Assembly: GCF_003605405.2 (NCBI RefSeq)
Contig: NZ_QYTW02000025.1
Location: forward strand, 1 to 64,000
Length of the DNA: 64,000 nucleotides
Source of the DNA: Siminovitchia terrae
GTDB lineage: Bacteria; Bacillota; Bacilli; Bacillales; Bacillaceae_C
Reading direction: 5' to 3'
A program made the translations under genes and the position numbers. The notes under the pieces were generated by a model that was given only the letters and a program-made list of their open reading frames with translations, had not been told where the DNA came from and ran no database searches. Position 1 is the first letter of the stretch, and the number at the start of each line of letters is the position of its first letter. This document shows, piece by piece, positions 1-64,000 of this stretch.

Positions 1-68
1 CGTTTCGTTCAGTTTTCAAAGATCAAACTTGCTTTTGTTTTTCGTTGCTCTCTTGAGCGACTTTTTAA
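1..68 (-). other. Leader of an rRNA operon running off the left edge
   Basis: Read on the minus strand, positions 26-1 give the motif TTGATCTTTGAAAACTGAAC, very like the conserved leader and spacer processing sequence next to 16S and 23S genes in Bacillus. Two strong promoters lie just upstream and point the same way. In B. subtilis ygxA also borders an rrn operon (rrnD). The 16S gene itself is outside the window, so this is inferred from the leader and the neighbourhood. Confidence 0.65.
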
Positions 69-97
69 TATTAACACAAGTTATTCCCTTATGTCAA
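69..97 (-). promoter_or_regulatory. rRNA operon promoter P2 (sigma-A)
   Basis: On the minus strand, -35 TTGACA (97-92) and -10 TTAATA (74-69) are separated by exactly 17 bp. It is the downstream member of a tandem pair about 85 bp apart, the usual P1/P2 layout of Bacillus rRNA operons. Confidence 0.7.
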
Positions 98-153
98 CAT
101 GTTTTTTATTTTTTATTCATCGCTTAAAAGCTAACTTCTTGGCGACGACTACT

Positions 154-182
154 AATATAGCAAACAATATAAATCATGTCAA
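154..182 (-). promoter_or_regulatory. rRNA operon promoter P1 (sigma-A)
   Basis: On the minus strand, -35 TTGACA (182-177) and -10 TATATT (159-154) have a 17-bp spacer. The -35 overlaps the stop codon of ygxA. The sequence around the -35 (ACATGTTGACAT) is repeated at P2, so the promoters look like a local duplication. Confidence 0.7.
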
Positions 183-1036
183 CATGTTTTTTTCACTTGA
201 TAATAACGTTCATAAATTCCATTGAATGCTGACTCCACTTGAATAGGAATAATCAATTCTTTTTCTATTAGATATTCTAACAGCGTTCCCAAACTGGAGC
301 CATACAATTTAATTTGAGGATGATGCGAAATCATTTCATAGTTCCAGATTTCATGTTCGTTCATAAGTTCTAAGATGTGCTCAGAGCCTTTTAATGTTTT
401 CGAGTAAATAAAAAAACTGCTCGCCAAAAATAAAAGTTCCAGTCTCTTCTCAATAGGCTCTTCGCTTTTTATGAGCTCCTCGAAAAGCTTCAAAATTTCC
501 GGTTCGTTTTTTTTGATCTGTTTCCAGAGTGCTGTCTCCGCCTCAATTCCTTTTTCCATGAGCGCAAATCTTGCAAGGTCGTGCAATGAATTCACGAGCA
601 GATCGTAAGCATCTAAATAATGTCCATCCTCGAATAGATTCTTTCCAAGACTAAATGATTGAATCAATTCAGCAAACTTCATGCCCATTCTCATTTTATG
701 ATCGCACGCGACTGTCTCTTTTTTTATACTTTCCATATAATGATCCCGTTCAAACAATACTTCACTTCCAGTTAGCAGTTGGAATGCATTTGCCTCCGAA
801 AGCATTCTTTTTCGGAACAGACTTTCATCAACCATAAAAAGACCGATTCGCATTCCCTGTACATAAAAATGTCTGGACTGTTCAGAACTTTCCTGATCAG
901 TTACCACTGCATAAATTATTACATCAAACAAATCTTTACCCGTCAACAGTTCTTTTGTTCGGTCAATCAACAAAACAGCTACCGTATTTGGCCGAGAAGC
1001 ACAGTGATTCACTAATGGCCGAATAAAATCTTCCAT
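179..1036 (-). CDS. ygxA: Nucleotidyltransferase-like protein YgxA
   Basis: A protein of about 285 residues matching the YgxA family, annotated as nucleotidyltransferase-like, which lies between ygzB-perR and an rRNA operon in Bacillus. The frame is open further upstream, but a GGAGG (1048-1044) sits 7 nt before the ATG at 1036, which begins M-E-D-F-I-R-P-L, so the longer upstream stretch is not part of the gene. It appears soluble, with an acidic and helical C-terminal half. Its substrate is unknown. It is divergent from ygzB and its end overlaps the first rRNA promoter. The family call comes from sequence recall plus synteny. Confidence 0.8.
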   Translation of the reverse strand: MEDFIRPLVNHCASRPNTVAVLLIDRTKELLTGKDLFDVIIYAVVTDQESSEQSRHFYVQGMRIGLFMVDESLFRKRMLSEANAFQLLTGSEVLFERDHYMESIKKETVACDHKMRMGMKFAELIQSFSLGKNLFEDGHYLDAYDLLVNSLHDLARFALMEKGIEAETALWKQIKKNEPEILKLFEELIKSEEPIEKRLELLFLASSFFIYSKTLKGSEHILELMNEHEIWNYEMISHHPQIKLYGSSLGTLLEYLIEKELIIPIQVESAFNGIYERYYQVKKTC

Positions 1037-1197
1037 TTCCATTCCTCCAAAAGAAGTGAAATGAGTTTGCTGCTGTCTATCATTTATTATTTCTATTTCG
1101 ACAGTATCAATTGTTTTTCCTTCTTCTATAAATTGTTGGTTTCCCGACATGCTTTCTTCTGGGTTTGTGGTATAGTTTATTTTTGGGAGGGCTTTGA

Positions 1198-1548
1198 ATG
1201 GCAAAAAAATATTCAAATAAGATCAATAAGATTCGTACGTTTGCGTTAAGTCTCGTATTCGTCGGATTCATCATTATGTATGTAGGTATTTTCTTTCAAA
1301 AACAACCAATCCTCATGACATTGTTTATGATATTGGGGCTGCTGTCAATCGTTGGAAGCACTGTTGTTTATTTTTGGATTGGCATGCTTTCTACAAAGGC
1401 ATTGCAGGTCGTGTGCCCGAATTGCGGAAAGCCTACAAAAATACTTGGACGCGTGGACATGTGCATGCACTGTAATGAACCTCTGACTGTGGATCCGGAG
1501 CTCGAGGGAAAAGAATTCGATGAAAGTTATAATAAGAAGAAAAAATAA
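1198..1548 (+). CDS. ygzB: UPF0295 membrane protein YgzB
   Basis: A 116-residue protein with two hydrophobic helices (about residues 12-32 and 40-62) followed by a short cytoplasmic zinc-ribbon-like tail with CPNCGK and CMHC pairs (about 74-93), then a charged Lys-rich end. This is the pattern of Bacillus YgzB. A GGGAGG lies 7 nt before the ATG. It is convergent with perR and shares a bidirectional terminator with it. The function is unknown; the four cysteines probably bind one zinc. Confidence 0.85.
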
Positions 1549-1580
1549 AAAAATCGCCTAAAAATAAAGGCGATTTTTTT
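1547..1580. terminator. Bidirectional terminator between ygzB and perR
   Basis: A hairpin with arms AAATCGCC (1551-1558) and GGCGATTT (1569-1576) is flanked by an A-run on the left and a T-run on the right, so it can serve both convergent genes. Confidence 0.8.
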
Positions 1581-2016
1581 AATGTGTTTTTTTCTGACTG
1601 CACTCAGGACAGACACCGTAGATTTCCATACGATGATGTCCAACGGAAAATCCCGTCATGTGAGCTGCCAATTGCTCAACTTCGTCGAGTCCCGGATAGT
1701 GAAAGTCAACGATTTTCCCGCACTCTTCGCAAATAATATGGTAATGATCGGACGTCACAAAATCAAAACGACTCGAAGCATCTCCATATGTTAGTTCCTT
1801 TACCAGCCCGACTTCACGGAAAACGCGCAAATTGTTGTAAACTGTTGCGACACTCATATTCGGGAATTTGCTTTCTAGAGATTTATAAATATCATCAGCA
1901 GTCGGGTGTGACATTGACTGGATTAAATATTCTAAAATCGCATGACGCTGAGGTGTAATCCGGACTCCAGTTTTTTTCAACGTATCAATCGCTTCTTTTA
2001 ATTGTTCATCTAACAT
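1579..2016 (-). CDS. perR: Peroxide-responsive Fur-family repressor PerR
   Basis: PerR senses hydrogen peroxide by metal-catalysed oxidation of histidines and represses catalase, ahpCF, mrgA, hemA and itself. Starting at the ATG at 2016 gives 145 residues in register with B. subtilis PerR: regulatory-metal ligands H37, D85, H91, H93 and D104, and structural zinc cysteines C96 and C99 plus a second C-x2-C near the C-terminus. The in-frame ATG at 2022 is only 3 nt from the GAGG, whereas 2016 has 9 nt, so the shorter form is preferred. A near-perfect Per box lies about 40 bp upstream, consistent with autoregulation. Confidence 0.95.
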
Positions 2017-2056
2017 CGCCATGCACCTCTTTTCTTATAAAAAATTCATTCTCACT

Positions 2057-2071
2057 TTATAATCCTTATAA
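2057..2071. promoter_or_regulatory. Per box upstream of perR
   Basis: TTATAATCCTTATAA matches the Per box consensus (7-1-7, TTATAAT-N-ATTATAA) at 13 of 14 defined positions. It lies in the perR promoter region, so PerR probably represses its own gene. Confidence 0.8.
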
Positions 2072-2112
2072 ATAGTGTACTAGTAGCAGAGGCTTTTTGT
2101 CAATGGCTTCCC

Positions 2113-2661
2113 CTAGTTTTCATGCAAAGTATGTTCCAGAACCCCAAGTTTTGTATTAACGTAGCGGGCCGCGACGAAAAGGAGATCCGATAGTCGATTC
2201 AAGTATGAGAGAACCAGCGGATTTACATTGCCGACGGCCACAGCACATCTTTCTGCTCTTCTAACGATCGTCCTCGCAGTGTGAAAAGCAGCCCCCGCTG
2301 GATGTCCGCCTGGTAAAATAAAATTTTTTAACGGCGGAAGGTCCTGATCCCAGGTGTCGATGATTTTTTCAAGATCTTTTATATCCTCTTCTGACAGCTT
2401 CCACTTCACTTCTTTTCCTTCGGGAGTCGCCAATTCAGCTCCGACATGAAACAGTACAGTCTGAATACGATGAAATGCTTTCTTCACCTCTATTATTTCC
2501 ATTTCCTGCTCGTTTAATAAAAAACTCAATGCTTGCCCGATAGCTGAATTAGCTTCATCGCATGTCCCATAAGCCTCCACACGCAAATCGTTTTTGGGAA
2601 TCCGGGTTCCATATACCAAAGAAGTCATTCCTTTGTCACCCGTTTTCGTATAAATTTTCAT
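2113..2661 (-). CDS. yvqK: Cob(I)yrinic acid a,c-diamide adenosyltransferase, PduO type
   Basis: A 182-residue PduO-type ATP:cob(I)alamin adenosyltransferase, which transfers the adenosyl group of ATP to cobalamin. It has the family N-terminal motif M-K-I-Y-T-K-T-G-D-K-G, the early E-A-Y-G-T-C-D-E-A-N segment, and the later R-T-I-V-R-R-A-E-R active-site helix with Y-L-N-R-L-S-D-L-L-F. The start is supported by GGAGGG about 6 nt before the ATG. It stands alone between perR and bcp, with no cobalamin genes nearby and no recognisable B12 riboswitch in its leader. Confidence 0.9.
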   Translation of the reverse strand: MKIYTKTGDKGMTSLVYGTRIPKNDLRVEAYGTCDEANSAIGQALSFLLNEQEMEIIEVKKAFHRIQTVLFHVGAELATPEGKEVKWKLSEEDIKDLEKIIDTWDQDLPPLKNFILPGGHPAGAAFHTARTIVRRAERCAVAVGNVNPLVLSYLNRLSDLLFVAARYVNTKLGVLEHTLHEN

Positions 2662-3146
2662 TCAAATCCCTCCATCCAATTTCAATCCATCAAGCGGGGG
2701 TCTGACCCCTTCTCTGTATTAATCATATTTTAACAGCTTTATTCAAATTTATGGTTAAAAATAAAAAAGGACCGCTTTCGCGATCCAATATGTCTATATT
2801 AACTGAGGAGGTATGCCCTGTACTATAAGCTATGTATTTCTTAAAATTTGGAATGGACAAAAGCCGGAAACAAACAAAAAATAGGCTTTTTTCTTCACAA
2901 GGCGCGGCTGCTTGTCTATTTGACGTACTGACTGAGAGATACCGAAACGCCTTTGTAGGTGCAGACAAATAGGCCAATCGCCGAGTCGGAGCTAATCCTG
3001 AAGCACTCCTGCAAGATTACAGAAAAGAAAGTTCTGGTGCTAATTCTTGACGAGCATCGAGGGAGTCGTCTTTTCCTTGTGTCACCTAACTCAGACCTAT
3101 ACATTGAAACGGAAGCAACATTAATGCATCATTATTATTTTTCCAA
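2662..3146. other. Gene-free interval, possible minus-strand small RNA
   Basis: No convincing gene is seen: the short open frames lack good ribosome sites and resemble nothing known. On the minus strand there are several local inverted repeats (for example GACGA/TCGTC around 3045-3072) and a terminator-like hairpin at 2786-2763, about 360 bp beyond the bcp terminator. A perfect short palindrome GGGGTCTGACCCC lies at 2697-2709. No known riboswitch class was recognised. Confidence 0.3.
2763..2786 (-). terminator. Minus-strand intrinsic terminator without an assigned gene
   Basis: On the minus strand GGATCGC-GAAA-GCGGTCC forms a 7-bp stem with one G-U pair and is followed by six T. The nearest upstream gene on that strand, bcp, already has its own terminator at 3174-3147. 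Confidence 0.55.
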
Positions 3147-3174
3147 CAAAAAAACGATCCGACAGGGATCGTTT
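3147..3174 (-). terminator. Terminator of bcp
   Basis: The stem AAACGATCC/GGATCGTTT with a 5-nt loop is followed on the minus strand by a run of T. It lies just after the bcp stop codon. Confidence 0.8.
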
Positions 3175-3184
3175 CTGAAAAATA

Positions 3185-3658
3185 TTAGGAAAGATTTTCT
3201 TTTATGTACTGCAATGCTTCCTCAGCATGGCCTTTTGCCGTTACTTTTCTCCACTCTTTGACCATAGTTCCTTCCTTGTCAATGATAAAAGTGGAACGCT
3301 CGATGCCCATATATTCTTTACCGAAGTTTTTCTTCAATTTCCAAACCTCATAAAGCTCGGCCACTTCATGGTCTGTGTCTGCCAATAGCAAAAACGGTAA
3401 GCCATGCTTCTTGATAAATTTATCGTGGCTTTCGAGTGGATCCGGGCTAACTCCTAAAACTACAGCATCCAAGTCGGAAAAATCCTCATGCATGTCCCTG
3501 AAATCACATGCCTGTACTGTGCAGCCTGGAGTCATATCCTTAGGATAGAAATAAAGAAGGACATTCTTTTTACCTCGATAGTCGGATAATGCGACTTCTT
3601 CTCCATTGCTTGCTGGCAGCTTGAAATCTGGTGCCATTTCTTTTTCTTTTACTGTCAT
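3185..3658 (-). CDS. bcp: Thioredoxin-dependent thiol peroxidase Bcp (YgaF)
   Basis: A 157-residue peroxiredoxin of the Bcp/PrxQ class that reduces peroxides at the expense of thioredoxin. The motif around residues 43-51 (T-P-G-C-T-V-Q-A-C) holds the peroxidatic Cys46 and the nearby resolving Cys51 typical of this class. AGGAGG sits 8 nt before the ATG at 3658, so the longer open frame reaching 3730 is not used. In B. subtilis ygaF also lies between perR and gsaB. Its placement near perR fits a role in peroxide defence, but no Per box was seen directly in front of it. Confidence 0.93.
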   Translation of the reverse strand: MTVKEKEMAPDFKLPASNGEEVALSDYRGKKNVLLYFYPKDMTPGCTVQACDFRDMHEDFSDLDAVVLGVSPDPLESHDKFIKKHGLPFLLLADTDHEVAELYEVWKLKKNFGKEYMGIERSTFIIDKEGTMVKEWRKVTAKGHAEEALQYIKENLS

Positions 3659-3733
3659 GAAATCCGCCTCCTTTAAATATGATCTTGTATTAGCGTACAT
3701 AAATTCAGGCGGAAATTCAAATTTTGACATAGT

Positions 3734-4153
3734 CTACTTTCTTGGGGAGGGATCTATGTCGATAAAGGTTCGCACAACAAAAGCTGCGGGAATCGTATAA
3801 CCGAGCAAAGCCTCGATAATAGCTAGAAATCGTCCGATGCCGACAGGGGCAACGTCGCCAAACCCGACAGAAAATAGAGTGACGGCACTCAGATAAACAG
3901 AAGTTCCGAATTTGGCAAAGAAACCGACGCCTGCACTCTCTCTCATCTCGACATCATTAAACACATACAAACCTTTCATATCTAGCATCAAATAAAGTAT
4001 ACCGAATCCGATCATAATCACTGCATATGTAATGCCGAGAAAAACAAAATTTTCAAAGGAAACTTCTTTATATTTGAAACGGGCGGGAAAAAATAAGAGC
4101 CTTAAAGCCATAAAAATGCATATCAACACTCCAAAAAACAAAAAATACCACAC
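3734..4153 (-). CDS. Two-helix potassium-channel-like membrane protein
   Basis: A 139-residue membrane protein with an N-terminal hydrophobic segment, a second helix near residues 38-58, a pore-helix-like stretch and a selectivity-filter-like motif V-G-F-G-D (about residues 97-101), followed by a last helix. This is the fold of two-helix K+ channel pore domains (ion_trans_2). No cytoplasmic RCK/TrkA-N domain follows, so any gating must come from elsewhere. The filter reads S-V-G-F-G-D rather than the classic T-V-G-Y-G-D, so potassium selectivity is inferred only. The start codon is not well supported, as the upstream ribosome site is weak. Confidence 0.7.
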
Positions 4154-4310
4154 TCGCCGCCACCGCCCTTTTCTCTTGTCCCTGATTCAATATACGTGGA
4201 TTTTAATACTTCTATGCGAGCAATCTCAGCCCCGGACCTGTGAATTGCACTATAATAATCGGCATAATACAATAAAAGTTAGTATTTTACATCAAATGGA
4301 GGAAGAACTA

Positions 4311-5600
4311 ATGATTTTTACAAAATCAGAAGCCATACATAAGGAAGCACTAACCCATATCGTAGGTGGTGTAAACAGCCCATCCCGCTCTTACAAAGCG
4401 GTCGGCGGCGGAGCACCCGTAGCCATTAAAAGGGCGGAAGGCGCCTACATGTATGATGTTGATGGGAATCCCTACATTGATTACTTAGCTGCTTATGGAC
4501 CGATCATCACAGGACATGCCCATCCACATGTTACTGAAGCAATTAAAGTCGCTGCAGAAACAGGGGTATTGTACGGAACTGCAACACCACATGAAGTGAA
4601 ATTTGCAAAAATGCTCAAAGATGCGATTCCGTCGATGGATAAAGTCCGTTTTGTCAATTCCGGCACGGAAGCGGTCATGTCCACCATCAGGGTTGCGCGT
4701 GCGTATACTGGCCGGGATAAAATATTAAAATTTGCCGGCTGCTACCATGGTCATTTCGACCTTGTCCTTGTGGCAGCAGGCTCCGGCCCTTCTCAGCTTG
4801 GAATGCCTGATTCTGCAGGAGTAACAAAAAGCACTGCTCAAGAGGTTATTACGGTTCCTTTCAATCATATAGAAGACTTTGAAAAAGCGATGGATCAATG
4901 GGGAGGTGAAATTGCTGCTGTACTCGTCGAACCAATTGTAGGAAATTTTGGCATGGTAGAACCTCAACCCGGATTTCTTGAAAAAGTGAACGAAGTGGCT
5001 CATAATTACGGGGCGCTTGTCATTTATGACGAGGTTATCACTGGATTCCGCTTTATGTATGGAGGCGCACAAAATTTACTGGGCGTTACACCTGATTTGA
5101 CAGCTCTTGGTAAAATCATCGGTGGAGGCTTACCAATCGGTGCATACGGCGGAAAACAGGAAATTATGGAAGGCGTTGCTCCTCTCGGCCCAGCATATCA
5201 AGCGGGGACAATGGCCGGAAATCCTGCTTCTATGCTTGCGGGAATTGCCTGCCTCGAAGTTTTACAGAAAGACGGAATTTATGAAGAATTAGACCGTCTT
5301 GGGGCAATACTTGAACAAGGAATTTCACAAGCAGCAGAAAAATACAACATTCCTATTACAATCAACCGTATTAAAGGTGCCTTGTCCATTTATTTCACGA
5401 AAGAAAAAGTAACCCATTATGAACAAGCAGAAGCAACAGATGGGGAATTGTTCGCCAAATTCTTCAAACTGCTTCTTCATGAAGGAATCAACATTGCCCC
5501 TTCTAAGTATGAAGCCTGGTTTCTGACTACTGCCCATACAGAGGAAGACGTGAATAAAACGATTTCCGCTGTGGAGAAAGCTTTTAAAAACATGAAATAA
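4311..5600 (+). CDS. gsaB: Glutamate-1-semialdehyde 2,1-aminomutase GsaB
   Basis: A 429-residue PLP enzyme of class-III aminotransferase type that converts glutamate-1-semialdehyde to 5-aminolevulinate for tetrapyrrole synthesis. Visible family motifs are V-N-S-P-S-R near the N-terminus, N-S-G-T-E-A-V-M, the cofactor Asp in Y-D-E-V-I-T-G-F-R, and the PLP lysine in G-K-I-I-G-G-G-L-P (about residue 268). The frame is open back to 4032, but ATGGAGGAAGAAC just before the ATG at 4311 fixes the start. In B. subtilis gsaB is the second copy beside hemL and sits in this same block. Confidence 0.93.
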
Positions 5601-5639
5601 GGGAAATTCGTTCCCAAAGTATAGAAAGGAATTATTTAT

Positions 5640-6710
5640 ATGAAGCTTGGTGCCCGAATGCTAAAAACGGGAATTGCTATCACGTTGGCACTTTATATTA
5701 CACAGCTTCTGAATCTGCCTTCGCCGATTTTTTCAGCCATTGCTGCCATCTTTGCCATCCAACCGACGATATACCGTTCCTATTTGTCCGTCGTTGAGCA
5801 TGTGCAAGGAAACATCATCGGTGCTCTATTAGCCATTACATTTCACCTGCTATTCGGCAGCCACATACTGATTGTCGGATTAACGGCAATCATAGCGATT
5901 GTCATCATGGTGAAGCTGAAGCTCGAAAGTTCCATCAGGCTGGCGCTTGTTACCATTATAGTGATCATGGAAGCACCTGCCGAACAGTTTTTATACTTTG
6001 CCTCGCTGCGCACATTTGGCATATTTATCGGAATCCTTTCGGCCTTTGCGGTGAACTTAATCTTTCTACCACCTAAATATGAAACTAAACTGTTCCAAAG
6101 TATTTCGGATGTCACCGAGGATATTATAAAGTGGATCCGGTTGACAACAAGATTTGCCTCTGAGGATCAGTTATTACAGAAAGATATCGGCAGCATAAAA
6201 AAAAGGATCACCCAGGTCAATCAGCTCTATTCCATGTATGAAGAAGAGCGGCGTTATTTTAAAAAGTCAGACCTTGCAAAGCTTCGGAAGTTAGTCATTT
6301 ACAGGCAAATGATTCAGGTAACCCAAAAAAGCTTTGATATTTTGAAGCTTCAGCGAAAGTATGAAAACATTTTGCATAAACTTCCGGAACACCTGCAGAC
6401 AGAAACACGGGAGAGGCTCGATTCCCTTTTGAGTTATCATGAACAACTGCTATTAAAGTATTTAGGGAAAGTCCGGCAGGAGGCTGAACTCGATGATACT
6501 CTTTATGGGGAGACCGATAGAGACCGCCTGCGTGATTTATTTCTAAACGAAATTCGCAAAAGCGACCCGGAGGATGTGTTCCAACCCTATCATTTAATGC
6601 GAATTCTGTCCGCCATTATTGAATACGAAGAGCAGTTGGAGCAGCTTGACAAATTAATCGGAGCCTTTCAAACATACCACGAGAATGAAAGCCAAGTGGA
6701 TATCGGATAA
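5640..6710 (+). CDS. ygaE: Aromatic acid exporter family membrane protein YgaE
   Basis: A 356-residue protein with four to six N-terminal transmembrane segments (about residues 7-145) and a long soluble helical C-terminal half rich in charged residues. This is the arrangement of the YgaE/DUF939 branch of the aromatic acid exporter (FUSC-like) group. AGAAAGGA lies about 9 nt before the ATG. It is 40 bp downstream of gsaB in the same direction and could be co-transcribed. The substrate is unknown, and export of aromatic acids is only the family name. Confidence 0.8.
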   Translation: MKLGARMLKTGIAITLALYITQLLNLPSPIFSAIAAIFAIQPTIYRSYLSVVEHVQGNIIGALLAITFHLLFGSHILIVGLTAIIAIVIMVKLKLESSIRLALVTIIVIMEAPAEQFLYFASLRTFGIFIGILSAFAVNLIFLPPKYETKLFQSISDVTEDIIKWIRLTTRFASEDQLLQKDIGSIKKRITQVNQLYSMYEEERRYFKKSDLAKLRKLVIYRQMIQVTQKSFDILKLQRKYENILHKLPEHLQTETRERLDSLLSYHEQLLLKYLGKVRQEAELDDTLYGETDRDRLRDLFLNEIRKSDPEDVFQPYHLMRILSAIIEYEEQLEQLDKLIGAFQTYHENESQVDIG

Positions 6711-6982
6711 GAGCACAAGCATAAGTGTCTGTTTATCGTACGTACAGACTGAGTTGAAATTCGAAAAATGCCTGGCTTAGCCCCAACAAGTATAAGACAA
6801 TTCAGAGGTGTTCTTCAGCCATCCTAGGAAAGTGGCTCATGACTTTGAAGGGTTAGTCATTGTAAAACGAGATAAAAAAATGCAAGAGCACCTGTTTATC
6901 GGCGTAAAGCTAGGCGAGTGCTGAAGAAGGCGTCGTTTGCTTCAGCAGTGATTTGGCATAATCCTTGGGCCGATGGTATTCG
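6711..6982 (+). repeat. Dispersed intergenic repeat family, copy 1 (non-tandem part)
   Basis: Non-coding sequence with segments CTTATCGT..GTACAGACTG, GCACCTGTTTATCGG and AAAGCTAGGCGAGTGCTG that recur at 48.25-48.38 kb and, reverse-complemented, at 39.6-39.7 kb. It leads directly into the tandem 58-bp units. Confidence 0.65.
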
Positions 6983-7389
6983 GCAGGCTCAGAGCGGCGA
7001 CTTCCTGTCGCTTCGCTTGCACTAGCACATCCCTGTGCGTCGCAGGCTCAGAGCGGCGACTTCCTGTCGCTTCGCGCGCACTTGGACGACCTGTCCGTCG
7101 GCTGGCTCAAAACGCGACTTTCTGTCTCTCGCTTGCACTAACACATCCCTGTGCGTCGCAGGCTCAGAACGCGACGTCCTGCCGCTTCGCTTGCACTAAC
7201 ACATCCCTGTGCGTCGCAGGCTCAGAACGCGACGTCCTGCCGCTTCGCTTGCACTAACACATCCCTGTGCGTCGCAGGCTCAGAACGCGACGTCCTGTCG
7301 CTTCGCTTGCACTAGCACATCCCTGTGCGTCGCAGGCTCAGAACGCGACGTCCTGTCGCTTCGCTTGCACTAGCACATCCCTGTGCGTC
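6983..7389 (+). repeat. Tandem repeat, about 7 units of 58 bp
   Basis: Seven consecutive units of about 58 bp, each starting GCAGGCTCAGAACGCGACGT and ending CATCCCTGTGCGTC. The last four units are nearly identical and the first three diverge. G+C is much higher than in the surroundings. A related unit with the same 58-bp period occurs at 48.4-48.56 kb. Open frames running through it are by-products of the repeat. Confidence 0.9.
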
Positions 7390-7460
7390 GGAGTTGGACA
7401 TAGCATTTAGTAAAAATATGTACAGCTTAGGTATTTTATCATTTCCCATATATAACAAGA

Positions 7461-7494
7461 AACAGCCTCGGAAAAAGATCCGCGGCTGTTTTTT
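7461..7494. terminator. Terminator downstream of ygaD
   Basis: The stem AACAGCC/GGCTGTT with an inner CGG/CCG pairing is followed by six T on the plus strand and a shorter T-rich stretch on the minus strand. It lies between the 58-bp repeats and the ygaD stop codon. Confidence 0.65.
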
Positions 7495-7563
7495 ACTTCG
7501 GTAGTATTTTTTTATCTTCTTTTGTTCCAAGAGTATCTCCCTACGTAAGGCTTTTACTTTTTC

Positions 7564-9309
7564 CTAATCTAATTGCTGCACTTGGAAAAGGTTATAATAA
7601 TGCCCTTTTTTCTCCATTAATTCCTGATGTGTCCCGACTTCCAGAATTTCTCCATGTTCAATGAGTACAATTCTGTTAGCATGTGTAATCGTTGAGAGCC
7701 TGTGAGCGATAATAAATGTTGTCCGATTTTTCGCCAGTTCGTCCAGCGCTTCCTGTATAAGGTGTTCACTCTCCAAATCAAGAGCAGACGTAGCCTCATC
7801 CAAAATCAAGATGGGCGGATTTTTCAAAAAGACCCTCGCAATGGCAACACGCTGTTTTTGACCTCCGGACAACTTGACGCCTCTTTCTCCGACAGTGGTT
7901 TCATATCCTTTCGGCAATCCCATAATGAAATCATGGGCGTTTGCCGCTTTGGCAGCACGAATCACTTCTTCTTCTGAGCCGTTCGGCTTTCCAAGTAAAA
8001 TATTCTCCTTAACAGAATCACTGAATAAAATATTATCCTGCAGCACCATACCTATTTTATCCCGAAGACTTCTGACCTTGAATTTCCGGATATCCGTGCC
8101 ATCAAGCAGAACTGCTCCTTCTGATACGTCATAAAACCTGGGAATCAAGCTTACAAGGGATGACTTTCCTCCACCGCTCATTCCGACAAGAGCAATTGTC
8201 TCTCCTTCTTTTACATCGAGGTTGATGTTTTTCAAAACTGGCTTTTCGTCTTTATCATAAGCGAATGTCACGTGATCGAATCGAATATTCCCATTCACTT
8301 CTTTTACTTCAATGGCATCCGGTGCATCATCAATATCGTACTTTTCATCCGCCAACTCAAACACCCTGTCCATTGAAGCGATTGATTGTGTAAGAGTTGT
8401 GGATGAGTTGACAAGTCGGCGAAGCGGGTTATAAAGACGCTCGACATACCCCATGAACGCGACCATCGTCCCGATGGTCAAATTCCCATGGATAACCTGG
8501 TAAGCCGCATAGGTAATGACGATAAGCGGCGCAATATCTGTGATCGTGTTAACAACAGCGAAAGCCTTCGCTGTCCAGCTTGTATGTTTAATCGCCTTTT
8601 GCAAAAACCTTGAGTTGTTCTTGTCAAATTGTGCTTGCTCATGGTCTTCAATCGCAAAGCTTTTGATTACCGGCATTCCCTGAACACGCTCGTGCAGATA
8701 ACTTTGGACTCCCGCGAGCGCCTGTGACCTCTCCCGCGTAAGTCTTCGTAAATTCCCGAAAAAATATTTGACTGAAATCATATATAAGGGAAAGACTGCC
8801 AATGATACAAAAGTAAGCGGAACGTCCAATGTTAACATGATTCCAATAGCAATGACGACTGTAGCAGCATCAAGCCATAAATTCATCAATCCCGTGATAA
8901 CAAAATCTTTCGTTGACTCGACATCGTTGATGACCCTTGATATAACTTCCCCTGCACGTGTATTGGAATAAAACTTGAAGCTCAGCTTTTGAATATGCGT
9001 AAAAAGCCGGTCACGGATATCGTATAAAACTTTACTTGCCGTCCATTGGGCAAAATATTGCCTGTAATATTCAATCGGCGGACGAATAACCGCAAAAATA
9101 ATAAGCATGATGATCATGGTAATGATTAATTTATGAGTTTTTTCATCAGCGCTCATATCACTGACGGAAATAATATCATCAATCACATATTTCATTAAAA
9201 AAGGAATAAGCAGCGGAATGGCGAACTTGATAATGCCGATCAACAATGTTCCAATAATTCTCCAACGATATGGCTTTACAAACGCCATATATCTTTTAAT
9301 AACCCCCAT
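7564..9309 (-). CDS. ygaD: ABC exporter half-transporter YgaD (multidrug/lipid type)
   Basis: A 581-residue half-transporter with an N-terminal six-helix exporter domain (about residues 15-310) fused to an ATPase domain. Walker A reads G-M-S-G-G-G-K-S-S (about 375), the signature L-S-G-G-Q-K-Q-R (about 480) and Walker [13 protein letters not shown], with an H-loop in I-A-H-R-L-S-T-I. Such proteins act as dimers and export lipids or drugs; the substrate here is unknown. GGGAGGAGCC precedes the ATG. In B. subtilis ygaD sits in the same block next to ygaC. Confidence 0.92.
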
Positions 9310-9329
9310 GCGGCTCCTCCCTTATTGTG

Positions 9330-9364
9330 CAAAAAATAAAACCTGTTGAAAATACGCCAACAGG
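9330..9364 (-). terminator. Terminator of ntdP
   Basis: On the minus strand CCTGTTG (9364-9358) and CAACAGG (9348-9342) form a stem followed by TTTTATTTTTT, just past the ntdP stop codon. Confidence 0.8.
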
Positions 9365-9370
9365 AATATC

Positions 9371-9901
9371 TTAGTTTAGATATGTGAGGTAACGGTCGTA
9401 CCAAATATCGATGAATTCTGCAGAAAAAGGACCTTTGCGCTGTCTGATCCAGCGAACCAGTTTGTCAACATTTTTCTTTAAAATATGATCGATAACGTCC
9501 GGATATCCCATAAGTTTACGGTTCTGTTCATATTCATCTTCATCCAGAAGCGTAAATGTCATGTCCGGGAAGACTTTGACATCAAGGTCATAATCTATAT
9601 ACTTCAATGCCCCCTTGTCATAAACATAGGGAGAACCCAGATTACAATAATAATAAATGCCGTTATCTCTAATCATTGCGATAATATTGAACCAGAGATC
9701 CGCATGAAAATAACAAATGGCAGGTTCTCTCGTTATCCATGTTCTTCCGTCCGATTCTGTTACTGGTGTCCGGTCATTTCCCCCAATAATTAAGTGATTT
9801 GTAGCTTTCAGAACTTTTGTTTCTGCCCATATCCGGTGGATATTTCCATTATGTTTATAACTCTGTATTTGGATATTGGTTCCTTCCGTGGGTATGTCCA
9901 T
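9371..9901 (-). CDS. ntdP: Nucleoside tri-/diphosphate phosphatase NtdP (YgaC, DUF402)
   Basis: A 176-residue protein of the DUF402/YgaC family, which hydrolyses nucleoside tri- and diphosphates. Family hallmarks are the N-terminal [25 protein letters not shown] in the middle, and the acidic pair Y-I-D-Y-D-L-D-V that binds the metal. GGGGAG precedes the ATG closely. Length equals that of the B. subtilis protein. It lies upstream of ygaD in the same direction but is separated from it by a terminator. Confidence 0.9.
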
Positions 9902-10102
9902 CGTCTCCCCTACTTTCTAAGAAAAGCAGAAGCGCCCCGATTTCAACTTGACTGATACCTGCTTTTAAAAAATGGCTGCAGTCCTTTTTAAAAGCCGGGC
10001 TGACTGCTATATTTCAAATGGTTTGTATATATAAAGAATTGATAATGTTTATTATAACGGTTCCGACACTTTTTTAAAACCGAAGCCCATCGCGAACGTG
10101 TT

Positions 10103-10147
10103 AAAAACAGGAGGCCGCTCTTTAAAGAAGAGCGGCCTCCTGTTTTT
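10103..10147. terminator. Strong bidirectional terminator downstream of sspE
   Basis: A 20-bp perfect stem (10103-10122 with 10128-10147) with a 5-nt loop, A-run on one side and T-run on the other. It follows the sspE stop codon on the minus strand. Confidence 0.85.
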
Positions 10148-10158
10148 TATATGTTCCG

Positions 10159-10365
10159 TTACTGATTACCGGATTGTCCGGCGTTTTGCCCTTTGCGAGC
10201 TTCGGCTTGCTGGTTTTTCTGTCTTACATGCTGTGCGTCTGTTTCACTAGCAAATTCGGTACCGAATTGGCCTTGTGCTCCTGCTGATTGGCCTTGAGCT
10301 GATTGAGCATTTTGCTGCCTTACTTTTTGTATGTTTGTTTCAGATTGGTTCTGCTTTTTAGCCAC
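10159..10365 (-). CDS. sspE: Gamma-type small acid-soluble spore protein SspE
   Basis: A 68-residue, Gln/Ala/Gly-rich gamma-type SASP, the spore amino-acid reserve degraded at germination. It contains the hallmark G-Q-F-G-T-E-F-A-S-E-T, which includes the Gpr protease cleavage context, followed by D-A-Q-H-V-R-Q-K-N-Q, and an earlier N-I-Q-K-V-R-Q-Q-N half repeat. The start is a GTG at 10365, with GGAGGTGA 5 nt upstream; the upstream ATG in the same frame lies before that ribosome site. It is probably transcribed by the forespore sigma factor G. Confidence 0.9.
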   Translation of the reverse strand: MAKKQNQSETNIQKVRQQNAQSAQGQSAGAQGQFGTEFASETDAQHVRQKNQQAEARKGQNAGQSGNQ

Positions 10366-10537
10366 AGTTCTCACCTCCACATAACTTAGAGTATCCAGAG
10401 ATGAAACTAGTTATCCAATCTTTTTTGAAATTATTTTTACTTACTTGTACTTGAAGTTGCGAGATGCTTTTAAACACATGAGCAGCACAGAAACAAGCAA
10501 AAGAAGAGGTTTAATTGGTGACTTTTGGAACTTCCCC

Positions 10538-11305
<768 letters not shown>

Positions 11306-11348
11306 TTATCTCTAACTTATTTTACATTGGAATCTGTCCCATGCAAAG

Positions 11349-12467
11349 TTACTGGGTCTGTTCCTTATAAGCCTGCCATATTTTTTGATGGGAAACCGGA
11401 AACGCAAACTCCTCCAGTTCTTCTTCCGTCACAAATCGCAGGCTTTCATGTTCGTCGATATTCCCACTTTTAAGCCTGGCTCTATGGGCATCAATTTTCC
11501 AAGTCAAATGCGTAAAGACATGCTGAACCTCTGTAAAAGCTTCATGTTCAATGACAGCATCGATGGAATATTCTGTGGATAAAAAGTCCTGCAAAATTTC
11601 CCAGCTATCAAGAAGTGGAACGACCTTCAAGTTTGGAAATTCCCATAAATTGGCCAAAAGTCCTTTTTCAGACCGTTTGTTGATCAAAATTTTTCCTTCT
11701 TCATTTTTCAAGACAACAGAAAGAAGATCTTCATGCCTTGTACTTTTCTTACGTGTTTTTACAGGCAATTCATCCTGAACACCTTTCGCAAAAGCCTCGC
11801 AATGCTCCCTGACAGGACACAACAAGCAAGCGGGAGATGTTGGGGTGCAAATTAAAGCTCCCAGTTCCATTAAAGCTTGATTAAAGTAAGACGGGTTATC
11901 GTGATACATTAATCCTTCCCCGGCCATTTCAAAAGTTTTTCTGGATGCCGGCTTGGCAATATCATCTGTGATCAACAATATCCTTGACAAGACCCTCATC
12001 ACATTTCCATCAACAGCAGGAATAGGCTTTCCATAAGCGATACTGAGTACTGCGCCTGCTGTATATGGTCCCACTCCTTTAAGCTTTGAAATCTCCTCTT
12101 TGGAATCAGGAACTTTTCCGCCATAATCTACCACGACTTCTTTGACCGCTGTATGCAAGTTACGGACTCGTGAGTAGTAGCCAAGCCCCTCCCAAATTTT
12201 TAAAATTTCCTCTTCGTCGGCATTCGCAAATGCTTCGATGGTTGGAAACTTTTCCAAAAAGCGGTTATAATATGGGATAACAGTATCAACTCTAGTTTGT
12301 TGCAACATGACTTCGGAAACCCACACTCTATATGGATCATTGTTTTTTCTCCACGGAAGGTCGCGCTGCTCCTCTTGAAACCAATGGACCAGGTCGATTT
12401 GAAATGCTTCTATATTTATTCGATCGATCTTATCTTGAATCTTTTGTTTCGTGCTGCTATTTTTCAC
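11349..12467 (-). CDS. mutY: A/G-specific adenine DNA glycosylase MutY
   Basis: A 372-residue base-excision repair enzyme that removes adenine mispaired with 8-oxoguanine. It has the helix-hairpin-helix motif L-K-G-V-G-P-Y-T-A-G, catalytic Asp in V-D-G-N-V-M-R-V, catalytic Glu in E-V-M-L-Q-Q-T, and the [4Fe-4S] loop with spacing C-x6-C-x2-C-x5-C (about residues 200-217). The C-terminal third is the NUDIX-like 8-oxoG recognition domain. Translation starts at a GTG (12467) after AAGGATGAG. It is divergent from yfhP, as in B. subtilis. Confidence 0.94.
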   Translation of the reverse strand: MKNSSTKQKIQDKIDRINIEAFQIDLVHWFQEEQRDLPWRKNNDPYRVWVSEVMLQQTRVDTVIPYYNRFLEKFPTIEAFANADEEEILKIWEGLGYYSRVRNLHTAVKEVVVDYGGKVPDSKEEISKLKGVGPYTAGAVLSIAYGKPIPAVDGNVMRVLSRILLITDDIAKPASRKTFEMAGEGLMYHDNPSYFNQALMELGALICTPTSPACLLCPVREHCEAFAKGVQDELPVKTRKKSTRHEDLLSVVLKNEEGKILINKRSEKGLLANLWEFPNLKVVPLLDSWEILQDFLSTEYSIDAVIEHEAFTEVQHVFTHLTWKIDAHRARLKSGNIDEHESLRFVTEEELEEFAFPVSHQKIWQAYKEQTQ

Positions 12468-12602
12468 AGGTTACTCATCCTTTTTAGCGGAAATAATTAG
12501 TAATAAGATTAATTCATATTTCATCTATCTATTGCAATTCATGCATAGGTAAAATATGATCAAAAGAGAAGGCAAGAATCCCTTCACAGAGGAGGATCCA
12601 GA

Positions 12603-13583
12603 TTGGACACAGCTACTCACGTAGTGATGGGATTTGCAATTGGCGGGCTGGCCACACTTGACCCAGTTGTGGCAGAAACTACTGTTAATACTCAGAGTGT
12701 GCTCGTTGCTGCAATCATCGGCTCGCAAATTCCTGATATCGACACATTTTTAAAACTCAAAAATAACGCCGTGTATATACGGAATCATAGGGGAATCACC
12801 CATTCCCTTCCAGCGGTATTACTTTGGTCAATTCTTGTTGCGTTTTTTGTTAATTTGATTTTTCCGGGATCAAGCTTGACCCATCTGTGGATTTGGTCGC
12901 TTGTTGCCGTTTCATTACATGTTTTCGTAGATATTTTCAACGCGTACGGAACCCAAGCACTTCGCCCGCTCTCTTCAAAATGGGTAGCTTTTGGAATGAT
13001 CAACACATTCGACCCATATATATTCGGCATCCATATAATAGGGATTGTCATTTGGTTGTTTGGAGGCAACCCTGGAGTTACTTTTCTTGTTATGTATGTG
13101 ATCATTGCACTTTATTATGTCCTTCGTTATATCATGCAGCAAATGGTGAAGTCAGCAGTACTAAAAACAGTTCCTGATGCAGACAAAATCATCATCGCTT
13201 CCACTATGTACTTCAATCAGTGGCGGATTGCCGTAACAACAAAGGACCATTTCTATGTAGGAAGGGCCTATAGAAGATCTGTAACCATCTTCGACAAGTT
13301 CAAGCGGATTCCGGTTCCCGATACGGATTTGATTCAGGCTGCCAAGAAAGATAAAAATATTTCCGCCTTTCTTTCCTTCTCACCAGTTTATCGTTGGGAG
13401 GTCAAGAAATATGATGACTACACCGAAGTTCGGTTTATTGATCTCAGATACCGCAGCAACGGACATTACCCATTTGTCGCCATCGTCAAGCTAACGGATG
13501 ATTTGGAGGTCATCACTTCATATACAGGCTGGGTATACAGTGAGGAAAAGTTAAGAAAAAAACTACGTGTTGCTACGGATTGA
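12603..13583 (+). CDS. yfhP: Membrane-bound metal-dependent hydrolase YfhP
   Basis: A 326-residue protein of the YdjM/DUF457 membrane-bound hydrolase family. It opens with D-T-A-T-H-V-V-M-G and contains G-S-Q-I-P-D-I-D-T and H-R-G-I-T-H-S, the His/Asp motifs that mark the family, followed by four transmembrane segments (to about residue 175) and a soluble C-terminal domain. The start is a TTG at 12603 with GAGGAGG about 7 nt upstream. In B. subtilis yfhP is also beside mutY, where it has been reported to act as a negative regulator of its neighbour. The substrate is unknown. Confidence 0.85.
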   Translation: MDTATHVVMGFAIGGLATLDPVVAETTVNTQSVLVAAIIGSQIPDIDTFLKLKNNAVYIRNHRGITHSLPAVLLWSILVAFFVNLIFPGSSLTHLWIWSLVAVSLHVFVDIFNAYGTQALRPLSSKWVAFGMINTFDPYIFGIHIIGIVIWLFGGNPGVTFLVMYVIIALYYVLRYIMQQMVKSAVLKTVPDADKIIIASTMYFNQWRIAVTTKDHFYVGRAYRRSVTIFDKFKRIPVPDTDLIQAAKKDKNISAFLSFSPVYRWEVKKYDDYTEVRFIDLRYRSNGHYPFVAIVKLTDDLEVITSYTGWVYSEEKLRKKLRVATD

Positions 13584-13641
13584 TTTATAAAGACAATGGC
13601 TCCTGTTCTTTGACCTCAGACCGAAAACGAGTTGGTCAGAC

Positions 13642-13680
13642 GAGGCTCCTTGCTAGGTTAGGACCTAGCAAGGGTGCCTC
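13642..13680 (+). other. Long hairpin in the yfhP-yfhJ interval
   Basis: The arms CCTTGCTAGGT and ACCTAGCAAGG form an 11-bp perfect stem with a TAGG loop, extended outward by GAGGC/GCCTC. No T-run follows, so it is not a simple terminator. The surrounding 13584-13850 holds no gene. It may be part of a long yfhP 3' untranslated region or a small RNA ending at 13887. Confidence 0.5.
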
Positions 13681-13850
13681 AAGAGGGTAAGGACAAGGAG
13701 TCTCATGCAAAGGTAACAAACACAGAAGAAGGTGTAGCCAGCTTTCAAAAATGACTCGCTAATCCTTAACGTCTTGCTTCGTTTGCATTTGCATATCCTG
13801 TCCATCAAAACTAACTTATCAATATTTATATAAAATGGAATGTTCTTTTT

Positions 13851-13887
13851 TACAGTGTTGAAAAATTTTTTTCAACACTGTTTTTTT
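13851..13887 (+). terminator. Plus-strand terminator downstream of yfhP
   Basis: The stem ACAGTGTTGAAAAA/TTTTTCAACACTGT is followed by seven T on the plus strand; on the minus strand A, not T, follows. It touches the 3' end of convergent yfhJ. Confidence 0.75.
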
Positions 13888-14155
13888 AATGGAGTATGTC
13901 TTCCTCGTCATTTAGCATATGAGCATATTTGGGGTTCAGCGCGGCAAAGTCATGCAATTTGTCCCCATATTGAGCCACCCATGTTCTAACAACTTTTTCA
14001 GCGACTGCTTTTCCTTGATACTCTCTCCCCGCCTTGGCATATGTCGTTTCGAAATCCTCCCATAACAATTCCACCCATGTCCTTGCTCTCCCATAGGATA
14101 ATTTGGAATTCTTTTCCATCAACAGACTGGTTAATCTTTCATAGTAATCATTCAT
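13886..14155 (-). CDS. yfhJ: WVELL-domain protein YfhJ
   Basis: An 89-residue soluble protein containing the R-T-W-V-E-L-L-W-E-D-F-E segment (about residues 25-36) that gives the WVELL/YfhJ family its name. Length and surroundings (next to sspK, near mutY-yfhP) match B. subtilis. AAAGGAGCGAG lies about 5 nt before the ATG. The function is unknown. Confidence 0.88.
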   Translation of the reverse strand: MNDYYERLTSLLMEKNSKLSYGRARTWVELLWEDFETTYAKAGREYQGKAVAEKVVRTWVAQYGDKLHDFAALNPKYAHMLNDEEDILH

Positions 14156-14247
14156 GAAACTCGCTCCTTTTTCCAGTCGTATTTTTCAAATCTCAAGTCA
14201 AAATAACAGTATGCGGCATTTTTCCGCATATATTGGAGGCGATGATA

Positions 14248-14418
14248 TTGCGCAACAAAGCAAAAGATTTCCCATATGGCAACAATCACAGGTTTGAGGG
14301 CGAGCCCCGTGCAAAACCCGAATTTGGATCAAAACGGGCCAACGGAACAATAAATACAGATCCACAAGGAAGAATGAGAGCGTCCGGCGCTAGGAAAGAT
14401 GAGCGACAACCATTATGA
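14248..14418 (+). CDS. sspK: Small acid-soluble spore protein K
   Basis: A 56-residue minor SASP of the SspK family, recognised by the patterns [17 protein letters not shown] and R-M-R-A-S-G. The best start is a TTG at 14248, giving M-R-N-K, with GGAGG 8 nt upstream; an earlier TTG at 14233 overlaps the ribosome site. A small perfect hairpin (ATGCGG/CCGCAT, 14211-14229) lies just before the ribosome site. It is likely a sigma-G gene, and its end overlaps the next small gene. Confidence 0.88.
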
Positions 14419-14596
14419 CGAGGGAGGCTGGACTTTGCAAAAAGATCAAAATTCTCATATGAACCGTAACCTTACACCATTTAACAAGGGCTGGTACCGT
14501 CCAAAACACGACGGATCCCAGGTAAACGGACAGACACAGCAGACTCAGGAGCAAATGATATTAGAGAAAGATGCCGTCAAACGATACAAACGGTGA
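14399..14596 (+). CDS. Small YpzG-like protein overlapping sspK
   Basis: A 65-residue hydrophilic protein starting 20 bp before the sspK stop codon in another frame, which suggests coupled translation. The segment [19 protein letters not shown] resembles the short Bacillus protein YpzG (R-P-K-H-x-x-S-Q-V-N-G-E-T). High Gln/Asn/Lys content and the overlap with sspK suggest a spore or late-sporulation role, but this is inference. Confidence 0.6.
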
Positions 14597-14623
14597 CCTT
14601 TCAAAAATCTCCATAAAAACAAT

Positions 14624-14652
14624 CAGCACAGCGGCAATTGGATCGCTGTGCT
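14624..14652. terminator. Bidirectional terminator between the YpzG-like gene and yfhH
   Basis: The 9-bp stem AGCACAGCG/CGCTGTGCT is followed by CATTTTAT on the plus strand and by GATTGTTTTT on the minus strand. It serves convergent genes. Confidence 0.75.
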
Positions 14653-14656
14653 CATT

Positions 14657-14971
14657 TTATTTGAGTAATGAAATCGGCAGAGCTTCTTCTTTTCCCGAAC
14701 CTCCCAAACGATAGCCCCAAGCAAAAACACCATTCATGTAATCAATTTTAAAATAAGCGCCAGGGTCGCCTTCAATTGCGTATATTTCTCCAGACTTAAA
14801 TGCCTCTGGATTTAATAGATAGGCCTTGGCCATAACAGCTTTTCGTTCACAAACAGCAAACTCATTTACCATGCCCATTTGCTCAGCTTTACGGGCCTTT
14901 TCTGTCATAAGTGAAATTTCTTTTTTTAGTTCTTCTTCAGTCATTTGACTATATCTTTTTTCATTTTCCAT
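14657..14971 (-). CDS. yfhH: YfhH family protein (DUF1811)
   Basis: A 104-residue protein matching YfhH: an N-terminal helical segment beginning K-R-Y-S-Q-M-T, then R-K-A-V-M-A-K-A-Y-L-L-N-P-E, and a small beta domain ending G-V-F-A-W-G-Y-R..E-A-L-P-I-S-L-L. It sits 15 bp after recX in the same direction, as in B. subtilis, so the two are probably one transcript. Ribosome site GGGGTGGGAG. The function is unknown. Confidence 0.88.
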   Translation of the reverse strand: MENEKRYSQMTEEELKKEISLMTEKARKAEQMGMVNEFAVCERKAVMAKAYLLNPEAFKSGEIYAIEGDPGAYFKIDYMNGVFAWGYRLGGSGKEEALPISLLK

Positions 14972-14986
14972 TCTCCCACCCCATCC

Positions 14987-15790
14987 TTATTCATCTTCTG
15001 CTGCGTCATCATCTATAAATCGGTTGATCATGTCCATAGAGTATCCTTTACGGAACAGGGCCTGCTGCATCCGCCGCCTGTAATCGTAACCTGCATATTT
15101 ATTGTATCGACGTTTCATTTTTTCTGCTTCTTTCTTAAGAGTTTCCCATTCAAGCTCTTCGTCTATTTCATAATCGATTCCGCCCATCGCCGCCTGGATG
15201 ATTTCAGGCGGGAAGCCTTTAGTTGACAATGTATATTCCAACTTTTGCTTAAGCATTCGTTCAGAAAGCTTTTTGTTTTGAACTGCAAACTTATTGCCCA
15301 AATGGATTGCATCCACAATTTGCTTTTCTTTATTATATTCAGCCAATGCTTCATTTATCTTTCCTTCGGCAACCCCTTTACCTGCGAGCTCACGTTTAAG
15401 CACAAGCGGTCCTTTTTTTCCAGAGTTGGCATATGTCCGTACATAAGCTTTGGCAAACTCCAAGTCATCAATGTATTTTTGAGCGGCTAATTCATGTAAA
15501 ACAACATCAATAATGGAATCAGAATATTCTTTCCTTTGCAGGTGAGTCCTAATTTCAAGTGCCGACCGCATGCGATAAGACAGAAATTGTATGGCTAAAT
15601 GATAGGCCTTTCGGATTTCATCTTCATGCTGGACCTTGATTAAATCCTGCTCCACCAGTTCCTTACCCTTTGTAAGATGATATTTGATTAGAATATCTTC
15701 ATCTACAGCAAAAGCATAAACATGATCAAGAAAAATATTGTAACGGCTTTGATTTTTCTTCTGTACAGATATTTTTGTGATAACGGGCAT
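14987..15790 (-). CDS. recX: RecA regulator RecX
   Basis: A 267-residue RecX protein, modulator of RecA filaments in recombination and the SOS response. The tandem three-helix repeats are visible: L-S-Y-R-M-R-S-A-L-E-I-R-T-H-L, Y-I-D-D-L-E-F-A-K-A-Y-V-R and K-L-S-E-R-M-L-K-Q-K-L. GAGGGTGA lies 5 nt before the ATG at 15790, giving M-P-V-I-T-K-I; the open frame reaching 15817 lacks a ribosome site. It precedes yfhH, conserved Bacillus synteny. Confidence 0.92.
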   Translation of the reverse strand: MPVITKISVQKKNQSRYNIFLDHVYAFAVDEDILIKYHLTKGKELVEQDLIKVQHEDEIRKAYHLAIQFLSYRMRSALEIRTHLQRKEYSDSIIDVVLHELAAQKYIDDLEFAKAYVRTYANSGKKGPLVLKRELAGKGVAEGKINEALAEYNKEKQIVDAIHLGNKFAVQNKKLSERMLKQKLEYTLSTKGFPPEIIQAAMGGIDYEIDEELEWETLKKEAEKMKRRYNKYAGYDYRRRMQQALFRKGYSMDMINRFIDDDAAEDE

Positions 15791-15908
15791 ATTATTCACC
15801 CTCGTCCATATATTCATTTTTATTTTATCATAAACGGACCGATACGTGGCTGTATTAGATTGGCACCTAAAGGCAAAGATGTTATTAATTCCTTAGGAGG
15901 TGTCCAGA

Positions 15909-16031
15909 TTGAAGAAAAAGCAGGATTACAAATCAAGAACCAAGCTTTCGGCAACTCAGGAGGTGCTTTACCAACGGGAGTTCAAGCGTGCGGACCAGGC
16001 GGGCGGCTATACACAAAAAGGCCGAAGATAA
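15909..16031 (+). CDS. yfhE: Small YfhE-family protein
   Basis: A 40-residue basic protein missed by length-limited gene finding. It starts at a TTG (15909) with a perfect AGGAGG 8 nt upstream. The core T-Q-E-V-L-Y-Q-R-E-F-K-R-A-D-Q-A-G-G matches the YfhE family found upstream of recX in Bacillus, and yfhD follows, as in B. subtilis. The function is unknown; the family is probably sporulation-linked. Confidence 0.85.
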   Translation: MKKKQDYKSRTKLSATQEVLYQREFKRADQAGGYTQKGRR

Positions 16032-16116
16032 CTTTTTTTCATGAGTGAAAAAAATTGTGCAGCAAATAATATAAAGGCAGGCAAAGCTGCAAATGCTCAG
16101 AAAAAGGAGTTTGAAT

Positions 16117-16296
16117 ATGGGACGCTCACAAAATCAAAAAACCCGTGATAAAAACAAACAAAAGCTACCGCAAGTGCCAAAGCAATTAAAAAGTGACGGA
16201 CGTGATATCGAATTTTCCAGGGAACTTGCGGACCAGGAGGATCTAAAGGCATTGGCAAGATCTGAAGCTGCGGATAAAAGAGCTAAACAAAAGTAG
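16117..16296 (+). CDS. yfhD: Small YfhD-family protein
   Basis: A 59-residue highly charged protein with the family core R-D-K-N-K-Q-K-L-P-Q-V-P and E-F-S-R-E-L-A-D. AAGGAG lies 7 nt before the ATG at 16117 (M-G-R-S-Q-N-Q). It follows yfhE by 85 bp. Its stop codon lies inside the left arm of the terminator hairpin. The function is unknown. Confidence 0.85.
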   Translation: MGRSQNQKTRDKNKQKLPQVPKQLKSDGRDIEFSRELADQEDLKALARSEAADKRAKQK

Positions 16297-16321
16297 GATG
16301 GCTGCACGCCGTCCTACTTTT
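16289..16321 (+). terminator. Terminator of yfhD
   Basis: A 14-bp stem of AAAAGTAGGATGGC with GCCGTCCTACTTTT (one G-U pair, TGCAC loop) ending in T. The yfhD stop codon TAG is inside the stem. Confidence 0.8.
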
Positions 16322-16588
16322 ACTATTGTTCAACCCGAAGCCAAGTACCGCTCCTCCGATAAGGCCACATTGCTTCACTTTGTTCCGCTTATTCCCTATT
16401 GACAGCGCTTTTGAAATCAAGATACGCCTTCACTGGATTGACCGCTTACAGATTGCCCAAGTGCCGCTGACGTTAGGTAAGTCGCGTTCCGGGTCTGATG
16501 GTGCTACATCAGCGCTTATCACACCTAATTGGCCATATTCCGCTTTTCGGATGAGTTCGCACGTTCTATGAATGACTCGTTCGCTTTT

Positions 16589-17452
16589 TTACTCAATGCT
16601 CCTCCATAAATAGAATGACGCATAACTTAAATAGGGATGCCAATCTTTGCTGTATTTTTCCATTTCCTCATATGTAGGCTTTCTATCCAACTGATAAAGG
16701 TTTTTAATCGCATTTTGCAAGCCGATATCGGCCATGGGGAACAGATTCCTTCTCCCCAGCCCAAACAATAAGTAGCTCTGCGCAGTCCATGGGCCTATCC
16801 CTCTGATTTTCACCAGTTCCTTTATTACTTCTTCATCCGGCTTTTTCGCCAACTCTTCAAGGTTCAACTCTCCGCTGACAATCATCTTCGAAAGATCAAT
16901 TATATATTCTGCCTTCCGCTGGCTAAATCGCAGATTTCTCAAATCGGCGGTGCTTAATGCCGCAACTATTTCAGGCGTTGGAAAAAAAGCCACTCCCTCT
17001 TTTTCAAATCCAAATGTTTTCACAAATTGTTCTGTTAAAGAAACTGCAAAGGACATATTCACTTGCTGATGAATGATAGGTCTTATTAAAGCCGGATATA
17101 GTGAAAATTCCCGCACAATCGGCGTTCCAAAATGTTTTTCAAAGATATCATTCAATGCTGTTTTTGAAAAATGCTGGTGAACTTCAACAAGCGGAAGATC
17201 CCATTGAAAAACAGTAGAAATTTTGTCCATCACCTGCTGTCTTGTCTGAAGCTCGCTTCCTCTAACAATAAAAGCAGGCTGGTCCACTGTACCAACAGCT
17301 TGAATCTCGGCCACTTCCGGTTCCTCCTTATAAATCGGCACTCGGATAAGTCGTTTGGCCCTGTCGACTTTATTTAATGGATCTCTAGCCATCCTCTCCA
17401 AAGCAAGGTCAAAATGATATGGCCCCTCTATAACAGCTTCTTCCTCCCACAT
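16589..17452 (-). CDS. yfjP: DNA-3-methyladenine glycosylase, AlkA family (YfjP)
   Basis: A 287-residue base-excision glycosylase of the HhH-GPD superfamily that releases alkylated purines. The hairpin motif I-R-G-I-G-P-W-T-A-Q-S-Y is followed by the catalytic aspartate in F-P-M-A-D-I-G-L-Q. The N-terminal 110 residues form the AlkA-type beta domain (G-T-V-D-Q-P-A-F-I-V-R-G). No Fe-S cysteines are present, unlike MutY. AAGGGTGATGG precedes the ATG. It is monocistronic. Confidence 0.88.
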   Translation of the reverse strand: MWEEEAVIEGPYHFDLALERMARDPLNKVDRAKRLIRVPIYKEEPEVAEIQAVGTVDQPAFIVRGSELQTRQQVMDKISTVFQWDLPLVEVHQHFSKTALNDIFEKHFGTPIVREFSLYPALIRPIIHQQVNMSFAVSLTEQFVKTFGFEKEGVAFFPTPEIVAALSTADLRNLRFSQRKAEYIIDLSKMIVSGELNLEELAKKPDEEVIKELVKIRGIGPWTAQSYLLFGLGRRNLFPMADIGLQNAIKNLYQLDRKPTYEEMEKYSKDWHPYLSYASFYLWRSIE

Positions 17453-17568
17453 ACAACCATCACCCTTTATTTATGGTAAAAAACGGCTCCAATTGGAACT
17501 TTCCTCATTTTACACTTTACCCTCTCATTTGCAAAAAACTTTAAAAATACTGTATTAAAAAAAGCGGT

Positions 17569-17780
17569 ACTATCCGAAAAAAGAAAACTATCCAGTTTGA
17601 TCAGAATACTGGCCGAAAAAATGAAATACTATCCAGTTTGATCGGAATACTGGCCGAAAAAATGAAATACTATCCAGTTTGATCGGAATACTGGCCGAAA
17701 AAATGAAATACTATCCAGTTTGACCGGAATACTGTCCGAAAAAATGAAATACTATTCAAGATAAGAAAATACTGTCTAAA
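17569..17780 (+). repeat. Tandem repeat, four 41-bp units with degenerate flanks
   Basis: Units begin at 17587, 17628, 17669 and 17710 with ACTATCCAGTTTGATCGGAA and end GGCCGAAAAAATGAAAT. The motifs CCAG and CTGG in each unit can pair. Degenerate half units flank both sides. The rest of 17453-17931 contains no gene. Confidence 0.9.
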
Positions 17781-17874
17781 ACTTTGAAGTTGGTCCGCTA
17801 TTAGTGACCGTTTTAATTGGAAACCACATAAGTTGAGCATCTATCCTCATTAATCATGCAAGTTTTATTGGAAA

Positions 17875-17903
17875 CAACAAAGGACAGGCACTTAGCCCGT
17901 CCT
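17875..17903 (-). terminator. Terminator of pdaA
   Basis: On the minus strand GGACGGGC-TAAGT-GCCTGTCC forms an 8-bp stem with one G-U pair, followed by TTTGTTGTTT. Confidence 0.7.
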
Positions 17904-17931
17904 AACATCCACTCACCTTTTCTAGGCAGTC

Positions 17932-18729
17932 CTAGTGTGGAATAATTGGGTTTTTGATTTTCTCTCTCAAAATGTAATCATCCAAACTTTTGAACGTATA
18001 TCCATCTTTTTTTAAATCCTTGATCACTTTTTCCAATGCATCTGCATTGTCTTTTGATACGGAGTGAAGCAGTATGACTGCCCCGGGATGAACTTGGGCC
18101 ATGATATTGTCATAAGCATGTCTCCAGCCTTTTTGCTGATCTGTTTGCCAATCTTTGTAGGCAAGAGACCAAAGAACATGAATGTATCCCTGTTCCCTTG
18201 TAACCTTTAAGGTTCTTTCACTCAAAATGCCACGGGGCGGACGTAAATACTGCATTTCGGTCTGCCCCGTAAGGCCAGCAGTTTTTTCCTTTACCCTTTC
18301 CAATTCTTCCTGGATCTTTTCATCACTGATATTGGTCATGTCAGGGTGGCTCCATGAATGGTTCCCAATGATGTGGCCTTCTTTTACAATCCGCTTTGCC
18401 AGGTCCGGAGCACTGTCCAAATAGTGACCAGTCACAAAAAAAGCAGCTGGGACCTTTTCAGCTTTCAACACGTCCAACACTTTTTCCGTATAACCATTTT
18501 CATAACCGTTATCAAAGGTTAAATACAAAACCTTGTCCGTCGCATTACCTTTATAAAAAGCATCATACTTTCCCAGCAAATCATCATACGCTTCTCCGGC
18601 CTCCGCTTGCTTACCCTCGCTTCCTTTCTTAAATCCCCAATGAATCGCGTTATTTGATATGGACTTTGCAGCGTTCGCATGGAAAAAAAACAGGAAAAAC
18701 AGAGATGATAATAACAGCCATCGTTTCAT
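17932..18729 (-). CDS. pdaA: Peptidoglycan N-acetylmuramic acid deacetylase PdaA
   Basis: A 265-residue exported polysaccharide deacetylase (NodB fold) that makes muramic-delta-lactam in spore cortex. It has a signal peptide (residues 1-20, ending A-N-A-A) and a catalytic domain with T-F-D-N-G-Y-E-N-G-Y, where the usual second Asp of TFDDG is Asn, a hallmark of PdaA, then H-S-W-S-H-P-D as zinc-binding motif, R-P-P-R-G and a C-terminal L-L-H-S. AAAGGAGGATGAG precedes the ATG. Probably transcribed by sigma-G. It is needed for cortex recognition by germination enzymes in B. subtilis. Confidence 0.92.
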   Translation of the reverse strand: MKRWLLLSSLFFLFFFHANAAKSISNNAIHWGFKKGSEGKQAEAGEAYDDLLGKYDAFYKGNATDKVLYLTFDNGYENGYTEKVLDVLKAEKVPAAFFVTGHYLDSAPDLAKRIVKEGHIIGNHSWSHPDMTNISDEKIQEELERVKEKTAGLTGQTEMQYLRPPRGILSERTLKVTREQGYIHVLWSLAYKDWQTDQQKGWRHAYDNIMAQVHPGAVILLHSVSKDNADALEKVIKDLKKDGYTFKSLDDYILREKIKNPIIPH

Positions 18730-18863
18730 AAATGCTCATCCTCCTTTCACTCTTTTCCCTTAGATTTTTCCATTGCGGGATGATTCATCCGTGGTGGACT
18801 TTTCCAGTGGAAAACAAAGGATGGACGCATATTTCTAGTAAAATGAGCATGTGTTGAACATAA

Positions 18864-18892
18864 CAAAAAGGCCAGGCATTAGCCTGAGCCTT
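18864..18892 (-). terminator. Terminator of yfkD
   Basis: On the minus strand an imperfect hairpin centred on CAGGC-TAAT-GCCTG with outer AAGG/CCTT is followed by TTTTTG, at the yfkD stop codon. Confidence 0.6.
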
Positions 18893-19694
18893 ATTGTCTG
18901 GTTTCAAAAGAGAAGCTTAAATGATCTTGGATTGGTATCCAAGCACCTATCTCCTGTGATGTAACATTTTTAACAATAATCCTGTGCTTTGAACCTTTTA
19001 AGACTAAGTAGACCTCTCCAAACGTAAGGCTGCCTTTTTCGTGCACTGCTGGTGCGTAAGCATACAAATATCCAGTTTGTGCCAGGGGTATATTGTAAAC
19101 CTGATGATGCTTCGTTCCTACACCAACTGCCGTTTCAAAGGAAAGTGGCAACTGCACCTTATCAAACGCTTTTTGCTGCATCATTTTTTGTACATCTTCC
19201 ATTTGGCCAACCTTGGCTGTGAGACCACCTTTGATGATTTTTTGGGCCTCTTGAACATAATGTATTTGATAATTTCCAGTTCCGCCACGGTTATCATAGA
19301 AATTTGTATTCACCTTTTGATATTGCCAATTTGGAGTTGTTTCTTGAGACTTATAGTTCAAAGGCCATTCACCTAAATAAATGGTTGCTCTAGTACCGAG
19401 TGAAAGTGGCGATTTGTTTGCTGCCGATTCATTCAGCATCCGGATTAATTTCGGATTTTCTATTTTTATCTTGGATGATTCCAACAGGTCCTTGGCAAAA
19501 CGGCTTGGCTGCAGGTGTGGCAGATCAGGCGCAGGGTTTGAAAAAGTGTTTTCTTTGCTTATGTTTATAACCGAGGAAGGAACCTCTATTCCTTTTTCTT
19601 TACTGTCCTCTTTTTTAGATGCCATTCCTGCTGTTGGTACCGATAATAAACTCAATAGGATGAACACTTTAAGGACGACTTGATGCCGTTTCAT
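18891..19694 (-). CDS. yfkD: YfkD-like secreted protein
   Basis: A 267-residue protein with a signal peptide (about residues 1-25) and a mature region containing P-S-S-V-I-N-I-S-K-E-N and L-G-E-W-P-L-N-Y-K-S, matching the YfkD family of Bacillus. The start at 19694 (M-K-R-H-Q) follows AAGGAG at 10 nt. As in B. subtilis it lies next to the chaA (yfkE) antiporter gene, in the same direction and 82 bp downstream of it. The function is unknown. Confidence 0.82.
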   Translation of the reverse strand: MKRHQVVLKVFILLSLLSVPTAGMASKKEDSKEKGIEVPSSVINISKENTFSNPAPDLPHLQPSRFAKDLLESSKIKIENPKLIRMLNESAANKSPLSLGTRATIYLGEWPLNYKSQETTPNWQYQKVNTNFYDNRGGTGNYQIHYVQEAQKIIKGGLTAKVGQMEDVQKMMQQKAFDKVQLPLSFETAVGVGTKHHQVYNIPLAQTGYLYAYAPAVHEKGSLTFGEVYLVLKGSKHRIIVKNVTSQEIGAWIPIQDHLSFSFETRQ

Positions 19695-19775
19695 GTTGCA
19701 TTTGCTCCTTTCGTGCAAGCGGCATTAAAAATAATTTTACAGTTATTTTTTCAAAAAGTTGAAGGATTATCCCTG

Positions 19776-20849
19776 TTAAAGCAAATAAAATCCGATCCCC
19801 ATGATAAAGTAAGCCGCTAGCATCGTAAGTCCCTCAAACCAGTTGGACTCACCGTCATTGATGATAACAATGGAAAGCAAAACTGCCGTTGCCATCGAAA
19901 CAAGCTCAGGCACCGTAAATACAAGAGGCATTTTTTTTGGAAAAAGCAAGGAGGCAAGCACAAGGATCGGGGCTACGAACATAGCAATCTGAAGTGTGGA
20001 ACCAATTGCAATTTCCACTGCAATTTCCAGCTTATTTTTATATGCCATGATGATGGCGGAAGCATGCTCGGCCGCATTTCCGACAATGGCGACGATAATG
20101 ACCCCGATAAATAGCTCAGACCAGCCAAATTGTTCCCCGACTGCCGTAAAGGTATGTACTAGCTTTTCCGATACATAGGCGACTGCCAGCGTAGCGAGGG
20201 CAAGAATAATAATCGCTTTCCATTTGGACCATTCAGGAATTTCCTCCTCTTCTACGCTAGCATCTTCACCCCCTTGATGCGAAGTTGCAGGATATACCCC
20301 CCGATGTGTAACCAACTTAAAAAATAGTGCAGCCATATAGAGGATGATCATGATAATGGAAATGCCGATGCTTAACGCCATCGTTTTTTGATCGTTCATA
20401 TTGATTGTGAACAATTCAGGAATCATAAAGGCGACAATCACCGCAAACATCAATAATCCTACATTATGCCGCGCATCATAGATACTGAATACCTGCCGCT
20501 TGTATTTTAAGCCGCCAATAAAAAAGGACAGCCCCCCTACCAGCAACAGATTCCCTATCACGGATCCAGTCAAAGAGGCGAGGACTACGCCTATCAGCCC
20601 CGCCTTTAAGGCAAATATGGAAATGATTAGCTCAACCGCATTGCCGAAAGTGGCATTCAGTAATCCGCCAATTCTTGGACCAGCAACGATAGACAAGCTC
20701 TCAGTTGCTCTCCCCATTACACCTGCAAGTGCTATGATTGTTAGACAATAGATACCAAACATGGCTGCACTTGGCCAATGCAACATGGATCCGATAACCG
20801 ACAATGGCAATCCCACTGCAATCAAAATTAAAAATATCTTATTAACCAT
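19776..20849 (-). CDS. chaA: Ca2+/H+ antiporter ChaA (YfkE)
   Basis: A 357-residue, 11-helix CAX-family cation/proton exchanger. The two inverted alpha repeats are clear: G-N-A-V-E-L-I-I-S near residue 70 and G-N-A-A-E-H-A-S-A near residue 260, each carrying the conserved ion-binding Glu. An acidic loop (E-D-A-S-V-E-E-E-E near residue 198) separates the halves, as in B. subtilis YfkE. TAGGAGGGG precedes the ATG. It exports calcium using the proton gradient. Confidence 0.93.
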   Translation of the reverse strand: MVNKIFLILIAVGLPLSVIGSMLHWPSAAMFGIYCLTIIALAGVMGRATESLSIVAGPRIGGLLNATFGNAVELIISIFALKAGLIGVVLASLTGSVIGNLLLVGGLSFFIGGLKYKRQVFSIYDARHNVGLLMFAVIVAFMIPELFTINMNDQKTMALSIGISIIMIILYMAALFFKLVTHRGVYPATSHQGGEDASVEEEEIPEWSKWKAIIILALATLAVAYVSEKLVHTFTAVGEQFGWSELFIGVIIVAIVGNAAEHASAIIMAYKNKLEIAVEIAIGSTLQIAMFVAPILVLASLLFPKKMPLVFTVPELVSMATAVLLSIVIINDGESNWFEGLTMLAAYFIMGIGFYLL

Positions 20850-20877
20850 CCTCTTTAGCCCCTCCTAACTAAGTTGC

Positions 20878-21264
20878 TTACACCTCGACGATCTCGAAGG
20901 TTTCTTCCACCTCTATCGAGCCCTCAACAGATTGAACCATGGCGCAATTCTTCCGTGTAAGCGCCATAACTCTCTCAAGCTTTTCTTTCTTAAGCCCTTT
21001 TCCCGTTATTTTGAAATGCAAAGTGACCTTTTCAACTCTATTGGCCTTTTCTCTGTTCCTCTCCGTCTCTGCAGTAATTTGAATGTCTTGCACATCTAAC
21101 CGCATTTTCTCCAAAATATTGCGCAGTATACCTCCGCTGCAAATTGCTAAAGAAGAAACCAATAATTGATAAGGTCTGAACCCATAGTTTTCATCTCCTG
21201 ATATATCAAGCCTTCCATATGGGAGCTCTGCAACAAAGCCACCATCTTTCATTTTGAATTCCAT
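20878..21264 (-). CDS. OsmC-family protein
   Basis: A 128-residue OsmC/Ohr-fold protein. Members reduce organic hydroperoxides with two cysteines; here A-I-C-S-G-G holds one Cys and K-N-C-A-M-V-Q the second, the typical spacing. The start at 21264 follows AGGAGG at 8 nt, so the open frame up to 21348 is not coding. A copy of the 195-bp repeat begins 85 bp upstream of this start, inside the promoter region. It is 28 bp upstream of chaA in the same direction and may be co-transcribed. Confidence 0.85.
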   Translation of the reverse strand: MEFKMKDGGFVAELPYGRLDISGDENYGFRPYQLLVSSLAICSGGILRNILEKMRLDVQDIQITAETERNREKANRVEKVTLHFKITGKGLKKEKLERVMALTRKNCAMVQSVEGSIEVEETFEIVEV

Positions 21265-21349
21265 ATTCAATTCCTCCTTTACGGCCTGGTCGGCCAATTG
21301 TTTCGCTACGATTTTTACCAATCTTTTCTTACAATGGTTTATCCCCAAA

Positions 21350-21544
21350 TCAAATGCGCCTTGGCGTATTTGCGCCCAGATTTTATCGAGCTTAAGCTCG
21401 ATAAATTTCCTCTGAAAATCTGTGGCATCCGCCGGAGGCTTTAACTTTTTTCAGCCGGGGTTTGAACCCCCACTGAATGGAATACCAATATGCTTTCTTC
21501 TCACCACATACAGAAGTGGGAGACTTCTGCTGAATAAAGTTAAA
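21350..21544 (-). repeat. 195-bp structured dispersed element, copy A
   Basis: A full-length copy between the OsmC gene and yfkH. The minus strand is taken as the RNA-like strand: it starts TTTAACTTTATTCAGCAG, contains a CAGAAGT/ACTTCTG hairpin, a GGGGTTCAAACCCC hairpin, GCGGATGCC, and an ATCGAGC/GCTCGAT stem, and ends GCGCATTTGA. The stem loop differs from other copies (CTTAAG core) while the stem is kept. Confidence 0.9.
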
Positions 21545-21545
21545 C

Positions 21546-22406
21546 TTATCCATCATATTTTCCCTGCTTATTCGTAAAGTAAGAATTTATCTCACCTCCG
21601 ACCATAATAATAATGGCCGAGAAATAAAACCACAGCATCATGATGATAATCGTTCCAATACTGCCGTACATTGCGGTATAATTGCCAAAGTTTGATACGT
21701 AAAAGGAGAATCCGAGTGAAACGATAATCCATCCAACACTGGCAAAAATAGCGCCCGGCACTGCGGTTGCATACCGTACCTTTATGCTGGGTGCTAAATA
21801 ATAAACAGTGAGAAAAACCAAGAATAAAATAAACGGTGTCAGCACCCATCTAACAACGTTCCAATTTTTCAAAAATTGATCCGAAAGACCCAGATAAGAG
21901 AAAATAAACATTCCAAGCTGCTTTCCAAATACTGGCAATAGCAAGGCAAGGATAAAAACGAACATCATCGCTACTGTCAATACAATGGATAAGCCTCTGC
22001 TTACTATGAAAGATCGCTTTTCCTCCACATTATAGGCTCTGTTCAAGGATTTCATCAGAGCATTCATTCCTTTTGAAGCTGACCAAAGAGTAGCTATGAA
22101 GCCAACAGATAACAGACCGCTACTGCGATTATCCATGACCTCAGAAACGGTCTTTTCGATCATCGTATAGGTTTCTTGCGGCGCAAAATCTCTAATCAGG
22201 TGAAATATATCCTGCTGGGTTAGTGGAGTATAGGGCAGAAGTGTGAACAAGAAAATCAGCATCGGAAAAAGCGACAAAAGAAAAAAATAAGATAATTGTG
22301 CGGCAAAGCCCGTCACATCATTATCACTGATTCTTCTAGCCATCTCTTTTCCAAAATCTATTATATTATTTCTTTTTTTTCGATCATCTGGCTTCCTCAT
22401 TCCCAA
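21546..22406 (-). CDS. yfkH: YihY/BrkB-family membrane protein YfkH
   Basis: A protein of about 286 residues with six hydrophobic helices, characteristic of the YihY/virulence factor BrkB family (often mislabelled ribonuclease BN). Family features are D-V-T-G-F-A-A-Q-L-S-Y-F near the N-terminus and the final G-G-E-I-N-S-Y. A TTG at 22406 lies 6 nt after GAGGGGTG; ATG 22400 is an alternative, while the upstream ATG at 22430 precedes the ribosome site. The gene is bracketed by copies A and B of the 195-bp element. The transported substrate is unknown. Confidence 0.85.
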   Translation of the reverse strand: MGMRKPDDRKKRNNIIDFGKEMARRISDNDVTGFAAQLSYFFLLSLFPMLIFLFTLLPYTPLTQQDIFHLIRDFAPQETYTMIEKTVSEVMDNRSSGLLSVGFIATLWSASKGMNALMKSLNRAYNVEEKRSFIVSRGLSIVLTVAMMFVFILALLLPVFGKQLGMFIFSYLGLSDQFLKNWNVVRWVLTPFILFLVFLTVYYLAPSIKVRYATAVPGAIFASVGWIIVSLGFSFYVSNFGNYTAMYGSIGTIIIMMLWFYFSAIIIMVGGEINSYFTNKQGKYDG

Positions 22407-22447
22407 TAGAAACACCCCTCGTCTCTTCATACTTTATCTGTTATTAT

Positions 22448-22642
22448 TCAGATGCGCCTTGGCGTATTTGCGCCCAAATTTTATCGAGCTCCGCTCGATA
22501 AATTTCCTCTAAAAATCTGTGGCATCCGCCGGAGGCTTTAACTTTATTCAGCCGGGGTTTGAACCCCCACTGAATGGAATACCAATAGACATTCATCTCA
22601 CCACTTACAGAAGGTGGGAGACTTCTGCAGAATGAAGTTAAA
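22448..22642 (-). repeat. 195-bp structured dispersed element, copy B
   Basis: A full-length copy upstream of yfkH, same orientation as the others, starting TTTAACTTCATTCTGCAG on the minus strand. Two small differences in the hairpin near the 5' end (an extra G in the loop, a C-to-G change) set it apart from copies A and H. Confidence 0.9.
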
Positions 22643-22772
22643 TAATTACCTTCCCTTATCTTAGCAAAACATCATTCAAAATGAATAATTCAGCTTGACA
22701 ATCTTACTATTTTTTCAGAAGATTGATATATAGAAATTATCCTACTATAAAAAATAAATAGGAGGGGAGAAA

Positions 22773-24134
22773 ATGTCTGATAAGATTTTGAAATTTCTCG
22801 AAAATGTAAGCGGTTTAATATGGGGGTTGCCACTCATCATCCTTCTCATTGGAACAGGGATTTATTTAACAATAAGAGTTGGCTTCCTCCAAATGAGGCT
22901 GTTGCCCTATTCTCTGAAATTGGCATTCAGCTTTAAACAGGACAAAAATTCCGAAGGGGACATCTCGCACTTCCAGGCTCTTATGACTGCGCTCGCAGCA
23001 ACTGTCGGTACTGGTAATATTGTCGGCGTTGCTACGGCTGTTGTTTTAGGGGGACCTGGAGCCGTGTTCTGGATGTGGATATCCGCATTCTTTGGAATGG
23101 CTACAAAATATGCCGAAGCTGTACTTGCGGTCAAGTATAGGATTGTGGATGAAAACGGGCAAATGTCCGGAGGCCCCATGTATTATCTGGAACGCGGACT
23201 CAAGCAGAAGTGGCTTGGCATCTTGTTTGCGATTTTTGGAGCCTTAGCAGCATTCGGTATCGGGAATCTCGTCCAATCGAATGCAGTTTCCACTGTTGTA
23301 AAAACCACCTTCAATATTAACGAATGGGTTACTGGTCTAGCCTTGGTCATCTTTGCCGGTCTTTCAATCATCGGTGGAATTAAGAGTATCGGAAGAGTTA
23401 CTGCATTTTTTGTTCCTTTTATGGCTGTATTTTATATCATCGGTGGACTAATTGTTTTAATCATGAATATTAATCTGATTCCAGGAGCAGTAGCACTCAT
23501 TTTTACAGATGCTTTTACAGGTAAGGCCGTTGCTGGTGGCGCCATCGGTGCTGTCATTCGTTACGGAGTTGCAAGGGGAATCTTCTCGAACGAAGCAGGT
23601 CTGGGGTCTGCTCCAATCGCCGCAGCAGCTGCAAAAACAGATTTGCCTGGCAGACAGGCTCTCGTTTCTATGACGCAAGTATTCATTGATACTTTGGTTA
23701 TCTGTTCCATTACTGGTATCACAATCGTCATGGGAGGGCTTTATAATGAAGGGATAGCTGCTGGTGATTTAACCTCTGCATCTTTCGCCCAATTTTTGGG
23801 GAATACAGGCTCAATCATTGTTGCTCTTGGTCTATTATTCTTTGCTTCTTCTACGATTTTGGGATGGTCCTATTATGGAGAAAAATGTTTCGCCTATCTA
23901 TTCAGCGTAAAAAGCGTCATATTTTACCGCATTGTTTTCGTTGCTATGGTATTTGTCGGTGCGGTTACAAGTTTGGACATTGTTTGGGCCTTTGCGGATA
24001 TCGCAAATGGTCTCATGGCCATTCCGAACTTGATCGGATTATTGGGGCTATCCGGTGTGGTTGTTTATGAAACGAAAAGAACGCTGGATAAAATTAAAGA
24101 GGAAAAAGTTGAAGCAAGAAAAGAAACGGCATAA
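22773..24134 (+). CDS. Sodium:alanine/glycine symporter (AGCS family)
   Basis: A 453-residue membrane protein with about 11 helices of the AGCS (AlsT/GlnT/DagA) family, which imports alanine, glycine or glutamine with sodium. The family motif around residues 75-100 (A-T-V-G-T-G-N-I-V-G-V-A) and G-G-P-G-A-V-F-W-M-W are present, as are N-E-A-G-L-G-S-A-P and G-W-S-Y-Y-G-E-K-C. AGGAGGGG precedes the ATG. It forms its own transcript with a terminator. The exact substrate cannot be told. Confidence 0.92.
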   Translation: MSDKILKFLENVSGLIWGLPLIILLIGTGIYLTIRVGFLQMRLLPYSLKLAFSFKQDKNSEGDISHFQALMTALAATVGTGNIVGVATAVVLGGPGAVFWMWISAFFGMATKYAEAVLAVKYRIVDENGQMSGGPMYYLERGLKQKWLGILFAIFGALAAFGIGNLVQSNAVSTVVKTTFNINEWVTGLALVIFAGLSIIGGIKSIGRVTAFFVPFMAVFYIIGGLIVLIMNINLIPGAVALIFTDAFTGKAVAGGAIGAVIRYGVARGIFSNEAGLGSAPIAAAAAKTDLPGRQALVSMTQVFIDTLVICSITGITIVMGGLYNEGIAAGDLTSASFAQFLGNTGSIIVALGLLFFASSTILGWSYYGEKCFAYLFSVKSVIFYRIVFVAMVFVGAVTSLDIVWAFADIANGLMAIPNLIGLLGLSGVVVYETKRTLDKIKEEKVEARKETA

Positions 24135-24143
24135 AGTTTCCCG

Positions 24144-24170
24144 CCTTCCCGATATCGGGAAGGCTTTTTC
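24144..24170 (+). terminator. Terminator of the AGCS symporter gene
   Basis: The perfect palindromic stem GCCTTCCCGA/TCGGGAAGGC is followed by TTTTT. Confidence 0.85.
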
Positions 24171-24238
24171 ATATTGACAACCAATCCCATGCATGAAATC
24201 ATTATATTCATAAATATAGCCCCGAGAGGATGAACCTG

Positions 24239-24463
24239 GTGGATTTATCAAAAAACACACCCGCAAATATTGAGTATTTAATTGGTCAAATAACAGAGAA
24301 ATTGCGTATGGTTAATACTGCTGCAATGAAACCGGAAAGCATCAACAATGAAAGGTATGAGGAATTAGTTGAAATCTACGAAATGGTGATGAAAAAAAAA
24401 CATTTCAGCCCGGGTGAGATGCAAGCCTTAGTGGAAGAAATAGGCAGGCTGAGAAAGGTTTGA
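24239..24463 (+). CDS. yfkK: YfkK family protein (DUF1128)
   Basis: A 74-residue helical protein with N-I-E-Y-L-I near the start and F-S-P-G-E-M-Q-A-L-V-E-E-I-G near the end, the DUF1128/YfkK pattern. GTG at 24239 is about 9 nt after AGAGG; the ATG at 24230 overlaps the ribosome site, so the GTG is preferred. The function is unknown. It is followed by its own terminator. Confidence 0.82.
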   Translation: MDLSKNTPANIEYLIGQITEKLRMVNTAAMKPESINNERYEELVEIYEMVMKKKHFSPGEMQALVEEIGRLRKV

Positions 24464-24481
24464 GTGAGTAGGGTCACAGTG

Positions 24482-24508
24482 GAGAGCCTAAAAGGGGCTC
24501 TCTTTTTC
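24482..24508 (+). terminator. Terminator of yfkK
   Basis: The stem GAGAGCC/GGCTCTC is followed by TTTTTCT. Confidence 0.8.
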
Positions 24509-24599
24509 TACCTGTGCTTTACATGTGTTGTCTGAAAGGATAACATTTTGATTAATAGATTGTTGCCTATGAAAATATTCTTAAAGAAGGGTGATATTG

Positions 24600-25772
24600 T
24601 TGAAATCGTTCGAACAGTCCCGGCTGCTGAAAAGTCTGCCAAAACAATTTTTCGCTTCACTTGTTCAAAAAGTGAACAGCGTGAGGGCCGAGGGCCATGA
24701 TGTAATTAACCTAGGTCAGGGAAACCCCGACCACCCCACACCACAACATATTGTGGAAAGCCTCAAGCTTGCCGCCGATCACCCTGAAAATCATAAATAT
24801 CCTCCGTTTCAAGGAAAAATAGAGTTAAAACGAGCGGCTGCTAACTTTTACCTAAGAGAATACGGAGTCCATCTCGATCCTGAGAATGAGATTGCCATTC
24901 TATTTGGTGGAAAAGCGGGCCTTGTAGAGCTACCGCAATGCCTTTTGAATCCCGGCGATACAATGCTGGTTCCCGATCCAGGGTATCCGGATTATTGGTC
25001 AGGTGCAGCTTTGGCAAAAGTGCATATGGAAATGATGCCGCTGACAGAAGAAAATGATTTCCTTCCTTCTTTTGACAACATTCCAAAAGAAACGGCAAAT
25101 AAAGCCAAAATGATGATCCTGAATTATCCAAACAATCCAACAGGGGCTGTCGCTACCGAAGAATTTTTCCAACAAACAGTCAAGTATGCTTCAGCCCATG
25201 ATATTTGTGTCGTTCATGACTTTGCTTATGGTGGAATCGGATTTGATGGAAAAAAGCCTGTTAGCTTCCTGCAAGTAAAAGGTGCTAAAGAAACAGGGGT
25301 TGAAATTTACACATTCTCCAAAACATATAATATGGCCGGATGGCGGGTTGCGTTTGCCGCAGGAAATGCGTCAGTGATTGAAGCGATCAATTTGATGCAG
25401 GACCATATGTATGTCAGTCTGTTCGGTGCCGTCCAAGACGCTGCTGCTGAAGCTCTGTTGGGTTCTCAAAAGGCTGCTGAAACAATCAATGCCATGTATG
25501 AAAAAAGAAGAGATGTATTTATTTCAAGCCTCCGAGAAATTGGCTGGGATGTAAGGTCACCACAGGGTTCTTTTTTTGCCTGGCTGAAGGTTCCCAAAGG
25601 ATATACTTCTGAAGAATTCACTGACTTACTGTTGGAAAAAGCTTATGTTGCCGTTGCTCCCGGAATCGGATTTGGCGAGTATGGAGAGGGCTATGTAAGA
25701 GTCGGATTACTGACATCGGAAGAGCGCCTTAGAGAAGCCGCTTTGAGAATAAAGGAATTAGATATCTTTTAA
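24600..25772 (+). CDS. mtnE: PLP-dependent aminotransferase, MtnE type
   Basis: A 390-residue fold-type I aminotransferase. Motifs are G-Q-G-N-P-D near residue 42, N-Y-P-N-N-P-T-G (about 175), D-F-A-Y and the PLP lysine in S-K-T-Y-N-M-A-G-W-R. Its sequence resembles B. subtilis MtnE (YkrV), which transaminates 2-oxo-4-methylthiobutyrate to methionine in methionine salvage. A TTG at 24600 lies 5 nt after AAGGGTGA. No other salvage genes and no S-box riboswitch are nearby. In B. subtilis mtnE and motBA are also close together. The specific substrate is inferred. Confidence 0.8.
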   Translation: MKSFEQSRLLKSLPKQFFASLVQKVNSVRAEGHDVINLGQGNPDHPTPQHIVESLKLAADHPENHKYPPFQGKIELKRAAANFYLREYGVHLDPENEIAILFGGKAGLVELPQCLLNPGDTMLVPDPGYPDYWSGAALAKVHMEMMPLTEENDFLPSFDNIPKETANKAKMMILNYPNNPTGAVATEEFFQQTVKYASAHDICVVHDFAYGGIGFDGKKPVSFLQVKGAKETGVEIYTFSKTYNMAGWRVAFAAGNASVIEAINLMQDHMYVSLFGAVQDAAAEALLGSQKAAETINAMYEKRRDVFISSLREIGWDVRSPQGSFFAWLKVPKGYTSEEFTDLLLEKAYVAVAPGIGFGEYGEGYVRVGLLTSEERLREAALRIKELDIF

Positions 25773-25777
25773 GTTTA

Positions 25778-25958
25778 TCAAATGCGCCTTGGCGTATTTA
25801 CGCCCAGATTTTATCGAGCTCCGCTCGATAAAATCTGTGGCAGCCGTCGGAGGCTTTAACTTTATTCAGCCGGGGTTTGAACCCCGCTGAATTGAATACC
25901 AACATGCATCCATCTTACCACTTACAGAAGTAGGAGACTTCTGCTGAATGAAGTTAAA
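25778..25958 (-). repeat. 195-bp structured dispersed element, copy C (internal deletion)
   Basis: Starts 6 bp after the mtnE stop codon. It lacks about 12 bp between the ATCGAGC stem and the AAATCTG arm, which shortens an internal loop but leaves both stems intact. The GGGG/CCCC hairpin has a compensating C-G closing pair in place of the mismatches of other copies. Confidence 0.9.
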
Positions 25959-25996
25959 CGATGGTCTTCCGTTCGCGGACGGCCATTGTTTATTTT
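25959..25996 (+). terminator. Terminator downstream of mtnE and repeat C
   Basis: The hairpin ATGGTC-TTCCG-TTCG-CGGAC-GGCCAT is followed by TGTTTATTTTT on the plus strand. Confidence 0.65.
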
Positions 25997-26040
25997 TAAG
26001 CTTTTTATTTCCCAAGAAATAGTTCTCAACTCCATCCATC

Positions 26041-26077
26041 AAAAAAAAGCACACAGCTTGTATATAGCTGCATGCTT
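26041..26077 (-). terminator. Terminator of motAB
   Basis: On the minus strand AGCA..CAGCT / AGCTG..TGCT forms an interrupted stem followed by eight T, directly after the motB stop codon. Confidence 0.8.
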
Positions 26078-26844
26078 CATTTCTCTTCATCGGGTATATA
26101 AGGCTCAATCAGCACTTCCACCCGCCTGTTAGCTTCTCGACCTTTAGCTGTTTTATTATCTGCGATAGGCTGAAATTCGCCAAAACCTTTTGCACTAAAT
26201 AAACGCGGATCCAATTTTTCGTCTTCAAGGAGCACTTTCATAAAATTGACTGCCCTCATGACACTCAATTCCCAGTTAGACTGGAATTCCGAATTTTTGA
26301 TTGGGACATTATCAGTATGCCCGCTGATAATCACACTTCTCGGTAGCTCCATTTCTAACAATGCTGCAAGTTCCTTCGCAGTTTTTTTGTCGTTTTTTCT
26401 TACCTCGGCGCTCCCGGATTGAAACAGCACGCTGTCGTTGATTGTGATCAGCAATCCTTCGGAGGTCAATGAGGTAGAAAACTTGTCTTCATACTTTTTT
26501 TCCTGGATGTAATTATCAACCTTTTTCTTAAGCGCTTCAAGAATTTTCAAATCTGCTAATTCATCTGTGAACTGCTCCTTCGGATCATTTTGAGAATCAT
26601 CCTCTGTTTCATCTATTTGCTCTTCAATTTCCAACGGTTTTTCGAACTCAACCGGTCCATCTCCCCCGACAAAAATCCCACTAAACACTTTGGAAATTTG
26701 TTGGAATTTCTGCGCATCCACAGAACTTGCCGCGAACAGTACGATGAAAAGTGCAAGAAGCAATGTCATCAAATCCGCATATGGAAGAAGCCAGGATTCT
26801 CCCAGCTCCTCCTCATGCCGTTTTTTCCGTTTACGCTTGGGCAT
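26077..26844 (-). CDS. motB: Flagellar motor stator protein MotB
   Basis: A 255-residue stator subunit. A basic N-terminus is followed by the single transmembrane helix with the proton-binding Asp in W-L-L-P-Y-A-D-L-M-T-L-L, then a linker and a C-terminal OmpA-like peptidoglycan-binding domain with I-S-G-H-T-D-N-V-P-I and R-R-V-E-V-L-I. The ATG at 26844 overlaps the end of motA by 14 bp, so translation is coupled. Y-A-D-L-M-T is of the proton-type MotB rather than sodium-type MotS, judged from memory of B. subtilis MotB. Confidence 0.92.
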   Translation of the reverse strand: MPKRKRKKRHEEELGESWLLPYADLMTLLLALFIVLFAASSVDAQKFQQISKVFSGIFVGGDGPVEFEKPLEIEEQIDETEDDSQNDPKEQFTDELADLKILEALKKKVDNYIQEKKYEDKFSTSLTSEGLLITINDSVLFQSGSAEVRKNDKKTAKELAALLEMELPRSVIISGHTDNVPIKNSEFQSNWELSVMRAVNFMKVLLEDEKLDPRLFSAKGFGEFQPIADNKTAKGREANRRVEVLIEPYIPDEEK

Positions 26845-27631
26845 TTGTCGCCACTTCTCTTTCATCTTGCAATTCTTTACGTTGTTCTTTCGGAAGATAA
26901 GAAGCTAACTTCTGCTCTATCATTCTCGGAGCCTCTCCTTCAAGGATAGATAAAATTCCTTCCACCATCAATTCTTTCAATCTTACTTCCTCATGAGATT
27001 TTCGTTTTAATTTATTAGCAAATGGATGCCATAACACATAGCCTGAAAAGATTCCAAAAAGCGTCGCAACAAAAGCAGCAGAAATAGCTAATCCAAGCTC
27101 ATCTGTATTATCCATGTTCCCCAAAGCAGCAATCAGTCCGATTACAGCTCCAAGAACTCCCAATGTAGGTGCGTATGTACCTGCTTGTGTAAAAATCTGC
27201 GCTCCAACAGCATGCCGTTCTTCCATTGCATCAATTTCGTCGTTAAGAACCTCGCGTATGTAGTCAGCACTTTGCCCGTCAACCGCCATCAAAAGGCCCT
27301 GCTTTAAAAACGGTTCGTCGATTTTTTCCATTTCCGCTTCAAGGGCAAGCAAACCTTCCCTTCTTGCCAACTGCGCCATTTCTGAAAAAAGGATAATTAA
27401 TTCCTTTGGTGTAGGCATCTTCTTCTCTTTGAAAATGATGCCAAAAAGTTTGGGAACCTTCTTAATTTCGGAGGATGGGAATGCGATAGTCACACTAGCT
27501 GCCGTTCCCACAAAAATCACCAACATCGCCGCTGGGTTCAGCAATGCTGTTATATCTACTCCTTTTAAAACCATACCTACCCCCACGGCAATGACACCGA
27601 GAACTACCCCAATCAATGATGTTTTATCCAT
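26831..27631 (-). CDS. motA: Flagellar motor stator protein MotA
   Basis: A 266-residue stator subunit with four transmembrane helices: two near the N-terminus and two in the region from T-Y-A-P-T-L-G-V-L-G-A-V-I-G-L to the F-A-N-K-L-K loop. The cytoplasmic loop between helices 2 and 3 carries the charged residues that contact the rotor (A-R-R-E-G-L-L-A-L-E). AGGGTGA is 5-6 nt before the ATG at 27631. It forms the stator complex with MotB, encoded next. Confidence 0.93.
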   Translation of the reverse strand: MDKTSLIGVVLGVIAVGVGMVLKGVDITALLNPAAMLVIFVGTAASVTIAFPSSEIKKVPKLFGIIFKEKKMPTPKELIILFSEMAQLARREGLLALEAEMEKIDEPFLKQGLLMAVDGQSADYIREVLNDEIDAMEERHAVGAQIFTQAGTYAPTLGVLGAVIGLIAALGNMDNTDELGLAISAAFVATLFGIFSGYVLWHPFANKLKRKSHEEVRLKELMVEGILSILEGEAPRMIEQKLASYLPKEQRKELQDEREVATNAQA

Positions 27632-27764
27632 TTGCTTCACCCTATACTAATAGTAGTCTTATCTCTAATATCGGCAGAAGCAATTAAGTTTTAAGTATCT
27701 TCATGTTGTTTTCTTTTTTTAAGAAGCGTGGAAAAATATACTGCCCTTTATCTCTCATAAATTG

Positions 27765-28142
27765 CTATTCCAAAAACTTCCTCTCTATTTTATGTTCATA
27801 TCGTTTAAAAATAGATGAATTCGTTCTGATCTTTTTTTTCGCCAGCATACTGTTATACTTCAATAATTTTTCGCTTAATTGTTTTCTTAATTCCTCAGTT
27901 TCAAGTTCATCCTCAGAATGTCGAATTAAATCCTCTATTGTCATCAATTCCTTTTTGACATCCATTTCCTCCGGCGAAAAACCGGCATTCTGAAGAAGTC
28001 GATAGCCCATTTTTAAATCATCAGGAATCCCCTCCAACTTGTCAGGTGGAAGTGGCTTCCCTTTTCCGGGAAGGTTGTCAAATTCGCCGAGTTCGTAGGC
28101 TTTACGAATTTTATCCTCTGAAATGTGAAAAAACTTATTCAT
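27765..28142 (-). CDS. DUF1992 (DnaJ homologue subfamily C member 28-like) protein
   Basis: A 125-residue soluble helical protein. It has the DUF1992 signature in its first third: E-L-G-E-F-D-N-L-P-G-K-G-K-P-L, followed by M-G-Y-R-L-L-Q-N-A-G-F-S-P-E. GGGAGGG lies 5 nt before the ATG at 28142. Despite the family name there is no J domain. The function is unknown. Confidence 0.85.
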   Translation of the reverse strand: MNKFFHISEDKIRKAYELGEFDNLPGKGKPLPPDKLEGIPDDLKMGYRLLQNAGFSPEEMDVKKELMTIEDLIRHSEDELETEELRKQLSEKLLKYNSMLAKKKIRTNSSIFKRYEHKIERKFLE

Positions 28143-28248
28143 TATAATCCCTCCCCGATTTTCATCCAATCTGTGTCCTTATATTTTATCATGCTTAAAT
28201 TTTTTATACGTAAAAACCGTTATAATATCTAAAAAAACGTTGATATAA

Positions 28249-28444
28249 TCAAATGCTCCTTGGCGTATTTGCGCCCAGATTTTATCGAGCGGAGCTCGAT
28301 AAATTTCCTCTGAAAATCTGTGGCATCCGCCGGAGGCTTTAACTTTATTCGGCCGGGGTTTGCCCCCCCCCGCTGAATTGAATACCAACTTGCATTCATC
28401 TCACCCCTTACAGAAGTAGGGGAATTCTGCTGAATGAAGTTAAC
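28249..28444 (-). repeat. 195-bp structured dispersed element, copy D
   Basis: A full-length copy with several substitutions. The hairpin loop between the ATCGAGC and GCTCGAT arms is GGA on the plus strand, where other copies have TCC, so the stem-loop is inverted while its stem is preserved. The GGGG hairpin is degraded (GCCCCCCCCC). Confidence 0.88.
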
Positions 28445-28834
28445 GCTTACAATCTTTTTTGCGATATCAAATATAAAAAAGCACGTACTTGGGGCTACTT
28501 TTGGGGGGCACCACAAAACCCGGCTTTTTTTATTTCCTAATAGCTCCTAATTTTGCGAAAGGCTATTCTCCAAACTTAATACTGGAGTTGGAATCGAAAT
28601 CTATTCTATGCGCTTGGAGACTATAATCCATTAAATGGACCAACTTATTCGTTTGATTTACATAATGAGCAGCACCTTTAATCTCTTAAAGAAATCCATC
28701 AATCCAAATGGTAAAAATTAATAATTGGTTAAACTCCATTGCAATATGTTTAGTCTCATTGATCTGCTCCCATTCCTGTTCGTTTCATATTGTGGAGGAA
28801 GCAGATTTAGGTTCCAAGAAAAATAATAAGCAAT
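28445..28834. other. AT-rich interval without a recognised gene
   Basis: No supported open frame, tRNA or known RNA motif. A C/G-rich patch at 28492-28530 is followed by a T-run but does not form a clean hairpin. Confidence 0.4.
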
Positions 28835-29479
28835 CTATATTAAATGGTTTTTATCTTTATCATAATTTGGTGATGTATTAGAGGGTGTTAATATTCGGTC
28901 CAATACTTTTTCAGTACATGGCATAATTAAATTAAGAATTATCCCCCCTAAACAAACGGTTAATAAAGTTCCAACTCCAATTGGTCCATTTAAAAGTATG
29001 GCCATAATCAAGAATATGAGGTAAATACATGTTCTCGAAAAAAATATGCTTGTTCTAGCTAATTCTTTTAGAATTAATGTTAATCGGTCAACTGGGATCG
29101 GAGCAAAATTTGTATGTAAATATATTGCAGTTCCTAATCCTATAACAGTTAAGCCAATTCCAAAACAAGCAGCTTTGCTATACCATAGTTCAGGTGTGAT
29201 CCAATTGTGTAATAAAAAAAGCCACATATCAATGCCAATTCCCGTTATAAATGCTGTTAGCAAACCCAAAAATTCTGGTCTTTTTCTTTCTAAAAATGAA
29301 TTACAACAAATCAATATCAAAGCTATTATTATCTCCCAACTTCCCACAGTAAGCCCCACATTTATGGAGAGTCCTACCAAAAGTGCATCAAAAGGTGAAG
29401 TTCCAAGATCAGATTGTATAGTACAAAAAATTCCAAAGGTTAATAAAAAAATTCCTAATACATAAAAAACATGTTTCAC
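28835..29479 (-). CDS. YczE/YyaS/YitT-family membrane protein
   Basis: A 214-residue membrane protein with five to six helices that resembles B. subtilis YczE (same length). Typical features are G-I-F-C-T-I-Q-S-D-L-G-T-S-P-F-D-A-L near residue 15-32 and F-A-P-I-P-V-D-R-L-T-L. The start is a GTG at 29479 after AGAGGTCGAG; the longer open frame would run through the operators of the divergent marR gene. Divergence from marR with two palindromes between them suggests MarR control. YczE-type proteins sit near surfactin/Sfp genes in B. subtilis; the function here is unknown. Confidence 0.78.
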   Translation of the reverse strand: MKHVFYVLGIFLLTFGIFCTIQSDLGTSPFDALLVGLSINVGLTVGSWEIIIALILICCNSFLERKRPEFLGLLTAFITGIGIDMWLFLLHNWITPELWYSKAACFGIGLTVIGLGTAIYLHTNFAPIPVDRLTLILKELARTSIFFSRTCIYLIFLIMAILLNGPIGVGTLLTVCLGGIILNLIMPCTEKVLDRILTPSNTSPNYDKDKNHLI

Positions 29480-29502
29480 TCTACTCGACCTCTTTTTAAT
29501 TT

Positions 29503-29522
29503 TTTGTTGCAAATACAACAAA
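29503..29522. promoter_or_regulatory. Palindromic operator 1 (MarR-type), yczE-like/marR interval
   Basis: TTTGTTG-CAAATA-CAACAAA, a 7-bp inverted repeat, directly upstream of the yczE-like gene. Same half-site as operator 2. Confidence 0.7.
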
Positions 29523-29548
29523 TTCAAGATAAATTTAATATATGCTAC

Positions 29549-29572
29549 TTTTTGTTGCATTTGCAACAAAAA
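29549..29572. promoter_or_regulatory. Palindromic operator 2 (MarR-type), upstream of marR
   Basis: A perfect 24-bp palindrome with half-site TTTTTGTTGCA, centred on TT, lies 20 bp before the marR start codon. It contains the TTGTTGCA core shared with operator 1. Confidence 0.75.
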
Positions 29573-29591
29573 TATAACTAAGGAGTTTATT

Positions 29592-30588
<997 letters not shown>

Positions 30589-30610
30589 GTTTTCTGAAAG
30601 GTGGATTATT

Positions 30611-31228
30611 ATGTATATACCTAAACATTTTAAAATTGACGACGAAGAAATCATTTTTGATTTTATCGAAAAATATGGCTTTGCAACTTTATTTTCTCAG
30701 CATAAAGGAGAACCTTATGCTACTCATCTTCCACTGACATTAAATAAATATGAAAATGCCTTATATGGACATTTTGCACGACAGAACGAACAATGGAAGG
30801 ATGCTGAAAACCAACAAGTCCTCGCGATTTTCCAAGGTCCCCACTGTTATATTTCACCTACTTGGTACGAAACAACTAAAGCAGTACCTACTTGGAATTA
30901 TGTGTCTATACATTTATATGGAACGATGGAGGTTGTCGAAGATAGAAAAGTAATATTCAATTCTTTAAATGACTTAGTACATAAATATGAAAGCCCTGAT
31001 AGTCCATACAATTTAAATGATATTGAACCTAGTTTTATCGAAGGAATGAGTAAAGGAATTGTACCGTTCAGAATAAAAATCACAAAAATTGAAGCAAAAG
31101 CTAAATTAAGCCAAAATCACCCTGTGGAACGACAAGAATTAATTATTAAGCATCTAGAAAACACTTCTCAACAAGATAATATACAGGTAGCATCTCTTAT
31201 AAAGAAAAATCTACAAAAATGCAAATAA
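30611..31228 (+). CDS. paiB: PaiB, FMN-binding negative transcriptional regulator
   Basis: A 205-residue PaiB protein with the FMN-binding split-barrel fold: M-Y-I-P-K-H-F at the N-terminus, A-T-L-F-S-Q-H-K-G-E-P-Y-A-T-H-L-P, and Y-I-S-P-T-W-Y..V-P-T-W-N-Y. In B. subtilis paiAB affects sporulation and degradative enzyme genes. GAAAGGTGG precedes the ATG. It is the last gene of the marR-paiA-paiB unit. No terminator was recognised immediately downstream. Confidence 0.92.
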   Translation: MYIPKHFKIDDEEIIFDFIEKYGFATLFSQHKGEPYATHLPLTLNKYENALYGHFARQNEQWKDAENQQVLAIFQGPHCYISPTWYETTKAVPTWNYVSIHLYGTMEVVEDRKVIFNSLNDLVHKYESPDSPYNLNDIEPSFIEGMSKGIVPFRIKITKIEAKAKLSQNHPVERQELIIKHLENTSQQDNIQVASLIKKNLQKCK

Positions 31229-31539
31229 AAGTAATTCCTAATTGAACGAACGGGGGCTTTACTTTAATAACGATCTTCAACGATCAAGCGCGATTGTGGT
31301 TAAATACTTTTTCGTCACTTTACGAAATCCATGAGGGAATATTTTTTACAGATGATTCCCAAGCAGTCATGAGTAAGATCTCTGATATATGTATGCCAAG
31401 AAAAACAAAGCCCAAAAAAGGTGCCCGTCCGTAATTGGATAGGTCTCTCTCTTAGGCAATCGATGCCAGAATACGTTAATATTTTATTTAATCACCAAGT
31501 CAGTCCCCAGCCCAACATAAATATTCTTTTACTACTACA
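31229..31539. other. Interval without a recognised gene after paiB
   Basis: Contains only short fragments of open frame (for example around 31260-31430) interrupted by stops, suggesting decayed coding sequence that I cannot identify. Repeat copy E follows. Confidence 0.35.
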
Positions 31540-31636
31540 TCAAATGTGCCTTGGCGTATTTGCGCCCAGATTTTATTGAGCTCCGCTCGATAAATTTCCT
31601 CTGAAAATCTGTGGCATCCGCCGGAGGCTTTAGCTT
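31540..31636 (-). repeat. 195-bp structured dispersed element, copy E (truncated)
   Basis: Only the half containing GCGGATGCC, the ATTGAGC/GCTCGAT stem and the GCACATTTGA end is present. Sequence identity stops near 31636, so the TTTAAC end and both other hairpins are missing. Confidence 0.88.
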
Positions 31637-31673
31637 TTTTAAGCTTAAGCTCATTTAGAACCGGACCCTAAAA

Positions 31674-31710
31674 GAGAAATCCCTCCGACTTTCACCTCGA
31701 GGGATTTCTC
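31674..31710 (-). terminator. Terminator of the Arg-rich protein gene
   Basis: GAGAAATCCCTC and its complement form a 12-bp stem; on the minus strand it is followed by TTTTAGG. A diverged version lies after the paralog at 50.5 kb. Confidence 0.7.
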
Positions 31711-31719
31711 ATCAGTCAG

Positions 31720-31875
31720 CTACCAATCAAAATCTTCATGCTCGTGTCTACGTCTGCGCTCTCTGCATCTACACTCGAACTCACGCTTACGTTCTCTTTC
31801 ACGCTCACGTCTTTCTTCACGGCATTCACAAATGAATCTCCTTCTCCGTCTTTCTCTTTCATGTTCAAAGCACAT
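31720..31875 (-). CDS. Small Arg/Glu-rich, cysteine-containing protein
   Basis: A 51-residue low-complexity protein with 19 Arg, 14 Glu and 5 Cys arranged as two C-x-C pairs (residues 16/18 and 35/37) plus Cys2, ending H-E-H-E-D-F-D-W. AAAGGAGGTGGG precedes the ATG at 31875; the open frame further upstream is not needed. I do not recognise it. The charged composition, cysteine pairs and good ribosome site suggest a real gene, perhaps a spore coat or crust component, but this is only inference. A frameshifted paralog lies at 50511-50663. Confidence 0.65.
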   Translation of the reverse strand: MCFEHERERRRRRFICECREERRERERERKREFECRCRERRRRHEHEDFDW

Positions 31876-31983
31876 ACTTCCCACCTCCTTTACATCTAAT
31901 AAAGCCGGCTTCAATATTAATATATTGAAAAATGTCGAATTTGATTGGACAGACAGTCTGATAGAAATGAGGATTTTTTTCAT

Positions 31984-32016
31984 AGAAATAAAAAAACCCC
32001 TCCTACAATGAGAAGG
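31984..32016 (-). terminator. Minus-strand terminator-like hairpin
   Basis: On the minus strand CCCTTCT-CATTGT-AGGAGGG (one wobble pair) is followed by GTTTTTTT. It lies downstream of the amidase-module pseudogene. Confidence 0.6.
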
Positions 32017-32064
32017 GCTCTTGAAAAATAGGGGGACAAATTCCTTATTATCATATGTATTTTA

Positions 32065-32478
32065 TTATCCTCGCAACTCTTTAAGCAACTTCATTTTTTG
32101 TGTAGCGGTACCGGTTTAATTTTTGATACCATGTGTGGCCGCCAACTTTTTCCGATTAGCAAATGAATGATTTGAGATAATCGACTACTGATTTTGTCTT
32201 TTGATTGCCTTTTTGGTTGCGGGCTGTTCAGCTGTAACAGACTTGCCGGCTCTCAATTTATTCAGCAAATCAAGGTTCTGCTTTGCTGTTCCTTTGTAAT
32301 TATGAATCCCATATTGTGCTGCCAATTTTGCCCGATTGGAAAAACTATAAACAGCGCCAATACAGTTGGGGCTAAAGTTAGGACTAAATAATTTAAAGTA
32401 GCCAAACCCTTGATACACCGAGGGACTTTTCATCCGATCTGTGTTCTTATATTTATCAGGCATAATGTATTTCCGCAT
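32065..32478 (-). pseudogene. Amidase C-terminal module remnant with two in-frame stops
   Basis: One reading frame of 138 codons encodes two similar modules: A-A-Q-Y-G-I-H-N-Y-K-G-T-A-K-Q-N and, further on, A-A-T-H-G-I-K-N-(stop)-T-G-T-A-T-Q-K followed by K-L-L-K-E-L-R-G. A TAG at 32187-32185 separates them and a TAA interrupts the second. Such modules occur at the C-terminus of Bacillus and phage N-acetylmuramoyl-L-alanine amidases. No ribosome site or catalytic domain is present, so this is the tail of a decayed lytic enzyme. The family assignment is from pattern recall. Confidence 0.6.
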
Positions 32479-32565
32479 AGATCATCATCATTATTTACAA
32501 AATGAGCTGGCAGACTTGTTCATATACAAGAGTAGCTGATTTCATAGTTTCCCTTTAAATTCCCC

Positions 32566-32594
32566 TTGCTCTCCACATTTTTTTATATTATAAT
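32566..32594 (+). promoter_or_regulatory. Sigma-A promoter of znuA
   Basis: -35 TTGCTC (32566-32571) and a perfect -10 TATAAT (32589-32594) with a 17-bp spacer. The Zur box starts 2 bp after the -10. Confidence 0.75.
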
Positions 32595-32596
32595 TC

Positions 32597-32617
32597 AAAT
32601 CGTAATGATTACGATTT
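32597..32617. promoter_or_regulatory. Zur box
   Basis: A perfect 21-bp palindrome with half-site AAATCGTAAT around a central G, identical in design to the B. subtilis Zur consensus. It covers the expected transcription start of znuA, so zinc-bound Zur should block the promoter. Confidence 0.92.
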
Positions 32618-32660
32618 ATAAAAAATTTCATATGAAAACTGCATAGAAAGGATTGAAGGG

Positions 32661-33614
32661 ATGAGGACCAAACATTATTTTATCGCCTTATTTTTGATTA
32701 CCGCCTTAATTTTGACCGGGTGCGGCAAAAAATCAGGTCAAGTTAACAAAAAGAATAAAAGTACATTATCCGTCTACACCACCATCTACCCTATTGAAGA
32801 TTTCACAAAAAAAATCGGGGGAAGCCATGTAGAGGTAAAGAGTGTCTATCCCGCTGGAGCAGATGCTCACACTTATGAACCCACAATGAAGACTATGATG
32901 GACATTGCCGATTCGGACTTGTTGATCTATAACGGGGCAGGTCTTGAAGCTTTTATCGGAAAAATGGAGAATTCGCTCAAAAACGAAAAAGTGGTGAAGG
33001 TTGAAGCTTCCAAAGGCGTCAAACTGTTGAGCAATGCAGAAGAACATGAGCATAGTGAAGATGATCACAAAGATGATGGGCACCATCATGATAAAGATCC
33101 CCATATTTGGATCGATCCGGAAAACGCCATGATGATGGCAGAAAATATCAAGGTTGCATTGAGTGAGAAAATGCCCTCTGCCAAAGATGAGTTTGAAATA
33201 AATTATCAAGAACTAAAAGAGAAGCTGGAACAGCTTGACGCGGATTTAAGTACAGTAATTGAATCAGCGGATCGGAAAGAACTGTTGGTTTCCCACGCAG
33301 CCTATGGTTATTGGGAACACCGTTACGGCTTGAAACAGATCAGCATCACCGGAATCAGCTCTGAAAACGAGCCTTCTCAAAAGCAGCTGCAAGACATTAT
33401 AGAAACAGCAAAAAAGCATCATATCAAATATATTATCTATAATCAAAACCCAGCTACAAAAGTGGTGGATACTATTCAAAAAGAAACAGGGACAAAAACG
33501 CTCACTCTGCACAACCTTGAATATATTGTCGAAAAAGATAAAGAAAACAAAGAAGACTATTTCAGTATCATGGATAAGAATATTGAAACACTGAAAAAAG
33601 CATTATCAAAATAA
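32661..33614 (+). CDS. znuA: Zinc ABC transporter substrate-binding lipoprotein ZnuA
   Basis: A 317-residue cluster A-I solute-binding protein. The lipobox L-T-G-C is at residues 18-21. Metal ligands of the family appear as H (A-D-A-H-T-Y-E-P), H (D-P-H-I-W-I-D-P), H (L-V-S-H-A-A-Y-G-Y) and a late acidic ligand; a His/Asp-rich zinc loop (about residues 131-148) precedes D-P-H-I-W. It captures zinc for an ABC importer. No znuB or znuC genes follow; a terminator closes the unit, so the permease and ATPase must be elsewhere. It is controlled by the Zur box upstream. Confidence 0.93.
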   Translation: MRTKHYFIALFLITALILTGCGKKSGQVNKKNKSTLSVYTTIYPIEDFTKKIGGSHVEVKSVYPAGADAHTYEPTMKTMMDIADSDLLIYNGAGLEAFIGKMENSLKNEKVVKVEASKGVKLLSNAEEHEHSEDDHKDDGHHHDKDPHIWIDPENAMMMAENIKVALSEKMPSAKDEFEINYQELKEKLEQLDADLSTVIESADRKELLVSHAAYGYWEHRYGLKQISITGISSENEPSQKQLQDIIETAKKHHIKYIIYNQNPATKVVDTIQKETGTKTLTLHNLEYIVEKDKENKEDYFSIMDKNIETLKKALSK

Positions 33615-33617
33615 TAG

Positions 33618-33660
33618 AAAGCTGGGCAGCACTCCATTCTGAAGAGCCGCCCAGCTTTTT
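33618..33660. terminator. Terminator between znuA and hmp
   Basis: AAAGCTGGGC and GCCCAGCTTT form a 10-bp stem ending in TTTTT on the plus strand; on the minus strand an A-rich and T-poor flank follows, so it mainly serves znuA. Confidence 0.8.
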
Positions 33661-33695
33661 CGTTTGATTCATACTGAAACTATCGAATCCATTTA

Positions 33696-34916
33696 TTAGA
33701 TAGCTGTTTCCACCTTTTCCAAAGCGATTGCAGGTCCAAAAAATTCATAGCGTATATTCTCTTCGGGTACTCCCAAATCAGACAACATCCTTATAACATT
33801 TTTCAAGAATGACACCGGACCGCATACGTAGCAGATTGTATCTTTGGAAATCTTATCTGCCAAAAACTCTTTCGTAATATAGCCTGAGAAATCATGCTCG
33901 CCATCTTTGTTGACTGGATCTTGGTAGCCGTAATGACAGCTTCCATGCTGAAGCTTTCCAGCCAGTTCGCACGCTTCTTTATTGAACGCATGTACTCCCT
34001 CATGTCTTGCAGAGTGAATAAATGTTACCTTGCGATCAGAGTCATTTTTAACCAAAGCTTCAAGCATACTCATCAACGGTGTAAGTCCCACTCCACCGCT
34101 GATAAAAGCTACTGGTGCAGTTTCATCCATATTCAATGTGAAGTCACCAGCTGGAGCACTCACTTCGATTGTATCCCCCACATTTAAATGATCATGTAGA
34201 TAATTAGAAACTTTTCCATTAGGCTGGAAATCCGTTTCCCTTTTCACGGAGATCCTATAATATTTATTGCCTGGTGCACAAGAAAGGCTGTATTGGCGAT
34301 TCAGGGCGTACTTTTCACCGGGAATATTAACTTTTACTGTAATATATTGGCCAGGTTCATAAACTGGTAACGGCTGACCATCCTTCGCTTTGAAGTAGAA
34401 GGAAGTGATAACATCACTCTCTTTTACTTTATCAACGACTTCCAATTCTTTAAACTCTTCCCAGCCTCCGACCTGATCTTTTGCTAAATTATACATGTTC
34501 GCTTCAATGTCAATGAATACTTGTGCAATTACACCATATGCTTCTGCCCATGCGTTGATAATTTCGTCTGTGGCTGCATCCCCAAGAACTTCTTTAATGG
34601 CTTCCAGCAGATGCTTCCCTACAATCGGATAGTGTTCCGCTTTGACTCCAAGACCGCGGTGTTTATGGGCTACTTGTATGACAGCAGGAAGAACACTCTC
34701 CAACTGGTCAATATTTTTTGCTGCTGCCAATACCATATTGGCAAGCGCTGTTTGCTGGCGTCCTTGTGATTGATTCGCATGGTTGAAAATGTTCAGCAGT
34801 TCAGGATGAGTGTCAAACATATTTTTGTAAAAAGTAGAAGTAATCGTTACACCATGAACTTCCAATACTGGGACGGTGGACTTAATAACATTGATCGTTT
34901 CTTGTGAAAGAGCCAT
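33696..34916 (-). CDS. hmp: Flavohemoglobin Hmp (nitric oxide dioxygenase)
   Basis: A 406-residue flavohemoglobin that oxidises nitric oxide to nitrate. An N-terminal globin domain (residues 1-140; proximal His in V-A-H-K-H-R-G-L, distal Tyr in F-Y-K-N-M-F) is joined to a ferredoxin-reductase module with FAD motif R-Q-Y-S-L-S, NAD(P) motif G-G-V-G-L-T-P-L and C-terminal Y-E-F-F-G-P. AGGAG is 7 nt before the ATG at 34916. It is divergent from nsrR, and an NsrR-type palindrome lies 16 bp upstream of the start, so repression by NsrR relieved by nitric oxide is expected. Confidence 0.95.
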
Positions 34917-34931
34917 TTTCATTCTCCTTTA

Positions 34932-34954
34932 AAGATGTATTTTAAATATATCTT
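34932..34954. promoter_or_regulatory. NsrR box at hmp
   Basis: An 11-1-11 inverted repeat with half-sites AAGATGTATTT and AAGATATATTT (10 of 11 identical), matching the NsrR operator design AAGATGCATTT. It lies between the hmp start and its promoter region. Confidence 0.85.
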
Positions 34955-35046
34955 TAATTTCACTATAAAGGATTCGAATGAGGGTCACAATCCCCTTTGA
35001 ACACGTGTAAAAAAGCTGTCAAAAACTCGACGTAGTTTGTTCACAA

Positions 35047-35069
35047 AAGATGCATTTCAAATCCATGTT
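35047..35069. promoter_or_regulatory. Second NsrR-like box, nsrR side
   Basis: Half-site AAGATGCATTT is perfect; the opposite half (AACATGGATTT) matches at 9 of 11. It is 80 bp before nsrR and could mediate autoregulation or contribute to hmp control. Confidence 0.65.
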
Positions 35070-35148
35070 TTAAAAACATACCCCTTTATAGAGCGCTGTA
35101 CTGCCCTTTGTGACCTTAAAATGATATGATAATTGGTGGTGATGGAAA

Positions 35149-35589
35149 ATGAGATTGACAAACTACACTGATTATTCATTGCGTGTTTTAATATACCTTG
35201 CCTTAAAAAGGCCTGGAGAATTGGCAAATATTACAGAAATTGCCGAGGCTTACAGTATTTCAAGAAACCATCTGACAAAAGTTATTCACGAACTTGGAAA
35301 AATGGGCGTCCTCCATACGGTCCGCGGGCGCGGTGGCGGAATCAAGCTAGCCCTTTCTCCTGATGAAATCAATATCGGAGAAATTGTGCGAAAAACAGAG
35401 GATGATTTCAATATAGTGGAATGCTTCAGCGAAGGTTCCGCACATTGCGCCATCTCCCCCGTATGTGGCTTAAAGCATGTCCTTAACCGCGCTCTATTCG
35501 CGTATCTGGCAGTCTTGGATGAATATACACTTGCAGACATCATCAAATCTCCATTTGACTATCGCTCTCTGCTTGGAATGGAGGAATAA
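35149..35589 (+). CDS. nsrR: Nitric-oxide-sensing Rrf2 repressor NsrR
   Basis: A 146-residue Rrf2-family regulator. The winged helix begins M-R-L-T-N-Y-T-D-Y-S-L-R and has the recognition segment S-R-N-H-L-T-K-V-I-H-E-L. Three cysteines in E-C-F-S-E-G-S-A-H-C-A-I-S-P-V-C bind the [4Fe-4S] cluster that nitric oxide destroys. Divergent location from hmp and the two palindromes in between identify NsrR rather than IscR or CymR. It may be followed by ampS in the same transcript (70 bp gap). Confidence 0.93.
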   Translation: MRLTNYTDYSLRVLIYLALKRPGELANITEIAEAYSISRNHLTKVIHELGKMGVLHTVRGRGGGIKLALSPDEINIGEIVRKTEDDFNIVECFSEGSAHCAISPVCGLKHVLNRALFAYLAVLDEYTLADIIKSPFDYRSLLGMEE

Positions 35590-35658
35590 GAAACGTTGGA
35601 TTTACCTTCCTATGCTGTTAAAATAAAGCAAACTACTTTTTTGCAAAGGAGAATGTAT

Positions 35659-36891
35659 ATGGATGATTTTCTGGAAACACTTGAAAAGTATGCAGAGCTC
35701 GCTGTAAAGGTTGGCGTCAATGTTCAAAAAGAACAGACTCTAGTGGTGAATGCAACTATTGACAATGCGGAATTTATTCGACTTGTAGTGAGAAAAGCAT
35801 ATGAAGAAGGAGCACAAAACGTGATTGTCAATTGGAATGACGATATCGTGACACGCTTGAAATATGATATGGCACCTGACGAAGCTTTTCATGAATATCC
35901 ACAGTGGCGCGCCAATGAAATGGAGGAGCTGGCGGAAAAAGGTGCAGCTTTCATGTCTGTCGTCTCTTCTGGCCCTGATTTATTGAAGGGAGTCGATCCA
36001 AATAGGATTGCCAACTTCCAGAAAGCAGCAGGAAAAGCGATGAATAAATATCGCCAGTACATTCAATCGGATAAAATCAGTTGGACTGTCATTGCAGCCC
36101 CTTCCGAAGATTGGGCGAAGAAGGTCTTTCCAGATGCTCCTTCTGAAGAACGGGTCAACAAGCTATGGGAGGCCATCTTTAAAGCGACAAGAGCTGACCT
36201 CGACAACCCGATTCAGGCTTGGAAAGACCATGACCGCAATTTACATGAAAAAGTTGATTACTTAAATGAACGGCGTTATAAAAAACTTCATTATAAAGCG
36301 CCTGGCACTGACTTGACAATCGAACTTCCGAAAGGCCATCTTTGGGTCGGGGCTGGTAGTGTCAACGAAAAAGGCGATGAATTCATGGCCAACATGCCAA
36401 CCGAAGAAGTTTTTACAGTGCCGTATAAATACGGAGTGGACGGTACAGTTTCAAATACAAAGCCGCTTAGCTACGGCGGCAACATTATCGACGGATTTAC
36501 GCTGACTTTCGAAAAAGGCAGGATTGTGGACATAAAGGCCGAAGAAGGCGAAGAGATTCTAAAGGGCTTGGTCGATACTGACGAGGGCTCGCACTACTTG
36601 GGGGAAATAGCGCTCGTTCCTTTCAACTCTCCTATCTCTCAGTCAAACATATTATTTTATAACACCCTGTTTGACGAAAATGCATCCAACCATATTGCAA
36701 TTGGAAGCGCCTATGCCTTCTGTCTCGAAGGTGGCAAAAACATGAGTCAGGATGAATTGGAAAAGAACGGATTGAATACAAGCATCACCCACGTTGACTT
36801 CATGATCGGTTCAGAACAGATGGATATTGACGGAATTCTGGAGTCCGGAGAAAGTGAGCCAGTTTTCCGAAATGGGGATTGGGCGTTTTAA
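35659..36891 (+). CDS. ampS: Aminopeptidase AmpS (M29 family)
   Basis: A 410-residue metallopeptidase of the thermophilic (M29) aminopeptidase family, same length as B. subtilis AmpS. Family metal-binding motifs are visible in the C-terminal half: E-E-V-F-T-V-P, G-S-H-Y-L-G-E-I-A-L-V-P, H-I-A-I-G-S-A-Y and T-H-V-D-F-M-I-G. AAAGGAG is 7 nt before the ATG at 35659; the open frame from 35596 lacks a ribosome site. It releases N-terminal residues from peptides. Confidence 0.93.
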   Translation: MDDFLETLEKYAELAVKVGVNVQKEQTLVVNATIDNAEFIRLVVRKAYEEGAQNVIVNWNDDIVTRLKYDMAPDEAFHEYPQWRANEMEELAEKGAAFMSVVSSGPDLLKGVDPNRIANFQKAAGKAMNKYRQYIQSDKISWTVIAAPSEDWAKKVFPDAPSEERVNKLWEAIFKATRADLDNPIQAWKDHDRNLHEKVDYLNERRYKKLHYKAPGTDLTIELPKGHLWVGAGSVNEKGDEFMANMPTEEVFTVPYKYGVDGTVSNTKPLSYGGNIIDGFTLTFEKGRIVDIKAEEGEEILKGLVDTDEGSHYLGEIALVPFNSPISQSNILFYNTLFDENASNHIAIGSAYAFCLEGGKNMSQDELEKNGLNTSITHVDFMIGSEQMDIDGILESGESEPVFRNGDWAF

Positions 36892-36916
36892 TTCCTTAAA
36901 TCATATAAAAAAATTA

Positions 36917-36946
36917 GAGGTTTGGCATTTGTGCCAAACCTCTTTT
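36917..36946. terminator. Bidirectional terminator after ampS
   Basis: The perfect 10-bp stem GAGGTTTGGC/GCCAAACCTC is followed by TTTTG on the plus strand and by an AT-rich T-containing flank on the minus strand. Confidence 0.85.
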
Positions 36947-36948
36947 GT

Positions 36949-37194
36949 TTAATAATAGTCAAGTTCTGTTACCCAATTGCTTCCCGATTCTTCTAAATAA
37001 TGGTCTTCATATACTTCAGGCTCGTCCATTAATGGAATATCGTTGGGACTGCTTTGAATACTATTCATCCCAACTACGTTTTTTAGTCCAATGGCTGATT
37101 CCTGCTTCCTTTTGACGATCACCGAATCGTCCCACTGCTTCATCACAAAAGAACCGTTCGGATTGTACAACACCCTTTTTGGCAGCTTATCCAT
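36949..37194 (-). CDS. Hypothetical protein, 81 residues
   Basis: A small soluble protein (M-D-K-L-P-K-R-V-L-Y-N-P-N-G) with an acidic C-terminal half rich in Glu/Asp and Tyr. GGGGAG is 8 nt before the ATG at 37194, and a terminator follows, so it is probably a real gene. I do not recognise the family. It is convergent with ampS. Confidence 0.65.
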   Translation of the reverse strand: MDKLPKRVLYNPNGSFVMKQWDDSVIVKRKQESAIGLKNVVGMNSIQSSPNDIPLMDEPEVYEDHYLEESGSNWVTELDYY

Positions 37195-37376
37195 TGCGAC
37201 ATCTCCCCTTTTTTTAAAATATTCCAATACACAGGCGGCCAGAGACGCCAAAGACAAAATGAATGGAGAAGCACATTTACCTATACCCTTAAATAGAGTT
37301 AGTAAACACGAAACTTAAGTTATTTTTTTCTATTGGGTATAATGGGTAACAGTTTAACATCTATGAGGTGAAAGAA

Positions 37377-37892
37377 ATGGAACAACGACAAAGCAAGAAA
37401 ATGAAAGATTCACTGACTATAAAAACGAGCCATGTCTCCCCTCCAGATACGAATCATCATGGCAATTTATTTGGCGGGAAGCTAATGTCCGATGTTGATG
37501 ATGTAGCATCGATAGCCGCTGCTAGATTCGCACGAAAGCCTGTTGTCACGGTATCTACGGATTCCGTAGACTTTTTCAAACCGATCCGGATTGGCGATGC
37601 CGTTACAATGGAGGCAATCGTAACATGGAGCGGAACGACATCAATGGAAGTATTTGTAAAAGTCTTGTCTGAGCACTTGATTACTGGCGAGAAATCCATT
37701 GCCGCCTTTTCATTCCTTACATTTGTTGCTTTGGATGAAAACGGACGGCCAAGTCCTGTGCCAAAAGCTATACCCGAATCGGAGGAGGAGCACTGGCTAA
37801 ATAAAACAGCCAAATCTAGGGCGGCTCATCGTCAAAAAAGAAAAAAAGAGAGCAGGGATTTAGCTGATTTTTTTTCAAATCTAAGTCTCTGA
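37377..37892 (+). CDS. Acyl-CoA thioesterase, hotdog fold (YkhA type)
   Basis: A 171-residue BFIT/BACH-type acyl-CoA hydrolase. Family features are P-P-D-T-N-H-H-G-N-L-F-G-G, with the catalytic Asn/His region, S-T-D-S-V-D-F and A-F-L-T-F-V-A-L-D near the end of the fold; a basic tail (R-Q-K-R-K-K-E) follows. GAGGTGA lies 5 nt before the ATG at 37377. It hydrolyses acyl-CoA thioesters; chain-length preference is unknown. Confidence 0.85.
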   Translation: MEQRQSKKMKDSLTIKTSHVSPPDTNHHGNLFGGKLMSDVDDVASIAAARFARKPVVTVSTDSVDFFKPIRIGDAVTMEAIVTWSGTTSMEVFVKVLSEHLITGEKSIAAFSFLTFVALDENGRPSPVPKAIPESEEEHWLNKTAKSRAAHRQKRKKESRDLADFFSNLSL

Positions 37893-38125
37893 ACCAGGAA
37901 TATATTGGATGATTACAATTCTGCGATAATTTTACAGGAAGTTTAAGTTTGTATAACAGCCACTATCATGAGACAAATAAAATTGGAGATGTATCAAGGC
38001 TTATGGCAGTTTTTGCTCTCTTTTAACTGTAACAATTTCTTCCACTTGCCAAATACATAAGAAATATCCCTATAAATTTATTATACTTACTATAGGATAT
38101 TACAAGTAAAGGCAAGGTGGACCAT

Positions 38126-39133
38126 ATGTTTTCAAGTACTGAAATTGGGATTGATCTAGGAACAGCTAATGTTCTAGTTTATACAAAAAATAAAGGGATT
38201 ATTTTGAATGAACCATCCGTTGTAGCGGTTAATACAGATACAAAACAAGTGATCGCGTTCGGAGCGGAAGCTAAAGAGATGATTGGCAAAACACCTGCGA
38301 ATATTACAGCCGTTCGCCCGCTCCAAGACGGAGTTATTGCTGATTTTGACATCACCAGCCAAATGCTGAAACACGTCATGAGAAAAGCAGGAAAAACGCT
38401 GGGGCTTGCCATTCGTAAACCGGACGTAGTTGTCTGCACTCCTTCTGGCGCCACCTCAGTTGAAAGGCGTGCCATCCATGATGCAGTCAAATCTTGTGGC
38501 GCAAAGAATGTCCACTTGATAGAAGAACCTGTTGCTGCGGCAATCGGAGCTGATCTTCCGGTTGAAGAGCCTGTTGCAAATGTGGTTGTGGATATTGGTG
38601 GAGGAACAACAGAAGTAGCCATCATTTCTTATGGCGGTGTTGTCAATTGTAATACCGTCCGTATCGGCGGTGACTTGCTCAATGAAAATATCATTCAACA
38701 TGTCAGAAAAGGCTATAATCTATTAATCGGTGAACGGACAGCCGAGAATATTAAGATTGAAATCGGTTATGCGCTGGTTGAGCACCATGAGAAAAAAATG
38801 GATGTTCGTGGACGGGACCTTGTAACGGGACTTCCAAAAACGATCACGTTAAGTTCCTATGAAATTCAGGAATCATTGAAGGAATCTTTGCTTCACATTT
38901 TGGAAGCAATCCGAGCCACATTAGAGAACTGTCCGGCTGAATTGAGTGGAGATATCGTTGACCATGGGGTTGTTTTATCAGGGGGCGGTGCCCTGTTGAA
39001 TGGTATGCAGGAATGGCTAAGTGATGAAATCATCGTTCCTGTCCATATTGCACCAAACCCATTGGAATCTGTGGCTATAGGAACAGGACGAGCTCTCAAA
39101 TTCATCAATAAGCTTCAGACGGTTGGCAAATAA
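38126..39133 (+). CDS. mreBH: Rod-shape actin homologue MreBH
   Basis: A 335-residue MreB-family protein that polymerises under the membrane and guides lateral wall synthesis. ATP-binding motifs are D-L-G-T-A-N near the start, [10 protein letters not shown] (about residue 155) and S-G-G-G-A-L-L-N-G near 280. The opening [12 protein letters not shown] and the proximity to ampS point to MreBH rather than MreB or Mbl. AAGGTGG precedes the ATG at 38126. In B. subtilis MreBH works with the LytE hydrolase. Confidence 0.9.
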
Positions 39134-39142
39134 TCTAGGAGC

Positions 39143-39354
39143 ACGGTTCTTTTACTTGTAGTTGGAGCGGTTACCGTTTTTTGGGGATTATCGTAAAAAC
39201 GGGAAGCTTGCGTGAGTATTAGTTACCGCTTTTCGTGATTTATCGCAAATTCGGGATTCTTTCACTACCATTAGTTCCGAGTTTCGAGTTGTTCCGTAAT
39301 ACGGGAAACTTGCTCAACCATTAGTGACCACTTTTCGTGATTCACCGCAAATAC
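39143..39354 (+). repeat. Degenerate tandem repeat, about 3.5 units of ~52 bp
   Basis: Units start near 39201, 39253 and 39303 with GGGAAACTTGC and contain ATTAGTGACCACTTTTCGTG and CGCAAATACGG variants; a weaker unit precedes them. Located just after mreBH, before its terminator. Confidence 0.75.
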
Positions 39355-39413
39355 GGTCACTGATAAAGCTGCTGCTTCGGTAACTTATGTTTAAAGTCAC
39401 TGCTATCAATATA

Positions 39414-39470
39414 AAAAGCTGCCCAGAAAATCTCTTTACTGATGACTTTCTGGACAGCATTCTTTTTTAA
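39414..39470 (+). terminator. Terminator downstream of mreBH
   Basis: GCTGCCCAGAAAATC and GACTTTCTGGACAGC pair imperfectly around an AT-rich loop and are followed by TTCTTTTTT. Confidence 0.65.
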
Positions 39471-39524
39471 GAGTAAAGAAAGTATAAAATTTTTATCGTT
39501 TTCATTTCAAAAATCAGATTTCCA

Positions 39525-39835
39525 TGTCTAGCTCCGATGTACAGGACGTACAAGTGCAAGCTAAGCGGCAGGACGTCGCGATTTCAGCCTGCATTCTTCG
39601 CCGTGTTGTCTGGCTGTGAGTGCCATCGGCTCGAGGTCATAAGCCAATCGCTGAAGAAGGCAAACTACGCCTTCTTCAGCACTCGTCTTATGCTTGGTCG
39701 CCGATAAGCGGGCACTCTCGCACTTCGTTTTCCTTTATCTCAATTGAAGGATCGTCGACCAAAATCGCCACTTCCTGTGGCAACGTCGACGCACCAACAT
39801 CCTGTTGGCGCAGTTTGTACGTTGCTAAACGGGCC
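39525..39835 (-). repeat. Dispersed intergenic repeat family, copy 2 (reversed)
   Basis: On the minus strand this contains CGCTTATCGG, AAGCATAAGACGAGTGCTG, CAGCGATTGGCTTA, CGAGCCGATGG and CGCGACGTCCTGCCGCTTAG, the same order of blocks as at 6.9 and 48.3 kb, but with only one 58-bp-type unit. Confidence 0.7.
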
Positions 39836-39846
39836 TTCCGCTTTTC

Positions 39847-41397
39847 TTATTTCAATGTGGTCTCGTCTTCTACTACATCATCTTCTTGCCCTTTGGAAGC
39901 CCGAACTTCCTCGGTCAATGCATCGATGCTTCCACGCACATTTCCTTTTCCGGATAGATTCTCTAAAAGCTCTTTTACATCAATTCCCGAAGAAGCTTTC
40001 AAAGATTCCTGCATGGTTGCCATCAAGTTCGTCGCATAGCCGGTTACCTTATTGGCTCCACCTTCTCCATGACCCCCAGTGTCAACAACGGTAATTTTAT
40101 CGATGTTTCCAAGAGGTGCGGCCACTTGCTTCGCGTATTCAGGAAGCATCTTCAAAACCATATCCAACACAGCTGCCTGGCCGAATTGCTCGAACGCTTC
40201 CGCCACTTTGCGTTTGGCTTCGGCCTCGGCAACCCCTTTTAGGCGAATAACTTCCGCTTCGGTCTCCCCTTGTGCACGTTCTGCATCGGCTTTCGCCACA
40301 CCATCCAGGCGAATTCGTTCTGCTTCCGCTTTCGCAGTCGCTTCCACACGGTACTGATGTGCATCCGCTTCGGCCATCTGTTTCGCTTTTTCCGCACTTG
40401 CCGCTTGCTCAACAGAATAGCGGTCTGCATCGGCTTTCTTTTTCACTTCTGAATCATACTGACGCTCACGACGGAGAATCTCTTTTTCTTCCAATTCAAT
40501 CTGCTTTTGACGCTCAATAATTTTAATTTGCATCTCGTGCTCGGTTACTTCCTGTTTCGCACGAGCGGTTTCAAGGTCATAAGCTTGGTCCGCGTTCGCC
40601 CGCGCAATATCTTGCTCGCGTCGGTATTCCGCCATCTTCAATTGATTCACTTTCTCTGCCTCAGCAATTTCCGTTGCCCGTTCAAGCTCCGCCTTTTTCG
40701 CTTCTTTGGCAGCTTCCGCCCGTTTTATACGGGTTTCTTTTTCAGCATCTGCCGTCGCAATATCCGCATCGCGCTTAACCTGTGCGATTCGCGGCTTACC
40801 AAGTGAATCCAAATAACCGTTTTTATCGCGGACTTCCTTGATAGTAAATGAAACAATAATAAGTCCCATTTTAGCTAAGTCCTGTGAAGCAACACGCTGT
40901 ACCTCTTGAGAAAACTTATCCCGGTTTTTATAAATTTCTTCGACCGTCATGGAACCAAGAATGGAACGAAGATGTCCTTCCAACACTTCCTTCGCTTCGT
41001 TTTCTCTTTCATCTTTTGTTTTGCCCAAAAACTGTTCCGCAGCCGTAGCAATTTCCCCGATGGAGCCGCCAATTTTAATAATGGCTGTTCCGTCCGCCAT
41101 CACTGGAACACCTTGTTCCGTATATACTTCAGGTGTAGTTACTTCAAGCTTGCTCGACAGTAAACTGAGAGGCTGTGCCTGCTGAAAAACCGGAAGTACG
41201 AAGGCACCCCCGCCCCGGATGATTTTAATTTTATTGCCGGACTCATCTACATGGACGTTTTTTCCGCCGAGGTAACTCCCCGTCACGATCAACGCTTCGT
41301 CAGGCCCAGCCGTACGGTATTTAGTAATAAATACAGCGATTAAAGCAATGAGAATAAAAGCAACAACTATTAAAACAATGGCTACACCAATAGGCAT
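39847..41397 (-). CDS. floT: Flotillin-like protein FloT (YuaG)
   Basis: A 516-residue membrane-scaffold protein. An N-terminal hydrophobic hairpin segment (residues 1-25) is followed by the SPFH/band-7 domain (about 30-220) and a long Ala/Glu/Lys coiled-coil with repeated E-A-E and A-E-A motifs, ending in a glycine-containing region G-H-G-E-G-G-A-N-K. GAGGAGG is 9 nt before the ATG at 41397. It organises functional membrane microdomains with NfeD-type YuaF, encoded 17 bp upstream and in the same operon. The operon has a sigma-W promoter. Confidence 0.94.
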   Translation of the reverse strand: MPIGVAIVLIVVAFILIALIAVFITKYRTAGPDEALIVTGSYLGGKNVHVDESGNKIKIIRGGGAFVLPVFQQAQPLSLLSSKLEVTTPEVYTEQGVPVMADGTAIIKIGGSIGEIATAAEQFLGKTKDERENEAKEVLEGHLRSILGSMTVEEIYKNRDKFSQEVQRVASQDLAKMGLIIVSFTIKEVRDKNGYLDSLGKPRIAQVKRDADIATADAEKETRIKRAEAAKEAKKAELERATEIAEAEKVNQLKMAEYRREQDIARANADQAYDLETARAKQEVTEHEMQIKIIERQKQIELEEKEILRRERQYDSEVKKKADADRYSVEQAASAEKAKQMAEADAHQYRVEATAKAEAERIRLDGVAKADAERAQGETEAEVIRLKGVAEAEAKRKVAEAFEQFGQAAVLDMVLKMLPEYAKQVAAPLGNIDKITVVDTGGHGEGGANKVTGYATNLMATMQESLKASSGIDVKELLENLSGKGNVRGSIDALTEEVRASKGQEDDVVEDETTLK

Positions 41398-41414
41398 CAA
41401 CCGATTCCTCCTCG

Positions 41415-41945
41415 TCAAGTAAAATTCTTTTTGTATGGCATTACATGCAGTACCCCATCTTTCACTTCGATCACCAGCACTTCAGATCCTTCTGGAATCT
41501 CCATATCTTCAAAACTGGCTGCCGGCTTGGAAATCATTCCACTGTAGCTTTCAATCACCACTTCCCCGAAACCTTTTTCGGGAATGGAGATGATGACCTT
41601 TCCAATTCTTCCTTCGAGAGATTTCTCCGTATAGCTCAATGACTGCTCCGCTGAAGACATGGGAACAAGTACAAAGACATTGAGAATGATATCCAGCAGG
41701 AACGCCGTAATTGCGGCAATTCCCATGATGAGAAAACTATTCAGGGAAGTGAGCAGTTCAAGAATATATCCGCCCGCAGAGAAAAAAGTAATAAAGGCCA
41801 ATATAAGAATCGGACTTAGAAACGCGGTCGCTTCCCCCAGTCCCTCAAGGACATCCCCAAAGAACAGGTATAGAATCGTTAAACTGCCAGAGACGATCAA
41901 CAAGATCAAATAAATGGTTTCAATTGGCATACCAAACAGAGTCAT
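41415..41945 (-). CDS. yuaF: NfeD-like membrane protein YuaF
   Basis: A 176-residue membrane protein with about four N-terminal helices (to residue 95) and a C-terminal OB-fold domain (about 100-175) with the NfeD pattern G-R-I-G-K-V-I-I-S and G-S-E-V-L-V-I-E-V. AAGGGTGG is 6 nt before the ATG at 41945. First gene of the yuaF-floT operon. It partners the flotillin. Confidence 0.92.
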   Translation of the reverse strand: MTLFGMPIETIYLILLIVSGSLTILYLFFGDVLEGLGEATAFLSPILILAFITFFSAGGYILELLTSLNSFLIMGIAAITAFLLDIILNVFVLVPMSSAEQSLSYTEKSLEGRIGKVIISIPEKGFGEVVIESYSGMISKPAASFEDMEIPEGSEVLVIEVKDGVLHVMPYKKNFT

Positions 41946-42028
41946 GGCCATCCACCCTTTTTCATAATAATTAAGTAATCACTATCAGCTATCCCGCCTT
42001 TTCTCTTTTTATATCGCGATGGTAATTA

Positions 42029-42054
42029 TACGTTTGAATATGCATTAAGTTTCA
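42029..42054 (-). promoter_or_regulatory. Sigma-W promoter of yuaF-floT
   Basis: On the minus strand TGAAAC (42054-42049), a 16-bp spacer and CGTA (42032-42029) give a perfect sigma-W -35/-10 pair, as known for yuaF-floT in B. subtilis. It lies about 85 bp before the yuaF start. Confidence 0.92.
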
Positions 42055-42189
42055 TATTTTTGTAAAAAATTATGCTGAAACATCTTCTGAAATTGACTGT
42101 TTGATCACTTTTCTTCTCCCTATTTTTACAAGAAGAAAAACGAGAGGCGTGTCCAAAATAGCTACGATGAACTTAAAGGAATACTGAGA

Positions 42190-42381
42190 TCAAATGCGCC
42201 TCGGCGTATTTGTGCCCAGATTTTATCGAACTTCGCTCAATAAATTTCCTCTGAAAATCTGTGGCATCCACCGGAGTTTTTAACTTAATTCAGCCAGGGT
42301 TTGAACCCCCACTGAATGGAATGCCAATATTCATTCATCTCACCACTTACACATGGGAGACTTCTGCTGAATGAAGTTAAA
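42190..42381 (-). repeat. 195-bp structured dispersed element, copy F
   Basis: A diverged copy upstream of the yuaF-floT operon and downstream of queF. The ATCGAGC stem carries two changes that are C-A mismatches on the plus strand but G-U wobble pairs on the minus strand. The CAGAAGT hairpin has lost 3 bp. Confidence 0.88.
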
Positions 42382-42403
42382 TATAGAAGCATACGTAACT
42401 CCC

Positions 42404-42901
42404 CTACCGGTTATCCACTTTTTCCGGATAGAGATCGTGATTCATCATACGATATTCCGCCATCTGTTCATATTTCGTTCCCGGCTTACCGTAATTGGAG
42501 TATGGATCAATGGACAAACCACCTCTTGGTGTAAATTTGCCCCAAACCTCGATATACCTGGGATAAAGAAGCTTAATCAAATCATTCATAATCTTATTGA
42601 CACAGTCTTCGTGAAAATCGCCGTGGTTGCGAAAGCTGAACAGGTAGAGCTTAAGCGACTTGCTTTCAACGATTTTTTTGTCAGGAATATAGCTGATGTA
42701 GATCGTCGCAAAGTCCGGTTGTTTTGTCTGTGGACAAAGGGACGTAAATTCTGGACAGTTGAATTTGATAAAATAATCCCTGTCCGAATGCAAATTATCG
42801 ATAGATTCCAAAACTCCGGGCGAATATTCGAATAAATATTCCGTATTCTGGTTCCCTAACAGCGATAAATCCTTCAGTGTATCTTCATTTCTTCCAGTCA
42901 T
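42404..42901 (-). CDS. queF: NADPH-dependent 7-cyano-7-deazaguanine reductase QueF
   Basis: A 165-residue single-domain (YkvM type) nitrile reductase that converts preQ0 to preQ1 in queuosine synthesis. The catalytic Cys56 and Asp63 lie in [13 protein letters not shown] and the family motif [11 protein letters not shown] follows. GGGAGG lies 8-9 nt before the ATG and is part of a hairpin. A preQ1-I riboswitch with terminator precedes the gene, giving end-product feedback. The other queCDE genes are not in the window. Confidence 0.95.
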
Positions 42902-42907
42902 TAAAAA

Positions 42908-42941
42908 AACCTCCCAAATTTCACCTGGTTGTGGGGAGGTT
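42908..42941 (-). promoter_or_regulatory. Shine-Dalgarno-sequestering hairpin of queF
   Basis: On the minus strand AACCTCCC (42941-42934) can pair with GGGAGGTT (42915-42908), which includes the queF ribosome site. It lies downstream of the riboswitch terminator and could add translational control. Confidence 0.6.
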
Positions 42942-42956
42942 CAAAACGCCTGGCAT

Positions 42957-42984
42957 AAAAAAAGCCATATCGCGCGGATATGGC
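42957..42984 (-). terminator. Riboswitch-controlled terminator upstream of queF
   Basis: On the minus strand GCCATATC-CGCG-CGATATGGC is followed by seven T. The upstream segment TATGGC (43002-42997), overlapping the aptamer's 3' end, can pair with GCCATA of the terminator, giving an antiterminator choice. Confidence 0.88.
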
Positions 42985-43000
42985 AGTCTCATATAAGCCA

Positions 43001-43036
43001 TAGTTTTTTATAGAGGGTTAAACGCTATGAACCTCT
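43001..43036 (-). ncRNA. PreQ1-I riboswitch aptamer
   Basis: On the minus strand the block opens AGAGGTTCATAGC, continues to the complementary CCTCT and ends with the A-rich TATAAAAAACTA tail. This matches the preQ1-I aptamer of B. subtilis queC with its 5-bp P1 stem and pseudoknotting tail. Its position before queF, a preQ1-forming enzyme, fits. Confidence 0.95.
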
Positions 43037-43548
43037 CCCCTTCCGGGTATTTATAATTATTTCCACCAACAATCATACTTGAGGACAGGAACATGCGTCA
43101 ACTATTGCTTTCGAAGGCTATAAGAAAGACATTATTCACCGGATGAGTATGTATTACACACCATCAGATTTTTCAATAAAATACCCCTTCATGTGTGCTT
43201 TAATTACTGCGATTATTTTCATTGTTTATCTATAGATAACTTGGTTGCAGTCGCTGGGAAAGAGGGCACGAACAAATTGATGTGCGTCTAGCTGTTTTTT
43301 CTACACGATCTTCGATAAAATAAAAAAGTGCAAGGTGATTTTTTATGAGGCAGCTGACTTTAATCACATCATGTAGCTTTGCACCGAAGGAAACGTACGC
43401 TCCTTGAATAGGCAGGGGCATAATCATCTTGGTCATTAAATTTTACGCTTTTTGTCCCTTAAAAAAAGTTGCTGTGGAGGAATTCGTTGGCTAAAATACA
43501 CCTATGCTATATTTCCCGACAGGCAGATGAAAAAGGAGGAATCTGACA
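43037..43548. other. Interval without a recognised gene
   Basis: No supported gene. A minus-strand open frame at 43436-43230 (68 codons) lacks a ribosome site, and a 20-codon plus frame after AAGGTG at 43333-43338 is too short to judge. The carbonic anhydrase ribosome site AGGAGG lies at the right end. Confidence 0.4.
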
Positions 43549-44124
43549 ATGTCCTTGTTAAAAGAAATCCTTGATTATAATAAAACGTTCATTGACGAAA
43601 AAATGTATGAAGCTTATGCAACAACAAAATTTCCCGACAAGAAGCTTGTCATTCTCACTTGCATGGATACCCGTTTGGTTGAGCTTCTACATAAAGCAAT
43701 GAATATGAAAAACGGCGATGTCAAAGTGGTTAAAAATGCCGGAGCCATTCTTACACATCCGTTCGGAAGTATCATGCGCAGTCTGCTGATTGCCGTATAT
43801 GAATTGAAGGCTGATGAAGTGTATGTTATCGGACATCACGATTGCGGGATGAGTGCAATCGAAAGCGGACAAGTCCTTGAAAAAATGCAGGAACGCGGAA
43901 TCACCAAAGAAACCTTGGATATCATTAAAAATTCTGGAATTGATTTGGATGAATGGCTGACCGGCTTCGACAGCGTCGAAGAAAGTGTCGAGCACAGCGT
44001 CAACATGATCCGTAACCATCCGCTTATGGCAGATCAGGTTCCAGTTCATGGCCTGGTTATCGATCCGAGAACTGGAAAACTTGACCTTGTCGTAAATGGC
44101 TATGAAACGCAACCTGCGAAGTAA
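43549..44124 (+). CDS. Beta-class carbonic anhydrase
   Basis: A 191-residue zinc enzyme that interconverts CO2 and bicarbonate. The beta-class motifs C-M-D-T-R (Cys38, Asp40, Arg42) and H-H-D-C-G-M provide the Cys-His-Cys zinc site and the Asp/Arg dyad. The type resembles B. subtilis YtiB. AAAGGAGGAATC precedes the ATG. It is followed by a 20-bp tandem array and a strong terminator. Confidence 0.93.
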   Translation: MSLLKEILDYNKTFIDEKMYEAYATTKFPDKKLVILTCMDTRLVELLHKAMNMKNGDVKVVKNAGAILTHPFGSIMRSLLIAVYELKADEVYVIGHHDCGMSAIESGQVLEKMQERGITKETLDIIKNSGIDLDEWLTGFDSVEESVEHSVNMIRNHPLMADQVPVHGLVIDPRTGKLDLVVNGYETQPAK

Positions 44125-44142
44125 AAATTGATAATCGTTTTT

Positions 44143-44430
44143 GTGGAACGTTTATACGTGAGTTGGAACGTTTATACGTGAGTTGGAACGTTTATACGTG
44201 AGTTGGAACGTTTATACGTGAGTTGGAACGTTTATACGTGAGTTGGAACGTTTATACGTGAGTTGGAACGTTTATACGTGAGTTGGAACGTTTATACGTG
44301 AGTTGGAACGTTTATACGTGAGTTGGAACGTTTATACGTGAGTTGGAACGTTTATACGTGAGTTGGAACGTTTATACGTGAGTTGGAACGTTTATACGTG
44401 AGTTGGAACGTTTATACGTGAGTTGGAACG
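44143..44430 (+). repeat. Tandem array, 14 units of 20 bp
   Basis: Fourteen essentially identical copies of AGTTGGAACGTTTATACGTG lie between the carbonic anhydrase stop codon and its terminator. Each unit holds ACGT-TTAT-ACGT, a small inverted repeat. The last unit's GGAACG is also the first part of the terminator's left arm. Confidence 0.97.
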
Positions 44431-44473
44431 ATCCCGGACAGCTTTGCTGTCCGGGATCGTTCCTTTTATTTTG
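44425..44473 (+). terminator. Strong terminator after the 20-bp array
   Basis: An 18-bp perfect stem (44425-44442 with 44446-44463) with a TTT loop is followed by TTTTATTTT on the plus strand. It overlaps the 3' end of the convergent dehydrogenase gene. Confidence 0.92.
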
Positions 44474-45662
44474 TAGTCGCCCGCCTTCTGGAAAAATGAT
44501 AATCATAGCAGGTCAAATAAAGGTCTTTGAGTTCCCGCAGAGTCGGTACTTTTGGATTATTGGCGGGGCTGCCGCTTTCAATAGCATCCCTTGCCATTTT
44601 TTCCACTGACAAGGTGAATTCTTTTTCATCAAGCCCCCAACCTTTCAGATTAGGAATCTCTAAGTCAGTGCAAAGCTCCTTTACGGAGTCTACCGCAATG
44701 TTCGCGGCCTCCTCGTTTGTTACATTCCGATCAGGCATAAAAATTCTTCCCAAATCTGCCAGCCTTTCTACACATGAATCCTTGCTAAATTCCAGTATTG
44801 CCGGTAGAAGCATAGCATTGGAAAACCCATGCGGAACATGGAACAACGCTCCGATTGGCCTTGACATCCCATGAACAAGACAAACAGAAGCATTGGAAAA
44901 AGCCATACCAGCTTGTAAAGATCCCAGTGCCATTTTCTCTCTTGCCTCCATGTTGCTCCCGTCTTTATAAGCATCCCGGATATGATTGGCAATCAGTTTC
45001 ATGGCGGAGAGGGCAAGCATGTCTGTCATCGGGTGAGATTTTTTTGATAAAAATGCCTCAATCGCATGGCTTAATGCGTCTATCCCAGTCGCCGCCGTCA
45101 CATGCTTCGGTGAAGATTTACTCAGTTCGGGATCAACGATAGCGGCATTCGGCATAAAGGCTTTCTGCTTTATCATCATTTTAACTTGGCTGGAGGTATT
45201 TGTTATCACCGTTACATCAGTTGCTTCGGAACCTGTTCCGGCTGTTGTCGGGATGGCGATATGCGGAAGCGGGGGCTGTTTAGCCTCTCTTTTCCCCCCC
45301 ACAAATTCGTCAATATTTCCTCCATTCGATGCAAGAACGGAAACAGCTTTTGCCGTGTCGATACAGCTTCCTCCACCCAAAGAAATAATCAAGTCACAGC
45401 CGTTTTCTGTAACCATTTTTAAAGCTTCTAACACGTACTGATCAGTCGGCTCCGTTTCAACTCCAAGGTAAACAGCGCTTTTCACCTGGCAATCATCCAA
45501 AAAGCCCATGCACTGATTCACATTCCCCAATTTCTCCATCACTTTGTCAGAGATGATCAAGGCATTCTTTCCCCTTTGAGCGGCTTTGTCTCCAACCTTT
45601 TTAAAAGAATCAGGTCCATATGTAATCGACGGCGGTGTTCTTAACTCTGCAAATTTGTTCAT
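44466..45662 (-). CDS. Iron-containing alcohol dehydrogenase (group III)
   Basis: A 398-residue NAD(P)-dependent group III dehydrogenase. The N-terminal domain has the nucleotide motif G-G-G-S-C-I-D-T-A-K (about residue 95), and the C-terminal domain carries metal ligands in D-A-L-S-H-A-I-E-A-F, H-G-M-S and H-G-F-S-N. Substrates are primary alcohols or diols, not further resolved. AAGGAGAGG precedes the ATG at 45662. A sigma-54 promoter lies about 40 bp upstream. It is transcribed in the same direction as the broken sigma-54 activator just upstream and divergently from the second dehydrogenase. Confidence 0.9.
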   Translation of the reverse strand: MNKFAELRTPPSITYGPDSFKKVGDKAAQRGKNALIISDKVMEKLGNVNQCMGFLDDCQVKSAVYLGVETEPTDQYVLEALKMVTENGCDLIISLGGGSCIDTAKAVSVLASNGGNIDEFVGGKREAKQPPLPHIAIPTTAGTGSEATDVTVITNTSSQVKMMIKQKAFMPNAAIVDPELSKSSPKHVTAATGIDALSHAIEAFLSKKSHPMTDMLALSAMKLIANHIRDAYKDGSNMEAREKMALGSLQAGMAFSNASVCLVHGMSRPIGALFHVPHGFSNAMLLPAILEFSKDSCVERLADLGRIFMPDRNVTNEEAANIAVDSVKELCTDLEIPNLKGWGLDEKEFTLSVEKMARDAIESGSPANNPKVPTLRELKDLYLTCYDYHFSRRRATTK

Positions 45663-45692
45663 TATTTTTCCTCTCCTTTTTAACCATATAAA

Positions 45693-45710
45693 TTGCAAGA
45701 ACTATACCAA
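45693..45710 (-). promoter_or_regulatory. Sigma-54 promoter of the leftward alcohol dehydrogenase gene
   Basis: On the minus strand TTGGTATAGTTCTTGCAA has GG at -24 and GC at -12 with the required 10 bp between them. The GTTCTTGCAAT part is identical to the other sigma-54 promoter at 47.0 kb. Confidence 0.85.
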
Positions 45711-45720
45711 CACCTTACCC

Positions 45721-46856
45721 TCAATAAATGTCATACTTTTTTATTTTTTGATAGAGAGTCGTACGATGAATCCCCAACATTTCAGCTGCTTTTGTTTTAT
45801 TGCCTCCTGTATGAGTAAGCGCTTTTATGATTGATTCTTTTTCCATCTGTTCTCCCATACTTTTTGCCTTTTCGAGCAAGGACACATTTTTTACATCGGT
45901 CACTTCTTCCGCTTGCTCCCATTGCATTTCTTTGATTGAGTGCAGCAAGTGAACCAGATGAATCTCCTGGCTGTCGACTAGCGTTACTATTTGTTCTATC
46001 GTATTAATCAGTTCCCTTATATTCCCTTTCCATGGATAACTCATTAGGGCCGATACTGCGTCAGGATTGAACGACTTCATCGGCATATGATACTTATTAC
46101 ACACTTCTTTTAAATAGTAGGATAATAGTATAGGTATATCCTGCCTTCCCCTTCCCAAATTGGAATTCGATGGACGACCATATCTTGTCCTTGTATATTT
46201 TGTATCACACCGCGTTCTGGAATAGCCGTTTTGACAGTAACGTGAAGGTTCGTATTATCAATTACTTCAGTTACATGGCGGCCAATTGCCTCTTCTCGCG
46301 AAATACCCGTGAATCTGCTGTATGCCTCATTGAATTCAATAAGGATTCCAAATTCATCCACAACAGCGATCCCCTCATAAGCGCTTTCGAGTACACTACT
46401 TAAAATTTCAATGGCATTTCTCTTTTTTTGAACAATGGACATGGACTTTGTATAGAAATTCATCATTTCTTTCGGCGTTATGATCCCCAAAATTTTATTA
46501 GACTGATCAACTACTGGTAAACATTCCGCCTGCATTTTCACAATATCTGTCATCTGATCTGTTGGCCTGACAGAGTCATAAAGATAAACTGGTATATCTT
46601 CTATAAGGGATGAACCTGTTGAATCCTTTAAAAGATTTGACAATATCGTACGGAAACTCAACAATCCAACAAGCTGATCGTTTTCATCCACAACCGGCAT
46701 AACATCCAGCTCTGTTTGCTCCATGATTTTTGCGGCTTCCCATACGGTCTGAGTCGAACAGATACATAATGGTGCAGTGTTCATCCATCTCTCCACTTGA
46801 AAAAAATCGTTAGATGATATTTTTTCCTTTCGAATTGTCATTTCACTGTAGACCAT
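45721..46856 (-). pseudogene. Sigma-54-dependent activator lacking its ATPase core
   Basis: The first frame (to about 46110) encodes two CBS domains (about residues 20-150) and a PAS domain ending H-R-I-P-I-W-E-G-E-G. The second frame encodes the end of the AAA+ domain (G-R-G-R-Q-D-I-P-I-L-L-S and Y-P-W-K-G-N-I-R-E-L) and a Fis-type helix-turn-helix (G-I-H-R-T-T-L-Y-Q-K-I-K-K-Y). Walker A, Walker B and the GAFTGA loop are missing, so most of the ATPase domain was lost with a frameshift near 46.13 kb. It cannot activate sigma-54 RNA polymerase. It lies between two dehydrogenase genes with sigma-54 promoters. Confidence 0.88.
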
Positions 46857-46919
46857 TTCTACCCCCACAATGTTCATTTGTTGTATATATATCACTACAA
46901 TTTTTCTACATATCTGAAG

Positions 46920-46932
46920 TGTAGCGACTACA
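46920..46932. promoter_or_regulatory. Candidate activator site, inverted repeat TGTAG-N3-CTACA
   Basis: A perfect 5-bp inverted repeat about 90 bp upstream of the rightward sigma-54 promoter, with further CTACA motifs at 46895-46910. The position suits an upstream activator sequence. Confidence 0.45.
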
Positions 46933-47016
46933 AGTCGGATTTCCAAGAGACTTTAAGCTTAATTTGAAAACATGCACAAATTAGATTTTTCTTTCTCTTA
47001 TAACAGACTCATTTGT

Positions 47017-47034
47017 TTGGCTCGGTTCTTGCAA
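47017..47034 (+). promoter_or_regulatory. Sigma-54 promoter of the rightward alcohol dehydrogenase gene
   Basis: TTGGCTCGGTTCTTGCAA matches the TGGCAC-N5-TTGCA consensus with correct GG-GC spacing, 40 bp before the start codon. Confidence 0.9.
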
Positions 47035-47073
47035 TATAAATGATTAATCATTCCCATTAAAGGAGGAAATAGC

Positions 47074-48243
47074 ATGTTTGATTATTTTGTCCCGACTGTC
47101 AATTTTTTTGGAAGAGGATCTGTAAATGTAACAGGAGAACGCTGCGAAATTTTAGGTGGAAAAAAAGTTTTAATCGTAACTGATTCCTTTCTGAGAAACC
47201 TTCCTGATGGTCCGGTTGAAAAAGTAGTCAATTCTTTAAAAGAAAAAGGAATTGAAACCGTCTTTTATGACGGCGTTGAACCAAATCCAAAGGATACCAA
47301 TGTTTACGACGGACTAAAAATTTTTCAAGTTAAAAATTGCGATATGATCGTTACGGTTGGGGGCGGAAGCGCCCATGACTGCGGCAAAGGAATAGGCATT
47401 GCTGCAACACATAGCGGAGATTTATATGAAGACTATGCTGGGATAGAAAGGTTGTCCAATCCTCTCCCTCCACTTGTTTGCGTTAACACGACCGCGGGAA
47501 CAGCAAGTGAAGTCACACGGCATTGTGTCATCACCAACACAGACAAGAAAATCAAATATGTCATTGTCAGCTGGCGTAACACACCGCTTGTATCAATTAA
47601 TGATCCCGAGCTTATGGTTGGAAAGCCTCCAGCATTAACTGCTGCAACCGGGATGGATGCTTTGACACATGCCGTTGAGTCTTACCTCTCACTAGGAGCC
47701 AACCCTGTAACTGACGCAGCGGCAATCCAAGCCATTAAGCTGATTTCAGAAAACCTGCGGCAAGCAGTCGCATATGGACATAATATCGAAGCAAGAGAAA
47801 ATATGGCCTACGCATCTTTACTGGCCGGCATGGCTTTTAATAACGCAGGTCTCGGTTATGTACATGCCATGGCCCACCAGCTCGGAGGACTGTATGACAT
47901 GCCTCACGGAGTAGCAAATGCCATTTTGCTTCCGCATGTAGAAAGATTTAACATCATCTCTAATCCGCAGAAATTTGCAGATATAGCGAAGTTTATGGGT
48001 GAAAATATAGAAGGTTTATCGATTCGGGATGCTGCCGATAAAGCCATAGCTGCCATTGAAAAACTGTCACGTGACGTCAAAATCCCAACAAACTTGAAAG
48101 AGCTAGGCGTTAAAGAAGAGGACTTCGAATATATGGCAGAAATGGCACTTCAGGATGGGAATGCCATCAGCAACCCTATCCAAGGTAAAAAAGAGGACAT
48201 CATTGAAATTTTCCAAGCAGCTTTTGATTCCTCCTCAAACTAA
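47074..48243 (+). CDS. Iron-containing alcohol dehydrogenase (group III), second copy
   Basis: A 389-residue group III dehydrogenase with G-G-G-S-A-H-D-C-G-K (about residue 95) for NAD binding and metal ligands in D-A-L-T-H-A-V-E-S-Y, H-A-M-A-H-Q-L-G-G and H-G-V-A-N. It resembles NAD-dependent methanol/1,3-propanediol dehydrogenases (length and overall pattern), but the substrate is not certain. AAAGGAGG precedes the ATG. It is driven by a sigma-54 promoter. It shares under half of its sequence with the other copy, so it is not a recent duplicate. Confidence 0.9.
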   Translation: MFDYFVPTVNFFGRGSVNVTGERCEILGGKKVLIVTDSFLRNLPDGPVEKVVNSLKEKGIETVFYDGVEPNPKDTNVYDGLKIFQVKNCDMIVTVGGGSAHDCGKGIGIAATHSGDLYEDYAGIERLSNPLPPLVCVNTTAGTASEVTRHCVITNTDKKIKYVIVSWRNTPLVSINDPELMVGKPPALTAATGMDALTHAVESYLSLGANPVTDAAAIQAIKLISENLRQAVAYGHNIEARENMAYASLLAGMAFNNAGLGYVHAMAHQLGGLYDMPHGVANAILLPHVERFNIISNPQKFADIAKFMGENIEGLSIRDAADKAIAAIEKLSRDVKIPTNLKELGVKEEDFEYMAEMALQDGNAISNPIQGKKEDIIEIFQAAFDSSSN

Positions 48244-48245
48244 TA

Positions 48246-48720
48246 AGTGCCTGCTTATCGACGTACAGACTGTAGTGCTTCGAAAACAAAGTGCGGAGAG
48301 TGCCTGCTTATCGGGCGCAAAGCTAGACGAGTGCTGTTTGCCTTCAACAGCGCTTGGCTTAATCCTCACGCCGACGGACTCGGCCGCTTCAAGCCGCCAC
48401 GTCCTGTTGCTTCGCCGGCACTAGCACTTCCTGTGCGTCGGCTGGCTCAAACAGCGACGTCCTGTCGCTTCGCCGGCACTAGCACTTCCTGTGCGTCGGC
48501 TGGCTCAAACAGCGACGTCCTGTCGCTTCGCCGGCACTAGCACTTCCTGTGCGTCGGAGCCGATGTTGACTTACCGGAGGTAAGCAACTTACTGGATTAC
48601 TCGTGAGAAGCTTCTTTGAGTAAGCTTCGTGCAGCTTTGCGACGAGGTGAGGTTAACATCTTCGAATACGCTGCGCCGCAGGAGCACATTGTCGCGAAGT
48701 CCGCTAGTCGATAGGAGCTT
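48246..48720 (+). repeat. Dispersed intergenic repeat family, copy 3, with tandem 58-bp units
   Basis: Begins right after the dehydrogenase stop codon. Blocks TGCCTGCTTATCG, AAAGCTAGACGAGTGCTG and CGCTTGGCTTAATCCTC match the 6.9-kb copy. At 48441 and 48499 two identical 58-bp units start with GCTGGCTCAAACAGCGACGT, after a diverged first unit, ending near 48557. Confidence 0.85.
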
Positions 48721-49165
48721 TTGAGCTGGACAACGAAAAATGTTAAACATAAAAAAACTTACACTTTCTTATCTTATAGGGAAAAATGCAGAGGTTCTTC
48801 TATGACTTCTGCGTTTCCCTGTATCATAGCCGTACTTCTTGACGTACGTCAGCTACTTCCCTGCAAAAACAGACCAACCTGGAACGTCTTTCGCTTGCCC
48901 TTTCCCCATCGTTCTTACCCTCCACCAACAAAATCTACTTCAAAATACATAACATCATTCACCCCTTGAACTTTATTAAAGATCGGCCGACCCCTGTCAA
49001 TAACAGATTGAAAAAAGGATTGGACAATCATTCTGTTTAAAAAGACGATTTTATAAAACACATGAAGAGAGAAAATTCTATAAATAACCCAAACCAATTT
49101 TTATACTTTTAAAGAATAAGGATTTATATTATAATAAAATATGTGCTTTTTGCGATAAGTAATGT
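48721..49165. other. Interval before the tRNA gene, no recognised gene
   Basis: Contains an imperfect hairpin at 48778-48820 (AGGGAAA..GCAG / CTGC..TTTCCCT) but no supported coding frame. The 200 bp before the tRNA are very AT-rich. Confidence 0.4.
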
Positions 49166-49238
49166 GGCTCCGTAGCTCAGAGGATAGAGCGTCGGTTTCC
49201 TAAACCGTGCGTCACAGGTTCGATTCCTGTCGGGGCCG
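49166..49238 (+). tRNA. tRNA-Arg (anticodon CCU)
   Basis: A 73-nt cloverleaf: acceptor GGCTCCG/CGGGGCC (one G-U), D arm GCTC/GAGC, anticodon loop TTCCTAA with anticodon CCT, T arm with GTTCGATTC. No CCA is encoded. It reads AGG. Isolated tRNA genes of this kind are common integration sites, and accessory DNA follows. Confidence 0.95.
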
Positions 49239-49256
49239 TTCCTACAAAGTCAGTGA

Positions 49257-49296
49257 CAGCAAGGGTTTCAGCGTATTCGCTCCCTTGCTGTTTTTG
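49257..49296 (+). terminator. Terminator after tRNA-Arg
   Basis: The stem ACAGCAAGGG/CCCTTGCTGT is followed by TTTTTG, 18 bp after the tRNA 3' end. Confidence 0.85.
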
Positions 49297-49398
49297 TTTA
49301 AAATAGCAAAGTGGTCACGGATTTGGCACCTTAGGTGTCCTAAAGTGTAAACTAATATAAAAGAATAGGAACGTAAATTAACATTAAGGAGGGTTCTT

Positions 49399-50139
49399 AT
49401 GGTTGCTTCATCACAAAAAGATCAGCAAGGACTAATAGATGCAGGTAAAGTTATTTCTGAAATACGCGATGAAATGATTTCCAGTACAAAGCCGGGAGTC
49501 ACAACAAAGGAACTTGATGAAATTGCAGAACGGATGTTTAAGAAATACGGAGCGGAGTCAGCACCATTAAAAACATTTAATTTTCCAGGCTATACCTGTA
49601 TCTCTGTAAACGAAGAAGTGGCTCATGGGATCCCTGGCAAACGAGAAATCAAGGATGGCGACATTGTCAATATAGATGTATCTGGTTCCTATAAAGGCTA
49701 CTATGTAGATACTGGACGTTCCTTTCTTGTTGGTGAGGGGAGTTCCGAAATTTCGAAACTCTTAGATGTGACAGAACATGTATTTAATGAAGGATTAAAG
49801 CAGTTTAAGGCTGGAGCAAAAATGAATATGGTTGGTCGTTCGGTATATCGCACGGCAAAGCAGTTTGGATATAAAGTAATAAAAAACTTAACAGGTCATG
49901 GGGTAGGATCCTCACTTCGTGACGCTCCAGACCACATATTTAGCTATTATTTACCATGGGATAATGAATTATTTAAAAATGGAATGGTTATCGCTTACGA
50001 GCCTTTTGTATCTACAATAGATGAAGAAGTTTATGAAAAGGAAGATGGATGGACTTTAGTAACTAAAAAAGGTGGTTATGTTGCTCAAATAGAACATACC
50101 CTTATTATTACAAAAGATAGTCCTATCATCGTAACGTAA
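49399..50139 (+). CDS. Type I methionine aminopeptidase (second, non-ribosomal-operon copy)
   Basis: A 246-residue M24A metallopeptidase that removes N-terminal methionine from nascent proteins. Metal ligands appear in N-I-D-V-S-G and D-T-G-R-S-F (two Asp), T-G-H-G-V-G (His), the late E-P-F (Glu) and Q-I-E-H-T (Glu). AAGGAGGG precedes the ATG. B. subtilis has a second enzyme (YflG/MapB) besides the ribosomal-operon Map; this gene, alone after a tRNA, is likely that type. It has a distinctive short N-terminal extension. Confidence 0.9.
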   Translation: MVASSQKDQQGLIDAGKVISEIRDEMISSTKPGVTTKELDEIAERMFKKYGAESAPLKTFNFPGYTCISVNEEVAHGIPGKREIKDGDIVNIDVSGSYKGYYVDTGRSFLVGEGSSEISKLLDVTEHVFNEGLKQFKAGAKMNMVGRSVYRTAKQFGYKVIKNLTGHGVGSSLRDAPDHIFSYYLPWDNELFKNGMVIAYEPFVSTIDEEVYEKEDGWTLVTKKGGYVAQIEHTLIITKDSPIIVT

Positions 50140-50510
50140 TACTTTCTTTAGCCATGTATCTCAGCGGATGATTTTCATTCAACAAATGGCCTTTTGAGAT
50201 GAATTGAGTTTAACTACCTTTACGATCAATTTTGCGGAGTAGTTCTCCTACAAGCCATTTGAGTGTTATCAGCATCACCTCAAACCTGAAATGTAACGAC
50301 CTGTTAAAGCAATGCCTGCTCAAATGATTCCAACAGAAATTTGCATTCTTCTCCTCATACAAAACATTCTACACCCTGTCTTGAAGATCATGAATGCGTT
50401 TGGCGGTTACAGATTGCAAACAACACTTGATAGGGCTGCTATACATATAAGCTTATCTATAAGAGAATTCCCTCCGATCTACCTAGGGTATTTCTCTTTC
50501 AATCATCTAC
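50140..50510. other. Interval without a recognised gene
   Basis: No ribosome-site-supported frame. The plus-strand open frame near 50312-50671 runs antisense over the Arg-rich paralog and is not considered real. Confidence 0.4.
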
Positions 50511-50663
50511 CTACCATTCAAAGTCTTCACGTATACGCCTTTTTCGAATTCACGCTCACATTCTCTTTCGCGCTCACGTCTTTCTTCGCAACATTTACAA
50601 ATGAATCTCCTTCTTCGTCTTTCTCTTTCTCCACCGACAAAAATCATCTTCAAATAAAAACAT
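50511..50663 (-). pseudogene. Frameshifted paralog of the Arg/Glu-rich small protein
   Basis: In one frame it reads R-R-R-R-F-I-C-K-C-C-E-E-R-R-E-R-E-R-E, matching residues 10-28 of the 31.7-kb protein; in another it gives R-K-R-R-I-R-E-D-F-E-W and a stop, matching that protein's C-terminus. The ATG at 50663 is in a third frame relation, so at least two shifts have occurred. Upstream and downstream non-coding sequence is also similar to the 31.7-kb locus, so promoter, gene and terminator were duplicated together. Confidence 0.8.
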
Positions 50664-50807
50664 GCTATTAGCGTCCCTCTACCTCTATTAAGGCAGGCCT
50701 TGATATTAACATATTGAAAAAGTCGAATTTATTACAAAGACAGTCTGAGAAAATCAAACATTTCCAGTAACACTTTTTAGAAGCTGCCCTAGCAGCAAAC
50801 TTGTTCA

Positions 50808-51001
50808 TCAAATGCGCCTTGGCGTATTTGCGCCCAGATTTTATCGAGCTCCGCTCGATAAATTTCCTTTGAAAATCTTTGGCATCCGCCGGAGGCTTTA
50901 ACTTTATTCAAGCGGGGTTTGCCCCCCCACTGAATGGAATACCAATATGCATTCATCTCACCACTTACAGATGTGGGAGACTTCTGCTGAATGATGTTAA
51001 A
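50808..51001 (-). repeat. 195-bp structured dispersed element, copy G
   Basis: A near full-length copy, same orientation as the others. The GGGG hairpin is changed to GGGGTTTGCCCCCCC, and the terminal segment reads TTTAACATCATTCAGC. Confidence 0.9.
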
Positions 51002-51035
51002 ATTTTAATACATAAATATGATGGATGCTCAACGT

Positions 51036-51074
51036 GAAAACCCCCTTGGATCAAAAGAGATCCAAGGGGTTTCC
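51036..51074 (-). terminator. Terminator-like hairpin downstream of the 51.2-kb gene
   Basis: GAAACCCCTTGGATC and its complement form a long stem; on the minus strand it ends in a short T-run (GTTTTC). The nearest minus gene ends 147 bp upstream. Confidence 0.65.
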
Positions 51075-51220
51075 TATACCTTGCGGCAAATAGAAGGCTT
51101 TATCATTATTGACCTTGAAAGTTTATTTAATCTTTTTCCTAATTTGTAACATCCCTTCCTTTCCATCGAACTATTCGACAAAAAGAAGATTTTTCAGTCA
51201 TTATTGAAACAGCCCCCCAC

Positions 51221-51547
51221 TCAAGGTGATTTCAGCCGAATTTTTAATTGACTAATATGTACGTTTCTAATCATTATGAACTCCAAAAGCCTTTCATATC
51301 TATCAACCAACTCCGCTAAAGCCATGTAATTAACAGTTAGCGTTTCATTTCCATAGAACTCTATTCCTTCATCTTCAATAGTAAAATCTTCATTTCCTTC
51401 AATATCCCCATGATAATTCGACAATCTCTCATGTTCTTCTACAAGCTTGTTCAAGGCTTTATAATTAACCTTGACTACACCCCTATTATTCACTTCACTC
51501 ATATCTTTTTTAATAACCTGAAGAAAATTCATCTTATTTGTTGGCAA
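51221..51547 (-). CDS. Hypothetical protein with internal repeat
   Basis: A 108-residue acidic protein with two similar segments, V-N-Y-K-A-L-N-K-L-V-E-E-H-E-R-L (about 27-42) and V-N-Y-M-A-L-A-E-L-V-D-R-Y-E-R-L (about 72-87), suggesting an internal duplication of a strand-helix unit. The start is a TTG at 51547 with GGGGAG 5 nt upstream. I do not recognise the family. It lies between repeat copies G and H. Confidence 0.65.
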   Translation of the reverse strand: MPTNKMNFLQVIKKDMSEVNNRGVVKVNYKALNKLVEEHERLSNYHGDIEGNEDFTIEDEGIEFYGNETLTVNYMALAELVDRYERLLEFIMIRNVHISQLKIRLKSP

Positions 51548-51740
51548 TTTTGCTCCCCTAACTATATTTTATACCAAAAAGGACTATTTACCCACTGCAA
51601 TTTATCGCCTTTATTGAACAATAATTGACAGATTGGCAGAAATCATTTGAATTTTCTTAGTAGCTGAATTCCATTATGCAATAATCAGTTAGCCCTTTGT
51701 ACAGCTTGGCCTATCAGCGAGATCACTCCCGTACAGGAAA

Positions 51741-51934
51741 TCAAATGCGCCTTGGCGTATTTGCGCCCAGATTTTATCGAGCTCCGCTCGATAAATTTCC
51801 TCTGAAAATCTGTGGCATCTGCCGAAGGCTTTAACTTTATTCAGCCGGGGTTTGACCCCCCATTGAATGGAATACCAATATGCATTCATCTCACCACTTA
51901 CAGAAGTGGGAGACTTCTGCTGAATGAAGTTAAA
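51741..51934 (-). repeat. 195-bp structured dispersed element, copy H
   Basis: A full-length copy close to the consensus, with one change in the GCGGATGCC region (GGCAGATGCC) and a loosened GGGG hairpin (GGGGTTTGACCCCC). Confidence 0.9.
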
Positions 51935-52263
51935 TCTTCAAGAGTTTACACTCTAGATTTATGCTTTGTTACATGAAAGCTGACTGATTTTCCACCAAGA
52001 CCAAGGGTCGCTATCTCTTACTTGGTGTCATCATTGTGCCGTCTCTTTCCATCAGGACGCGGGCTGTGATAAAACTCACTATCCGCTGCTATAACCAAAA
52101 AGGTCTAGGTCTATTCATATCTCTTTCACAATTGGAAGAGCCGTTCTCAACTGTTTCAGTAACTTCCTTTTCATAAATCAAAAACCTATTCGAAAAAAAT
52201 GGCGGATTGGAATCATAATCTAGTCACATACTAAAAATTATCATCGGAGAAGGACTCCCTCTC
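51935..52263. other. Interval without a recognised gene
   Basis: No supported gene or RNA motif. Several short frames are interrupted by stops, consistent with decayed sequence. Confidence 0.35.
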
Positions 52264-52922
52264 ATGAAAAAATATTTTTTTGTTATATTTCCACTTTTAT
52301 TCAATTCCTTTTTTGGCTATCAAGACGTTCATGCAGCAACCAAAAGTCGCCATGAATATGAAAAAAACGGACATGTCATTTGGGAAGCAAAAACCAACGT
52401 AAAAGCGACCTTCTTTGTCATGGGAGCTCATGCCCAAAAATACCCACATCTTGTTCATAGACAATTCCTGGAAGGACATGAAATTGCAAACCACACATTC
52501 AATCACGTTTATGGCGGACAAAAGAATTTGAAAGAAGAATTAGATCGGACAGCAAATACTATTTTTCATATCACAGGAAATAAGCCTACCCTCTTTCGGC
52601 CGGTCGGGGGAAATTATAATGATTTTGTCATTGAAACAGCCATAGACAATGAATACCTCGTGGTCTTATGGTCTTGGCACCAAGATACATATGACTGGAA
52701 AAGACCAAGTGTCAATCGGATCGTAATAAAGTCACTTCAAACTTAAAACCGGGAGACATTATTTTACTTCATGATGCTGGCGGTAATCGAAGCCAGACAG
52801 TTGAAGCCCTTGACAAAATTTTAGATTATCTGCAAAAAAACGGGTATGAGACGGTTACTTTATCTGAGTTATTATATCGTTCCATTTCACTACTGCCCCA
52901 TGACATACTTCCTATTCCTTGA
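52264..52922 (+). pseudogene. Polysaccharide deacetylase, catalytic motif deleted and frameshifted
   Basis: It has a signal peptide (residues 1-24, D-V-H-A-A) and a NodB-type domain with H-T-F-N-H (zinc motif) and F-R-P-V-G-G-N-Y. Between W-E-A-K-T-N and V-K-A-T-F-F-V the usual stretch of about 30 residues carrying the catalytic T-F-D-D-G motif is missing. A frameshift near 52735 separates the C-terminal part (L-K-P-G-D-I-I-L-L-H-D-A-G-G and D-Y-L-Q-K-N-G-Y). Inactive as it stands. AGAAGGA lies about 8 nt before the original ATG. Confidence 0.85.
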
Positions 52923-52978
52923 ACCTCTCCTGACTAAAGTCACGAGATTCTTGGGAAGAGAGCATACTTGTTGGCGTA

Positions 52979-53008
52979 TAACCCCGTCCTGCTTTAGGAC
53001 GGGGTTAA
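52979..53008 (+). terminator. Terminator-like hairpin after the deacetylase pseudogene
   Basis: The perfect stem AACCCCGTCCT/AGGACGGGGTT with GCTTT loop is followed by AAAATTAGTTATTTTTAATTTTT. The T-run is not immediate, so it may instead be part of a mobile-element end. Confidence 0.5.
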
Positions 53009-53306
53009 AATTAGTTATTTTTAATTTTTGATGTAAAAAATTTTGTCGCACTTAAAGATATAACAACAAAGTAGTTTAAATTTTAGCGTTATTCCATAAT
53101 AGCGCCCTTTTCTTGAATAACGAACATATCTTATATAGCTGAAAGTCGTTTAGGCTCCGGCCAGTCACTAAAATCACTTGGTTCAAGGGGATATCAAGAA
53201 CAGAGACGTATTCATAAAAAATGAAACTCGCCGATTCGCGAATTCTTATTAGATGTTTCATGAGGAACAGTTGAATTTCTGTATTCAGGGAGATAGGCTA
53301 TTATTC
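53009..53306. other. Interval upstream of the dsdA 3' end, no recognised gene
   Basis: A minus-strand open frame of 61 codons at 53261-53076 has no ribosome site and no recognised family. Confidence 0.35.
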
Positions 53307-54644
53307 TTATAGAATAATAGTTCCTTTTTTATAATATTCGTCCATTATTTCTTTCGGAACCATACTGCCACCGGTTGCCCACATGAGATGCACAGCATTT
53401 TTCATTGTATCTTTTAAGTCATGATTTTGTACATATTCTTTCCCTTGCTTTGTAGTCAATAACTTTACTGGACCTATTACCCCAGCCAATGCGGAAGGCT
53501 CAAGGCGAATATTTTCTGTATCGGCCAATGCGCTTAATAGTTTAAATAATTCTTGATCGCTGACCGTATAGCTTCCACTTAATAAAGGCTCAATGGTTTG
53601 ACCAACGAATCCTGATGGCCTTCCAACGGCAAGGCCATCAGCTGTTGTGATGTTGTCAATTCCAAAATCATGGACCGAAACTTTATCATGAAGCCCTGTT
53701 ACAAGTCCGAGCAACATACACGGAGAATGTGTAGGCTCTGCAAAGAAGCAATGTACTCGATCTTGATACATTAATTTTAAACCAAAAGCAACTCCCCCGG
53801 GTCCGCCTCCTACACCGCATGGAAGATAAACAAATAGCGGATGGCTTTCATCTACTGTTATATTTAATTCTTCTAACTGCTTTTTTAACCGAAAGGCTGC
53901 CACTGCATAGCCTAAAAACAAATCACAAGAGTTCTCGTCATCAATGAAGTAGCAATTCGGATCACCATCAGCCTGTTTGCGTCCCTCATCGACCGATTTG
54001 CTGTAATCTTCCTTATATTCAATCACCGTTACTCCTTTGTTTCTAAGGAGATCTTTCTTCCATTTCTTTGCATCCGCAGACATGTGGACCGTTACTTTAA
54101 AACCTAATTTGGCACTCGCAATGCCTATACTTAACCCTAAATTGCCTGTAGATCCGACGGCAATGGAGTGATCGGAAAAGAAGTTTCTGAATTTCTGACT
54201 ATCAAGAATCGAATAGTCATCCTCTACTGATAATAAACCATGTTGAATCGCCAATGTCTCTGCATGTTTTAACACTTCGTAAATGCCGCCGCGCGCTTTA
54301 ATGGAACCTGATATCGGAAGATGGCTGTCACACTTTAGCAAAAATCCCCCTTTTAATGGATGTTCATACATCTGTGATAATTTTTGACGCATCGCCGGAA
54401 TAGAGACTATTGGAGATTCAATAATCCCGCTATGCTCCCTTGTTTCTGGAAAAACCTTTGCGATGTAAGGAGCAAAACGCTTCAGCCTTTTCTCAGCATC
54501 TTTTACATCATTCTCATTAAGCGGAAGTTTCTTTGCTCCTGTTTGAAATGGTTCCTTTTTCGGATTCGTCCAAAAAACTTCCTTTACAGATGCAAGATCG
54601 CTTATTATAGGATATTCTTTAATCCAATCTTGAATGGTTTTCAT
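53307..54644 (-). CDS. dsdA: D-serine ammonia-lyase DsdA
   Basis: A 445-residue fold-type II PLP enzyme that deaminates D-serine to pyruvate and ammonia. The PLP lysine is in [11 protein letters not shown] (about residue 118), followed by G-S-T-G-N-L-G-L-S for the cofactor ring and the glycine loop [10 protein letters not shown] phosphate pocket. Length matches DsdA. GGAGGAGAAG precedes the ATG. Monocistronic as far as can be seen; no DsdC-type regulator nearby. Confidence 0.93.
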
Positions 54645-54687
54645 CTCTCTTCTCCTCCAATTGGGGTCTTAATGTCCTGAAGTTATT

Positions 54688-54798
54688 TTAATACCCACAT
54701 CCCCTGCAATAATACACATAATCCATATCGTTGATCTTAAAACTTTTAGGTACATTAAAGAAGATCATGCCGGCAATAAGAAGAAACAACCATTCCAT
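54688..54798 (-). pseudogene. SMR-transporter fragment 2 (N-terminal piece)
   Basis: A 36-codon frame, M-E-W-L-F-L-L-I-A-G-M-I-F-F-N, resembling the first helix of small multidrug resistance proteins, then diverging and stopping. TAGGAG precedes the ATG. With the piece at 54917-55036 it looks like a decayed SMR gene pair. Confidence 0.4.
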
Positions 54799-54864
54799 TA
54801 AATCAACTCCTAACCCTTTACCTATCATTCATTTCCTTTCATGTTTTAGGTTCCGCTGGGCTTA

Positions 54865-54903
54865 TTTTTAGTCCAATGATCGCTGTGATCATTGGACTAA
54901 AAA
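54865..54903. other. Perfect 17-bp inverted repeat
   Basis: TTTTTAGTCCAATGATC and its exact complement are separated by 5 nt. T precedes and A follows the stem, the reverse of an intrinsic terminator. It lies between the two SMR fragments. Confidence 0.7.
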
Positions 54904-54916
54904 TACTTTCCATAGA

Positions 54917-55036
54917 TTAATAGTTTCTCCCCCAAAAAAGCATCTCGGCTACGACTGTTCCCACCGTCCCTAATCCAGTAAAAATGGCGTAGCTAAGATA
55001 GATCAATGCCATATACTTGTTCTCTCCTTCCGACAT
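54917..55036 (-). pseudogene. SMR-transporter fragment 1 (central piece)
   Basis: The frame reads A-L-I-Y-L-S-Y-A-I-F-T-G-L-G-T-V-G-T-V-V, resembling the conserved middle of SMR proteins (A-Y-A-x-W-x-G-x-G), but lacks the first and last helices. AAGGAG lies about 10 nt before an internal ATG at 55006. Confidence 0.5.
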
Positions 55037-55042
55037 GGACGC

Positions 55043-55909
55043 CTATTTTGCAGCAGCGAAGCTCTCCATATATCGATTGATTGCGTAAGCAACCCCATTC
55101 TCAACGTTCGTATGGGTTGTCATTATACAAGCCGCTTTGATCTTATCCTTCGCATTTCCCATCGCCACACTGTATTGGACTTTTTCGAACATGGATAAAT
55201 CGTTGTTGCTGTCTCCGATGGCCATCGCCTGGTCTAAGGTGCCATTCAGCATGAATGCCAATTTTTCAAGGGCCATTCCTTTTGTCGCTCTTTTATTCGT
55301 AATTTCAATGTTATGATCGGCAGATGAAACAACCATTAACTCTTCATTTGTCTTAAATTGGTTCCATGCTTCCTCTAATTTCATTTTGTCAAAAGTACAT
55401 GCCAAAATATTATTGAATTCTTCCGCTTGACTTAGAATATCATGGTAGCTATCAACCAATACATACCCAAACTGATCAAATTGCCTTTCCGCTTCTGTGG
55501 CTAATTGTGCCTTATCCAAACCAGCGCTTTTCAAACTTTGTATCTCATTATAGAATTGCTGCCTTCCTTTTTTTAGAGCATAAATTGCTTGATCCGTGAA
55601 CACCTCGTAATAATAATTCCGTTCATCCAGCCATTGAAGAATCGATTTGGCACAATCTTTCGCTAGAGTAATAGAAGAAAGGCATTCCCCATTTTTCGCA
55701 TGAATGGTTGCTCCATTCGTCCCGATGACAAACGGAGAAATCCCAGCTTTTTCACAAATTGTTTGAACATCAAAATATGCCCGACCTGTTGAAATGACTA
55801 CTTCAAAACCTTTATCTTGAGCCGATTGAATCGCCTTTATGTTTTCTTCGCTAATTTCGTTGTGGTCGTTCAATAATGTTCCATCTAAATCTATTGCAAT
55901 AAAACTCAT
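55043..55909 (-). CDS. Cof-type HAD phosphatase
   Basis: A 288-residue haloacid-dehalogenase-superfamily hydrolase of the Cof (IIB cap) type. Motif I is D-L-D-G-T-L-L (about 7-13), motif II S-T-G-R (about 40), and motifs III/IV K-G-M-A-L-E and G-D-S-N-N-D-L-S-M-F. These dephosphorylate sugar phosphates, nucleotides or cofactors in the cytoplasm. Last gene of the leftward ABC/phosphatase cluster, 36 bp after the DeoR-type gene, so it may process what the transporter brings in. Substrate unknown. Confidence 0.88.
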   Translation of the reverse strand: MSFIAIDLDGTLLNDHNEISEENIKAIQSAQDKGFEVVISTGRAYFDVQTICEKAGISPFVIGTNGATIHAKNGECLSSITLAKDCAKSILQWLDERNYYYEVFTDQAIYALKKGRQQFYNEIQSLKSAGLDKAQLATEAERQFDQFGYVLVDSYHDILSQAEEFNNILACTFDKMKLEEAWNQFKTNEELMVVSSADHNIEITNKRATKGMALEKLAFMLNGTLDQAMAIGDSNNDLSMFEKVQYSVAMGNAKDKIKAACIMTTHTNVENGVAYAINRYMESFAAAK

Positions 55910-55945
55910 AAAATATGACTCCTTTTCCTAAAGGGAGGACATGAA

Positions 55946-56728
55946 TTATGCTTGAATCCAATTCATCTTCCCTAATTTTGGATGACCCTTCCAAATCTCT
56001 GGAAATGGCTGTTCGCAGACAACCACATCGATTTTTTCCAAAGGAGCAACTTTACAAAAAGTATCAACTCCAATTTTGGTGGAATCCGTTAGTAATATCA
56101 CTTGCTTAGATACTTCAACCATTTTGCGTGAAACCAATGTTTCATGTAAATGATAATTACTAACTCCATTTTGAATAGAAAAACCGCCAGCTGAAATGAA
56201 AGCTTTTTTGATATTAAATTGATTCAGCATTTGTTCAGTAAGACTTCCGGAAATCGATTGGTGCTTTGGATCAATTTGCCCGCCAAGCAATAAAACTTGA
56301 CCTGTGAACATATTTTGATTGAGTGATTCCGTCAACACGGATGATACAGGAAGAGAATTGGTGATAATTGTAATTTCCTTTTTCTTTTCAATCTGCTTCG
56401 CCAATTCAAGCATGGTTGTTCCCACATCAATGGCAAGCACATCTCCGTCAGAAATGAGTTCTACAGCTTTTTTGCCAACCTTCACTTTCGCTTCTTGATT
56501 CACAGTAGTACGTTGGACAAAAGGGGGTTCATCAGATTGATAAACAGCACGAATCGCTCCACCGTAAACCCTTTTCAATAATCCTTTTTCCTCTAGGATC
56601 ATCAAATCGCGCCGAATCGTTTCTTCAGAAACCTGAAATTGGTCAACTAATTTCCCGACCTTTACTTTTCCAGTTTTCTTCAGTTCTTTTAATATTTCAT
56701 TTTTCCTTTCTTCAGGCAAAATGGACAT
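55946..56728 (-). CDS. DeoR/GlpR-family transcriptional regulator
   Basis: A 260-residue regulator. The N-terminal winged helix has Q-V-S-E-E-T-I-R-R-D-L-M-I-L-E (about 30-45), the DeoR hallmark. The C-terminal domain is the DeoR sensor fold with D-V-G-T-T-M-L-E-L-A and I-T-N-S-L-P-V, which bind sugar phosphates in studied members. AGGA lies 11 bp upstream of the start. It is placed inside the transport operon and is its probable local repressor, acting at the direct repeats near 61.6 kb. Confidence 0.9.
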   Translation of the reverse strand: MSILPEERKNEILKELKKTGKVKVGKLVDQFQVSEETIRRDLMILEEKGLLKRVYGGAIRAVYQSDEPPFVQRTTVNQEAKVKVGKKAVELISDGDVLAIDVGTTMLELAKQIEKKKEITIITNSLPVSSVLTESLNQNMFTGQVLLLGGQIDPKHQSISGSLTEQMLNQFNIKKAFISAGGFSIQNGVSNYHLHETLVSRKMVEVSKQVILLTDSTKIGVDTFCKVAPLEKIDVVVCEQPFPEIWKGHPKLGKMNWIQA

Positions 56729-56752
56729 ATCTTATCCTCCAAGAAAAATCAT

Positions 56753-57766
56753 TTAAAGAATCAGGCATTCTTTCTTTGGTAAAATAATTTGAATGTGCGT
56801 TCCTTGGTCAAACATGGCCCCTCGGTGGTTTAGATCATCCACATGGAAAGAAGACCCCTCTGATTCGACTTCATATCGTAATACATTTCCTGTCATGGAG
56901 ACATCTTTAATCATTCCTTTAAGTCGCCAATTCTCTTGTAAATCCAGGCTCTCTTCACCATTAGGGAGCAGTTTTAACACTTCAGGCCGAAAGGCAACCT
57001 CATCCCCTTTTAATTCCGTGCTGCGAACGAGTTTGCGGAACGTTTCCATTTTAAAGACATTATAATTTCCAATGAAATTGGCAACAAATGTATTGACAGG
57101 AGATGTATAAATTTCCGTTGGAGAACCGGATTGTACAACATGTCCTTTATTCATCACAAAAATCCGATCAGACATTGTCATTGCTTCTTCCTGATCATGT
57201 GTAACAAAAATGGTAGTAATGTTTAATTCCTTTTGAATCCTCTTTAATTCTTTTTGCAAGCTTTTTCTGATTTTAGCATCCAATGCGCTTAACGGTTCAT
57301 CTAAAAGCAGTACTTTTGGCTCCATAACAAGCGCACGAGCCAAAGCAACCCGCTGCTGCTGTCCACCCGATAATTGGTGAGGATAAGATTCCTCTTTTCC
57401 TGCTAAGTCAACCATCTCAACCATCTTTGCCACTTTTGATTTTATATTTTTAACCTTTTTCATTTTAAGGCCGTATCCGATATTATCAAAAACGTTCATA
57501 TTTGGGAAAAGAGCATATGACTGAAACACCATACCAACTTCACGCTGGCGCGGAGATAAGTTTGTAATGTCTTTTCCATCAATTAAAATCCTTCCTGCAT
57601 CTACATCTTCAAGGCCAGCAATCGAACGCAGCAATGTGCTTTTTCCACACCCGCTTTGCCCAAGCAAAGTAGCAAATTCCCCTTTGCTTAAGGAAATAGA
57701 AATATCGTTTAAAACAACTTGATGATCATACTTCTTAATCACTTGATCGATAGTTACATAGCTCAT
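56753..57766 (-). CDS. ABC importer ATPase (spermidine/2-aminoethylphosphonate/iron type)
   Basis: A 337-residue ATPase with Walker A G-Q-S-G-C-G-K-S-T (about 37-45), signature L-S-G-G-Q-Q-Q-R (about 133), Walker B V-L-L-L-D-E-P-L-S-A-L-D and a C-terminal TOBE domain (from about residue 240). Type I importer of the PotA/PhnT/FbpC group. Its ATG overlaps the stop codon of the upstream permease gene by 4 bp. Part of the seven-gene unit. Confidence 0.92.
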   Translation of the reverse strand: MSYVTIDQVIKKYDHQVVLNDISISLSKGEFATLLGQSGCGKSTLLRSIAGLEDVDAGRILIDGKDITNLSPRQREVGMVFQSYALFPNMNVFDNIGYGLKMKKVKNIKSKVAKMVEMVDLAGKEESYPHQLSGGQQQRVALARALVMEPKVLLLDEPLSALDAKIRKSLQKELKRIQKELNITTIFVTHDQEEAMTMSDRIFVMNKGHVVQSGSPTEIYTSPVNTFVANFIGNYNVFKMETFRKLVRSTELKGDEVAFRPEVLKLLPNGEESLDLQENWRLKGMIKDVSMTGNVLRYEVESEGSSFHVDDLNHRGAMFDQGTHIQIILPKKECLIL

Positions 57767-58638
57767 GAGTTTTCACCTTCTAATGCAATTTTTTTATCAC
57801 GGCTTTGTTTTCTTAATAATGAAAGAACGCGATTCTTTTTTGGCACGTCGGGATTTTTTTCGTTTTTAAAAGTAAGTTTTAATACAGTCCCCGTTAAAAG
57901 CAAAATCACGGAATAGTACGTAATCACAATGGCACTTGTTAAGTGGCCGCTGCTGTTCAGTTTATCTGCAAGATAGATTTGCAAGGTCTCAAATCTGCCT
58001 CCAACAAGCAAATTAGCCAAAGCAAATTCACTAAACAATAAGGCGACTGATAATAAAGTAGACACTAAAATACCAGAGGTAATATTTGGAAACACCACTG
58101 TACGGAACGCCTGAAACTTTGTGGCACCAAGTAATTCGGCGGCATCAACAAGCTGTACAGCATTAACCGTTCTAAGGCTGTTGCGAATTCCTTGATACAT
58201 AAATGGCAGAATCGTTATGAAATAGGCGCCAATTAAAATCCAAGGTGTTCCGGCTATTGGTACCGGGCTTTCTGAGTATAATTTGATTAATCCTACCGCT
58301 CCAACAATGGGAGGTATTCCATAAGGAAGCATCGCTGCTGTCTGAAGCAATCGATCCCATTTACTGAAATATACGGTGATGATAAAGATTGTTGGAATCA
58401 TAATTAAAATACTAAGACCTACTGTCATCACGATTAAAAACAGCGTTCGCTGAAAAGCAGCAAAAAACCGTTCATCTTGAAATAATTCAATATACCATTT
58501 CATTGTATAACTCTCAGGTAAAATGGTATGATCCCATTTACCAGAGATGGAGAACAAGAATGTTCCTATAAGCGGAATTAATAAGTAGATGACCAAAAGG
58601 CCAACGACTACTTTATGAAAAGGCAATGAAAATTTCAT
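57763..58638 (-). CDS. ABC importer permease (second)
   Basis: A 291-residue permease with six helices of the binding-protein-dependent transport family. The coupling-loop motif is A-A-E-L-L-G-A-T-K-F-Q-A-F-R-T-V-V-F-P (EAA loop, about 178-196). PotC/PhnV-like. It overlaps both neighbours by 4 bp (ATGA), indicating tight translational coupling. Confidence 0.9.
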   Translation of the reverse strand: MKFSLPFHKVVVGLLVIYLLIPLIGTFLFSISGKWDHTILPESYTMKWYIELFQDERFFAAFQRTLFLIVMTVGLSILIMIPTIFIITVYFSKWDRLLQTAAMLPYGIPPIVGAVGLIKLYSESPVPIAGTPWILIGAYFITILPFMYQGIRNSLRTVNAVQLVDAAELLGATKFQAFRTVVFPNITSGILVSTLLSVALLFSEFALANLLVGGRFETLQIYLADKLNSSGHLTSAIVITYYSVILLLTGTVLKLTFKNEKNPDVPKKNRVLSLLRKQSRDKKIALEGENS

Positions 58639-59573
58639 CGTAAATCCCTCCTAATGCGGCGCATCATCCGTTCATTGAACCACAACGCCCCTATCATTGT
58701 CACTGCTAATAAAACTCCCATCGCACTGCCTAGCTGCGGCTTTAATGCTACATCACTTGCAACCAAGGAAGCGATTTGCAACGACAACAAGTTATAGTTG
58801 CTTCCGACCAATGCATAGGCTGTAGCATATGCTCCCATCGCATTAGCAAACATAATACTGAATGTACCAACAATACTAGGTAACAGAACAGGAATCCCGA
58901 TCCGAAGCCAAAATGAAAAGGTTGACCCTCCTAATAAGGAAGAAGCTTCTTTCCATTGTTTTTTAATTCCTTGATAAGATGGGTAGATAAGCATCACAGC
59001 AAGCGGAATTTGAAAATAAATATACACAAGAATAAGGCCAGTCCAGGAATATAAATTAAAGTCCGCAAACACATCCCAACCCAATTTAGAAAAAAGTAAT
59101 GTAAACAATCCATTGTTTCCAAGCAAAATAATGTATGAAAAGGAAAGGGGTATTCCCTCAAAATTCGAAGTCATATTCGTAATCATGAGCAGCCGATTTT
59201 GTATTTTTTGTGAGAACTTTGTCATTGAGTATGCTGCAATGACTGCTACAATCACAGAAGTTACAGCAGAAATCAAGGAAATAACAAGGCTATTTTGAAT
59301 GGCTTGCAAGTAAAATTTACTTTTAAATATTGTTATATATTGATTAATCGTCACTTGAATTCCATCGTCTGCGTAAAAACTATTTTTAATCATTGCCACT
59401 AATGGTCCTATTTCAAATCCAATCACAAATATAATAAATGGTAGTAAAAGAGCTAATAAGTACATTTTTTGTTTTTTTATTTTTCGCAAAACCTCTCGCT
59501 CCTCCATGTTCTCTATCAATCTAGGAATTGGTTTAACCGTTCGAATGTTAAACCAATTCCAGGCATTCTCCAT
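58635..59573 (-). CDS. ABC importer permease (first)
   Basis: A permease of up to 312 residues with six helices; the EAA loop reads E-A-S-S-L-L-G-G-S-T-F-S-F-W (about 222-235). PotB/PhnU-like. The start is uncertain: ATG 59573 has no clear ribosome site, and an internal ATG at 59507 is possible. It ends overlapping the second permease by 4 bp and starts 9 bp after the phosphatase-like gene. Confidence 0.85.
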   Translation of the reverse strand: MENAWNWFNIRTVKPIPRLIENMEEREVLRKIKKQKMYLLALLLPFIIFVIGFEIGPLVAMIKNSFYADDGIQVTINQYITIFKSKFYLQAIQNSLVISLISAVTSVIVAVIAAYSMTKFSQKIQNRLLMITNMTSNFEGIPLSFSYIILLGNNGLFTLLFSKLGWDVFADFNLYSWTGLILVYIYFQIPLAVMLIYPSYQGIKKQWKEASSLLGGSTFSFWLRIGIPVLLPSIVGTFSIMFANAMGAYATAYALVGSNYNLLSLQIASLVASDVALKPQLGSAMGVLLAVTMIGALWFNERMMRRIRRDLR

Positions 59574-59582
59574 CTTACTGTT

Positions 59583-60416
59583 CTAAATGGTAATGTTCCC
59601 TTTAAGACCTGGCAATTGATAGGAAATCATTTTATTGGATGGCTCAATATTTAAAAGTTCACAAACGAGCGGTGCAAAAGCCAATTGCGGAACAACTTCA
59701 CTATAAACGCCAGGCTCAACTTTTGGACTGATAATAAAGAGCGGTACATCACGCTCACCATCAGTTATGCCGCCATGGTTACCAGTTTCACTCATACCAT
59801 GATCGGATGTTATTAAAATGTGATAGCCTTCTTTGATCCAAATTGGCAGAAGCTGAGCCAATAAGCTTCCTATTTTTAAAATTTGTTCACGATATTCTTT
59901 CGATTCCGATCCAAACGCTTCTCCTTTTGCATCTACACCCATTGGGTGGATATATAAAAAGTGCGGGTCATGCTTTCTGCGCAAAGCTTCTGCATCCATA
60001 AGCACATGACTGTCTGGATAGTCATCATCCCAATAAAATTTTCCGTATTGAATTGGCTTAGATGTATCCTCTTGCTCACGATCTTCAATAAAATGGAATG
60101 GAGCACGATTATAGAGTTCGCTTACCCAGAAATACGATGCCGTTCCGTTTCTTAAACCATTCTCTTTCGTCAGATGAAAGAGACTTTTCTCGGTAGATAG
60201 CTGGACTGCTTGATTGGACGTAATGCTGTTCTCTGATGCCGGCGTACCCGTTAACAGCGCTTCATATAATGGACGGGAAAGACTAGGAAGCTCCGACTTC
60301 ACTTTGTAAAGGGATGCTTGATTCGTTTCAACTAAATGTTGAAGAAACCCTAAAGCCTCACATGCTTTATCGAATCTCATACCATCCACAACAATGGCGA
60401 TTACTTTATCTGACAT
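59583..60416 (-). CDS. Alkaline-phosphatase-superfamily hydrolase (phosphodiesterase/pyrophosphatase type)
   Basis: A 277-residue, cytoplasmic (no signal peptide) enzyme of the type I phosphodiesterase/nucleotide pyrophosphatase branch. Metal-binding motifs are V-D-G-M-R-F-D (first Asp), a serine nucleophile candidate in L-P-S-L-S-R-P, I-T-S-D-H-G-M-S and N-H-G-G. Phosphonoacetate hydrolase and phosphodiesterases share this fold. It overlaps the binding-protein gene by 11 bp and precedes the permeases, so it likely acts on the imported phosphorus compound. Substrate unknown. Confidence 0.85.
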   Translation of the reverse strand: MSDKVIAIVVDGMRFDKACEALGFLQHLVETNQASLYKVKSELPSLSRPLYEALLTGTPASENSITSNQAVQLSTEKSLFHLTKENGLRNGTASYFWVSELYNRAPFHFIEDREQEDTSKPIQYGKFYWDDDYPDSHVLMDAEALRRKHDPHFLYIHPMGVDAKGEAFGSESKEYREQILKIGSLLAQLLPIWIKEGYHILITSDHGMSETGNHGGITDGERDVPLFIISPKVEPGVYSEVVPQLAFAPLVCELLNIEPSNKMISYQLPGLKGNITI

Positions 60417-61515
60417 GTACTAACACCTCTTCTTGCCAAACCTGTGGCAACGTTTTTACTGATTCTTCCCAAACTTTGTAGTCTTCGATAGGTTTTGCAT
60501 TTTTGTACTGTTCTTCTGGAACCATTTTTTCAGCTACTTCTTTTGGAAGTTCCACGTCACGAATTGGACGAGCATATCCTTTAGCCAAGTTAATTTGTCC
60601 TTCATCGCTTAAGATATATTCTCTAGTCGCCATCGCTGCATGAGGATGCTTTGCAAATTTGTTAATAATTGTTGCATAGCCGCTTACTACTGAACCCTCA
60701 CTTGGAATGCTTACATCAAATTGATCACGATTGATTTGTTCAGCGTAACCAAGAGCATTGAAGTCCCATACTAAGGCAACTTCCACTTCCCCTTTTTCGA
60801 TATTAGCTGGTTTAGCATCTGTTAAGCTTAGACGACCTTGCTTAGCAAGCTTTGCATAAAAGTCAATTCCTGGCTGAAGATTTGTTTCATCACCGCCGTA
60901 AGCGATCGCTGCAGCAAGAACGGCCATTTGGTTCTGTGAGCCGCGTTGTACATCTCCAACTGTTACTTTATAATCTCCATTTAAGATGTCATCCCAAGAT
61001 TTTGGCGGATTTTTTACTAATTCTTTATTCGTTAAGAATGCAATCGTTCCTTGGTAACCAACAACCCAATCTCCGTTGTCATCTTTTGCCCATTCAGGCA
61101 CCTCGTCCCAATAAGACGTTTTATAAGGAATCGTCAACTCTTTTTCTTCCGCGATTGGCCCAAAGGAAATCCCTACATCACCGATATCAGCAGTTGCATT
61201 CTCTTTTTCAGATTCCATCTTAGCAATCTCTTCGGCACTCGATAAATCTGTATCATTGTGTTTCAATGAATATTTATCTGTAACTTCTGTCCACGTTTCA
61301 CCCCAGTTAGCCCATGAATCAGGCATACCAACACTATTAATTTCTCCCTCTTCTTTTGCTTTTGTTTCGATTTCTTCCAGAGTTAATGATTTTGTATCAT
61401 TTACAATTGGAGCAGCTTCCTCTTTATTAGCTCCACAACCAGCTAATCCAAATACGCTTATGCCTAATACCATTGCTTGAATAGACTTGTAACTCTTTTT
61501 CTTAAATGTGTATTT
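60406..61515 (-). CDS. ABC importer substrate-binding lipoprotein
   Basis: A 369-residue solute-binding protein of the iron/polyamine/phosphonate (SBP_bac_6/8-like) group. The lipobox is L-A-G-C-G (about residues 23-27) after a basic, hydrophobic signal. GGAGGA lies 8 nt before the ATG at 61515. It opens the operon of binding protein, phosphatase-like enzyme, two permeases, ATPase, DeoR-type regulator and HAD phosphatase. Resemblance to PhnS-type 2-aminoethylphosphonate binders is suggested by the context only. Confidence 0.88.
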   Translation of the reverse strand, partial: KYTFKKKSYKSIQAMVLGISVFGLAGCGANKEEAAPIVNDTKSLTLEEIETKAKEEGEINSVGMPDSWANWGETWTEVTDKYSLKHNDTDLSSAEEIAKMESEKENATADIGDVGISFGPIAEEKELTIPYKTSYWDEVPEWAKDDNGDWVVGYQGTIAFLTNKELVKNPPKSWDDILNGDYKVTVGDVQRGSQNQMAVLAAAIAYGGDETNLQPGIDFYAKLAKQGRLSLTDAKPANIEKGEVEVALVWDFNALGYAEQINRDQFDVSIPSEGSVVSGYATIINKFAKHPHAAMATREYILSDEGQINLAKGYARPIRDVELPKEVAEKMVPEEQYKNAKPIEDYKVWEESVKTLPQVWQEEVLVHVR

Positions 61516-61564
61516 CATTAAAAGTTCCTCCAATCAATGTGGTTTTTTTAATATTAATTAATGT

Positions 61565-61592
61565 TTATTACGGTTTCATCATAATCCGACAA
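61565..61592 (-). promoter_or_regulatory. Predicted promoter of the ABC/phosphatase operon
   Basis: On the minus strand -35 TTGTCG (61592-61587) and -10 TAATAA (61570-61565) with a 16-bp spacer, about 50 bp before the first start codon. Confidence 0.5.
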
Positions 61593-61620
61593 TGTTAACC
61601 CCACATTAATCCAATGTTAA
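61590..61620 (-). promoter_or_regulatory. Direct repeats TTAACATTG, candidate DeoR-type operator
   Basis: On the minus strand TTAACATTG occurs at 61620-61612 and 61598-61590, start to start 22 bp (about two helical turns), overlapping the predicted -35. DeoR-family operators are often direct repeats. Confidence 0.5.
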
Positions 61621-61793
61621 TTTTTTGTAAAATCACCCTTTATTCGTCATATTCATTCTTTTGAGCTTTATCGACTGTGAAGTAAAGAATGCCCGAAGAT
61701 TGGGTTCTATTTGATATGACAAGAACAAAGATGACTACATTGTGAGCGACAATTTAGATTTGCTAATCTGAAAGGTTGAGCAGGTGACGTGAA

Positions 61794-62015
61794 GGCGGCA
61801 AAGTAATTGATATCCAGGATATTCAAAGTGTGGCTCACACTTACGGTACAAATGATCCATCGATCGTACCGCAAGATCTCAATCAAGACGGCCTGGTAAA
61901 TGCGATTTGTTCAGAAAAATTTCTTAACGAAGGGGCCGTATACTCTTGAGAAACCATCGGCAAAAAAGAATTGGAATACTTCCTGCGCATGGTTGGTCTT
62001 GAGCCAAAACAATAG
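61794..62015 (+). pseudogene. Dockerin-like C-terminal remnant of a secreted protein
   Basis: A frame reads G-G-K-V-I-D-I-Q-D-I-Q-S-V-A and then V-P-Q-D-L-N-Q-D-G-L-V-N-A, an EF-hand-like dockerin pattern seen at the C-terminus of Bacillus S8 proteases; a stop and a frameshift follow, after which K-K-E-L-E-Y-F-L-R-M-V-G-L-E-P-K-Q and a stop appear in another frame. The N-terminal part is absent. The protease origin is inferred from pattern memory. Confidence 0.6.
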
Positions 62016-62149
62016 CCTGAATTCGTGACGGATAGGAATGATACGACAACTCCTGTATAATCCCAACTCTATAAGGTACATTTTACTTTTTAAGAACCCT
62101 TTTTATAATTTTTCGAAAAAAATCAGGTGCACGATCAATATTTATTGAC

Positions 62150-63417
62150 TTTATTCTTCGCTCTGAAATAAGTAAAAAAATAATATTAGAGCAACCGTTT
62201 CCAAGAAAATCGGTTGAATTAGCAAATCAGATCCTAGAAAACTACCAACCAAAAACTGTTGAAGATATGCAGAATGCACTGAAAGATATATTCGGCCCCA
62301 TGTTTGAGGCCATGTTAAAAGGTGAAATGGACAACCACCTAGGCTATGACTCCAATGATAAAAATAAAAAAGAAACAGACAACAGGCGTAATGGTTATGG
62401 CAAGAAAACCTTAAAGACAAGCGCTGGAGAAGTGAACGTTAAGGTGCCGCGTGATCGGGATGGCTCCTTTGATCCTCAATTGATACCGAAGCGCAAAAAA
62501 GACGTGTCCGCCATTGAAAATAAGGTGATTTCCATGTATGCACGTGGGATGTCACAACGGGATATTTCTACAACGATTGAAGAGATCTATGGTTTTTCTG
62601 TTTCCCACGAAATGATATCGGATATTACTGATCATGTGCTTCCAGAGTTGGAGGAATGGCAAACGCGTCCGTTAAGCAACTGCTATGCGTTTGTCTTTGT
62701 CGATTGCATGTTTACATCCGAAACCAGTATGAATCAAAGAAGTATGCCGTTTATACGATTTTGGGCTATACCATGGAAGGCAAGAAAGAAATCCTTGGAC
62801 TATGACTAAACGAGACGGAAAGCAAGCATAAATGGATGCAGACCTTTGATGAAATCAAGGCACGGGGCGTGGAAGACATCTTCTTTCTCTCAATGGATGG
62901 AGTCAGTGGCTTAGAGGAAGTAGCCAGGGCTATTTTGCCTCAAGTCAGCGTCCATTTAATCCGCAACTCCATTAAATACGTACCAAGCAAGGATTTTAAA
63001 GCATTCACGCAGGCATTAAAAAAGGGATACAGTGCCCCGAGTCTGAAGGCTTGTCAAAGTGCCTTTGAATCTTTCAAACAACAATGGACGACATATCCAG
63101 GAGCTATTGACGTATGGGGCAGGAATTTTCACCACGTCGAATAGCTCTTTGACTATGGCAGCAGTCGTAAAATCATGTATATCACTAACGCCGTGGAAAG
63201 CATTCATTCAAGTTTTAGGAAAGTGACCAAAAAAGGAGCATTCCCTAATGAGAATGCCCTGTTAAAAGTATTGTGTTTGCGCATTAAAGAACTGGAGTCA
63301 AAATGGGATGGCGGGCACTGGGCCATGGTCAGGAACCAGCTGCTCCTTCATGATGGGCTGAAAGAGAGGGTTTTAAAATACCTTGAGTAAAGTGTACTTA
63401 CACACTTTATTTGACAA
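62150..63417 (+). mobile_element. IS256-family insertion sequence remnant
   Basis: A degraded Mutator/IS256-type element. The transposase is spread over three frames, and the right end has GTGTACTTACACACTTTATT after the coding part, typical of IS256-like inverted repeats. A matching left repeat was not found near 62.1 kb, so the left end is eroded or missing. Confidence 0.8.
62190..63390 (+). pseudogene. IS256-family transposase, multiply frameshifted
   Basis: Fragments in order: E-N-Y-Q-P-K-T-V-E-D-M-Q-N-A to F-V-D-C-M-F (62190-62710), then after frame changes G-Y-T-M-E-G-K-K-E-I-L-G and E-I-K-A-R-G-V-E-D-I-F-F (62836-63144), then T-N-A-V-E-S-I-H-S-S-F-R-K-V-T-K-K-G-A-F-P (63175-63390). These are the order and motifs of Mutator-type transposases. 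There are stops at 62806 and 63142, a deletion before V-H-L-I-R-N-S-I-K, and at least two frameshifts. Not functional. Confidence 0.9.
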
Positions 63418-63443
63418 ACCCATCTGTTGGCATAATTCTTGCT

Positions 63444-63782
63444 TTATTTAAACAGACTGCTATTGCTTTGCAGTTCTTGGTATTTTTCACATGTAAGAAC
63501 ATCATACATTTGAACAACAATCCTGCTGGCACTTGTATAGGCATCCTCATAATCCATAACTCTAAGTGTACAAATATATAAGTTATCCTGATTATCATAA
63601 TCCCCATTCAGGCTCGCTAATTTTTGTTTCTTGCCAGTATGATAGTCTATCATAATAAAGTCAGCAACAACACCTTCCAGGATTTCATCATGTATTTTGA
63701 TAGATGCTTCGTATCTCTTCCCTTTCGAAATGAGAAGATGCTCTTCGGCTTCTTCTTTTGATTCGTAAATTCCATAAATCAC
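63444..63782 (-). CDS. Hypothetical protein, 112 residues, next to a possible toxin remnant
   Basis: A soluble protein opening I-Y-G-I-Y-E-S-K-E-E-A-E-E-H. The start is unclear: GTG 63782 has only a weak GAAGAA upstream, and the same frame continues upstream to about 63865 (V-V-L-D-S-N-F-F-I-G-A-W-Q) without a usual start codon. Located right after a possible toxin C-terminus, so an immunity role is conceivable, but no family is recognised. Confidence 0.5.
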   Translation of the reverse strand: MIYGIYESKEEAEEHLLISKGKRYEASIKIHDEILEGVVADFIMIDYHTGKKQKLASLNGDYDNQDNLYICTLRVMDYEDAYTSASRIVVQMYDVLTCEKYQELQSNSSLFK

Positions 63783-63841
63783 TTCTTCATTTTTTCTTTG
63801 CCAAGCACCAATGAAAAAATTGCTATCTAATACTACATGTT

Positions 63842-64000
63842 TTAATTTAACTTTTCCCCTGAATGATATTCTGCTCTATCTTTATCCGAATAGTGGTAGA
63901 GAGCGTTATTGGTTTCCCAAATCAGGCAATTCTTCGGATTTTTTGCAATGTAATCAACTCCTCACAAAAAAGAGGGACTTCCAATCTTAGCTGGAACCGC
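63842..64000 (-). pseudogene. C-terminal remnant of a possible polymorphic toxin, in-frame TGA
   Basis: From the window edge the minus-strand frame reads A-V-P-A-K-I-G-S-P-S-F-L-(stop)-G-V-D-Y-I-A-K-N-P-K-N-C and on to H-S-G-E-K-L-N and a TAA. The stretch after the TGA keeps the same frame and looks like a continuous domain, so a single stop interrupts an older gene. The upstream part is outside the window. The toxin identity is inferred from style and from the small downstream gene. Confidence 0.4.

Follow-up and report, generated by a model that had tools for sequence, protein, structure and literature searches.

A small hairpin repeat of Siminovitchia terrae and other Bacilli that probably moves as single-stranded DNA

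A gene-less element of about 190 nt, composed of four hairpins, is present in many copies in the genome of Siminovitchia terrae and occurs across several genera of Bacilli. It is probably selfish DNA of small size that transposes in single-stranded form, much like IS200/IS605 and REP/RAYT elements, with an HUH-type enzyme acting in trans. The copies have defined ends, show no consistent target duplication, sit next to a short target that pre-exists in most empty sites, are oriented with respect to replication, maintain covarying stems, and include identical copies at different sites.

Copies in the window and in other genomes

In the window, that is, the entire 64,000-nucleotide stretch of DNA that was analyzed, we rechecked the positions of the eight copies reported by the first-pass annotation, and all are present, on the minus strand (Table 1). 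The pairings described there likewise exist in the element, and the fold of one copy (-72.9 kcal/mol, z = -6.3) was equalled by none of 200 shuffles. The element is far commoner than these eight copies. A 46-base core matches 431 places in the same genome (G000) with at most 3 mismatches, compared to none for the reversed-pattern control, so that chance is excluded. Within the order, 25 of 397 genomes carry copies, and within the class, 19 of 398; the genus of the host also includes Siminovitchia fordii. The loci from mixed genomes were taken among the matches listed of a pattern scan. Three copies in G000 are 100% identical and located at different sites, as are two copies in G161 that are 99.5% identical, and 403 kb of G000 contain 65 full copies and 2 that lack the 5' part; the G000 copies were fetched around good matches, so that both the identity figures and the density of full and partial copies in this genome are biased upward. 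Plasmids and phages yielded no blastn match to the element at E-values up to 1e-5, and there was one exact-pattern match among viral contigs. No published description of the element was found in the literature searched, mostly at the level of titles and abstracts.

Table 1. Coordinates of the element copies in the window and of the parts of copy 8
Feature	Position	Strand	Remarks
Copy 1, full	21349..21544	minus	Target pentamer TTTAA at 21540-21544; element proper 21349-21539
Copy 2, full	22448..22642	minus	Same site filled in sister genome G001, empty in G003 and G005
Copy 3, full with internal deletion	25777..25958	minus	Site empty in G003 and G001
Copy 4, full	28248..28443	minus	
Copy 5	31539..31649	minus	3' core intact; 5' domain unrecognizable
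Copy 6, full	42189..42381	minus	
Copy 7, full	50807..51001	minus	
Copy 8, full	51740..51934	minus	
Copy 8, stem 1 5' strand	51919..51934	minus	Target TTTAA and the first 11 nt of the element
Copy 8, stem 1 3' strand	51830..51845	minus	Guide-like TTAAA, pairing with the target, at the 3' end
Copy 8, conserved 3' core	51740..51829	minus	GCC-hairpin, TGCC-n-CAGATTTT..AAATCTGGGC stem, terminal hairpin
Copy 8, right terminal hairpin	51740..51763	minus	CAAATACGCC-AA-GGCGCATTTG plus AT = right boundary

Structure, insertion sites and strand orientation

The element sits 3' of a TTTAA-like pentamer and its right end reads ...TTTGAT, one base beyond the TTTGA originally noted. The left end had to be corrected: TTTAA mostly pre-exists in the target, and the element proper starts with C(TTCATTCAGC). 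There is structure at both ends, formed by stem 1 and the terminal hairpin, and both covary. The sequence of stem 1 varies and the pairing is kept, with 97% own pairing vs 49% cross pairing across 79 distinct stems; the stems were picked as best-pairing, which makes the 97% partly a matter of construction, so that the real tests are the cross pairing and the shuffled control (2 of 115). In this analysis, 28 of the 120 elements were set aside, 15 without an anchor and 13 without a stem at the threshold. Base pairing links the 3' strand of stem 1 to the target pentamer, and an element with TTATA in the stem adjoins TATAA, which is also present in the empty allele.

Empty-site junctions were read by eye for 18 printed insertions, 15 of which were usable; the three others, copies 1 and 6 of the window (both rearranged) and the copy at 15.4 kb of G003:C43 (right end damaged), were set aside. 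The site of copy 6 lacks, in the window, about 505 bp of G003 and G005 that in G003 are flanked by two TTTAA-like sites. The empty site of the G003:C43 copy also has TTTTAA. One junction comparison used gaps shorter than 70 bases, which left out sites with larger gaps (for example, at 27.9, 38.5 and 42.1 kb of G000:C13), and one spurious cross-match was ignored. A target duplication is required in none of the 15 usable empty sites, with ambiguities of 1-3 nt persisting in the AT-rich ones. The pentamer 5' of the insertion pre-exists in 11 of these sites (at least 4 of 5 bases, by eye) and is absent from the other 4. In the clearest pair, the empty allele consists of GTATTTAA directly followed by CAATAATAAGG, and the filled allele of GTATTTAA, the element (CTTTATTC...TTTGAT) and AAATAAGATG.

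The orientation of the copies is strongly biased. The G-rich strand holds 60 of 63 copies in the S. terrae genome and 151 of 165 overall (copies from fetched loci, including matches listed), that is, 92-95% are on the leading (G-rich) strand. The majority orientation of the contig is shared by 109 of 113 copies, compared to a mean of 75.3 and a maximum of 89 in 20,000 shuffles. For two chromosomes assembled as a single contig each, the GC skew is followed by 10 of 11 and 9 of 11 copies; of the three exceptions, two match weakly (28.0 and 25.8 bits). The classes of neighboring genes match the background; genes were predicted with a simple script for open frames, and the 13 copies that fell within a predicted frame were excluded from this comparison. 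The bias with respect to replication direction points to jumping via single-stranded DNA at the replication fork.

We propose the following route of movement. The sense strand would fold into hairpins at both ends, and the 3' strand of stem 1 would pair, through its guide-like TTAAA, with TTTAA in the exposed lagging-strand template. A putative HUH enzyme would then join the element 3' of the TTTAA pentamer, the other end being cut after TTTGAT; a single-stranded excision circle would join TTTGAT to CTTCATTC.

IS608 has been described as inserting 3' of TTAC, which is kept in the left flank and is recognized by base pairing (PMC5934647). The element resembles IS200/IS605 members (IS608, ISDra2) in the short left-flank target that is kept, the pairing with an internal strand, the hairpins at both ends and the lagging-strand preference (PMC5934647, PMC6006769), as well as in the lack of a consistent duplication. 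Unlike these, it contains neither tnpA nor tnpB, its target is TTTAA, and no matching IS ends were found. The pairing strand is located 3' of stem 1 and is continuous with it, much like the extended pairing of engineered IS608 (PMC5934647). The mechanism supports the original suggestion of a non-autonomous IS200/IS605-type element, through the lack of a consistent duplication, the target retained on the left, the hairpins at both ends and the strand-specific insertion. Neither a cognate Y1 transposase nor an autonomous parent was found.

The search for the mobilizing enzyme

Four of the 26 element-bearing genomes tested (G161, G281, G563 and G592) have no match to the Y1 transposase profile (PF01797). 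In G005 and G040, the Y1 matches are only fragments or broken, and G023 and G030, which carry few, poor copies, are also without Y1 among 13 element-bearing genomes. Y1 is about as common among the relatives at large (52 of 60). The RAYT family is present in 20 of 25 element genomes vs 219 of 372 others (Fisher p = 0.055) and is absent from the copy-rich genomes G161 and G281. No single Y1 or RAYT subfamily was seen in all rich genomes.

Seven Y1 loci were considered as parents of the element; the gene was located in four of these (G000, G132, G361 and G417), and its surroundings are unlike the element ends by eye. In 3.14 Mb of fetched, partly overlapping loci, no gene-carrying (autonomous) version was found, and one candidate, L093, with its halves 2.3 kb apart, turned out to be an ordinary gene between two separate copies. 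RAYT was also considered as the cognate enzyme and set aside, as its gene is not found in every rich genome. In G001 and G003, one copy lies about 0.8 kb from the RAYT gene, on one side, and in G000 the nearest copy is about 3.3 kb away; given a density of about 10 copies per 100 kb, a neighbor this close is not unusual by chance.

If a non-Y1 enzyme, either another HUH protein or a single-strand DNA recombinase, moved the element in single-stranded form at the fork, this would explain the rich genomes without Y1, among which G161 harbors a 99.5% identical pair, as well as the absence of a Y1 or RAYT subfamily shared by all. However, the Y1-less genomes are drafts, in which a transposase located in a gap or on a lost plasmid would look alike, no candidate enzyme was found, and most of the rich genomes tested do have Y1; we regard this explanation as rather unlikely. 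With similar reserve, we consider a scenario in which a non-Y1 enzyme mobilizes a single-stranded element with an extended, evolvable guide strand that is continuous with hairpin 1, such that the targets (TTTAA, TTTAT, TATAA, CTAA) would shift along with compensatory changes in the stem.

Other explanations and related repeats

Endonuclease-less group II introns insert into the lagging-strand template by reverse splicing or target-primed reverse transcription, and a structured RNA might spread by the same routes. The RNA-like character of the conserved structure, the pairing of the 5' flank with an internal strand, as in IBS-EBS, and the strand bias are all compatible with such RNA-mediated insertion. 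It nevertheless appears improbable, given that the copies are full length (65 vs 2 without the 5' part in the 403 kb of G000), with no spread of 5' truncations, and that none of the intron or ribozyme families of Rfam matches the element above threshold.

A role as a regulatory RNA of the host, located in 5' leaders, would fit the finding that 62 of 196 copies are followed within 45 nt by a start codon that has a ribosome site, compared to 7 of 192 on the mirror side and 451 of 7481 random intergenic positions; these copies come from fetched loci (including matches listed), with genes called by a simple open-frame script. However, uniform placement in the spacers predicts 8.3 such cases in G000 and 4.2 in G001/G003, and 8 and 4, respectively, were observed; in the mixed set, among the matches listed, there are 37 vs 26.1 expected (sd 2.9). 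The nearness to start codons is thus largely due to short spacers, with a moderate excess remaining in the mixed set. Furthermore, the downstream genes look unrelated on inspection of the sequences, and comparison between genomes indicates that shared copies decay faster than their own flanks. The shared copies are under no constraint, and the element looks selfish because of this faster decay; a leader function is quite improbable.

A MITE of the conventional DDE type, bounded by terminal inverted repeats, would equally be short, gene-less, rich in hairpins and present in high copy number. The empty sites largely refute this possibility, as the 15 comparisons reveal no consistent duplication of the target; the ends of the element are not mutual inverted repeats, and the replication-strand bias is unexpected from double-strand transposition, which makes such an origin highly improbable.

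HEARO/IscB omega RNA is a structured RNA linked to IS200/IS605-type mobility. The initial proposal was that the copies may be orphan guide-RNA scaffolds, of the omega/HEARO kind that serves IscB or TnpB. A suggested similarity of GCGGATGCCA and the IS200/IS605-like mobility speak for it, but it is hardly credible: the HEARO model (RF02033) fails to match a 1.6-kb stretch containing two copies at E-values up to 10, or another seven loci of the element at E-values up to 1, although in the latter search it detects HEARO with 139.7 bits next to iscB of a sister genome, a locus from which the GGCGGATGCC block is absent; of 33 genomes, G000 among them, one (G001) has an RRXRR (IscB) match, and G000 has none; and the decay of shared copies exceeds that of the flanks.

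Several other families of small repeats are similar in part to the putative single-strand element. REP/REPIN sequences, for which mobilization in trans by the HUH-Y1 enzyme RAYT (TnpA-REP) has been proposed, likewise form hundreds of gene-less intergenic hairpin copies (PMC6006769); however, REPs are 20-40 bp long (PMC3733652), in contrast to 190 nt and four hairpins here, and some of the rich genomes have no RAYT. The bcr1-bcr18 repeats of the Bacillus cereus group are small, structured and intergenic as well, often in transcribed spacers (PMC3446304), and bcr1 of B. anthracis, which we compared with the element by description only, is 147-167 bp long and present in 12-31 copies (PMC2267715). 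BOX, RUP and SPRITE of Streptococcus pneumoniae have been described as parasitic, non-autonomous, structured repeats, with a variable middle part in BOX (PMC3049150). Unlike the element, with its 92-95%, they show a leading-strand share of 61-63% that mirrors the coding bias (PMC3049150).

The 431 counted copies would amount to about 1.5% of the S. terrae genome. The element adds a family, found in several genera of Bacilli, to the few elements that resemble single-strand transposons, and its stem 1 is a case of natural variation in which the target-pairing strand changes together with the target. The existence of copy-rich hosts without a Y1 match makes the mobilizing enzyme directly testable.

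Anatomy and distribution of the hairpin element

All eight copies of the gene-less, four-hairpin element that the first-pass annotation had marked in the window were borne out in position, and all eight lie on the minus strand; the fold of one copy has z = -6.3 against shuffled sequences. Across the whole genome of Siminovitchia terrae (G000; 5.30 Mb, 68 contigs), we found 431 cores, 248 forward and 183 reverse, by searching for a 46-base core with at most 3 mismatches, a count that leaves copies with more diverged cores outside, and the reversed-pattern control gave 0 matches in the same genome at the same threshold. In 403 kb of stretches of this genome, partly picked around element copies, 112 matches resolve into 65 full copies, 2 copies without the 5' part, 1 cut by the stretch end, and 44 weak opposite-strand self-matches of palindromic parts.

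Features of the element and associated loci
Feature	Location	Remarks
Stem 1	5'-most part, sense strand	loop few to >100 nt; sequence highly variable
Conserved AGCCTCCGGCGGATGCC region with GCC/GGC hairpin	3' of stem 1, sense strand	
Long stem TGCC-n-CAGATTTT..AAATCT-GGGC	3' of GCC/GGC hairpin, sense strand	
Terminal hairpin CAAATACGCC-AA-GGCGNATTTG	3' end, sense strand	followed by AT, the boundary
~66-nt repeat nested in element	L329:10831-10995; L331:15648-15813; L332:3545-3707	also in L080, L121, L143
HEARO matches, iscB locus of G001	L055:1265-1472; L055:3417-3516	

In the 3' core, both partners vary in 7 of the 18 pairs. Stem 1 was found in 92 of 120 elements, in 79 distinct forms, compared to 2 of 115 shuffled controls, and pairing within an element covers 97% of positions versus 49% between strands of different elements (maximum 56% in 200 shuffles). 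Within a single chromosome from another family of the class (G476), stem 1 varies from copy to copy with pairing kept. In several genomes, a second palindromic repeat of ~66 nt (GATCAAAGACTAAGAACGCCACATCCTGTGGC...) sits inside the element loops, a mobile-looking hairpin within a mobile hairpin. Another dispersed repeat, of ~110 nt with AGTGGCAGTAA units, is present at L150:3490-3610 and in several copies in three Fredinandcohnia genomes. The window also carries two Bacillaceae-1 RNAs (RF01690; 39538-39603 and 39743-39808), on opposite strands ~140 bases apart.

A covariance model built on the 3' core detected the element in 25 of the 397 genomes searched for the order and in 19 of the 398 for the class, G000 included in both. 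Among the matches listed by a pattern scan, the named hosts include Siminovitchia, Fredinandcohnia, Schinkia, Psychrobacillus, Ureibacillus, Sporosarcina, Lysinibacillus and Amphibacillus; the sister genomes G001 (Bacillus sp. HF117_J1_D) and G005 (Siminovitchia fordii), names indicated by identical match places, belong to the genus of G000. Searches with blastn yielded no matches in 72,556 plasmid or 50,697 phage records, and viral contigs contain one match to the exact pattern. A record titled Arthrobacter beigongshangensis (NZ_JADHDX010000003.1) carries this element of Bacilli, has 43% GC over 8 kb, and may be mislabelled or mixed. Literature searches found no published description of the element.

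Target sites and strand

Syntenic comparison of G000 with its sisters G001, G003 and G005 and, separately, of three Fredinandcohnia genomes yielded 18 insertions with an empty counterpart, sites with larger gaps being outside this count. Three were set aside: the rearranged copies 1 and 6 of the window, and a G003 copy whose right end is damaged. A target duplication is needed at none of the 15 usable empty sites, with 1-3 nt of ambiguity in AT-rich sites. The pentamer 5' of the insertion pre-exists in the empty allele at 11 of the 15 (at least 4 of 5 bases; TTTAA, GTTAA, TCTAA, TATAA, ATTAA, CATTA, TAAAA or TTTGA) and is absent at 4, by calls read by eye, where aligning through matching bases favours finding a pre-existing pentamer. 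In the clearest cases, at 92.8 kb of contig C13 of G000, the empty allele of G001 joins GTATTTAA to CAATAATAAGG; in G003 versus G000, AACTTTAA followed by TGCTTGG is the empty form, and the filled form reads CATTTTAA, the element (CTTC...GAT), and TGCTTGG. The complement of the target pentamer is the end of the 3' strand of stem 1. An element ending this strand with TTATA is inserted at TATAA, a pentamer that the empty allele has too, in keeping with a guide role for the strand.

At window copy 6 (42189-42381), ~505 bp of G003 and G005 are missing next to a queF-like gene, and in G003 there are TTTAA-like sites at both edges of this piece, the pattern that recombination between two copies would leave on deleting the intervening part. 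The site of window copy 2 is occupied in G000 and G001 and empty in G003 (G003:C43 vs G001:C11), which is ~98% identical to G001 around it; the empty allele reflects either excision or recombination.

On contigs with at least two known copies, 109 of 113 copies share the majority strand of their contig (20,000 shuffles: mean 75.3, maximum 89). By GC skew, the sense strand lies on the G-rich strand, taken as leading, for 60 of the 63 G000 copies and for 151 of 165 across all loci examined, compared to the 61-63% on the leading strand quoted from PMC3049150 for pneumococcal BOX, RUP and SPRITE repeats. On two single-contig chromosomes, 10 of 11 and 9 of 11 copies agree with GC skew. Gene direction does not explain the bias: sorted by neighbouring genes, 152 copies (13 inside called frames excluded) comprise 82 co-directional ones and 32, 21 and 17 in the three remaining classes, in line with the spacer background (507, 155, 152 and 103). 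The leading strand has the same sequence as the lagging-strand template, which PMC6006769 gives as the established target of IS608 and ISDra2. The strand, target and end data suggest that the element works like IS200/IS605 transposition, and the initial assignment to this group holds as a mechanism, with membership itself putative.

The moving enzyme

The moving enzyme is most simply accounted for by a Y1 protein that is provided in trans and has since disappeared from some of the hosts. Among element-bearing genomes, Y1 (PF01797) had no match in 2 of the 14 in one test and 2 of the 12 in another, and it is about as common in relatives at large (52/60). Relatives of the RAYT protein of G000 (188 aa; PF01797 at 1.1e-12) occur in 20 of the 25 genomes with the element vs 219 of the remaining 372 (Fisher p = 0.055). 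One element copy is ~0.8 kb from the RAYT gene in G001 and G003, and in G000 the closest is at 3.3 kb. Inspected by eye, the Y1 loci of four genomes (G000, G132, G361 and G417) show no likeness to the element ends, and no gene-carrying version, the transposase- or nuclease-bearing relative sought after the first pass, was found in 3.14 Mb of partly overlapping loci. A bolder account invokes an enzyme of another family: genome G161 lacks any Y1 match, yet contains two copies at separate sites that share 99.5% identity. The omega/HEARO guide-RNA scaffold, also proposed initially, finds no support, as RF02033 matched nothing in 1.6 kb with two element copies (E up to 10) or in seven element loci (E up to 1), in a search where the iscB locus of G001 scored 139.7 bits, and the IscB domain RRXRR has no match in G000. 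Besides its full HEARO RNA, this iscB locus (L055) contains another match that stays below threshold (45.8 bits) and is truncated where the locus ends.

Host use or movement

For 62 of 196 copies, a start codon preceded by a ribosome site follows within 45 nt downstream; the figures are 7 of 192 at mirror positions and 451 of 7481 at random intergenic ones. Relative to a uniform placement of each copy within its own spacer, G000 (8 vs 8.3) and G001/G003 (4 vs 4.2) show no excess, and a mixed set shows a moderate one (37 vs 26.1, sd 2.9). Three copies at unrelated sites in G000 are 100% identical, meaning that the element has moved recently. Shared copies lose identity faster than their surroundings: six shared by G001 and G003 are 91.8% identical in the 3' core and 95.7% in the 5' part, with flanks at 96.5-96.6%, and four shared by G000 and G003 are at 82.7% and 88.4%, with flanks at 91.6-92.9%. 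Given this decay, the core is more probably conserved across species through selection for mobility than through use by the host.
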